Shown here: positions 1 to 38,211 of the stretch, one piece after another
Layout: each line of letters starts with the position of its first letter
Numbering within the stretch: the first letter of the stretch is position 1
DNA from: Nocardioidaceae bacterium
GTDB taxonomy: Bacteria > Actinomycetota > Actinomycetes > Propionibacteriales > Nocardioidaceae
Assembly (NCBI GenBank): GCA_025934895.1
Contig: JAICWH010000017.1
Span: 1-38,211, forward strand
Direction of reading: 5' to 3'
DNA length: 38,211 bases
The notes under the pieces: model-generated
Told to the model about the DNA's origin: nothing
Database searches by the model: none
Seen by the model: the letters and a program-made list of their open reading frames with translations, nothing else
Program-made: the position numbers and the translations under genes

Positions 1-880
1 CGCGGCTCGGAACGGACACCAGCGCGTCGTTGAGGACGCCGACCAGCTTGGCCGCCCGGATGGGCTGCAGCCTGCCGTCGAGCACGGCGCGGTTCACGGT
101 CGCGCGGGCCATCACGACATAGGACTCCACGGTGTCGGGGGCGCCGGCGGCCATGTCCACGAGGTGGGCGCGCACGGTCTCCACGTCCCCACGGACGATG
201 GGACCGGTCAGGGCTGCGTCGCCGTAGGTGAGAGCGTTGTCGAGCGCCGCGGTCAGCAGTGGCCGGAGGGTGGCGGCCGGGTCGTCCGCGCCGGACGCCC
301 GGAGCAGGTCCATCGCCTGTGCGACCAGGGTGACCAGGTGGTTGGCCCCGTGGGCGAGGCCGGCGTGGTAGAGCGTCCGCCTGTCCTCGGCGACCCACAC
401 CAGGCGTCCACCAAGGTCGGCGACCAGGCTCTCGGCGAGGTCGCGGGTGCCCGGTCCGGCAGTGACCCCGAACACGCACCCGGTCAGTCGGGGGAGGTCG
501 AGGTCGGTGCCCGTGAAGGTCATCGCCGGGTGCATGGCCAGCACCCGAGCGCCGCGCCGGGCGGCCGGCTCGAGCACGGTGGTCCCGTGCTTGCCGGAGG
601 TGTGCACGACCGACTGCCCGGGACGGATCGCGCCGGCTGCGGCCAGCATCGTGACCACGTTGGCGAGCATGTCGTCGGGGACGGTCAGCAGGAGCACGTC
701 GCACCCGCGCGCGACCGATGTCGGCTTGTCCTGGTGGACCCCGGGAAGCAGCGTCTCGATCCTGGTCCGAGACGCGGCCGACTCCCCGGCTGCTCCGGTG
801 ATCTCGTGGCCGGCCGCGCGCAGCGCCGCCGCCACCACCGCGCCGACCCGACCGGCACCCACTACCCCGACACGCGCCAT
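1..880 (-). CDS. Rossmann-like / DUF2520 domain protein (panC-neighbour type), C-terminus cut by window edge
   Basis: Minus-strand frame open from ATG at 880 to the window start; translation begins MARVGVVGAGRVGAVVAAALRAAGHEITG (NAD(P)-binding GxGxxG) and contains VLAMHPAMTFTG and AGLAHGANHLVTLV, as in DUF2520 proteins. Not in the supplied ORF list because it runs off the edge. Confidence 0.85.
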   Translation of the reverse strand, partial: MARVGVVGAGRVGAVVAAALRAAGHEITGAAGESAASRTRIETLLPGVHQDKPTSVARGCDVLLLTVPDDMLANVVTMLAAAGAIRPGQSVVHTSGKHGTTVLEPAARRGARVLAMHPAMTFTGTDLDLPRLTGCVFGVTAGPGTRDLAESLVADLGGRLVWVAEDRRTLYHAGLAHGANHLVTLVAQAMDLLRASGADDPAATLRPLLTAALDNALTYGDAALTGPIVRGDVETVRAHLVDMAAGAPDTVESYVVMARATVNRAVLDGRLQPIRAAKLVGVLNDALVSVPSR

Positions 881-1066
881 CGTCCATCGCCTTTCGTTCC
901 AGTCCCGCAGCTCGGGTACCGGACGGTTTGCTGATGTCTGCAGTTGTCTGCGGGGCAAGCCTACGTGTCTGGTCATCCGGTCGTCACCCGGTGCCGCGGT
1001 GGCTCCGGTCACAGTCCGTGTCGTGCCTGCCGGTGCGGGCGGTCCGCCAGGTCGTACCCTGACCCG

Positions 1067-2050
1067 ATGACCAGCCTGACCTCGCTGGGGATGCCCGCTG
1101 TGCCGCCACCCACGTCCCGGCCGACGTGGAAGGCGGCCTGGGACTCGGCGTTGTACGGCGCCGAGGGGTTCTTCCGACGTGAGTCGCCCGCGGCGCACTT
1201 CCGGACCTCCGTGCACGCCTCCCCCCAATTCGCGCAGGCGCTGGTCCGGATGGCCCGCGGGGCCGGCCTGGACACCGTCGTGGACATCGGCGCCGGCCGC
1301 GGCGAGCTGCTGACCTCAATGCGCCGCCTTGACCCGGCGCTGGCCCTGCTCGGTGTCGAGGTGGCCGCCCGGCCGCCCGGCCTGGACCGCTCGATCGCCT
1401 GGACCACCGGCCTGCCGACGTCTGTCGAGGGCCTGGTGGTGGCGAACGTGTGGCTCGACAACATCCCCTGCCACGTCGTCGAGCTCGACGACGACGCGGT
1501 GCCGCGCGTCGTGCACGTCGATCCCGACACCGGCGAGGAGTCGGCCGGACAGCCGCTCGGCCATCCGTCGGTGCCCTCCTCGCTGCGCAGGTGGACCGAC
1601 CAGTGGTGGCCGCTCGAGGGGGGTGAGCCGGGGGCGCGAGCGGAGGTGGGCACCACCCGGGACGCCGCCTGGGCCGACGTCGTGGGCCGGGTGCAGCGGG
1701 GCATCGCGGTGGCGGTCGACTACGGCCACCTCCGCGAGGACCGTCCTCCGTTCGGCACGCTGGCGTCCTACCGGGGCGGCCGGCTCGTCGACGTGCTCCC
1801 CGACGGGTCGCGCGACGTCACGGCGCACGTCGCCGTCGACTCGGTGGCGGCCCGGGTCGGGGCCGTCGTACGACGGCAGCGCGAGGTCCTGCACGAGCTG
1901 GGCGTCGAGGCTGCGATGCCGGCGACCGTCCTGGCCAGCGAGGACCCGGCCGCCTACCTGGGTCGACTCTCGTCGGCAGCCGAGGCTGCCGAGCTCACCG
2001 CCGCGGGCGGACTCGGCGACTTCTGGTGGGTCGTCACGACCCGGAGCTGA
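1067..2050 (+). CDS. SAM-dependent methyltransferase, MidA/NDUFAF7 (DUF185, Methyltransf_28) family
   Basis: ORF 944-2050 trimmed to ATG 1067 (MTSLTSLGMPAV). Motifs ALYGAEGFFRRESPAAHFRTSVHASPQFAQAL, VVDIGAGRGELL, ANVWLDNIPCHVVEL, AVDYGHLREDRPPFGTLASYRGG and DVTAHVAVDSVAA match the family layout. Confidence 0.8.
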   Translation: MTSLTSLGMPAVPPPTSRPTWKAAWDSALYGAEGFFRRESPAAHFRTSVHASPQFAQALVRMARGAGLDTVVDIGAGRGELLTSMRRLDPALALLGVEVAARPPGLDRSIAWTTGLPTSVEGLVVANVWLDNIPCHVVELDDDAVPRVVHVDPDTGEESAGQPLGHPSVPSSLRRWTDQWWPLEGGEPGARAEVGTTRDAAWADVVGRVQRGIAVAVDYGHLREDRPPFGTLASYRGGRLVDVLPDGSRDVTAHVAVDSVAARVGAVVRRQREVLHELGVEAAMPATVLASEDPAAYLGRLSSAAEAAELTAAGGLGDFWWVVTTRS

Positions 2051-3435
2051 CCGGAGCTGACCGGAGTGGGCCCGCCGGACCGGTCCCGCGCCGCACGAGC
2101 CCGGCGGACGAGGGTGGCCTGCAGGTCCAGCAGAGCCCGGGCCTCCTGCGCGTCACGGTGGCGGGCGCGGACCTTGACCGGACCCGGCGGGCTGTCGACC
2201 AGCAGGTCCGCGAGCCCGAGCAGGCGTTGCAGTGGGCGCTGGTGGATGCGGAGCGACTGGACGCGCGCGTGCGGCACGATGTGCGTCCTGCGGGTCAGGA
2301 CACCGTCGCGGCCGACCAGGAGGTCCTGTCCCACGCCGAACGCGAGGTAACGCCACCGCAGCGGCGCCACCCACCGGGCCCGGTCGGGTGGCGAGCTGAG
2401 GTGGACCAACCGGGGGTCGGGTCCCCCGGCGTCGGTGAGCAGCGTGCGGGCCAGTGCGAGGACCACGGCGTGCGGCGCAACCGGCATCACCGTGGAGGCG
2501 GACGGCTTGCCGTTGTCCCCGTGCTCCATCCGGCCGGCGATGGAGACGTCCAGCCGGCTCCAGCCCAGGCGGCGCCACAGGAACGGCTCGGTGACCACGA
2601 CACCCTGCACCCGCGCCAGGTTGACCGTCTGGGCGTTCAGCTCGAACAGGCCGCGCCGCACCTGCAGCGCGGACGGTGCCCCGGCCCGGGACGAGGCGCT
2701 CACGGTGAAGTCGTAGTAGGCGGACAGCTTGCGGAACTGGGTGAGCGCGAACCCCACCACCACCGGCACCACCCCGGCGATCCCGCTGACCTGGCCGAAG
2801 ACCACGAAGACGACGCCCAGCACCAGGGCCGCCACCACGAACAGGACGGTCTCCGGCGCGAGGAGCAGGCTCACCAGCAGCATGCGCAGGTCCAGCTTCG
2901 CGATCGTCGGCTCGGCCGCTGCTGTGGGCGCAGGCACGGGCGGCGGCCCCGCACCGTCCGAGTCCTGCTCCTCCCGGACGGCGTCGCGCCGGGACAGCAG
3001 CGTCTCGCGCAGGGCCTGGGCGTGCTTGAGCGGGAGGAACGCCAGCGAGCCCTCGTGCGGGCCGCCGCCCGCGACGTCCAACCGCAGCTCCGCGAGACCG
3101 AAGAGCCGTGCGACGAAGGGCTGCACGATGTCGATGCCTTGGATCCGGTCGACCCGGATCCGGCGGGACTGCCGGGAGACGACACCGGTGTCCACCCGCA
3201 GCTCGTCGGACTCGATCCAGTACTTCGTGCGCAGCCAGGACGTGAACCCGTACGCGCCTCCGGCGACCAGGATGACCAGGAACACCCAGGCGAGCGGACC
3301 CAGCCGACCACGCAGCAGGTCGTCCCAGGTGGAGGCGAAGACCGCGACGAGCAGGATCGCACTCCGCACCAGCGGGGTGAGCGGTGAGAGCCGCCGGTAG
3401 GGGTGCCGGACCGGCGGCTCGGGTGCCGAGCTCAC
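1954..3435 (-). CDS. PH domain-containing membrane protein (YdbT/DUF304-like)
   Basis: ORF 1954-3990 trimmed to GTG at 3435 (VSSAPEPPVRHPYRRLSPLTPLVRSAILL), which overlaps the stop of the upstream PH gene as GTGA; repeated bPH modules (WIESDELRVDTGVVSRQSRRIRVDRIQGIDIVQP) and TM segments. Confidence 0.8.
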   Translation of the reverse strand: MSSAPEPPVRHPYRRLSPLTPLVRSAILLVAVFASTWDDLLRGRLGPLAWVFLVILVAGGAYGFTSWLRTKYWIESDELRVDTGVVSRQSRRIRVDRIQGIDIVQPFVARLFGLAELRLDVAGGGPHEGSLAFLPLKHAQALRETLLSRRDAVREEQDSDGAGPPPVPAPTAAAEPTIAKLDLRMLLVSLLLAPETVLFVVAALVLGVVFVVFGQVSGIAGVVPVVVGFALTQFRKLSAYYDFTVSASSRAGAPSALQVRRGLFELNAQTVNLARVQGVVVTEPFLWRRLGWSRLDVSIAGRMEHGDNGKPSASTVMPVAPHAVVLALARTLLTDAGGPDPRLVHLSSPPDRARWVAPLRWRYLAFGVGQDLLVGRDGVLTRRTHIVPHARVQSLRIHQRPLQRLLGLADLLVDSPPGPVKVRARHRDAQEARALLDLQATLVRRARAARDRSGGPTPVSSGQLRVVTTHQKSPSPPAAVSSAASAADESRPR

Positions 3436-3923
3436 AGCCCTGCTGCCTGGGCCTGACCCAGTGATGTCAGCCGGTCCCGCAGCCGGGCCGCCTCGGCCGC
3501 CGGCAGGCCCGGGATCCGAGCGCTGGTGCCGGGGCTCGCGGTGTGCAGGTGGACGCTGGCCACCTTGAACGCCTGCTCCAACGGGCCCGCGTGCACGTCG
3601 ACGTACTGCATGCGTCCGTAGGGCACCACGACCAGCGTGCGGAAGAGGGCACCGTGCTTGATGTAGAGGTCCTCGTCCCGCTCCGCATATCCCCACCAGC
3701 GCGCGTTGCGGCCGATCACCCACCAGCCGAAGGCCGTCAGCACCAGCGTCAGGACCAGGACCGTCGTCCAGGACCACCCGGGCAGGGAGAGCAGGAGCCC
3801 GACCACCACCGTTGCACAGACGACGAGCATCGCGACGCCGACCAGCACCGTACGGCGCAGCCGGGCCAGTGCCGGCGCGACGGGCTGCCAGTCGTTGTCC
3901 GGTGGCGCGAAGAGATCGTCCAC
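3432..3923 (-). CDS. PH domain-containing protein (YdbS-like)
   Basis: 163 aa, two TM segments followed by DEDLYIKHGALFRTLVVVPYGRMQYVDVHAGPLEQAFKVASVHLHTASPGTSARIPGL. Confidence 0.85.
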   Translation of the reverse strand: MDDLFAPPDNDWQPVAPALARLRRTVLVGVAMLVVCATVVVGLLLSLPGWSWTTVLVLTLVLTAFGWWVIGRNARWWGYAERDEDLYIKHGALFRTLVVVPYGRMQYVDVHAGPLEQAFKVASVHLHTASPGTSARIPGLPAAEAARLRDRLTSLGQAQAAGL

Positions 3924-3955
3924 ACCTTGAGGCTACGCGCGACCGACGCAGGGGC

Positions 3956-6808
3956 TCAGGACCTCGACCGCCTGAGCCTGGCGAGCTCATCCAGCACGTC
4001 GACGTACCGCCGTGCCTCCGTGGGGATGTCGACGCCGGGTGCAGCCGGTGCCGGGGCCGACTCGCGCTCGGACAGGAGACGCTGCACCTCCTCGACGAAC
4101 TTCTCCCGCGTCGAGATCACCAGCAGGTCGTGCGGGACGCCCACGCCGGGCACGTCCGTCACGATGGCGGGCAGGCCGAGAGCGGCATACATCATCAGCT
4201 TGAGGGGGTTCATGTAGGCGGCGACGTCGTCGGCGACGTGCGGAACGACGGCGACGTCCGCCTCGGCGAGCACGCGCAGGCTGTCGCTCTCGCTCAACGG
4301 ACCGAGGTAGGAGACGTTGGGCAGCGCCATGAGGGTCTCCAGCTCGGCACCGGCACGGGCCGCACCTCCGACGAGGACCAGCTCCGCGTCCGGGATGTGG
4401 GTGACCAGCTCGATGAGCAGCTGCCAATCCATGCGGTCGTTCATGTTGCCGGTGTAGACCATGGTGGGGCGGTGGCGCGGAGACGACGACTCGGCCGCAC
4501 TGCCGGGGCGCCGCGGACCAGGCCAGGAGCCACAGCCGGTCGGAGGCAGGTACCAGTTGGGCACGACGGTGAGGCGAGGGTCGCCAGGCTCCAGCATCCG
4601 CTCGTCGGTGAAGAATCCGAGATTGGCCGGAGAGTTGAACACCACCCGGTCGGCGCCGCGCAGCAGCACGCTGTACTGCCACGCGAACGCCTGCCGACGC
4701 TCCCGGCTGCTGGTCCAGAGGAACTGGTTGTCGACCATGTCGACGACGGTCCGGTAGGGGTTCAGCACGTGTGCGAAGTCCACCAGGCGACCGATCACCG
4801 GGAACAGCACGATGCTCGTGTTGCTCGGCAGCATGGCGTTGCGCACCAGGAACTGCTGGACGGATTCGGCGGCGGGGACGTCGGCGTCCAGCTCGACCTG
4901 CCGGTAGCTCACTCCGTCCGCGTCGACGAAGCCACCGGCCTTGCGGGCGGCCAACGAGAGGATGCTCGCCGAGTCCGACAGGTAGTCCCCGGCCAGCAGG
5001 GCATGGCGGCTCCTGTCGTCCGCGTCGAGGAACTCCAGCACCACCACGTCGGACTCAGGGTTCAGACGCTTGTAGACGCGAGCCACCTGGTCCACCCGGC
5101 GGCCGTACAGACCGGCGTCGTTCTGCTTCCACACCAGCAGCAGGACATCGCGCTCGACCCTGTTGCTCGCTTCGGGGAAGTCGTCCCTCAGCAGTCCCAG
5201 GACCTGACCTGCGCGGGGGGCGGCCTCCGCGTCCGCCAAGGCGTCCCCGAAGGACCCCGATGCGCCGGCCGGCGTGAACGGCGCAGGCAGGGTGATGGTC
5301 TCGGTCGAGGCCAGGGCGTCGCACAGCTGCTGGTCGAAGTTGCTCTCGTTGAACAGGTAGACCCCTGGCACATCGGCCAGGTCGTCCACGCTCGGACCCT
5401 CCGGCACGAGAACCGGCTTCCCCGCCGCGAGGCCGTCCGCGATCTTGGCCGAGATCTGGTACCGGGTGATGGGGGCGTCGGTGTGGCTGTCGGACGGGAA
5501 GCCGGTGAGGATGCAGTCCATCGTGGACAGCCGTTGCGGCAGCGCGTCCATGGGAACCATCCCGCCGACGACGACGCCGCTGCTCCTGAGCTCCTCCTTG
5601 AGCTCCGGAGGGGCGATGTCCCCGAGGACGTAGAACCTGATGGTGCGGTTGTGCACCCAGTTGGCCATGTTGACCGCCTTGGCGACCGCGAGCACGTCCT
5701 TGTGGGGCCGGACAGTCCCGACGAAGACGAGTCGTGCCTCGTCCCGGGGCCTCCGTGCCGCGCGTTCCCCGGCTGCGCGGTCCCCCGGTGCACGCACGTG
5801 TCGCACGATGTGCCCACCGAAGTCATCCTGGAGCGACCTGCTCGCGACGGTGCGACCAGGCACCTGCGCCGACAGTGCACGCACACGCCCCAGTCCGGGA
5901 AGACCGTAGACCTTGCGCCGGGAGCCGAGCGACATCGAGAAGTGCTCCTCGTTGTCGTCGAGGTCCAGGACCAGTCGCGCACCCGGGCCGGCGATCTGCG
6001 CTGCCAGCACGAACGTGGGAAGACGTGGTTTGCACAGCCACACGGTCCGGAAGGACAGCCCCATGTCGTGCATGAGCCGGTGGTAGTCGTCTCGCTGCTT
6101 CCACGGGATCTGGACGAGCTCGACCCCGGTGCCCGTCAAGGGTGGCCACAGCCCGGGGCCGAACTCGTCGAAGTGGTAGCAGAACAGCACCGCCGGCCCC
6201 CGTGTGCGCGCCACGTCATAGAGCACCTTGGCGCGACCCACCGGGTTGTGGGAGCCGTCCCAGCAGGTGACGGCCACGCAGGCGCGGTCCTTCGACAGCT
6301 CGGCCGCTCGCTCCAGCTGGAGCATCGGGTGCAGCCTCATCGAGCCCACGGCCAGTGTCGTCTGGTCGAGCAGCTCCAGAGCCCGACCTGTGAAGGCGAA
6401 GAGCTCGAGCTTCGCACCCGCCCGCGCTCCGTCCAGCTCGAACCTGAAGCCGGTGGCCTGGTCCATCTGGAGCGCACGTTTGAGGTCGGCACGCGCCAGC
6501 GGCCACTTCAGCAGCCTGGCGGGTCTGCCGTCCACGAGGAGCACCGGAGTCACGTGGTCACGCGGTGAGAACATCCAGCCTCGGACCCGGCCGCCGTGGG
6601 AGGTCTCGATGCGTCCCCAGACCCCGGCCGGCGAGGGTCGCACGTCGCTGCGCCAGGCGGGTCGCCGGGGGAGTGCACCTCGGTGCGGACGGGGCCCGGC
6701 CTGCTCCACAGCGAGCCGCCGTTGTGCAGGCTCCTCCGCCACGAGGTCCCGCGCGCGCGACGCGGCCGCACGTGCCAACCGCCGGAGCAGCTGCTTGGTG
6801 CGGGGCAA
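3956..6808 (-). CDS. Large bimodular GT4/GT1-type glycosyltransferase with N-terminal beta-rich domain
   Basis: 950 aa, TTG start. N-terminal GRIETSHGGRVRGWMFSP...GFRFEL motif. First GT module around PITRYQISAKIADGLAAGKPVLVPEGPSVDDLADVPGVYLF; second around PTMVYTGNMNDRMDWQLLIELV...MNPLKLMMYAALGLPAIVTDVPGV. Confidence 0.8.
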   Translation of the reverse strand: MPRTKQLLRRLARAAASRARDLVAEEPAQRRLAVEQAGPRPHRGALPRRPAWRSDVRPSPAGVWGRIETSHGGRVRGWMFSPRDHVTPVLLVDGRPARLLKWPLARADLKRALQMDQATGFRFELDGARAGAKLELFAFTGRALELLDQTTLAVGSMRLHPMLQLERAAELSKDRACVAVTCWDGSHNPVGRAKVLYDVARTRGPAVLFCYHFDEFGPGLWPPLTGTGVELVQIPWKQRDDYHRLMHDMGLSFRTVWLCKPRLPTFVLAAQIAGPGARLVLDLDDNEEHFSMSLGSRRKVYGLPGLGRVRALSAQVPGRTVASRSLQDDFGGHIVRHVRAPGDRAAGERAARRPRDEARLVFVGTVRPHKDVLAVAKAVNMANWVHNRTIRFYVLGDIAPPELKEELRSSGVVVGGMVPMDALPQRLSTMDCILTGFPSDSHTDAPITRYQISAKIADGLAAGKPVLVPEGPSVDDLADVPGVYLFNESNFDQQLCDALASTETITLPAPFTPAGASGSFGDALADAEAAPRAGQVLGLLRDDFPEASNRVERDVLLLVWKQNDAGLYGRRVDQVARVYKRLNPESDVVVLEFLDADDRSRHALLAGDYLSDSASILSLAARKAGGFVDADGVSYRQVELDADVPAAESVQQFLVRNAMLPSNTSIVLFPVIGRLVDFAHVLNPYRTVVDMVDNQFLWTSSRERRQAFAWQYSVLLRGADRVVFNSPANLGFFTDERMLEPGDPRLTVVPNWYLPPTGCGSWPGPRRPGSAAESSSPRHRPTMVYTGNMNDRMDWQLLIELVTHIPDAELVLVGGAARAGAELETLMALPNVSYLGPLSESDSLRVLAEADVAVVPHVADDVAAYMNPLKLMMYAALGLPAIVTDVPGVGVPHDLLVISTREKFVEEVQRLLSERESAPAPAAPGVDIPTEARRYVDVLDELARLRRSRS

Positions 6809-6833
6809 TGGAGATCGTCCCTTTCGTTGGGTT

Positions 6834-6907
6834 CCTGTCGAGGGCCGGAGGGCGGGAAGTTGAACAAGCTCCGCTTCTCGAGGCCGGCCAGGAGCGACCT
6901 CGACAGG
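6834..6907 (-). other. Candidate structured 5' leader: perfect 10-bp inverted repeat cctgtcgagg / cctcgacagg
   Basis: Arms at 6834-6843 and 6898-6907, 54-nt spacer, directly upstream of the 3956-6808 GT; possible minus-strand -10 TAGGAT (plus ATCCTA) at 6945-6950. Confidence 0.35.
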
Positions 6908-7006
6908 TGACCTCCTGGACCGTGACGGCGGGGCACCTGAAGGAATCCTAAGAGGAACGTCCCTGCGCAGTCACTGCCGACACGGCCCCCAAGCCCGGTG
7001 CCGACG

Positions 7007-8629
7007 CTAGGGAGCCGGTGGATGTCTACTCGGCCGGGGGTTCCCGCGGCACAGTGAGGTCGGGTGCAGGTGCGACGCCGGGCGGACGAGCACGGTCACC
7101 GGCGCTCCCGTTGCGGCGATCGCGCTGGGCTTCGACGCCCGGTAGGTCCGAGCCGTCGAACGGCCGGTGCCCATCACCACGAAGACCCGGACTCCGCCGA
7201 CGAAGACGACGGACGAACGAGTGCTGATCCGTACCCGGCGTTCCCGGGAAAGCGCGACGCAGTGTGGGTCCTGGGCGGCGTGTGCGAGCGTGGCGTTCGG
7301 CGGCAGCGTCAGGCGGGCCGCCGCTTCGGCCGCGAGCCCGGGCGACCGGGGCGGCTGAGGAATCCGCGCCGAGGTCGCGGCCTCACGCAGCCATCCGACG
7401 GTGATGGCGGAGTATCCGGTGATGCCGGCGAAGGGCGGGTAACCGTCCGGGGCGTCGTCGAGGGCCGGTGAATGGGCGACGGCCAGGACCAGGGCGGGTG
7501 GTGCCAGGTCGTTGCTACGCACCTCGATGGCCGACACGTTGCCGGGCACCCCCGCCAGCAGCAGGGCGAACGCGGGCACAGCGGCCAGGGGCCAGCGGCG
7601 AACCACCCGGTCGAACCCGAGAGCGATCACCGGCATGACGAGCGCCACGCCGACGTACGCGTACCGGCTGCGGGTGGAGAAGCTCACGCCCAGCTCCTCG
7701 GCCCGGCTCAGACCCGTGAGCGCGTAGAAGGTCACCGCGCCCACGACCAGAGCCAACGGGACGGCCAGACGTCGCCGCAGGCTCTCCAGGGAGCGGCGCT
7801 GCTGCCACGCCAGCATCCCGATGCCGAGCGCGGTCACGGCCAGCAGGCCGCCCGTGACCAGGGGTGACTGCCCCAGTCGACCCATCGAGTAGCCGAGGCC
7901 GGTGGCGGTGAAACGGGCGACCAGACCCAGGTCGCTGCCGAACCGCTGGGCGCCGGTGGCGAAGGTGGCCCACCACGCCAGGTAGACCACTCCTGGAGGG
8001 ACCGAGCACCACGCCGCAGCGCGCCAGCCCCGACCAGCTAGCACGGCGAGCCCGACCACCCCGGCCATGATCAGCCCGATGCCGGAGAACATGAGGGAGC
8101 CGATCCCGCAGGCCAGGCCGGCCACCCGCCGCCGGGGTGACGGCGCGGGATGGTCGACCAACAGCAGATGGGCCAGACCGAGGGCCAGGGCTCCGGAGAA
8201 GCTGAGCTCGAATGCCCACACGACGGCCTCGGCGCCGCTGCCGTAGAGGAGGAACACGCCTGCGGCGGCAGTGGCCAGCCACGGCCCCACCCCGAGGCGC
8301 CGCCGCATCACGGCTCGCAACAGCACCGCCACCACCAGGTGCAGGCCGATGGACAGCGCCTGGTACGGCTGGTAGCTCTGTGCCCCGACAGTGTTCCAGA
8401 GCAGCCGGTAGACGATCACCGGGATCGTCGACCAGTGCTCGTTGTGGGGATCGAGCAACCCCTGCACGCTGTCCCCGTCCCGAGTCGAGAAGAACACCCA
8501 CTCGTCCTGGAAGAACCACTGGGACCGGCCCTTGACCGAGTAGAGCGCCGCGGCCAGCGGGAGCAGGGCGAGGAAAACCAGGCCGGCGGCGGACGGTGCC
8601 GCCGCACGCGACCGGCCGGGCAGCATCAT
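7007..8629 (-). CDS. Polytopic membrane protein, GT-C-like glycosyltransferase (function uncertain)
   Basis: Start at MLPGRSRAAAPSAAGLVFLALLPLAAALYS, 8 bp after the upstream GT stop; many hydrophobic segments; early FFQDEWVFF motif typical of membrane mannosyl/glucosyltransferase-like proteins. Confidence 0.65.
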   Translation of the reverse strand: MMLPGRSRAAAPSAAGLVFLALLPLAAALYSVKGRSQWFFQDEWVFFSTRDGDSVQGLLDPHNEHWSTIPVIVYRLLWNTVGAQSYQPYQALSIGLHLVVAVLLRAVMRRRLGVGPWLATAAAGVFLLYGSGAEAVVWAFELSFSGALALGLAHLLLVDHPAPSPRRRVAGLACGIGSLMFSGIGLIMAGVVGLAVLAGRGWRAAAWCSVPPGVVYLAWWATFATGAQRFGSDLGLVARFTATGLGYSMGRLGQSPLVTGGLLAVTALGIGMLAWQQRRSLESLRRRLAVPLALVVGAVTFYALTGLSRAEELGVSFSTRSRYAYVGVALVMPVIALGFDRVVRRWPLAAVPAFALLLAGVPGNVSAIEVRSNDLAPPALVLAVAHSPALDDAPDGYPPFAGITGYSAITVGWLREAATSARIPQPPRSPGLAAEAAARLTLPPNATLAHAAQDPHCVALSRERRVRISTRSSVVFVGGVRVFVVMGTGRSTARTYRASKPSAIAATGAPVTVLVRPASHLHPTSLCRGNPRPSRHPPAP

Positions 8630-8636
8630 GAGGCGG

Positions 8637-11600
8637 TCATCGACCAGAACGTGCTGAGGTACCAGGGTCGGCGCTCTGCAGGTGGTCGTGCCGGATCTCC
8701 AGGGCGATGTCCAGCAACCGCACGGCCCGCCTGTCGAACGAGTGCTCCCGATGCACTCGACCGGCGACCCGGCGTCGCTCCTCCGCACTGCCGAAGGTGT
8801 GGTCCATCGGCCCTCTCCTGACCAGCCGCGCCAGAGAGGCTGCGTCGGTCGCCACCTGCACCGAGCTGCCGAACAGACCGGTCAGTCCCGCCACGTCGTC
8901 GGAGATCACCCGGGCGCCGCTGGCGACGGCGTCGAAGAGCCGGTTGGAGAGGAACCCCTCGCGGCGCATGTCCTCCCAGTGGTCGTTGAGCACGACACCC
9001 GCGGAGGCGTACAACGCGCCCAGCTCACGGTTGGGCACGAACCGTCCCTTGATCAGGTGTCGCGGGATCAGCCCCTCCCAGTCCGAGCCGTAGACGGACA
9101 GCGGCAGCCCGGAGGTCACGGAGTGCCTCACGATCTCCCGGTAGTGACGTCGCGACCCGCCGACGAAGACGATCGGCTCGCCCGCGTCCGTCGTGCCTCG
9201 GTCGGGGTGGAACAGCTGCGGGTCGGTGGCCTGCAGCAGCGGGTCGATGCGGATCGACCAGCGGCGCGTCATCTTGTCCGCCCACGACGGGCTGGCGGCC
9301 AGCACCCGGTCGTAGGAGGCGGCCTCCCGGCGGGTCAGCAGCTCGGGGTGGGAGATCACCCAGGCCAGGCTGACCTGTCCGTAGGCCGGCTGGAAGGGCT
9401 CCAGGCCCCGGAGCACGAGCACCACGTCGTCGTGGTGCCCCGACTGCCGACCGAAGTCCTCGCGATGGTCGAGGACCACCTGCTGCCCGATGGCGTGCAG
9501 CGCCGTCGCCAGGCTGCGCGCGAAGTGGGTGTCACCCCAGAACTCGCGCCGGTCCCCTGCGGGGGACGCGACCTTGAGGGCCCACCGCAGCCGTGGTCGG
9601 GCCTCTCGGACACTCACCCGTGGGCGGGACAGCACCGGCCGCGGAGGACACAGCCGACGGTCCGCACCGTCGGGCCCGTCGGTGACGTGTCCCTGCACCT
9701 CGAACCCGCGACTGGCCCAGAGCCGGGAGTCGTCGCGCGGCGCCCACGCGGCCCACCGGTCGAGGAACAGCTGCCGGTTCAGCACCGGCACGGCGGAGTC
9801 GGTGGAGCGACGTGGCCGCGGCAGGGCGGCCCGCGACTCCGGTGCGACGACGAAGCGACCCCCGCGCACCTGCTGCAGCCTCAGGCACAGGTCGACGTCC
9901 TCGAGGCCCCCGCGGAACAGCGGGTCGAAGCCCCGCATCCCCACCAGGTCGTCGTACCGGAGCGCCAGGGCGTCCCGGCTGAGCGCTCCGACCGGTACGC
10001 CGTCGAGGCCCGCCGCGTCCGCGACCGGGAAGCCCTGGAGGAAGTCGTAGGGCAGCCCGCCACAGGCCGGGAAGGCGAAGCCGGCCGAGTAGATGGAGCC
10101 CGAGGGGCCGGTCACCAGGGACTGGGCGGCGAGCACGTCTGGTCGCTCCAGCGCCCGGACCAGCGGGTCCAGCCACCCCCTCTCCACCCTGAGGCTGGGG
10201 CGCAGCAGGACCACGACCGAGCCACGGACCTCGGGGAGGGCCAGGTTGGTGCTCAGCGCCGACCCTGTCTGCGACGGCAGGTGGAGCACCCGGACCCCGG
10301 TGAAGCGGTGCGCTGCTGAGCCGAGGACCTGCGAGGTGAGCCGGTCGCAGCCGTCGTCGACGACGACGCTCTCGAGCGACCAGCCGTCCGGTGCCCCCGC
10401 AGCCTCCACCCGGCTCAGGCAGGCGAGGGTCTGGCGCCAGCCGGTGGCTGCGGTGACCACCACCGTCACGGTCGTCGGCTGCTGCTGCCGACGGGCCAGG
10501 GAGTCCCAGTCGACGGCCACGCGGTTGAAGGCCACGTCGGCCCAGGACCTCACCCGGCTGTGGTCGAGGGGTGGCTCGTCGACCGTGTCCACCGAGGTCC
10601 CCGGCGCCCCGGGGTCGGGCTGGCCGGCTCGCGTGGGCCCGACTGCGGGCACCGAGCGGACCGGGAACCGGGCAGCCAGGCGCAGGGCGAAGTCTGCCTC
10701 CCAGGCCGCGGGCAGGAGCTCGTCGAAGCCACCGGTGTCCTCGAAGGCCGTGCGGCTGACCAGCAGCCTCTCCAGATCGACGGTGATCGGCGACACAGGC
10801 GGCCCGGTGGCGGGCACCGAGGACCCGAACAGGTCGGGCTTGCCTGCCCGGACCAGCCGTAGTGAGTCGCAGGCCGCCTCTGCTCCGTCCGCGTCGCAGA
10901 CCCCCTGGAGGGTCCGTAGCCGTCCTGATGCCCAGACGTCACCGGGACGCGCCCAGGTGAGGTAGTCGCCGGTGGCCCGCTGGGCTGCCAGGTTCAGTCC
11001 GCCCGATGCACGGTCGCCGGCCCGCCGTACGACGCTCAGCGGGGCTCCGGGGAACAGCCGCCGGAGGTCGTGCTCGAGCTCACCGGCGCTCTGGCCGGCC
11101 AGGACGACGACGTCTCGGGCGGGCAGGTCCTGGGCGAGCACCGAGCGCAGGGTCGCCTCGAGGGCAGCGAGGTCGTGGCCGGACTCGACGACGACGCTGA
11201 CCCGTGGCTCATCGGGCGTGGGCCCGGCCTGCCGGGCGGCAGGGCTCTGGGGAGGGATCCTGGTCCAGGCGCGAGGGGCCGCACGGCGCCGTCGGAGCCA
11301 CTCGTCATGACGAGCCGCCACCCAGTCGACGAGCCCACGCGGCTCACCTGGGTCGGGGCGGTACCACGCGTTCGGGGAGAGCCCGTCGCGAGCGCCGATC
11401 TCGAGGTAGTGGCCGAGCGGACCCCAGCGATGGGTGCGAGCCGACGGATGGTGCTCGTCGTACCACGCGAGGTCGAAGAGCGGATGCGTAGGGACGTCGA
11501 ACAGTCGGCCCCTGAGGTAGACCTCGAGGGGATTGTCGCCCTCGGCCAGGGCAGGACAGGCTGCCACGGCATGCTCGACGGAGAACAGCGGATGCGGCTG

Positions 11601-11921
11601 CAGGCCGCGTCGCGCCCCTCGGCGCAGGTAGTGCCGGGCCGCCGCGAGCGGCTCCGCGCGACAGCGTGCCACCTCGGCGTACCAGTCGGCGTCGAAGAAC
11701 GGCGACGCCGCCACCACTGTCGCGGCGTCGTTGCCGGGGTCCGCCGCCGGACCGATGGATGCGCCCCGGGCGTCCGCTGGCCCTGGCGAGCCGCCAGGCC
11801 CGGAGAGCACGACGCGGGTCACCCGTCGCCAGCCTCTGGCGGTCCCGGCCGAAATGGTCACCCTGGCCCCCGAAAGATGTTGCGCCCGTCGGCGACAGAC
11901 CCTGAGCCTCAGCTTCGTCAT
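8637..11921 (-). CDS. Multidomain glycosyltransferase (two GT2-like modules plus C-terminal GT1/CgeB-like module)
   Basis: Start at MTKLRLRVCRRRAQHL. FDADWYAEVARCRAEPLAAARHYLRRGARRGLQPHPLF N-terminal repeats; RVSVVVESGHDLAALEATLRSVLAQDLP; TVTVVVTAATGWRQTLACLSRVEAAG...VVVDDGCD; C-terminal GALYASAGVVLNDHWEDMRREGFLSNRLFDAVASGARVISDDVAGL. Confidence 0.8.
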   Translation of the reverse strand: MTKLRLRVCRRRAQHLSGARVTISAGTARGWRRVTRVVLSGPGGSPGPADARGASIGPAADPGNDAATVVAASPFFDADWYAEVARCRAEPLAAARHYLRRGARRGLQPHPLFSVEHAVAACPALAEGDNPLEVYLRGRLFDVPTHPLFDLAWYDEHHPSARTHRWGPLGHYLEIGARDGLSPNAWYRPDPGEPRGLVDWVAARHDEWLRRRRAAPRAWTRIPPQSPAARQAGPTPDEPRVSVVVESGHDLAALEATLRSVLAQDLPARDVVVLAGQSAGELEHDLRRLFPGAPLSVVRRAGDRASGGLNLAAQRATGDYLTWARPGDVWASGRLRTLQGVCDADGAEAACDSLRLVRAGKPDLFGSSVPATGPPVSPITVDLERLLVSRTAFEDTGGFDELLPAAWEADFALRLAARFPVRSVPAVGPTRAGQPDPGAPGTSVDTVDEPPLDHSRVRSWADVAFNRVAVDWDSLARRQQQPTTVTVVVTAATGWRQTLACLSRVEAAGAPDGWSLESVVVDDGCDRLTSQVLGSAAHRFTGVRVLHLPSQTGSALSTNLALPEVRGSVVVLLRPSLRVERGWLDPLVRALERPDVLAAQSLVTGPSGSIYSAGFAFPACGGLPYDFLQGFPVADAAGLDGVPVGALSRDALALRYDDLVGMRGFDPLFRGGLEDVDLCLRLQQVRGGRFVVAPESRAALPRPRRSTDSAVPVLNRQLFLDRWAAWAPRDDSRLWASRGFEVQGHVTDGPDGADRRLCPPRPVLSRPRVSVREARPRLRWALKVASPAGDRREFWGDTHFARSLATALHAIGQQVVLDHREDFGRQSGHHDDVVLVLRGLEPFQPAYGQVSLAWVISHPELLTRREAASYDRVLAASPSWADKMTRRWSIRIDPLLQATDPQLFHPDRGTTDAGEPIVFVGGSRRHYREIVRHSVTSGLPLSVYGSDWEGLIPRHLIKGRFVPNRELGALYASAGVVLNDHWEDMRREGFLSNRLFDAVASGARVISDDVAGLTGLFGSSVQVATDAASLARLVRRGPMDHTFGSAEERRRVAGRVHREHSFDRRAVRLLDIALEIRHDHLQSADPGTSARSGR

Positions 11922-12028
11922 CGGCTCCGACTGCGGAGCGTTGCATGAATCGAACCATGACATCTGAGAAACAGTAAAGTTTCGCCTCACTCGCCCGGCG
12001 CCCCGCTCAGGGCCCTCGTTCATGTCTG

Positions 12029-15000
12029 CTACCGGGAGAAGGTGGATCCCAGCACGTCCTGCAGCAGTCGGTCGGTCACCGACCCGTCGTCGTACGGCGC
12101 GTACGTCGCCCGGAGCTGCTCACGGGCCGAGGCCCACGTGTCGTCCTCCTCGAGGGCGCCCAGCAGCTCGTCGGTGCTGCGGACGACGGGGCCGGCGGCC
12201 ACCGACTCGAAGTCCAGGTAGAGCCCCCGGACCCGGTCCCGGTAGCCCTCCAGGTCCGGGGTCAGGAAGAACATCGGCTTGTCCGTGACGGCGAAGTCGA
12301 ACATCGCCGCCGAGTAGTCGGTGACCAGCACGTCGGCGGCGAGATAGAGCCTGGTGATGTCGGGGTGGGCCGTCACGTCGACGACCCGCTCGCGGCCCTG
12401 CACCCGCGGCCGGTGCGCGGTGTTGGGGTGCCCGCGCACGAGCACCGTGACGTCCGGCCGGGCTGCGGTGACGGCCTCGTGGTCGAGGTGCAGAACCTTC
12501 TCCCAGGTGCCGCCGCGGCGGGCGTCGTCGCGCCAGGTCGGGGCGTACAGCAGCACCGTCTGGTCCGCACGCACGCCGAGCTGCTCCCGGACCTCCGCCC
12601 GCAGCCGGCCAGCGTCCGGTCCGAGGAGTACGTCGCTGCTCGGCCGGCCGACCTCGAGCACCCGACCGGCGTACCCGAACGCCCGCCGGAAGATCTCGGT
12701 GGCATAAGGGCTCGGGGAGACCAGGACGTCCCAGCTGCGGGTCTCGGAGCCGAGGAGGCGCAGGTAGTGCTCGGTGGACATCCGCTGGTGCGGGATGTCG
12801 GTGCCGATCCGTTTCAGCGGCGTCCCGTGCCAGGTCTGCAGGTAGACCTGGTCGGGACCCTTGCGGAAGAACGAGGGCAACGTGTTGTTGGTGACCAGCA
12901 AGCGGGCCGACCCCATCGCGTCGTACCACTCCGGGGTGCCCCGCACCACTGCCCGGGTGCCCTCGACGTGGGCCACGCTCAGGTCCTCGACGCTCCAGAC
13001 CAGGTCGAGGTCGGTGCCGGTCGTGAGAAGCCGGTCGCACACCGCGCGAGGAGCCTCACCTACGCCGGCGCCGCCGAAGCACTCGAAGACCACCCGCTGC
13101 TCAGGGCCTCGGGCCAGCGCCCGGGCATAGACGCCGGACCGCAGCTGCTGCTGGCCGTAGCGACTCGCGGTCACCGGGTCCGCACGTCGGCGGCGTCGCA
13201 GCAGCAGCCGGCGGTCCGGGGCGACCTCGACCGACCATCCCTCCACCAGCGGCGGAGGGGTCGCCTGGTGGTAGAGGAGACCGGCCAGCACCCGGACCTC
13301 CTCCTGACCAGGAGCGGACTCGGCGACCAGCGTGTAGAGGTTCGCGGGCAGCACGGTCCGCGCCCGCCCCCACGGCGTGTGCCAGAGCGGCACCTGGACC
13401 CGGAAGGTGCCGTCCCGGACCGTCACCGACCCCGCGCCGGACTCCGCTCGTGGGCCCCGCAGCAGCATCCGGCCGTCCCGGACCCGATGCGTCCGCCCGG
13501 TGACCGTGATCCAACCGCCAGTAGCGACGACGTCGTCGACCAGCAGGCAGGGCTGGTCCGGGACGGCCGTCAGCTGGCCGTCCCGGCTGACCAGCAGGCA
13601 CACCTGGTCGTGGCACACCGCAGCGGGCTCGAGGTCGCGGACCACCGCCAGGGTGCGGCGGTCCGGTGTCGGCACGGCGACCCGGACCCGGCCCGAGATC
13701 GGGTTCCCGGCCGGGGTGCGGGCCCCCAGCCGGATCGTCCAGCCGTCCTGGGTCCCCGTGGGGACGATGGTCGTGGGCACTGCGTCGCCACCCACGCCGA
13801 CCTGGCTGACCGCGGCCAGGCCGGGCGCGCGCACGTCGAGCTGGAAAGCATCATCATCCGCGACCACGCCGGTCACCGCGGCGTAGCCCCGGTGCACCTC
13901 CACCAGCAGGCCGCGGCGGTCCGACCAGCTCGTCGTCACCAGTGCGTCGCCCACCTCCACCGCTCTCACGATGCCGGCGCTGCCGTGTTCGCGCCTGGAC
14001 TCGAGGCACGCCTCGGCGTGCATCTGCCCGAACGCCGCGTCGACGCGCAGCTCCCAGCGCGCGAAGCGTTCCGCGTCGGTGGCGGCGACCAGAGCCTCGA
14101 GGTCCAGCTCGGCGACCACCGTGGACCTCGAGTGGTCCTCATGGGCCCGACGGGCGGCCAGGTTGCCGGCCGGGTCGGCGTCGACCCGGGTCGCGACATC
14201 CGGGTACGACGTGCCGGGGGGTCCGACGAGCCGGACCGAGGTCGTCACGTCGTGCCGGCCGGGGTCGACGTAGGACAGCGCGGCCAGGAGGCGGACCGCG
14301 AGCAGGCCGTGGGTCGACCAGTCCAGCGACTCCAGCCGGGTGGTGAGCCGCAGGTCGACCGTCCGGATCCGCAGCACGGGGTCCGGGATCGCCGGTCCTC
14401 CGTGCTCGAGGGACGGGATGCGGGCGACCAGGTGACCGGCGCGGGCGGCGACCGGGAAGTTGGACGCCTCGAAGCCCTCGTCGCGCACCAGCTGCCGCAG
14501 GGCGTCGCGATGCCCATGACGCCCGAGCCACACCGCGAGGCGGCTCCGCAGCTCGACCTCGTCGTCCAGGTCCTCGGGAGCCTGCTCGGCGATCGAGACG
14601 AGGTTGTCCTGGAGCACCTCCCAGTAGTCGTCTCCCGCGTCCGCAGCCACCCGGAGGTATCCGACGAAGTCCTCGCGCAGGGTCTTCACGTACCAGCTGC
14701 GGAGCACCGCCTGGGAGGCCCGCGCGTGCAGGAAGCCGGCGATCTCTCGTTGGGCGGCGACCCGGTCCAGGAGGTCCGCCATCTCGGCCTTCTGCTGGCT
14801 GATCGAGCTCCGGTCGTCGCGCTTGCGCCACCGGTAGACGACAGAGGGCAGGACGTCGAAGGCGCGAGCCTCGAGGTAGGCGCGGGTGATGGGCACCTGG
14901 TCCTCGTAGCGGGTGCCCACGGGGAACCGCAGGCCGACGCGGTCCACGAACTCGCGCCGGAACACCTTGGTGCAGGCCATCACGTTCGTCAGCATCTCCG

Positions 15001-15586
15001 GGACGTCGTCGATCCTGACTGCGAGCCGGCGCCGTGCGTGCGCCCGCCGGGCCCAGGGCCGCAGCCGCTCGACCCCACCCTCGTCCCGGACCAGGGCTCC
15101 CACGACGAAGTCGGAGCCCGACGTGCGCAGGGCGGCCACCATCCGCCGGTAGGCGTCGGGAGGCACGGTGTCGTCGGAGTCGGCGAAGGTGACGAGGCGT
15201 CCAGTGCTGCGCACCAGACCGGCATTGCGCGCTGCGCCCAGACCCGCGTTCTCCTGCCGGACGACGACCACGCGCGGGTCCCGCTCGGCGTAGCCGCGGG
15301 CGATGTCGGCGCTGCGGTCGGTCGACCCGTCGTCGACCAGCACGACCTCGAGGTGCTGGTAGGTCTGGGCGAGCAACGAGTCCAGGCACTCGGCCAGGTA
15401 GTCCTCCACCTGGTAGACGGGCACCACGACACTCAGGAGCGGCTGCTCGGCCAGTGGCTCGGCCAGTGGATCGGCCAGTGGATCGGCCAGCGGCTCGGCT
15501 GCGGCCGGCTGACGGGGCCGGGCAGAGGCGCCGCGGGAGGCGATCCGTCTGAGCCGATGGCGGACGCGGTCGGCGGCACTGCCCAT
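12029..15586 (-). CDS. Bifunctional GT2 glycosyltransferase / CDP-glycerol glycerophosphotransferase (TagF-like)
   Basis: ATG 15586 (MGSAADRVRHRLRRIASRG). GT2 LLSVVVPVYQVEDYLAECLDSLLAQTYQHLEVVLVDDGSTD with RLVTFADSDDTVPPDAYRRM; C-terminal VYLQTWHGTPLKRIGTDIP, VLLYAPTWRDD, DVLVTDYSAAMFDFAVTDKPMFFLTPDLE. Confidence 0.9.
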   Translation of the reverse strand: MGSAADRVRHRLRRIASRGASARPRQPAAAEPLADPLADPLAEPLAEQPLLSVVVPVYQVEDYLAECLDSLLAQTYQHLEVVLVDDGSTDRSADIARGYAERDPRVVVVRQENAGLGAARNAGLVRSTGRLVTFADSDDTVPPDAYRRMVAALRTSGSDFVVGALVRDEGGVERLRPWARRAHARRRLAVRIDDVPEMLTNVMACTKVFRREFVDRVGLRFPVGTRYEDQVPITRAYLEARAFDVLPSVVYRWRKRDDRSSISQQKAEMADLLDRVAAQREIAGFLHARASQAVLRSWYVKTLREDFVGYLRVAADAGDDYWEVLQDNLVSIAEQAPEDLDDEVELRSRLAVWLGRHGHRDALRQLVRDEGFEASNFPVAARAGHLVARIPSLEHGGPAIPDPVLRIRTVDLRLTTRLESLDWSTHGLLAVRLLAALSYVDPGRHDVTTSVRLVGPPGTSYPDVATRVDADPAGNLAARRAHEDHSRSTVVAELDLEALVAATDAERFARWELRVDAAFGQMHAEACLESRREHGSAGIVRAVEVGDALVTTSWSDRRGLLVEVHRGYAAVTGVVADDDAFQLDVRAPGLAAVSQVGVGGDAVPTTIVPTGTQDGWTIRLGARTPAGNPISGRVRVAVPTPDRRTLAVVRDLEPAAVCHDQVCLLVSRDGQLTAVPDQPCLLVDDVVATGGWITVTGRTHRVRDGRMLLRGPRAESGAGSVTVRDGTFRVQVPLWHTPWGRARTVLPANLYTLVAESAPGQEEVRVLAGLLYHQATPPPLVEGWSVEVAPDRRLLLRRRRRADPVTASRYGQQQLRSGVYARALARGPEQRVVFECFGGAGVGEAPRAVCDRLLTTGTDLDLVWSVEDLSVAHVEGTRAVVRGTPEWYDAMGSARLLVTNNTLPSFFRKGPDQVYLQTWHGTPLKRIGTDIPHQRMSTEHYLRLLGSETRSWDVLVSPSPYATEIFRRAFGYAGRVLEVGRPSSDVLLGPDAGRLRAEVREQLGVRADQTVLLYAPTWRDDARRGGTWEKVLHLDHEAVTAARPDVTVLVRGHPNTAHRPRVQGRERVVDVTAHPDITRLYLAADVLVTDYSAAMFDFAVTDKPMFFLTPDLEGYRDRVRGLYLDFESVAAGPVVRSTDELLGALEEDDTWASAREQLRATYAPYDDGSVTDRLLQDVLGSTFSR
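15446..15493. repeat. In-frame 12-bp tandem repeat (4 copies, consensus ctcggccagtgg) coding (E/D)PLA repeats
   Basis: ctcggccagtgg / ctcggccagtgg / atcggccagtgg / atcggccagcgg; encodes AEPLADPLADPLAEPLAEQP just before the GT2 domain. Confidence 0.95.
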
Positions 15587-15710
15587 GCGCCGTGAACCTA
15601 CCGGTGCTGTCCGGACCGGACCGAACATCGGCGAAAGAGTGGCGAGCCGCGCCCAAACCGTCCCCAGAGGGCAGATCCCGGATCAACCGGACCCAGTCTC
15701 CGATCTGTCC

Positions 15711-15716
15711 TACTCT
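15711..15716 (+). promoter_or_regulatory. Candidate -10 (TACTCT) placed for a leaderless GH16 transcript
   Basis: TACTCT-N6-ATG (ATG 15723); no clear Shine-Dalgarno between them. Confidence 0.4.
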
Positions 15717-15722
15717 CGAGAA

Positions 15723-17156
15723 ATGCCCCGCACCCGCGCCGCCCCGGTCCTCGCGCTGACGACGCTGGTCGTGGCAGGGATGTGCGCGATGGCCACCTCG
15801 TCCTCCCAGGCGGCCGTCCGGACGAGGGCCTCCTTCGACCTGTCGTCGCAGCAGCCGGTCGCGCGCGAGTGGTTCACCGCATCCGGCCGGGTGTCCACGC
15901 GCTTCCGACGGCCGGTGCAGGTCAGGGTGCTCGCCGGACCCAGCTGGCGCGTTGTCCGGCGAGCGACCACCTCGACCAGCGGGGTCTACCGGGTGACCCG
16001 GCTCGCGACCACGGTGCCCCGCAGGTACTCCGTGGTGGTGCCCGCGGTGCGCCGGTCCGGCCGGGTCTTCAGCCGGGTCGTCACGGGAACCCGAACCGTG
16101 TCGCCGGTCCAACAGTCCAGCTCGCTGGACGTGCTTCCCCCCGTCGCGCAGCGCGGCTCGGCTGCCGCGGCCTCCTCCTTGGCGAAGAACTCGGTGGTGG
16201 CACGCTTCACCCCGGCGCGTCCGGGGCGGCCGGTCACGTTCCGCGAGCGCAGTCAGGACGGGCGCTGGGTCGTCATCGGAGGCTCCACGCGCCAGGGAGC
16301 CGACGGCACCGCCTACTTCTTCGGGACTGCCGGGACCCGCGTCTTCGAGGCGACGACGGCCTCGCGCTTCGGCGCGCCCGCCGTGACCACCCGCGCCACC
16401 AGCAACGCCTGGGTCCCCACGTTCGGCGACGACTTCTCCGGCACGACCCTCGACCGGGCCAAGTGGTCCTACCGCACCGGCCGGGCCCCCTCACGCACGC
16501 ACTCGACCAACGACCCGCGGTCGGTGACGGTGGGCTCGGGGACACTGCGGCTGCAGGTGCGGCTCGACCCGGCGGCGCCCAACACCACCGCCGCCAACAC
16601 CAGGTACCTCAACGGCCAGGTCGGCACCGACGGCGGCTACGACTTCACCTACGGGGTCGCCTCGGCCCGGGTCAGGTTCTCACCCGCCCGTGGTCAGCAC
16701 GGCTCGTTCTGGCTGCAGTCCCCGACCTACGGCCGCTTCGCCGGCAACCCCGGGAGCAGCGGCACGGAGATCGACGTCGCCGAGTTCTTCGGCAGGGGTT
16801 TTCCCAAGGGGGGTCTGGCCACCTACGTCTACTACACGGACCGGACCGGTGACACCGTGAAGATCGGCGACGTGTGGCCGCGAGCCGCCGGGCTGGTCCC
16901 CCGCGCAGACACCTGGTGGAGCAGCTACCACGTGTTCACCGTGAAGTGGGGGCCGAGGGGCTACACCTTCTATGTCGACGGACGGGTGCTCTACGCGACC
17001 GATCGGGGCGTGTCGCAGACCCGGCAGTACCTCATCCTCAGCCTGCTCACCTCCGACTGGGAGCTGCCCGACCTCCGACGAGCCAGCCTGCCGACGTCGA
17101 TGTCGGTGGACTGGGCGAGGGTCTGGCGAAGCGCGGTAGGGTCCTCACCGCGGTAG
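15723..17156 (+). CDS. Secreted glycoside hydrolase family 16 protein
   Basis: Signal peptide MPRTRAAPVLALTTLVVAGMCAMATSSSQAA; GH16 domain FGDDFSGTTLDRAKWSYRTG... with catalytic motif GTEIDVAEFFG and WGPRGYTFYVDGRVLYATD. Confidence 0.9.
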   Translation: MPRTRAAPVLALTTLVVAGMCAMATSSSQAAVRTRASFDLSSQQPVAREWFTASGRVSTRFRRPVQVRVLAGPSWRVVRRATTSTSGVYRVTRLATTVPRRYSVVVPAVRRSGRVFSRVVTGTRTVSPVQQSSSLDVLPPVAQRGSAAAASSLAKNSVVARFTPARPGRPVTFRERSQDGRWVVIGGSTRQGADGTAYFFGTAGTRVFEATTASRFGAPAVTTRATSNAWVPTFGDDFSGTTLDRAKWSYRTGRAPSRTHSTNDPRSVTVGSGTLRLQVRLDPAAPNTTAANTRYLNGQVGTDGGYDFTYGVASARVRFSPARGQHGSFWLQSPTYGRFAGNPGSSGTEIDVAEFFGRGFPKGGLATYVYYTDRTGDTVKIGDVWPRAAGLVPRADTWWSSYHVFTVKWGPRGYTFYVDGRVLYATDRGVSQTRQYLILSLLTSDWELPDLRRASLPTSMSVDWARVWRSAVGSSPR

Positions 17157-17166
17157 TGTCTTCGCG

Positions 17167-19149
17167 ATGACCGCTGCGACCGGCCGGTTGGCCGACCTGC
17201 TCGACCGGGTCGACCGGCTCCTCGTCGTGCGTGGTCCCTCCGTCACCCAGCAGGAGGTCCTCGGCGTCTGCGTCCGTCCGGGGCTCCAGGTGGGGCTGAG
17301 CGACGTGCCCGGCCGGCCCCCGCCGGACGCACCGGACGGCGTGCTGCTCGTGGTGCGCGACCGGATGGAGCTGCGGCGGGTGGTCGGAGCGTGCCAGAGC
17401 CTGCCGGGCAGCCCGCGACTGGGCTGCGTCCTGCTGGACAGCGACCGGCCGCCCCTCACCGCCGGCCGCCCCGGTTGGCCAGCTGTGCTGTCCGTGGTGG
17501 CCGAATCCTCCCCCGTGTGCTTCACCTTCGTCGAGCTCGCGGCACCCCTGCGGATGGGACACCTCACCGCGGACCTGGCCCGACGGTCGACACCGCGGCA
17601 CCTGATGTCGCCGGGCTGGCCGGTGCTGGCCCTCGACCGCGGCTCACCGCAGATGTGGACCCCCGGCGACCCGTTGTCGGTCGTCGGCCGGCCAGAGGAG
17701 ATCCACGACCTCTCCGGCGACTACCCCGCGGACGTGGTGGTGACCGACGGCTCGTGCGGCGCCCGGGACCAGGCGCAGGGCCGGTCCGCACGGGAGCACC
17801 ATGTCCTGGGTTCCCTGCCCCGGGCCCTGCACCTGGCGGCCCCGATGACCTGGTCGGACTACCACGAGCAGGGCGCCGAGCGCAGCGACCGGCAGCTCGC
17901 TGCTGAGCAGGGGCTGGCCCTCGGCGGCGTCGACTCGCAGCTGGTCAACCCCCAGGGCTTCCGACGCCGAGCCGCCGGCCCGGTGCATGCGCTGACCGCC
18001 GTACCGGAGGCCCCGCACCTGTGCCGGGTGGAGTGCGATGACGGCCCGGTCCTGGTGGACACCCGACATGGGCCGGGCGAACGGGACCTGACCCGACTGC
18101 GGACACTGCGGGGGGTGCACGTGGACTGGCAGGGGGCGACCGGGCCGCGCGACTACGCCCGGCTGGTGGTCGCGTTGGCGATGGCCGGCGTGCCGCTGAC
18201 CTGCGACCCGGCCCCGACCTGGGCCCGGGCGCAGCTGCATCCGGACCTGCTGGCGGCAACCGCCGGGAGGACCGACCTCGACGACCCGATGGCGCGCGAG
18301 GTCCGCAGCATCCTCGCCCGGCGCGCGGCGCTGACCCGGCACAGCGCGGATGCCTGGCGCCGTCGGGTCGCCGAGGCGACCGGCGCGGCGGGGCCGGCGG
18401 CTCCCCGGGTCAGCGTCCTGCTGCCCACCCGTCGCCCCGACCTCCTCGGGTTCGCGCTCCGCCAGGTCGCCCGGCAACGCGGCGTGGAGCTCGAGCTGGT
18501 GCTCGCCACCCACGGTCACGAACCCGACCAGCGCCTCCTCGCCGAGGTCCGGGAGAGCGCGTCGCTGCAGGTCACCGCGGTGACCGCGCCGGCCGACGAG
18601 CCGTTCGGGTCGCTGCTGAACCTGGCGGCCGGTGCTGCCACCGGCGACCTGCTGCTGAAGATGGACGACGACGACTGGTACGGCCCGCACTTCGTGGCCG
18701 ACCTGCTGCTGGCCCGCGGATACAGTGGCGCCGACGTCACCGGCACCCCGCCCGAGTTCACCTACGTCGAGGCGCTGGACCTGACGGTGCGTCGCAAGGA
18801 CGCGACCGAGTCGTTCCGCCCGGTGGTGGCCGGCGGGACGATGCTGGTCACGCGGGAGTGCCTCACCGCGGTAGGAGGGTTCCGCCGGATGCGCCGCTAC
18901 GTCGACGCGGGTCTCCTGCAGGGCGTCCTCGCCGCCGGCGGGTCGGTCTACCGGACCCACGGCCACAGCTACCTCCTGCGCCGCGGAGGCTCCGGGCACA
19001 CCTGGGACCCGGGGCTCGGCTACTTCGTCAGCCGCTCACGGACGGCGGAGCAGTGGCGGGGCTTCCGGCCCAGTGTGCTGCTCGAGGCCGACGACGCCGA
19101 CCGGCCGGCGGCGAGCGCCCAGCCCACGCGCGAGAGGTCCGTCCGGTGA
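17167..19149 (+). CDS. GT2 family glycosyltransferase with ~400-aa uncharacterised N-terminal region
   Basis: C-terminal PRVSVLLPTRRPDLLGFALRQVARQRGVELELVLATHG...GDLLLKMDDDDWYGPHFVADLL; 10 bp after the GH16 stop. Confidence 0.85.
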   Translation: MTAATGRLADLLDRVDRLLVVRGPSVTQQEVLGVCVRPGLQVGLSDVPGRPPPDAPDGVLLVVRDRMELRRVVGACQSLPGSPRLGCVLLDSDRPPLTAGRPGWPAVLSVVAESSPVCFTFVELAAPLRMGHLTADLARRSTPRHLMSPGWPVLALDRGSPQMWTPGDPLSVVGRPEEIHDLSGDYPADVVVTDGSCGARDQAQGRSAREHHVLGSLPRALHLAAPMTWSDYHEQGAERSDRQLAAEQGLALGGVDSQLVNPQGFRRRAAGPVHALTAVPEAPHLCRVECDDGPVLVDTRHGPGERDLTRLRTLRGVHVDWQGATGPRDYARLVVALAMAGVPLTCDPAPTWARAQLHPDLLAATAGRTDLDDPMAREVRSILARRAALTRHSADAWRRRVAEATGAAGPAAPRVSVLLPTRRPDLLGFALRQVARQRGVELELVLATHGHEPDQRLLAEVRESASLQVTAVTAPADEPFGSLLNLAAGAATGDLLLKMDDDDWYGPHFVADLLLARGYSGADVTGTPPEFTYVEALDLTVRRKDATESFRPVVAGGTMLVTRECLTAVGGFRRMRRYVDAGLLQGVLAAGGSVYRTHGHSYLLRRGGSGHTWDPGLGYFVSRSRTAEQWRGFRPSVLLEADDADRPAASAQPTRERSVR

Positions 19150-20744
19150 CTGCCGGCGACGGTCGGCCGCTGCCGGGTCAGCCCGCGGTCCCGGGCAACG
19201 ACTGGCCCTCCCTGCGGCCTCCCGCGCTCGGCGGCTGGACCCCCACGCGGACGGTCAGCGTGGTCGTCCCGGCCCACGACGCATCGCGGACCCTGCCCTA
19301 CGCGCTCGCAGCACTGGCCCAGCAGACCTATCCCGCCGAGCTGACCGAGGTGGTCGTCGTCGACGACGGCAGCGACCCACCGCTCACGCTGCCCGCCGAG
19401 CGTCCCGAGCACACCAGGATGGTCACGACCTCGGCGTCCTGGGGACGTGCGCACGCGTGTCACGTGGGCGCCTGCGCGGCGCAGGGCGAGGTGCTGCACT
19501 GGCTCGACGCGGACCTGCTCGCGCACCCCGACGAGCTCGAGGCGCAGATGCGGTGGCACCATCTCGTGGACTACGCCGTCGTGCTGGGCACCAAGACCTT
19601 CGTGGATGTCGCCGACGGCCTGCCCGACCTCGAGGAGTTGGCCCGGATGCTCCGCGAGGGCCGGGCCACCGACCTGTTCCCGGGTCGCTGGACCTCACCC
19701 CACACCTGGGTCGAGGAGCAGATCGAACACTCCCAGGGCCTCACTGCGAACCCCACCATGAGCTACCTGGTGCACGTCGGCGCGAGCGCGTCCGTGGGTC
19801 GCGACCTCTACCTGGACACCGGCGGGATGGACCCGGAGCTCAAGCTGGGCGAGGACGTGGAGCTGGGCTACCGGCTCGGCCAGCAGGGTGCGCTGTTCGT
19901 CCCGGACCGCGAGGCCCTCTCCTGGCACCTCGGCCGGTCGACGCTGATGGCCGACCAGGACCGGGTCAACGCCTATAACCGCCCCTTCGTCACCGACCGG
20001 GTGCCCGACCTGCGGCACTGGCGCACGAAGGGCCGCTCCTACACGGTTCCCTGGGTCGAGGTGGTGGTCGACGCGACCGAGCAGACCTACACCGACGTCC
20101 GGCACTCCGTCATCGCGGTCCTCACCGGTGCCGTCACCGATGTCCGGGTCGTGGTGCTCGGGCCGTGGTCGCGGCTCACCGACGGACGACGGTCCCCGCT
20201 GGCCGACCCCGACCGGGACCTGCGGATGGTCCGCGCCGAGCTCGAGGGCGACCCGCGGGTCCGGTTCGTCGAGGAGCTGCCCCGCACCGCCTTTCCCGCG
20301 ACGTTCCGGCTGCTGCTGCCGACCGGGTGGGCACCGGGCCCGGACACCGTGCGCAGGCTGGCCCGGGAGATGACCCGCCGGGACCGGGGGCTGGTCTCGA
20401 TGGTCCTCCCGGACGGCCGGACAGCCCGGCTGGAGCGCACCTCCGCCTTCAACCGGGCTGCCCGGGTTGCGGGCGCTCGGCCGGACCGTGACATGGAGGC
20501 CGGGCTCGATGACCTGGTCGACCAGGTGTCGCGGACATGGTGGTTCGACGGCCCCGAGGAGGGGTTCACCCATGTCTGCGCGGTCCCGGCCACCGAGCCC
20601 GGGACCCGCGCTGCCGGCGGAGGGCGACCGGGACGGACGCAGACCGGGTCGGCGCGACGCGACGACCTGGCGGGCGACGGCACACAACATCACCTACCGA
20701 GCGCCCGCGACCTGCTCAGCCGGGCGATCCGCCGCCGGAGATGA
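19146..20744 (+). CDS. GT2 family glycosyltransferase
   Basis: GTG 19146 overlaps the previous stop (GTGA). [66 protein letters not shown]. Confidence 0.88.
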
Positions 20745-21907
20745 CCCCGCTCACCCGGCTCACCGTCGGGGTCGGGGCGGGCACCGCGGGGAGCTCGACC
20801 CACGACCTGGTCCTCGACATCGCCCCGCACCATCCCTCCACCCACGGGATGCTGCGGCTGCGCCTGACGCTCGACGGGGAGCGCATCGTGGCCTGCGAGC
20901 CGGTCGTGGGCTACCTGCACCGGGGCGTCGAGAAGCTGTTCGAGGTTCGTGACTACCGGCAGATCGTCGTGCTGGCCAACCGCCACGACTGGCTCTCGGC
21001 GTTCTCCTCCGAGCTCGGCGTCGTCCTCGCCGTCGAGCGGATGCTGGGCCTGGAGGTGCCGCGTCGGGCGACCTGGGCCCGGACCCTCCTCGCCGAGCTG
21101 AACCGGGTGCTCAGCCACCTGATGTTCCTGGGCGCCTTCCCGGTGCAGCCGGCCGCCGGCCGACCCGCGGTGCGCACATCCCCGGAGCGCGAGCAGGTCC
21201 AGGCGGTGATGGAGGAGCTCACCGGCGGTCGGATGCACTACATGTTCAACCGGGTGGGCGGCCTCAAGGAGGACCTTCCCGCTGGCTGGCTGCTCCGGGT
21301 CGCGGACACCCTCACGTCGGTGCGGCAGGCACTGCCGCGGATCGAGGACGGCCTCCTGGGCAGCCCAAGCTTCGAGGACCGCACGCGCGGCATCGGGGTG
21401 CTGCGAACGACGCTCGTCGACGCGTACGGCGTCAGCGGCCCCGTGGCCCGGGCGTCCGGTGCCGACCTCGACCTCCGGCGTGACGAGCCCTACCTCGCCT
21501 ACGGCGACCTGCTCCGCGACGGGGTCCTCGAGGTGCCGGTGCGCCACGAGGGTGACTGCTACGCCAGGGTCCGGATGCTGCTGGACCAGGTGGCGGTCTC
21601 CCTGGCGCTGTCCGAGGCGTGTGTGGAGCGGCTGGCGAGGCTGGACCGCGGTCCCGTGAACGTCCGGCTCCCGAAGGTGCTGCGACCACCCGAAGGGGCG
21701 ACGTACGCCTGGACGGAGAACCCGCTCGGCATCAACGGCTACTACCTGGTCTCCCGCGGCGCGGGGACGCCATGGCGGATGAAGCTCCGCACGGCGTCCT
21801 TCAACAACGTGGCCGTGCTGCCCGAGCTGCTCGAGGGCTGCCGGCTGGCCGACCTGGTCACCATCTTGGGCTCGCTGTTCTTCGTGGTGGGCGACATCGA
21901 CAAATGA
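20741..21907 (+). CDS. NADH-quinone oxidoreductase subunit D (NuoD/49 kDa)-like protein, orphan (NuoD2-type)
   Basis: ATG 20741 overlaps the upstream GT2 stop (ATGA). [134 protein letters not shown]-terminal [13 protein letters not shown]. Confidence 0.92.
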
Positions 21908-21989
21908 GACCTTCGGTATTGTCTGCACGCGACCTCGCCCGCCAGGCCGCGTTCGCGCCCGCCCACCCTCGAACCAGGCCGGAGACCTC

Positions 21990-23099
21990 ATGCCGCCCGA
22001 CGCCGACCCCGATGCGCGACAGGTGCTGCTCGTCGTCGTGACCGGGTCGGGGCGCAGTGGCACGAGCACGGTGGCCGGCACCCTGAAGATGCTCGGCAGC
22101 TACGTCCCGCAGCCCGAGATCCCGCCCAACGAGGCGAACCCCCGCGGCTACTTCGAGCCCAAGTGGACCGTCGCCTTCCACAAGAAGGTGCTCGCCGAGG
22201 CCGGAGTGCGCACCCTGGACGGCCGGCCCGTCGCACGGGAGCTGATGGGGTCCGTGACGGGTCGTGAGGACCTGCTCGAGGAGTTGCGGGACTGGTTCGC
22301 GACCCAGCTGCAGGCCCACCAGGTGGTGGTGAAGGACCCCCGCATCGTCTGGCTGCGCGACATGTGGTCCACAGTGGCCGCCGACCTCGGCGCCGGGACC
22401 CGGTGGCTGACCATGCTGCGGCATCCCGCCGAGGTGGTCGGCTCACGGGACCGGCACTACCTCGCCGGCGCCGACGACGGGCACCGGCTGACCCGGGAGA
22501 CCGCCAACCTCGCCGGCTGGGTGAACGTCGGGCTGACCAACGAGCGCGCGTCCCGGGGCGACCGCCGGGTCTTCGTGCACTACACCGACATGATCAGCGA
22601 CTGGCGCTCGGCCATGGGCGTGGTGGCCGACCGGCTCGGTCTGACCTACGACGTCGACCTGGCCGACCAGGGGCACCACCCGGTCGACGACTTCATCGAC
22701 GTCAGCCTGCGCCGGGTGCAGGTGACCCTCGACGACCTCGACGTGCCGGTCAACCTGCGCGAGATCGCGGAGACGGTGTGGAGCGGGCTCGCCGCACTCG
22801 CCCGGGACCCGGACGACGCGGCGGCGATGCACAGCCTCGACTCGGCCCGTGAGGACTACGACCAGCTCTTCCGACACTCCGCGGCCCTCGTGCAGGACGC
22901 CACCGACTTCGCCATCCTCGACACCAGGCGCCGGGTGCGGCGCAACGTCACCCGAAGCCTGACCCAGGAGCTGCAGGCCCGGCAGGGCGCGCAGGATGGG
23001 ACGCCTCCTGCGATGGGGAGCGGGCCGGCGGGGACGGGTGCGCTGCTGCGCCGCGCGGCGGCGAAGGCCCGACGCGTGCTGAGCGAGCGTCGCGGATGA
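21990..23099 (+). CDS. Sulfotransferase family protein
   Basis: N-terminal PAPS-loop-like VTGSGRSGTSTVAGTLKMLG; later VVVKDPRIVWLRDMW and TRWLTMLRHPAEVVGS. Confidence 0.85.
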   Translation: MPPDADPDARQVLLVVVTGSGRSGTSTVAGTLKMLGSYVPQPEIPPNEANPRGYFEPKWTVAFHKKVLAEAGVRTLDGRPVARELMGSVTGREDLLEELRDWFATQLQAHQVVVKDPRIVWLRDMWSTVAADLGAGTRWLTMLRHPAEVVGSRDRHYLAGADDGHRLTRETANLAGWVNVGLTNERASRGDRRVFVHYTDMISDWRSAMGVVADRLGLTYDVDLADQGHHPVDDFIDVSLRRVQVTLDDLDVPVNLREIAETVWSGLAALARDPDDAAAMHSLDSAREDYDQLFRHSAALVQDATDFAILDTRRRVRRNVTRSLTQELQARQGAQDGTPPAMGSGPAGTGALLRRAAAKARRVLSERRG

Positions 23100-25762
23100 C
23101 CAGAGCCGGGCTCGTGTCGGCTGTCCGCCGAAGGCTCGCCGTCGGGACCCGGCTCCGCGCCGCAGAGTCCCAGGTCCTCGCGACCCGCTACGCCCGGTGG
23201 CGCACCAGGCCGGTGCGGCCTCGCACCGTGCTCTACGAGGCGTTCTCCGGCAACGGCATGCTGGACAACCCCGAGGCGATCTTCCGGCACCTGCTGACCC
23301 AGCCGGACATGGCCGACCTGACCCATGTGTGGGTGCTCGACGACCTCGAGAGACACCCGGAGGTGCAGGCCGAGTTCGCGGAGCACCCGCGCGTGCGGTT
23401 CGTCCGGATCCGCTCGGCGGGCTACTTCAAGGCGCTGGCCACCTCGACGTACCTCGTGAACAACGCGACCTTCCCGCAGGAGTTCGCCAAGCGGCCCCAA
23501 CAGGTCTACCTCAACACCTGGCACGGGGTCCCCCTCAAGCACATGGGCTTCGACATGCCCGAGGGCGGTCCGCTGTCCCGCAACGTGATCCGCAACTTCC
23601 TGAACGCCGACTACCTGCTCTCGGCCTGCGACTTCATGACCCGCACCATGTACCGCGACGCCTACCGGCTGCAGGGCATCTTCCGTGGGGCTGTCGTGGA
23701 GGAGGGCCAGCCACGGACCGACCGACAGGTCCAGGCGGTCCGGGACCCGGAGCAGGCCCTGACCCTGCTCGCCCAGCGCGGGGTGGACGTGCGCGGGCGC
23801 AAGGTGGTGCTGTACGCCCCCACGTGGCGGGGCGACACCTTCGCCGAGCCGCACATCAACGCCGCCCAGCTGGTGTCCACGGTCCGCGAGCTGCAGAAGG
23901 GCCTCGGCCCCGACCACGTCGTGCTGCTCAAGGTCCACCAGGTCGTCTACGAGGTGGCCCAGGTCCGGTTCGAGCAGCACGGCTTCCTGGTCCCGAACAG
24001 CATCCCGTCCAACGTCGTCCTCGCCGCCGCCGACCTGCTGGTCACCGACTACTCGAGCATCTTCTTCGACTTCGCCTCGACCGGGCGGCCGATCGTGCAC
24101 TTCGTGCCCGACCTGTCGGCCTACACCCGCGGACGCGGGCTCTACCTCGACCAGGCGGACCTGCCCGGCCCGCTGTGCACCACGGTCGAGGAGACCCTGC
24201 AGGCGGTCCGCGACGGGCTGGCAGCCGGCGCGTCGGAGCGGGTCAGGGCGTTCGCGAGGAGGTTCGCACCCAAGGACGACGGGGAGGTGTGCGCCCGCGT
24301 CGTCGACCTGGTGTTCCGGGGCAGGGACGAGGCCGGCTTCGACGTGCACCGCGACTTCGGCACCGAGAAGGAGACGCTGCTGGTCTACCTCGGCAGCATG
24401 AAGTCCCAGGGGATCACCACCTCGGCCCTGAACATGCTGCGCAACCTCGACTTCGACCGCTACGACGTCACCGCGTTCTACCCCTGGACCCGCGGCCGGG
24501 ACCGCTACAAGAACATCCTGCTGGTCGACGAGCGGGTCCGGGTGGTCCCGCGCGCGACCCTGTTCATCGGGTCGCCGCGCCGAGTCCGCGAGGAGACAAC
24601 GAAGCTGATGGTCACCGGGCTCCCGGACCGCCTCGACGACCGGCACCGGCAGTTCTGGAGCGACGAGTGGCAGCGGATGCTCGGGCACTCCCGCTTCGAC
24701 CACCTGATCGACTTCAGCGGCTACGGCTGCTACACGCCGTTCCTCTACAGCGTGGCCCAGGCGCAGCACAAGTCGATCTGGCTGCACAACGACATGGATG
24801 CGGACATGCGGCGCGAGACCATCGGGGAGCGGCACCTCGAGGACCGGCTGCGGGCCGTCTTCTCGACCTACCGCTACTTCGACCACCTCGTCTCGGTCTC
24901 CCCGTCGCTGGACCGGGTCAACCGCGAGAAGCTGGCCGGCTACGCGCGCCCGGACCAGTTCACCTACGCCGCCAACACCATCGACGGGGACCGGGTGCTC
25001 AGGATGGCCGGCTTCTCCCCGGAGGAGTCCCCCGACGACGCCCGCGCGTCGGGCAACCTGCGTCGCACCGTGTCCACCGCGCCGGCGGAGCGGTCCGCGT
25101 CGTTCGACACCGAGAACCTCGCGGCCGCGGTGAGCGCGGTGCTGCGGCACTACCCACCGATCGCGGTGATCCGCGAGATCCGCAGCCGGATGCTGTTCGT
25201 GCGCGCCCAGGGCGACGACGACGTCGCCGTGTTCGTGACCGTGGGCAGGCTGTCGCCGGAGAAGAACCACGCGCGGCTGGTCAGGGCGTTCGCGGAGGTC
25301 CACGAGGAGCAGCCGGCCACCAGGCTTGTCATCATCGGCGGCGGCAAGCTCGAGCTCGAGCTCGACAACCTGGTGCGCAGCCTGGGGCTCGAGTCGGCGG
25401 TGACGCTGACCCGTCAGGTGGACAACCCCTACGCGATCATGGCGGAGTCGCACTGCTTCGTGCTCTCCAGCGACTACGAGGGCCAGCCGATGGTGATCCT
25501 CGAGGCCCGGGTGCTGGGGCTGCCGGTGGTCACCACGGCGTTCTCCTCGGTGGGCGACTCGGTGCCTCCGGGGGCCGGTCTGGTCGTGCCGCAGACCGTG
25601 AAGGGGGTGGCGCAGGGGATGCGCCAGTTCCTGGCCGGCAAGGTGCCCTCGGCCACCCTCGACGCCCGCGCCTACAACCGCGCTGCGATGGAGCAGTTCG
25701 ACCGTGCCGTGCACGGTCTCTCACCAGAGCTCGAGCAGCCGGTCGACGGTCTGGGCGGCTGA
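23096..25762 (+). CDS. CDP-glycerol glycerophosphotransferase (TagF-like) domain fused to C-terminal GT4 glycosyltransferase
   Basis: ATGA overlap with sulfotransferase stop. VYLNTWHGVPLKHMGFDMP, VVLYAPTWRGD, LLVTDYSSIFFDFASTGRPIVHF; C-terminal FVTVGRLSPEKNHARLVRAFAEV...YEGQPMVILEARVLGLPVVTTAFSSVGD. Confidence 0.9.
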   Translation: MTRAGLVSAVRRRLAVGTRLRAAESQVLATRYARWRTRPVRPRTVLYEAFSGNGMLDNPEAIFRHLLTQPDMADLTHVWVLDDLERHPEVQAEFAEHPRVRFVRIRSAGYFKALATSTYLVNNATFPQEFAKRPQQVYLNTWHGVPLKHMGFDMPEGGPLSRNVIRNFLNADYLLSACDFMTRTMYRDAYRLQGIFRGAVVEEGQPRTDRQVQAVRDPEQALTLLAQRGVDVRGRKVVLYAPTWRGDTFAEPHINAAQLVSTVRELQKGLGPDHVVLLKVHQVVYEVAQVRFEQHGFLVPNSIPSNVVLAAADLLVTDYSSIFFDFASTGRPIVHFVPDLSAYTRGRGLYLDQADLPGPLCTTVEETLQAVRDGLAAGASERVRAFARRFAPKDDGEVCARVVDLVFRGRDEAGFDVHRDFGTEKETLLVYLGSMKSQGITTSALNMLRNLDFDRYDVTAFYPWTRGRDRYKNILLVDERVRVVPRATLFIGSPRRVREETTKLMVTGLPDRLDDRHRQFWSDEWQRMLGHSRFDHLIDFSGYGCYTPFLYSVAQAQHKSIWLHNDMDADMRRETIGERHLEDRLRAVFSTYRYFDHLVSVSPSLDRVNREKLAGYARPDQFTYAANTIDGDRVLRMAGFSPEESPDDARASGNLRRTVSTAPAERSASFDTENLAAAVSAVLRHYPPIAVIREIRSRMLFVRAQGDDDVAVFVTVGRLSPEKNHARLVRAFAEVHEEQPATRLVIIGGGKLELELDNLVRSLGLESAVTLTRQVDNPYAIMAESHCFVLSSDYEGQPMVILEARVLGLPVVTTAFSSVGDSVPPGAGLVVPQTVKGVAQGMRQFLAGKVPSATLDARAYNRAAMEQFDRAVHGLSPELEQPVDGLGG

Positions 25763-28672
25763 CCGGCCCTGCTCCAAGGGGCAGAACCGGGACCGGAACG
25801 AGGCCCGGCGGGAGGTGTCCGCGTCCGGGCGTGAGAGCTCCTCGAGCACGCCGGCGGTCGAGCGGGCGAGCGGTCCGGGCGCGTGCTCCTCGAGGTCGAA
25901 GTAGAACCCACGCTCGACCTCGCGGTACTGCTCGAGGTCGGGGGTGAGCAGGACGACCGGCTTGTCGGTGAGCACGAAGTCGAACATCACCGAGGAGTAG
26001 TCGGTGACCAGGACGTCGGCGGCCAGGTACAGCTCCGCGATGTCGGGGTAGCGGGTGACGTCGTGGACCCGGGCCTGCCCTGGGAACGCCGCGGAGTCGT
26101 GGGTGGCGGTGTAGTGGCCGCGCACCAGCACCACGACGTCGGGCATCGACGCGACGACCTGCGCGGCGTCCAGGAACAGCGGTTTGGAGTCCCGCTGCCC
26201 CAGGTAGCTGCGCCAGGTGGGCGCGTAGAGCAGCACCCGGTCCTCCGGTGCGAGACCGAGCCGGTGTCGTACGTCGTCCCGGAGGGTCCCCGCCCCCGGC
26301 GAGAGGAGCACGTCGTTGCGTGGGTAGCCGACCTCCCAGAGGACGCCCTGGTAACGGAAGGCACTGCGGAAGATGTCCGAGCACCAGGGACCCGGAGAGA
26401 GCATCGCGTCCCAGCGGGCGGCCTGGCCGTCGAGCCGGCGCCGGTGCCGCCAGGTGGCGAAGTCGCCGGGTCCCCGGTCCTCGCCGATCCGCTTGAGGGG
26501 GGTGCCGTGCCAGGTCTGCAGGTGGATCTGGCCGGACCGCTTCTCGAACCAGTAGGGTGCCCCCGCGTTGGCGACGTAGCCGCGGGCGTTGGCCAGCGCG
26601 TCGTACCAGGCCTCCGTGCGGCGCACGACCGCCCGGGTGCCGGGCGGCGGGTCGACGGCCGGGTCGTCGACCACCCAGACCAGGTCCAGCCCGAGGTCGC
26701 GGGCCAGCAGCTCGCGGCCGATGGCGCCCGGGTTGTCACCGACGCTGCGGCCGCGGAAGGTCTCGAGCAGCACCATCCGGTCGTACGACGGTCCGCGGGT
26801 GCCGTTGGCTGCGCCTGCGCCTGCATACACCCGGGAACGCAGGTCCTGCTGTCCGAAGGCACCCCGCTCGTGGGCACGCAGCGGCGACTGGACCCGCAGC
26901 AGCGCAGCCGGACCGGAGCCGGCCAAGGTGACCCGCAGGCGCGCGTCCACGAGCTCGGGAGCCTCCTCGAGCAGGTGTGCTGCCCAGCGCGCCGGCACGG
27001 GTGCACCTGCCTCATCCGTGACCCGCAGCTCGTAGCGGCCGACCGGGAGCCGCACCCGGCGTCCCAGCTCGACGGTGCTCAGCCGGACCGCGCCGGTGAA
27101 CCGTCCGCCCTCGACGTGCAGCCCGGCGCCGGATGTGGTGCCGTGCGGGCCGGAGACGTCGACGTGCAGCCCGGTCCCCGTGCCGAGGCCCGTGCCTGTG
27201 CCCGTGCCGAGGCCCGTGCCGAGGCCCGTGCGGGTGCCCGAGCCGGCCAGTGACAGCACCCCGTCGCGGAGGCCGACGGCGTCCACCTCGACCGGGACCG
27301 GCGACCCTGGTCCGGTCGGGCCCTGCACCTGGTGTCGGGTGGTGCGCCCCGCCGCCAGCACCTCGACGATGCGGGCTGCGGGGGCCTCGGGCAGGAGTGC
27401 CGCGTCGAACCAGGCCTCCCAGCCGGCGTCGGAGCGATCCTCGAAGGCGCGCGCGGCCCACTCGTTGGTCCGCGGGTCGTGCCGGCGCTCCACGTCGAGC
27501 CGCACCCGTTCCTGTCCCGGCCCCGGCAGGGTGAGGGTCGGCAACGGTGCCTCGTCGACGTACTCGGTGAAGGTCGCCCCGGAGAGCCGGCACCGGTTCC
27601 CGACCCGGACCGCGCGCTCGGACACGCGCACCCGTGGGCGGCGGTCCACGTCCGCGATCCTGCGCCACTGCGGCGGCACCTCGACCGACAGCCCGGCCGG
27701 CACCGGCACCAGACCTCCGGAGACCCGCAAGCCGTGCGGGTGGTCGGCCAGCAGGTCCTGAAGCAGAGCCAGGTCGTGCAGCGTCCCGTGCCGGGCGACC
27801 CAGGCGCCGAGTCGGGGCGCGACCGGCACGCCCGCCGGGTCCATGCCGTCGATGATCGGTGCGGCACCGGCGGTCAGCGCGGCGAAGTAGTGCTCGCCGC
27901 CGCCGACGGCGTCGACGTAGAGCGGGGGGAGCAGGTGGGTGGCCGCCAGGTCGCACCAGCCCGTCGGGGCCCGTTCGGCGGCCCGGCGAAGAGCCTGCAG
28001 GACGGTGACCGGTGGCTGGAACCGGGCCTGCTGCCCGACCGGCAGGCACGTGTCGTCCACGGTGGACCCGGCGACCGGCCGGGGCAGCACGTCGAAGGCG
28101 TCGGCGGCCAGGGAGGCAGCCAGGACCGCGGCGGCCCCGGTCTCCGCCAGAGCGCCAGGACCGACGTCGACCCCGGCCCGGCGCCAGGACGCCAGCCGGA
28201 ACATGTGGTTGGGGACCGTGAGGTCCACCAGGGCCAGGGGGCACGACACCGCGTCCTGGCGCACCAGCCGTCGGCTGAACAGCTCTTTCGCCCAGGCCCG
28301 GGCGGCGGTGCTGTTGAGGTCCCCGACGACCAGGTCCGAGCCGGTCTCCGCCAGGTCGTCGGTCATCGCCGCCCACGCGTCCGGCAGGACGGCGTCGGCG
28401 GGTCCGAGCAGCACGAGATAGTCACCGCGCGCACCGTGCACCGCGTCGTCGACGGTCGCCGCGCGGGCCACCGCGGTGCCGCCCACCCGGCCCGGCAGGC
28501 TGACCTCCGGGCCGCAGACCACGACCGGCTCGAGCAGCGGTCGGCCGGCGGGCGGCAGCCGGCCGGCCAGGGTAGCCAGCGCGTCTGCGCCATCGAGGAC
28601 GACGGTGACCCTCGGGCGCGTGCCGACCCGCCTGCGTGCGGCCGCCGCCAGCCGCCGTACGGCGCTCCTCAC
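25721..28672 (-). CDS. CDP-glycerol glycerophosphotransferase (TagF-like) with degenerate GT2-like N-terminus
   Basis: GTG 28672. N-terminal RPRVTVVLDGADALATLAG...GARGDYLVLLGPADAVLPDAWAAM; C-terminal IHLQTWHGTPLKRIGEDRG, VLLYAPTWRSY, VTDYSSVMFDFVLTDKPVVLLTPDLE. Confidence 0.88.
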   Translation of the reverse strand: MRSAVRRLAAAARRRVGTRPRVTVVLDGADALATLAGRLPPAGRPLLEPVVVCGPEVSLPGRVGGTAVARAATVDDAVHGARGDYLVLLGPADAVLPDAWAAMTDDLAETGSDLVVGDLNSTAARAWAKELFSRRLVRQDAVSCPLALVDLTVPNHMFRLASWRRAGVDVGPGALAETGAAAVLAASLAADAFDVLPRPVAGSTVDDTCLPVGQQARFQPPVTVLQALRRAAERAPTGWCDLAATHLLPPLYVDAVGGGEHYFAALTAGAAPIIDGMDPAGVPVAPRLGAWVARHGTLHDLALLQDLLADHPHGLRVSGGLVPVPAGLSVEVPPQWRRIADVDRRPRVRVSERAVRVGNRCRLSGATFTEYVDEAPLPTLTLPGPGQERVRLDVERRHDPRTNEWAARAFEDRSDAGWEAWFDAALLPEAPAARIVEVLAAGRTTRHQVQGPTGPGSPVPVEVDAVGLRDGVLSLAGSGTRTGLGTGLGTGTGTGLGTGTGLHVDVSGPHGTTSGAGLHVEGGRFTGAVRLSTVELGRRVRLPVGRYELRVTDEAGAPVPARWAAHLLEEAPELVDARLRVTLAGSGPAALLRVQSPLRAHERGAFGQQDLRSRVYAGAGAANGTRGPSYDRMVLLETFRGRSVGDNPGAIGRELLARDLGLDLVWVVDDPAVDPPPGTRAVVRRTEAWYDALANARGYVANAGAPYWFEKRSGQIHLQTWHGTPLKRIGEDRGPGDFATWRHRRRLDGQAARWDAMLSPGPWCSDIFRSAFRYQGVLWEVGYPRNDVLLSPGAGTLRDDVRHRLGLAPEDRVLLYAPTWRSYLGQRDSKPLFLDAAQVVASMPDVVVLVRGHYTATHDSAAFPGQARVHDVTRYPDIAELYLAADVLVTDYSSVMFDFVLTDKPVVLLTPDLEQYREVERGFYFDLEEHAPGPLARSTAGVLEELSRPDADTSRRASFRSRFCPLEQGRSAAQTVDRLLELW
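27180..27239. repeat. In-frame 12-bp tandem repeat (5 copies, consensus gtgccgaggccc) coding Gly-Thr/Gly-Leu repeats
   Basis: Units at 27180, 27192, 27204, 27216, 27228 (gtgccgaggccc, gtgcctgtgccc, gtgccgaggccc, gtgccgaggccc, gtgcgggtgccc); protein GTRTGLGTGLGTGTGTGLGTGTGLHV. Confidence 0.92.
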
Positions 28673-28732
28673 GGGACCGGGGACTCGGAGGTCACCCGGG
28701 TATTGTCCTGCATCGCCGGCAGCGCCGCCCGG

Positions 28733-29350
28733 TCAGGCCTGGGCGGGTGCCACCGGGACGTCCCCGTGCCAGCCGGCGCGCGCGGCGGCCTCCGCCTCCA
28801 GCAGCGCGACCCGGGCGGTCAGCCGCTGCACGAGGTCCTGCGCCTCGACCACCCGGCGCGCCTCGCGCTGCACCCGGGTCTCGGCCTGGGTGGCCCGCTC
28901 CTCCGCCTCGGCCGCCCGTCGGTCCGCGTGGACCACGCGGTCGCCGAGCACGGTGGCCTCGCGGCCGCTGCGGGTCAGGCGGTCGATCATGGCGGCGGTG
29001 AAATCCGCGTGCTCGGCGGCGCGGACGGCGAACAGGTCACGGTAGGCAGCGGCCTGCGCAGCCCGGTCCGCGGCAGCCTCGCGGCGGCTCTGCACGAGCT
29101 CGGAGTAGACGATCCGGGCAGCGGCCCAGCCGCACCCCAGGGCGGTCACCGAGGAGACGCTGAGCCACCCGGCCGACTGCGTGGGAAGGGCCAACAGCAC
29201 GGCGAGCGTGGCGAGTGCCAGGAGCGTGGCGGCGACCCCGACCCGGACGCTGCGCTGCCGGCGCCGGCCGGCCTGTCGCCGTGCCGGTGCGGGAGGCCGC
29301 GACCGTGGGGTTCCGGTCGCGTCGGTAAGGGCAGGACTCGGGTCGACCAT
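28733..29350 (-). CDS. Hypothetical membrane protein with long C-terminal coiled coil
   Basis: ORF trimmed to ATG 29350 (MVDPSPALTDATG); two TM segments, then heptad-rich AEEERATQAETRVQREARRVVEAQDLVQRLTARVALLEAEAAARAG-like region. Confidence 0.65.
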   Translation of the reverse strand: MVDPSPALTDATGTPRSRPPAPARRQAGRRRQRSVRVGVAATLLALATLAVLLALPTQSAGWLSVSSVTALGCGWAAARIVYSELVQSRREAAADRAAQAAAYRDLFAVRAAEHADFTAAMIDRLTRSGREATVLGDRVVHADRRAAEAEERATQAETRVQREARRVVEAQDLVQRLTARVALLEAEAAARAGWHGDVPVAPAQA

Positions 29351-29366
29351 AGGGCCCAGATTAGGT

Positions 29367-29900
29367 CTATCGCTCGTCCTGGCTGACCCGACACGCACGC
29401 TCCAGCAGCAGGGACCCCACCACCAGCAGCACCCCGGCGACCCCGGCCAGGACAGCGTGCACCATCCGCTCGTGCGCGAGCGCACCCTCGGTCAGGCCGA
29501 GCCAGCTGAGCGCGTAGCCGAAGTACCCGCCCGAGAACAGCGCGCCGGCGATGGCGCAGGCCTTGGCCAGCACCAGCCGGTTGACGGCGTGGTGCGGCTG
29601 CAACCGCTGATGGCGCCGGTGCACGACCCGGTACGTCGACCAGGCGACCGACCCCACCACGACAGCCACGAACAGCAGCGCCAGCACCGGTAGCCAGCTG
29701 ACCGTCGGTGCCGACCCGCTCGTAGCGACGCTGACCGGCCGGACCAGCCAGCCCAGCACCAGGCCGGCGAGGAAGAAGCCGACGACGGTCCCGGCGGACG
29801 TCGTGCCGAGCCGTCCGCGGGGGCCGTCGGGCGGCGGCTGGGGGGACCCGTCCGGACCGGGGCCGTCCGGACCGGCGCCGGGCAGCGGGTCACGGCTCAA
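29367..29900 (-). CDS. DUF3180 domain-containing membrane protein
   Basis: 177 aa, TM segments, TSAGTVVGFFLAGLVLGWLVRP...AVNRLVLAKACAIAGALFSGGYFGYAL; directly downstream of folK as usual in Actinobacteria. Confidence 0.85.
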   Translation of the reverse strand: MSRDPLPGAGPDGPGPDGSPQPPPDGPRGRLGTTSAGTVVGFFLAGLVLGWLVRPVSVATSGSAPTVSWLPVLALLFVAVVVGSVAWSTYRVVHRRHQRLQPHHAVNRLVLAKACAIAGALFSGGYFGYALSWLGLTEGALAHERMVHAVLAGVAGVLLVVGSLLLERACRVSQDER

Positions 29901-29923
29901 CGACGGCTCCTGGTGGGAGCCAT

Positions 29924-30490
29924 CTAGAAGGTCAGGCTGAGGTCGTCGCGCACCGTGACCACCTGGTCCCCGGCCTTGACGAGCAGGTCGGCCACCGGTC
30001 CGACGTCAGGGATCTCGGCGTCCGGGTCTACGTCGTGCCAGGGAGCCAGGACGAAGGCGCGCTCGTGGGCCTTGGGGTGCGGCAGGACGAGGTGCTCGTC
30101 GTCGGCGCGGCGGTCCCCCACCACGATCAGGTCCACGTCGAGGGTCCGGGGTGCGTTCGGGTAGCTGGTCCGCTCGCGGCCGTAGGCGTCCTCGATCGCC
30201 AGGGCCCGCTCCAGCAGGGTGCGGGCCGTGAGGGTCGTGTCCAGCAGCACCACGGCGTTCAGGAAGTCCTGGGAGTCCGCAGGGGCGTCGACCGGCTCGG
30301 TCTCGTAGACCGGGGACACGGCGGTCAGCCACACCTCCGGGGTGTCGGCGAGTGCGTCCACGGCGCCCTGCATGTGGTTGAGACGGTCGCCCAGGTTGGA
30401 CCCGATCGACAGCACGCAGCGACGGACCGGGTGCATCTCGCCGGTCAGCGTGTCGGCGTCCACGATGTTGGGGTTCGGGGTCTCAGTCAT
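29924..30490 (-). CDS. folK: 2-amino-4-hydroxy-6-hydroxymethyldihydropteridine diphosphokinase
   Basis: LSIGSNLGDRLNHMQGAVDAL, SPVYETEPV, PNAPRTLDVDLIVVGDRR, LPHPKAHERAFVLAPW. Confidence 0.95.
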   Translation of the reverse strand: MTETPNPNIVDADTLTGEMHPVRRCVLSIGSNLGDRLNHMQGAVDALADTPEVWLTAVSPVYETEPVDAPADSQDFLNAVVLLDTTLTARTLLERALAIEDAYGRERTSYPNAPRTLDVDLIVVGDRRADDEHLVLPHPKAHERAFVLAPWHDVDPDAEIPDVGPVADLLVKAGDQVVTVRDDLSLTF

Positions 30491-30869
30491 GGTCGTCTCC
30501 GGTGCGGGTGCGGATGATCGTCAGGGTCACGTCGGTGAAGGTCGCCTCGATGGGGGCCCCGGGCTTGTGCAGCGTCACCTCGGCCACGCCTACCCGTGGG
30601 TGCGTGAGGCAGAGGTCGGCGATGCGTTGGGCCAGCGTCTCGATCAGGTCGACAGGGTCCGACTCGATCGCCTTCTTCACGCTGAGCACGAGCGTTCCGT
30701 AATCGACGGTGTCCCGCAAGTCGTCGCTGCGGCCGGCCTCCCGGGTGTCGAACAGCAGGACCACGTCGGCGACGAACACCTGCCCGTCACGGCGCTCGGC
30801 CTCGAGGACCCCGTGGTGCCCGAACGCCTGGATGCCGGTCACGGCCAGCCGGTCGAGCCGGCCGGTCAT
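30483..30869 (-). CDS. folB: Dihydroneopterin aldolase
   Basis: MTGRLDRLAVTGIQAFGHHGVLEAERRDGQVF...DTVDYGTLV...LIETLAQRIADLCL...VTLHKPGAPIEATFTDV; overlaps folK by 8 bp. Confidence 0.93.
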   Translation of the reverse strand: MTGRLDRLAVTGIQAFGHHGVLEAERRDGQVFVADVVLLFDTREAGRSDDLRDTVDYGTLVLSVKKAIESDPVDLIETLAQRIADLCLTHPRVGVAEVTLHKPGAPIEATFTDVTLTIIRTRTGDDHD

Positions 30870-30895
30870 CGGACCACCCGGCACCGAGTCACCCG

Positions 30896-30959
30896 CACCG
30901 GTCACCCACACCGGGTCACTCACTCGGGTCACCCACACCGGTCACCCACACCGGGTCAC
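30896..30959. repeat. Tandem/direct repeat upstream of folB (perfect 24-bp copies caccggtcacccacaccgggtcac; 13-14 bp subunits ggtcacccacacc)
   Basis: Perfect 24-mers at 30896-30919 and 30936-30959 with a related unit (gggtcactcactc) between. Confidence 0.95.
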
Positions 30960-31378
30960 CGATCGCCATCGGCGGCCGCGAGCACCGGGGATGCGTGGTG
31001 CAGCCACAGCCGCCAGCCGTCGGGGGTGCGCAGGAACACGTTGGTCGCCACCGCCTTGCCGCCCCCGAACTCCTCCGGGCCGGTCCGCTCGTCCCCGGTC
31101 AGGACGTTCTCGGTGCAGGTCACCGACGCGGCCTCCCCGTGCACCGCGACCTCCACGTCGGTCAGGAAGAACTGGATGTAGGACGTGTGGGCCATCACCA
31201 CGGCCCAGGACCGGCTGACCGGACCGGGGCCGCGGACCGGGAGTGCCCCTGGGTGCACGCAGACGACGCCGGGGTCGTCGACCCACAGGTCCAGCATGCT
31301 GTCCAGGTCGGCGTTCTCGATCGCCTCGTAGAACGCCGTGTTCACGGCCTCGACCTGTCGGTGCACCGCATCAGGCAC
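30956..31378 (-). CDS. NTF2/SnoaL-like nuclear transport factor 2 family protein
   Basis: GTG 31378 overlapping the folP stop; AVNTAFYEAIENADLDSMLDLWVDDPGVVCVHPGALPVRG...RSWAVVM...DGWRLWLHHASPV. Confidence 0.88.
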   Translation of the reverse strand: MPDAVHRQVEAVNTAFYEAIENADLDSMLDLWVDDPGVVCVHPGALPVRGPGPVSRSWAVVMAHTSYIQFFLTDVEVAVHGEAASVTCTENVLTGDERTGPEEFGGGKAVATNVFLRTPDGWRLWLHHASPVLAAADGDR

Positions 31379-32252
31379 GGCCGGCCTCGACCTGCCGGGG
31401 TGCCGCTGCCCAGCGCATGGCGACCCGGACCGCGTCCGCGGTGGGCCGCACGGAGTGGGTGCGGATGCACCAGGCCCCGGACACGGCGGCCAGCGCCGAG
31501 GTCGCAGTCGTGGCATCTTCGCGCTGGTCCGGCGGTCGCAGCGCTCCCGACTCGTCGGCCAGCAGCGCCCCCAGGAAGCGCTTGCGGCTGGTGGCGATGA
31601 GCACCGGGTGCCCGAGGTCGTGCAGCCGCTCCATCCGGCCGAGCACGTCCCAGTTCTGGTCCGCGGTCTTGGAGAAGCCGATGCCGGGGTCCACGACGAT
31701 CCGGTGCGGGTCGACGCCGGCCGCCAGCGCCGCCTCCACCTGGTGCCCCAGCTCGCTGAGCACGTCGGTGACCACGTCGCCGTACGCCGTGTGCTGCTGC
31801 ATCTCGTGCGAGTGCGCCCGCCAGTGCATCACGACGTACGGCGTCGCCAGCCGGGCCACCTCGGGAAGCATGTCCGGGTCGGCACGGCCTCCGGAGACGT
31901 CGTTGACCAGGACCGCGCCTGCGTGCACGGCCGCCCGGGCGACGGTGGCCCGCATGGTGTCCACCGAGACCAGCACCCCGTCGGCGACCAGCCCGGTCAC
32001 CACCGGGAGGATGCGTTCGGTCTCCTCCTGCGGACTGGTCCGGGCAGCGCCCGGGCGGGTGGACTCGCCGCCCACGTCGACCAGGTCGGCGCCCTCGGCG
32101 ACGAGACGCCGACCGTGCTCGAGGGCCGCGCGGGGCTCCAGGTAGCGACCTCCGTCGGAGAACGAGTCCGGGGTCACGTTCAGCACGCCCATCACCAGCG
32201 CGCGCCCCGGCCGCGGGAGACCGTCGACGTAACGGGGTGGGCGGCTGAACAT
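31371..32252 (-). CDS. folP: Dihydropteroate synthase
   Basis: LVMGVLNVTPDSFSDGGRYL, VDVGGESTRPGA, VLVNDVSGGRAD, IVVDPGIGFSKTADQNW, LIATSRKRFLG. Confidence 0.95.
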   Translation of the reverse strand: MFSRPPRYVDGLPRPGRALVMGVLNVTPDSFSDGGRYLEPRAALEHGRRLVAEGADLVDVGGESTRPGAARTSPQEETERILPVVTGLVADGVLVSVDTMRATVARAAVHAGAVLVNDVSGGRADPDMLPEVARLATPYVVMHWRAHSHEMQQHTAYGDVVTDVLSELGHQVEAALAAGVDPHRIVVDPGIGFSKTADQNWDVLGRMERLHDLGHPVLIATSRKRFLGALLADESGALRPPDQREDATTATSALAAVSGAWCIRTHSVRPTADAVRVAMRWAAAPRQVEAGRA

Positions 32253-32431
32253 GCAGCGACCCTACCGCCCGGGTGGCAGCGTCCGGGTGCCCGCGGGTCG
32301 GGGCGCTAGCATCGCCCGGGACGGACGACCACCCGCCCCCGAAGGCAGCACACGAGCACCCGTGCGACCACGCGTGGGACCACCCCGCGCGACAACCCCG
32401 AGCGACAACCCGAGCCAACACGGAGACACAG

Positions 32432-32962
32432 ATGAGCGAAGAGGCCACCACGGCCGCCGAGCTGACCCTTGAGCTGTCCGCCAGCTATGCGCACCGGGTC
32501 GGTAAGGACCTCCACGTCGTGCTCCGGCTCGCCGAGGCCGCCGGGATCGGTCTCGAGCCGATCCCCGGGCAGCCGGTGGAGCTCGAGCTCCGCGCCGGCA
32601 AGGTGGTGGTGCGCGTCCCGGTCACCTCCGTCGGCGAGGTGATCGACGCACGAGTGCCGGCCGACCGCCTGCGACCCGGGCTGTGGCGGCTCGCGCTGGT
32701 GGCGAAGGACGGTGAGGTGCGCGACGTACAGGGCCGGCTGCTCAACGGCCGCAAGCAGCCCGTCGCCTTGCTGCCCGGACCGGCGCCGACCACCCAGATG
32801 CCTCCGCCCCAGCCCACCGCGCGGTCCTCGTCGCCGGTCAGGGACCGTGCCTACCGCACCGCTGCCGTGGTCGCGAACAAGGGCCTGGGTCTGCTGCCCG
32901 AGGAACGGGCGTCCCGGGCCCGGGCGGCCCTCAAGAAGGTGGGTCACCGGGTCCTGGGCTGA
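32432..32962 (+). CDS. Hypothetical beta-rich protein
   Basis: ATG 32432 with upstream ggag; MSEEATTAAELTLELSASYAHRVGKDLHVVLRLAE...RLRPGLWRLALVAKDGEVRDVQGRLLNGRKQPVALLPGP; no recognised family. Confidence 0.65.
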   Translation: MSEEATTAAELTLELSASYAHRVGKDLHVVLRLAEAAGIGLEPIPGQPVELELRAGKVVVRVPVTSVGEVIDARVPADRLRPGLWRLALVAKDGEVRDVQGRLLNGRKQPVALLPGPAPTTQMPPPQPTARSSSPVRDRAYRTAAVVANKGLGLLPEERASRARAALKKVGHRVLG

Positions 32963-32970
32963 GCGATTCC

Positions 32971-33741
32971 TCAGCCGACGGGGGCGACGGTGCTGTCGAG
33001 CAGGCCGGCCTGGTCGACCAACCGGCGGATCTCCGCGCGGGCCCGTGCGTCGGGAGCCGTGCGCAGGGAGCGCACCGAGTCCCAGATCGGTGCCCGCACC
33101 AGGGCCCACGGCTTGACGGCCCGGGTCCGCTCCAGGGTCTCGGTGGGCACCACCTGCGGGTCCGGGACCACGAACTCAGCCACCAGCCGGTCGTAGGCGT
33201 CGGCAAGGGCGGTCGAGGTCGGATCGGGCGTCATCAGCACGGCGGTCCCGGTCGGCCGGGTGTCGACCTCGAGGCAGATCAGGTCCGGACGCAGCTCGCG
33301 CAACGAGGCGACCATCTTGTAGACGTCGCCGGCCCAGTGGCCGTGCGCGGCTGCGCCCTGGCGGGTCCGGCCGGCCTCCTCGACGCCGCGGGGCAGCATG
33401 TCGTCGATCACGATGACGCTGCCGGCATGGCAGTAGCGCTCCACGTTGATGACGTCGCGCAGGGCGTACTCCGACAGGTGCATCCCGTCGATGAAGGCCA
33501 GGTCCACCACCGGCTCGTCGAAGTGGGCCAGGGGATGGCGACGCGCGAAGAACTCGTCGCTGGTGGTGCGGACCAGGTGCAGGTCGCAGAGGATCTCCCT
33601 CTCGATCTCGTAGAACGGGTCCACCGCGACGGTCCGGGCCCTGGACAGGGCCAGGCTGGCGCCCTTGCGGACGCCGATCTCCAGGTAGGTGCGGGGCTGC
33701 ACCAGCTGGTGGAGGTGCTTGAGCAGTTCGTGGCGGAACAC
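32971..33741 (-). CDS. Class I SAM-dependent methyltransferase (Methyltransf_24-like)
   Basis: RTYLEIGVRKGASLALSRARTVAVDPFYEIE...VDLAFIDGMHLSEYALRDVINVERYCHAGSVIVIDDMLP. Confidence 0.8.
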   Translation of the reverse strand: MFRHELLKHLHQLVQPRTYLEIGVRKGASLALSRARTVAVDPFYEIEREILCDLHLVRTTSDEFFARRHPLAHFDEPVVDLAFIDGMHLSEYALRDVINVERYCHAGSVIVIDDMLPRGVEEAGRTRQGAAAHGHWAGDVYKMVASLRELRPDLICLEVDTRPTGTAVLMTPDPTSTALADAYDRLVAEFVVPDPQVVPTETLERTRAVKPWALVRAPIWDSVRSLRTAPDARARAEIRRLVDQAGLLDSTVAPVG

Positions 33742-33809
33742 GGCGGGCCTCTCGGGCTTCGGGACATGCGCAGGCGGACTGGGACAGTATCAACCGCGAA
33801 GCCGCAGGC

Positions 33810-34424
33810 TCAGCGGGTCCCGGACATGATCAGGCTCATGGCCTCGGCCCGGGTGGCGGCCCGGTGCATCGTGCCCCGCACCGCCGAGGTGACCGTCTTC
33901 GACCCCGGCTTGCGCACGCCCCGCATCGTCATGCACAGGTGCTCCGCCTCGATCACCACGATCGCCCCACTGGCTTGGAGGATGTCCATCATCGAGTCCG
34001 CGATCTGGCTGGTCAGCCGCTCCTGCACCTGGGGTCGCTTGGCGTAGACGTCGACCAGCCGGGCGAGCTTGGAGAGCCCGGTGATCCGGCCGCTCGTGTT
34101 GGGGATGTAGCCGACGTGCGCGACGCCCGTGAACGGCACGAGGTGGTGCTCGCACATCGACCACAGCTCGATGTCGCGGACCAGGATCATCTCCTCGTGA
34201 CCCGCGTCGAACGACGTGGTCAGCACGTCCTCTGCCGAGAGCCGCATCCCTCCGAGGAGCTCGGCGTAGGCGCGCGCGACCCGCGCCGGGGTCTGCCGGA
34301 GTCCCTCCCGGTCGGGGTCCTCCCCCACCGCGATCAGCAGCTCCCGGACCGCCGCCTCGGCACGCGCCTGGTCGAACGGGGGGACGGCTACGTGCGGCTC
34401 CTGGGTGATCGGGTCGATCGCCAT
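33810..34424 (-). CDS. folE: GTP cyclohydrolase I
   Basis: [94 protein letters not shown]. Confidence 0.97.
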
Positions 34425-34433
34425 GTCAGCAGG

Positions 34434-36476
<2,043 letters not shown>

Positions 36477-36520
36477 GGGACTCTCTCGACGACGAATGCT
36501 GCCCACCGGCGCCGCGCCGG

Positions 36521-36541
36521 AGAACACTGGTCAGAACACTG
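36521..36541. promoter_or_regulatory. Direct repeat AGAACACTG-N3-AGAACACTG upstream of ftsH (candidate operator)
   Basis: Perfect 9-mers at 36521-36529 and 36533-36541, 45-65 bp upstream of the ftsH start; imperfect palindrome atgacg-N8-cgtcat at 36552-36571 beyond. Confidence 0.4.
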
Positions 36542-36627
36542 AATTCTGAGAATGACGACGGTACACGTCATCCCCAATGTTCATTGTCCCCTGCGAAACC
36601 CACATCACCTACTCGGGGACGGCGTTC

Positions 36628-37185
36628 TTACTGGTCAGGCCCGCCCCGTGGCGGCGCGAGCAGGTCGAGGCGGACCTCCGGGGAACCCAACGAGGTCGCG
36701 GTGGTGCCACGTCGCACGAATTCACGGCCGAGGGGCCAGCGGACGACGTACTGGTCTCCGGTCGGCTCGTCGTACCGGATGAACGTGACGTCGTCGATCT
36801 CGACCCGGAAGAGGTGGAAATGTCCGGGGTCCGGCTCCCAGCCGAGGCACTCCTTCACCTCGGCCGCATACCCCTCCTGGACGGCTCGCGACTCCTCGGA
36901 CACCGCAACCCCTCGGATCTTGAACTCTCCGGCGGAGCCGTCGCGGCCGGTCACGACGCTGTGCACGAGGACGCGCGGGTCCCGACCCAGGTCGCGTGCC
37001 TTGGTGGACCGCCACAACATCGACAGCCAGAGGTCGCCCTCCCACAGCAGCGGCTCGACCGGGCTGATCCGAGGTGAGCCGTCCGCGCGGACCGTGCCGA
37101 CGAGCACCACCCCTGGGCCCACGAGTCGCTCTTCGCCGACGCCCGCCAGACGGGGAGCATCGGCGACGAGGTCCTGCCACCGCAT
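36628..37185 (-). CDS. Pyridoxamine 5'-phosphate oxidase family protein
   Basis: VVLVGTVRADGSPRISPVEPLLWEGDLWLSMLWRSTKARDLGRDPRVLVHSVVTGRDG. Confidence 0.85.
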   Translation of the reverse strand: MRWQDLVADAPRLAGVGEERLVGPGVVLVGTVRADGSPRISPVEPLLWEGDLWLSMLWRSTKARDLGRDPRVLVHSVVTGRDGSAGEFKIRGVAVSEESRAVQEGYAAEVKECLGWEPDPGHFHLFRVEIDDVTFIRYDEPTGDQYVVRWPLGREFVRRGTTATSLGSPEVRLDLLAPPRGGPDQ

Positions 37186-37217
37186 GACGCACCTCCTGTA
37201 AGCGAGCGTGCCACGGA

Positions 37218-37245
37218 GCAGGGACAGCGGGGCAGGGACAGCGGG
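37218..37245. repeat. Perfect 14-bp tandem duplication gcagggacagcggg
   Basis: Two adjacent copies in the intergenic gap between the PNPOx-family gene and hpt. Confidence 0.9.
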
Positions 37246-37296
37246 GGCAAGGACGTCGGGCTCCCGCAGCGGGTTTCGACTCGGCGGCCCCCTACA

Positions 37297-37848
37297 TCAG
37301 CTGTAGACGTGGGGCGCCAGGGTGCCGATGTCGCGCAGGTTGCGGTACTTCTGCCGGTAGTCCAGCCCGTAGCCGACCACGAAGTCGTTGGGGATGTCCC
37401 ACCCGACGTACTTCACGTCCAGCGGCATCTGCACCGCCTCCGGCTTGCGCAGCAGCGTGCAGATCTCGACGCTGGCGGGATGGCGGCTGGCGAGGTTCGA
37501 GGTGACCCAGCTCTGGGTGAGGCCGGTCTCGATGATCTCGTCGACGATCAGGACATGCCGACCGGTGATGTCGGTGTCCAGGTCCTTCAGGATCCGCACC
37601 ACGCCGCTGGACTTGGTCCCCGAGCCGTAGGAGCTGATCGCCATCCAGTCCATCTCGAGGTGCCGCGGCAGCGCTCGAGCCAGGTCGACCATCACCATCG
37701 CCGCTCCGCGCAGGATGCCGACGATCAGCAGGTCCTTGCCCTCGTAGTCCGCGGCGATCTGCTGGGCCAGCTCGTCGAGCCTGTCCTGGATCTGCTTCTC
37801 GGTGAACAGAACCTCGACGAGGTCGTCCTCGACCTGGGTGGCGTCCAT
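37297..37848 (-). CDS. hpt: Hypoxanthine phosphoribosyltransferase
   Basis: DLLIVGILRGAAMVMVDLARAL, MDWMAISSYGSGTKSSGVVRILKDLDTDITGRHVLIVDEIIETGLT, YVGWDIPNDFVVGYGLDYRQKYRNLRDIGTL. Confidence 0.95.
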   Translation of the reverse strand: MDATQVEDDLVEVLFTEKQIQDRLDELAQQIAADYEGKDLLIVGILRGAAMVMVDLARALPRHLEMDWMAISSYGSGTKSSGVVRILKDLDTDITGRHVLIVDEIIETGLTQSWVTSNLASRHPASVEICTLLRKPEAVQMPLDVKYVGWDIPNDFVVGYGLDYRQKYRNLRDIGTLAPHVYS

Positions 37849-37858
37849 GGCGAGAACG

Positions 37859-38211
37859 TTAGCCTCGATCGGTGCCCGTGACGCGGTCGAAGCGGAGTAC
37901 GCCGTCGCGGCGCGACGCCCGCACGTGGCCGGGCAGGTCGACCCACTTCTGTCCGTGCCAAGCCGTCACCAGATCATCTACGGCGAGCACGTGCTGGTGG
38001 AACGTCTCGCCGGCGGGAGCCCCGGCCTCGACCGCTGCCGCTCGCAGGACGCGCGTCCGGATCGGGGGGGCCAGCCGCGCGAGCACGTCGAGCGAGAGCC
38101 CCGCCTCGACGGTGGCCTCGGCGCCCGCCTGCGCGGCGTACTCGTCGAGGAGCTCCATGTCGCCCCGCAACAGGTCGGCCGTCCGGCCCAGCGCCTCGGT
38201 GACACCGGGGC
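37859..38211 (-). CDS. tilS: tRNA(Ile)-lysidine synthase, C-terminal part (N-terminus beyond window)
   Basis: Frame open to the window edge: PGVTEALGRTADLLRGDMELLDEYAAQ...LDVLARLAPPIRTRVLRAAAVEAGAPAGETFHQHVLAVDDLVTAWHGQKWVDLPGHVRASRRDGVLRF; adjacent to hpt. Confidence 0.85.
   Translation of the reverse strand, partial: PGVTEALGRTADLLRGDMELLDEYAAQAGAEATVEAGLSLDVLARLAPPIRTRVLRAAAVEAGAPAGETFHQHVLAVDDLVTAWHGQKWVDLPGHVRASRRDGVLRFDRVTGTDRG

Follow-up and report, generated by a model that had tools for sequence, protein, structure and literature searches.

The window, by which we mean the whole stretch of 38,211 nucleotides from a Nocardioidaceae bacterium, encodes a methyltransferase of the MidA family and a protein similar to the NuoD subunit of respiratory complex I. 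The human relative of MidA, NDUFAF7, methylates a complex I subunit, and the mitochondrial equivalent of Arg61 in the NuoD-like protein lies beside cluster N2. The original prediction was that the two proteins may be a functional enzyme–substrate pair, whose genes were split by an insertion. Do these genes belong together, and to which complex? The genes and their surroundings are as follows.

2–1228, minus strand: DUF2520/Rossmann-like gene, which adjoins panC and flanks midA in most relatives (gene order)
1067–2050, plus strand: midA, MidA/NDUFAF7-type SAM-dependent methyltransferase (COG1565, PF02636), 327 aa (Pfam, single copy, model)
3956–20744, no strand assigned: glycosyltransferase/CDP-glycerol glycerophosphotransferase island between midA and nuoD2 (Pfam, gene order)
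20741–21907, plus strand: nuoD2, encoding the D (49-kDa) subunit of an additional complex I that lacks NuoEFG, 388 aa (PF00346, tree, model)

We put the probability at about 70% that midA and nuoD2 are, taking the explanation as a whole, a conserved assembly pair of nuo2, the second complex I of actinobacteria. Both genes are on the plus strand, as first described, and their identity was borne out by Pfam profiles and structural models. In a Pfam profile search, the protein encoded at 1067–2050 matched PF02636 with E = 5e-16 (59.3 bits against a cut-off of 23.3), and this is the only MidA gene copy in the genome. Its AlphaFold2 model (pLDDT 93.5) has the MidA-type fold; the closest PDB matches are the COG1565 methyltransferases 4g67/4f3n and MidA 5ztz/5zu0, and also 1zkd. 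The sequence is divergent, with 22–25% identity to 4g67/4f3n. Two conserved motifs of the family fall in the gene as follows.

1289–1303, plus strand: glycines G75, G77 and G79 of SAM-binding motif I (DIGAGRGEL), almost invariant across 26 MidA sequences
1448–1450, plus strand: codon 128, GTG (Val), at the Glu of the motif ANEWLD; 64 of 67 MidA loci have Glu at this position, and the window gene is entered twice among the exceptions

The conserved NE-x-LD motif reads NVWLD in the window, where Val replaces Glu128 and LD is retained. This is a difference of one residue and not a profile failure. By sequence and modelled fold the protein is a member of the family, and its activity is in doubt.

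The protein encoded at 20741–21907 matched PF00346 with E = 1e-59. The start codon of nuoD2 shares an ATGA overlap with the glycosyltransferase gene upstream. The NuoD2 model aligns with NuoD/NDUFS2 chains at a TM of about 0.85; its HRG loop (residues 58–66) is modelled at low confidence, so we make no structural claim for the loop. The genome has two NuoD genes: that of the window, and the canonical gene, which is on contig C166. Three sites of the window protein are listed here.

20831–20848, plus strand: HPSTHG quinone-site loop, intact (alignments)
20921–20923, plus strand: Arg61 (HRGVEK), equivalent of NDUFS2 Arg85 and predicted methylation site (alignments)
20990–20992, plus strand: Trp84 in place of the quinone-site Tyr of canonical NuoD (RHDWLS versus RMDYLS; alignment)

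Thus NuoD2 carries both the HPxxHG and the HRGxEK motifs of NuoD. Its HRGVEK aligns with HRGTEK of mitochondrial 49-kDa subunits, and HRG is also found in plastid subunits; the arginine expected at the NDUFS2 Arg85 position is indeed there. The quinone-site Tyr of R-x-D-Y is absent, and Trp is found instead; the other NuoD2, and the majority of the 11-subunit NuoD read, also have Trp. In the NuoD tree, NuoD2 sits among the 11-subunit forms, apart from canonical NuoD.

Many NuoD, NdhH and NDUFS2 proteins have an arginine at this site, and its presence alone means little. At the level of sequence, the informative contrast is between Thr in canonical actinobacterial NuoD and Arg in NuoD2. The five canonical loci read have HTG, with Thr at the NDUFS2-Arg85 site, whereas all NuoD2 and 11-subunit NuoD read have HRG, or HRA in one family (f20). 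NuoB varies reciprocally: HTG NuoD pairs with Arg-type NuoB (GRVSQKM) in 5/5 loci, HRG NuoD pairs with Thr-type NuoB in every 11-subunit operon read, and there were no exceptions among loci with both subunits read. Every separately encoded NuoB2 has Thr, including that of this genome on contig C103 (GTVTDKM), which matches the HRG of the window NuoD2. This reciprocity argues that the partner of NuoD2 is NuoB2 and not canonical NuoB. It is the intersubunit Arg/Thr switch already described for Thermus versus Yarrowia, in a paper whose authors state that they could not tell the contribution of methylation from that of the residue itself (PMC8042128). The equivalent arginine is dimethylated in Paracoccus and unmodified in E. 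coli, where it is Arg249 (PMC3750175). Among the control genomes, neither that of E. coli nor that of Thermus gave a PF02636 match. The literature searched gave no methylation data on any actinobacterial NuoD2, no link of MidA to it and no mention of Arg/Thr reciprocity in nuo2.

The original prediction called the NuoD-like protein an orphan. This stands for the gene neighbourhood only, as matched NuoB2, NuoC2 and NuoI2 are encoded elsewhere in the genome. It turned out that most relatives with NuoD2 and MidA encode a second NuoH, which sits in an operon A-B-C-H-I-J-K-L-M-N without D, E, F and G (L129–L136), often with korAB nearby. The second NuoH, and then the operon without nuoD, ruled out a free-standing orphan. 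NuoD2 is the displaced D subunit of nuo2. In a scan of named genomes (8 loci), NuoD2 lay within the fetched DNA in 6. The cluster cysteines of NuoI and NuoB are retained in nuo2. A Streptomyces nuo2 with nuoD2 encoded apart has already been published (PMC3765725).

We located the MidA and NuoD loci of relatives by tblastn. Co-occurrence, to which the original prediction looked for confirmation, was strong: of 99 relatives, 62 have NuoD2, and 53 of these also have MidA, against 1 of the 37 that lack NuoD2. A class-wide sample gave 26 of 27 with NuoD2 and 0 of 33 without it. The counts were compared by Fisher tests, whose P values near 1e-16 are overstated, the genomes being related by shared ancestry. 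In the lone relative with MidA and without NuoD2 (G048), the MidA gene is fragmented. Genera g2, g10 and g23 each hold genomes with both genes and genomes with neither, and closely related genomes within families f2 and f9 are likewise split; the two genes have been lost together within these genera and between these close relatives. Several genomes of family f2 have kept NuoD2 and NuoB2 and lost MidA. One clade (L105–L112, L123) has 11-subunit operons with HRG NuoD, and MidA was not detected in its sampled genomes. HRG-type NuoD therefore exists without detectable MidA, and the arginine can be retained without MidA.

Two loci show split genes. The MidA of G048 lies in two fragments (G048:C1:29633-30322) in a genome with no NuoD2, which fits decay after loss of the partner. 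In G004 (G004:C1:3569785-3570913), the NuoD2 match is split into two that overlap, with a TGA in frame, although nuo2 membrane genes are present; this is a broken gene or a sequence error.

Gene order also linked the two genes. They share a contig in 50 genomes, with a median gap of 2.0 kb and a gap of at most 7 kb in 46 of the 50; the shortest gaps are 104–174 bp (G061, G091, G031, G015), and adjacency occurs in both relative orientations. The usual context is panC, DUF2520, midA, bPH2 genes in some cases, nuoD2 and folate genes, in conserved order. The widest gaps, 11–19 kb, belong to four genomes, all of the window's genus (G000, G001, G002, G005), and among the relatives measured an island-wide separation of more than 7 kb was found only in some members of this genus. 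The proposal that insertion of the island split the genes fits these data, as the wide separation occurs only where the glycan island sits. In deep actinobacteria, the 11-subunit nuo operon contains nuoD, and midA follows its nuoN (L085–L090, L093, L095). In L091, L092 and L094 midA is farther from this operon, and in some deep lineages MidA is located elsewhere in the genome. Loci L098–L104 (families f19 and f20) have NuoD with MidA nearby, and a full nuo operon was not seen in the DNA read.

The region 3956–28672 is a dense glycan island with several GT2/GT4 proteins, a GH16 domain, a weak sulfotransferase match and three proteins with CDP-glycerol glycerophosphotransferase domains. Judged by its genes, this content suggests a teichoic-acid-like polymer locus. 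The open reading frames at 7007–8788 (593 aa) and 28733–29485 (250 aa) had no Pfam match.

We also assessed what is left of nuo2 in this genome. Contig C103 carries contiguous nuoB2-nuoC2-nuoI2, that is, the matched B, C and I of an 11-subunit complex I, followed by a DUF520 gene; korA/korB are on the same contig. No nuoA2 or nuoJ2-K2 was found beside these genes. One NuoH and one L/M/N set across contigs C166 and C10 were found in the genome, and no second membrane arm (A, H, J-N). The cluster cysteines of NuoB2 and NuoI2 are retained. The NuoB2 quinone-site segment RLGVIPFAPGPRQADLM of membrane-type operons is eroded here, and NuoI2 has no N-terminal helix, a condition seen in 10 of 11 remnant loci. 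In G008 (L194), a second NuoH was not found, yet this helix is retained. An assembly gap is an unlikely cause of the missing membrane genes, given the contiguity up to DUF520, the recurrence of B-C-I in L172, L173 and L174, and the truncated NuoI2. Remnant NuoB-C-I form one clade. Remnant NuoD2 clustered in a first NuoD tree. A more careful tree, from which the longest branches were left out, grouped them again at moderate support (90/98), with one genome of uncertain state inside the group. The gene trees place the remnant forms of the window's family and, where included, of a second family, f2, in one lineage, a grouping to which long branches may contribute. The korA/korB genes for 2-oxoacid:ferredoxin oxidoreductase lie beside or near nuoB2-C2-I2 in L171, L176, L179 and L193–L195.

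Apparently, the spare complex has shrunk here to a gene set that probably makes a soluble remnant. A placement outside canonical complex I was thus correct insofar as NuoD2 is part of another complex I, one without the diaphorase module and here probably a remnant without the membrane arm; it was not correct if a free-standing protein is meant. Somewhat short of an even chance, taken jointly, we give to a soluble, ferredoxin-linked NuoB2-C2-D2-I2 module that is coupled to KorAB, whose NuoD2 is methylated beside cluster N2 by the dedicated MidA, and whose electron acceptor is other than the membrane quinone. Such an acceptor is suggested by Trp at the quinone-site Tyr, the eroded NuoB2 quinone segment and the missing second NuoH. 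A soluble NuoBCDI was not described in the literature searched.

As a whole, the original prediction is partly supported: the pairing and the insertion both withstood the comparison of co-occurrence and gene order that it had proposed. Other readings have to be weighed. It is possible, at roughly one chance in four, that the pair is ancestral and the window MidA is inactive or decaying, while NuoD2 and NuoB2C2I2 function without methylation, like E. coli NuoCD. Val128 would agree with this, and so would the family f2 genomes without MidA and the unmodified Arg249 of E. coli (PMC3750175). However, the window MidA has an intact frame, a conserved motif I and a confidently modelled fold, and codon 128 differs by a single base in a 247-contig assembly, which may be a sequence error.

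We consider it improbable that the substrate of MidA lies elsewhere and that its link to nuoD2 is shared inheritance of a block beside panC and folate genes. The conserved order of the block and the divergence of the window MidA could be explained in this way, but not so readily the co-loss within genera, the adjacency in both orientations and, in deep lineages, the independent linkage of midA to 11-subunit nuo operons. Least probable is the swapping of NuoD2 into the canonical 14-subunit complex I as an alternative D subunit: although this genome has no second membrane arm found for NuoD2 to join, the Arg of canonical NuoB (Thr in NuoB2) and the HRG of NuoD2 would place two arginines at one site, and the matched NuoB2C2I2 is present.

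In the assembly-pair reading, which we prefer, midA and nuoD2 would serve a nuo2 of the gene set A-B-C-D-H-I-J-K-L-M-N, without EFG. MidA would most likely act as a protein-arginine methyltransferase and convert Arg61 of NuoD2 to symmetric dimethylarginine, ahead of the docking of NuoD2 with NuoB2. Ancestrally, midA may have adjoined the nuo2 operon or nuoD2; in Actinomycetes, both genes would have relocated together to the panC-DUF2520/folate locus, and in part of the window's genus the glycan island would later have split them. In this genome, with the nuo2 membrane arm gone, the surviving NuoB2, NuoC2, NuoD2 and NuoI2 probably form a soluble iron-sulphur module, to which KorAB would feed ferredoxin electrons.

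The nearest known systems are NDUFAF7/MidA with NDUFS2 in mitochondria and MidA with Nqo4 in Paracoccus denitrificans. They share with the window the methyltransferase fold family and the arginine in HRGxEK, the predicted target here. In contrast to them, the partner here is NuoD2 of a diaphorase-less complex I, canonical NuoD having Thr, and the enzyme, whose methylation of NuoD2 is a prediction, is shorter and divergent. In the Streptomyces nuo2, too, there is an additional set of nuoA, B and H-N, and nuoD2 lies at a separate location (PMC3765725), whereas A, H and J-N are lost in this genome. The 11-subunit complex I without the NADH module has the same gene set in L085–L112; this genome retains only B, C, D and I of it, without the NuoI N-terminal helix.

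The arginine beside cluster N2 is dimethylated in some complexes I, carries no modification in E. coli and gives way to Thr in Thermus. Many actinobacteria hold both solutions in one cell: HTG NuoD with Arg-type NuoB, and HRG NuoD2 with Thr-type NuoB2 and its own methyltransferase. Such bacteria could separate the question of methylation from the main respiratory enzyme. Forms without the membrane arm would reveal which parts of complex I are able to survive as a soluble electron-transfer unit.

Follow-up and report, generated by a model that had tools for sequence, protein, structure and literature searches.

An unlinked nuoD2 gene of a Nocardioidaceae bacterium and a reduced, putatively soluble set of its Nuo2 partners

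We analyzed a stretch of DNA of 38,211 nucleotides from a Nocardioidaceae bacterium (the window), in which a gene of the NuoD family lies among genes for glycan synthesis (Table 1). A sequence-only reading of the window had described an orphan NuoD homologue with a GT2 gene, a sulfotransferase and a TagF + GT4 fusion as neighbours. We confirmed the open reading frame and the neighbours as first described, and recognized no further nuo gene in the window. The ATGA overlap was also present, with the ATG of the nuoD gene (20741–20743) sharing bases with the TGA (20742–20744) of the GT2 gene. TagF-like (PF04464) domains were seen in three large proteins of the window (12029–15427, 23096–25762 and 25721–28672), and in two of these the domain is joined to a glycosyltransferase domain; the three proteins adjoin GH16 and other GT genes and appear to form a teichoic-acid-like glycan cluster inserted around the gene in this genus.

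Table 1. Positions of nuoD2, its quinone-site features and its neighbours in the window.
Feature	Position	Strand	Basis or remark
Two bacterial PH-domain genes	1954..3923	-	Ancestral left flank of nuoD2 in the class; not part of the enzyme
GT2 gene	19149-20744	same as nuoD2	Upstream of nuoD2; neighbour survey
nuoD2 (388 aa; D subunit of Nuo2, unlinked from partner genes)	20741..21907	+	PF00346; operon position of orthologues; tree
Codon of His35, aligned with Nqo4 His38 (T. thermophilus; NDUFS2 His59), kept	20843..20845	+	Alignments
Codon of Trp84, aligned with quinone-binding Nqo4 Tyr87 (NDUFS2 Tyr108)	20990..20992	+	Alignments
Eroded quinone-site loop, residues 129-152, with Gln136 aligned to Nqo4 Asp139	21125..21196	+	Mapping from PDB-chain alignment
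Sulfotransferase-like gene	21990-23099	same as nuoD2	PF13469, just under cut-off
TagF + GT4 fusion	23096-25762	same as nuoD2	
DUF3180-folK-folB-folP-folE-ftsH block	29367..36431	-	Right flank of nuoD2 in the ancestral arrangement; outside the enzyme; gene names inferred from synteny and the start of the sequences, Pfam run on some genes only

The product of the gene matched PF00346 over its full length (1.2e-59), and the chains of the 49-kDa type in solved complex I structures of the PDB aligned with residues 19–388 (best 2.7e-69). NuoD models aligned over nearly the whole length, with scores below their equivalog cut-offs. The N-terminus agrees with the conserved start of the orthologues, which makes the start codon plausible, and the C-terminus is complete; the protein, earlier called a near full-length homologue, is thus a homologue of full length. 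It shares 37% identity with the canonical NuoD of the same genome. An AlphaFold model of low confidence (mean pLDDT 56) served as a fold check only, and a Foldseek search with it still found 49-kDa chains. Like the canonical subunits Nqo4 and NDUFS2, the window protein retains the quinone-site His, and it differs from them in a Trp at the place of Tyr87 and in an eroded quinone loop. The large subunits of group 4 [NiFe]-hydrogenases are distant homologues: their model matched weakly and in part only, at 19.7 bits where the cut-off is 600, and unlike them the 388 residues contain no CxxC, of which two are needed for the Cys ligands that hold Ni-Fe. More distant NuoD-like proteins, probably of the hydrogenase-4/Ech type, were seen in two relatives (L206 of G077 and L207 of G019). 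The window gene is almost certainly nuoD2, encoding the D subunit of the second complex I (Nuo2) of Actinomycetota, an enzyme of the 11-subunit type that lacks the N module, with NuoB2, NuoC2 and NuoI2 as its partners.

Orthologues with 65–73% identity were found in Nocardioidaceae, Kribbella, Aeromicrobium, Streptomyces, Actinomadura, Nonomuraea, Terrabacter and others. Across 80 loci, the recurrent neighbours of nuoD2 were ftsH-folE-folP-folB-folK-DUF3180 on one side and PH-domain genes, DUF2520 and panC on the other, with no nuo genes among the recurrent clusters. GT-type genes flank nuoD2 in several congeners, most orthologues have no glycan neighbours, and the fol/PH/panC site also harbours orthologues in genomes that carry no glycan genes at that place. 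Judged by this synteny, the glycan cluster was inserted around nuoD2 at the level of the genus, and the proposal that a glycan operon had captured a stray NuoD is not supported; we rejected it. NuoD2 and the GT2 gene may today share a transcript, but no finding ties the role of NuoD2 to the envelope. A scan for sigma-70 promoters found none and is uninformative at this G+C content.

At each of the 12 loci read outside the window's class, in 12 genomes of the same phylum, the orthologue was encoded between nuoC2 and nuoH2, inside an operon nuoA2-B2-C2-D2-H2-I2-J2-K2-L2-M2-N2. The nuo2 operon of the relatives reads A2-B2-C2-H2-I2-J2-K2-L2-M2-N2, with the D slot between C2 and H2 empty, and no E, F or G gene was present at any nuo2 locus read. 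In the tree, the sampled unlinked NuoD2 proteins all fell into a single clade (100/100), which is placed among the in-operon proteins. Taken together with the 12 in-operon orthologues, the simplest reading of the tree is a single relocation of nuoD2 out of the operon, in an ancestor of the window's class.

The sequence-only reading had pointed to a ‘NuoD2’ of some actinobacteria, and this lead proved correct, as two papers place Streptomyces nuoD2 apart from a nuo2 operon (nuoA2, B2, H2-N2; PMC8388888, PMC3765725). The Streptomyces protein belongs to the same clade as the window protein, and both sets have a separate nuoD2 and lack the NADH module; unlike the Streptomyces Nuo2, the window genome has lost the membrane arm, with only B2-C2-I2 left. 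The passages found in these papers give no function for nuoD2 and mention neither the Trp nor a reduced form. A look-up of the locus tag SCO3392 gave no match in the literature. Complex I with NuoA-D and H-N but without E, F and G, as in Nuo2, is also found in Desulfitobacterium hafniense (PMC11238625) and as the cyanobacterial NDH-1, and ferredoxin has been proposed as its electron donor in both. These systems hold NuoD in a complex with a membrane arm, whereas the window set has none; the aligned cyanobacterial NdhH retains the Tyr where the window NuoD2 has Trp.

A search of the window's genome for a nuo operon and NuoD paralogues found the canonical operon, with its own NuoD, on two contigs (C166 and C10). 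On contig C103, three consecutive genes encode a second NuoB (PF01058), a NuoC (PF00329) and a NuoI-like protein; korAB, yajQ and an ABC transporter lie around them. The NuoI-like protein carries two [4Fe-4S] motifs, and yajQ follows its gene directly. A third match to the NuoB family lies on C142 among genes that, judged from their protein starts, are hydrogenase-like. The solute-binding ABC transporter directly upstream of nuoB2 is complete in this genome (L118 3964–7659), and the same transporter precedes nuoB2 in the congener G002 (L167 206–1962), where the contig begins with its permease and ATPase genes. In an assembly of 99.9% completeness and 247 contigs, we found one NuoH and a single set of NuoL/M/N, and no second copy of either. 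The partners NuoB2, NuoC2 and NuoI2 are therefore present, and NuoH2 and NuoL2/M2/N2 of the membrane arm are missing; as far as the assembly tells, the Nuo2 set of this genome is a reduced derivative and not a complete Nuo2. The sequence-only reading had noted that NuoD normally works only beside NuoB and NuoC; the partners are encoded on another contig, and the rule holds in trans.

NuoD2 and NuoB2 were inherited together. Among relatives at least 90% complete, 42 had both proteins, 24 had neither and there was no mismatch (completeness of the order-level genomes was set at 97 in this count, the tables giving 95–100); three mismatches appeared when incomplete genomes were added. In a class-wide sample, all 72 NuoD2-positive genomes had a second or NuoB2-type NuoB, and nine NuoD2-negative genomes also showed two NuoB matches. 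By this co-inheritance, NuoD2 still belongs to Nuo2. In G171 (L209, L229; listed as 100% complete), NuoB, NuoD and NuoH occur only in their Nuo2 forms and no canonical complex I was found, so that Nuo2 may serve as the only complex I of a cell. Both nuoD2 and nuoB2 carry a frameshift in G004 (L168, L173; one contig), through sequencing errors or early decay, and in G065 (L190) nuoD2 is split by a stop and a frame change and NuoB2 is absent, both apparently being lost.

Many NuoD2-positive genomes lack a second NuoH, although absence of H2 from a draft assembly can be an assembly gap. The reduced loci read contain B2-C2-I2 and no A2, H2 or J2-N2, and most of them have korAB and yajQ close by; two one-contig genomes (G049 and G076) also have this layout. 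The window's genus contains both full sets (G001, G003, G004, G005) and reduced ones (G000, G002), and a single NuoD2 clade for the genus was not rejected (p 0.36). An intermediate was seen in G100, where nuoH2 is broken and the NuoD2 loop and NuoI2 helix are intact. The tree gave three changes to loss of the membrane arm, two of them forced by well-supported branches, and taxonomy suggests more; the number of independent losses is uncertain because reduced NuoD2 proteins have long branches and cluster on the tree. Between reduced genomes, NuoD2 dN/dS (NG86) was 0.16–0.43, values that are rough given G+C bias and saturation and that point to purifying selection. KorAB is adjacent in many reduced loci, not in all, and since most NuoD2-negative genomes have it too, we rejected it as a strict co-occurrence partner. 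A new partner shared by the reduced loci was likewise rejected, as the genes between I2 and yajQ vary by family, and GT87-like neighbours in one family (f2) gave weak matches only. In most genomes read, yajQ adjoins nuo2 or its remnant (L118, L151-L170, L209-L228).

In the current view of complex I, the module that reduces quinone is fixed to a membrane arm that pumps protons. In the reduced genomes, the features of Nuo2 that face the membrane have eroded. The NuoD2 loop GAITPxFYAFRER, which in the PDB-chain alignment covers the positions of Thr156 and Asp160 of the bovine protein, both located at the quinone site in the literature, was intact in 26/26 genomes with NuoH2 and in 0/29 without it; with just two or three independent pairs on the tree, we claim no significance for this loss. 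The motif HP[AS]xHG was present in 26/26 NuoD2 proteins with NuoH2 and in 18/29 without. The N-terminal membrane helix of NuoI2, scored by a pattern, was found in all ten full loci and in G100 (in the full loci G053 and G054 the pattern missed the helix, which was seen by eye), and was absent in 27 of 28 reduced loci, the exception being G008. The NuoB2 motif facing NuoH, NWGRxYSLWVFNFG, was intact in the full sets, in G008 and in G090, which is an uncertain reduced case as its contig ends just after C2, and was eroded in the remaining reduced loci. The ligands of the clusters were kept: all eight cluster Cys of NuoI2 were present in every locus read, full or reduced, and those of NuoB2 in each case where the region was recovered; for G133 and G004 the extracted stretch did not include the CC pair.

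The quinone pocket of NuoD2 differs from that of canonical NuoD even where the membrane arm is present. Nqo4 His38 (bovine NDUFS2 His59) is a quinone-site residue in the literature and is kept in the window protein. Nqo4 Tyr87 (NDUFS2 Tyr108) binds the quinone headgroup in complex I, and in Yarrowia, variants of this Tyr hardly reduce Q9 and retain activity with short quinones. This Tyr is absent from the window NuoD2, which has Trp84 instead. Trp occupied its place in all 68 NuoD2 proteins examined (56 unlinked and 12 in-operon), and Tyr in all 13 canonical actinobacterial NuoD proteins compared. Therefore, even the full Nuo2 would handle quinone differently or use another acceptor.

Several explanations of the reduced set were weighed. 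A membrane arm that exists in the strain and dropped out of the assembly would fit a draft of 247 contigs, and H2 and B2 do lie on different contigs in G031, G011, G020 and G037; we regard this as very improbable in view of the 99.9% completeness with no second NuoH or NuoL/M/N, the contiguity of NuoI2 and yajQ on C103, the recurrence of this layout in G002 and, on single contigs, in genomes such as G049 and G076, and the loop of the window NuoD2, whose erosion was seen only where H2 is missing. That the set is a functionless, decaying remnant is quite improbable: the broken nuoH2 of G100, the split nuoD2 of G065 without NuoB2 and the long NuoD2 branches of reduced lineages fit decay, but the eight Cys of NuoI2 and the cluster Cys of NuoB2 are kept across many families, NuoD2 and NuoB2 are retained or lost together, and dN/dS is well below 1.

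The B2-C2-D2-I2 proteins could also replace the NADH-oxidizing arm as a second peripheral arm docked on the canonical NuoA/H/J-N; the result would be a pump that is driven by ferredoxin and shares its membrane subunits. The reduced genomes do have canonical nuoH, and interchange of complex I subunits is known in cyanobacteria, as discussed in PMC3765725. We consider docking unlikely because the surfaces that would make the contact erode in genomes that still have canonical NuoH, the NuoD2 loop being intact in none of 29, the NuoI2 helix gone in 27 of 28 reduced loci and the NuoB2 motif eroded. Recruitment of NuoD2 to envelope glycan assembly, as the sequence-only reading proposed, is hardly credible. 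The overlap with GT2, the sulfotransferase and TagF genes downstream on the same strand and the GT-type neighbours of several congeners speak for it; most orthologues, however, lack glycan neighbours, the presence of NuoD2 follows that of NuoB2, and the Fe-S partners retain their ligands.

We think it probable, from these patterns of gene content and residues, that the set is a soluble B2-C2-D2-I2 remnant of Nuo2, with D2 acting in trans, that would pass electrons from ferredoxin to an acceptor other than quinone delivered through NuoH2. NuoD2 left the nuo2 operon, on the simplest reading once and in an ancestor of the class, and would work in trans with NuoB2, NuoC2 and NuoI2; A2, H2 and J2-N2 are gone from the window genome and many relatives, and the four proteins that remain are inferred to assemble into one complex. 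The donor would be a low-potential ferredoxin, for which the neighbouring 2-oxoacid:ferredoxin oxidoreductase KorAB is a plausible reductant; from there electrons would run along the two [4Fe-4S] clusters in NuoI2 to the N2-type cluster in NuoB2 and exit close to the Trp84/His35 pocket of NuoD2. KorAB as the source is countered by its presence in most NuoD2-negative genomes and its inconstant adjacency. Taken by itself, a soluble ferredoxin-linked Fe-S module is a proposition that we hold evenly balanced. Slightly short of that, and tentative, is the wider proposal of a membrane-free, quinone-independent B-C-D-I module in many actinobacterial families that would carry electrons from ferredoxin to a cytosolic acceptor at the Trp-lined pocket. 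Against the soluble remnant as the main reading, the window NuoD2 retains the quinone-site His, and 18 of 29 reduced NuoD2 proteins the motif HP[AS]xHG. The Streptomyces Nuo2 with its separate nuoD2 is already known, and no report of a membrane-free NuoBCDI module or a reduced Nuo2 was found in the open-access literature.

A module that outlasts its membrane arm provides a natural dissection of complex I, in which the residues of electron transfer can be told apart from those on the membrane side, and the clade-wide change from Tyr to Trp at its most discussed quinone ligand provides a second test case. A Trp at the place of Tyr108 has been noted in complex I genes of S. mobaraensis, which produces piericidin (PMC7567858); because Trp is universal in the NuoD2 proteins examined, it may simply be that of its NuoD2, in which case it would be a signature of the paralogue and no evidence of self-resistance. 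Many orphan genes of the window's class annotated as ‘NADH-quinone oxidoreductase subunit D’ could be reannotated.
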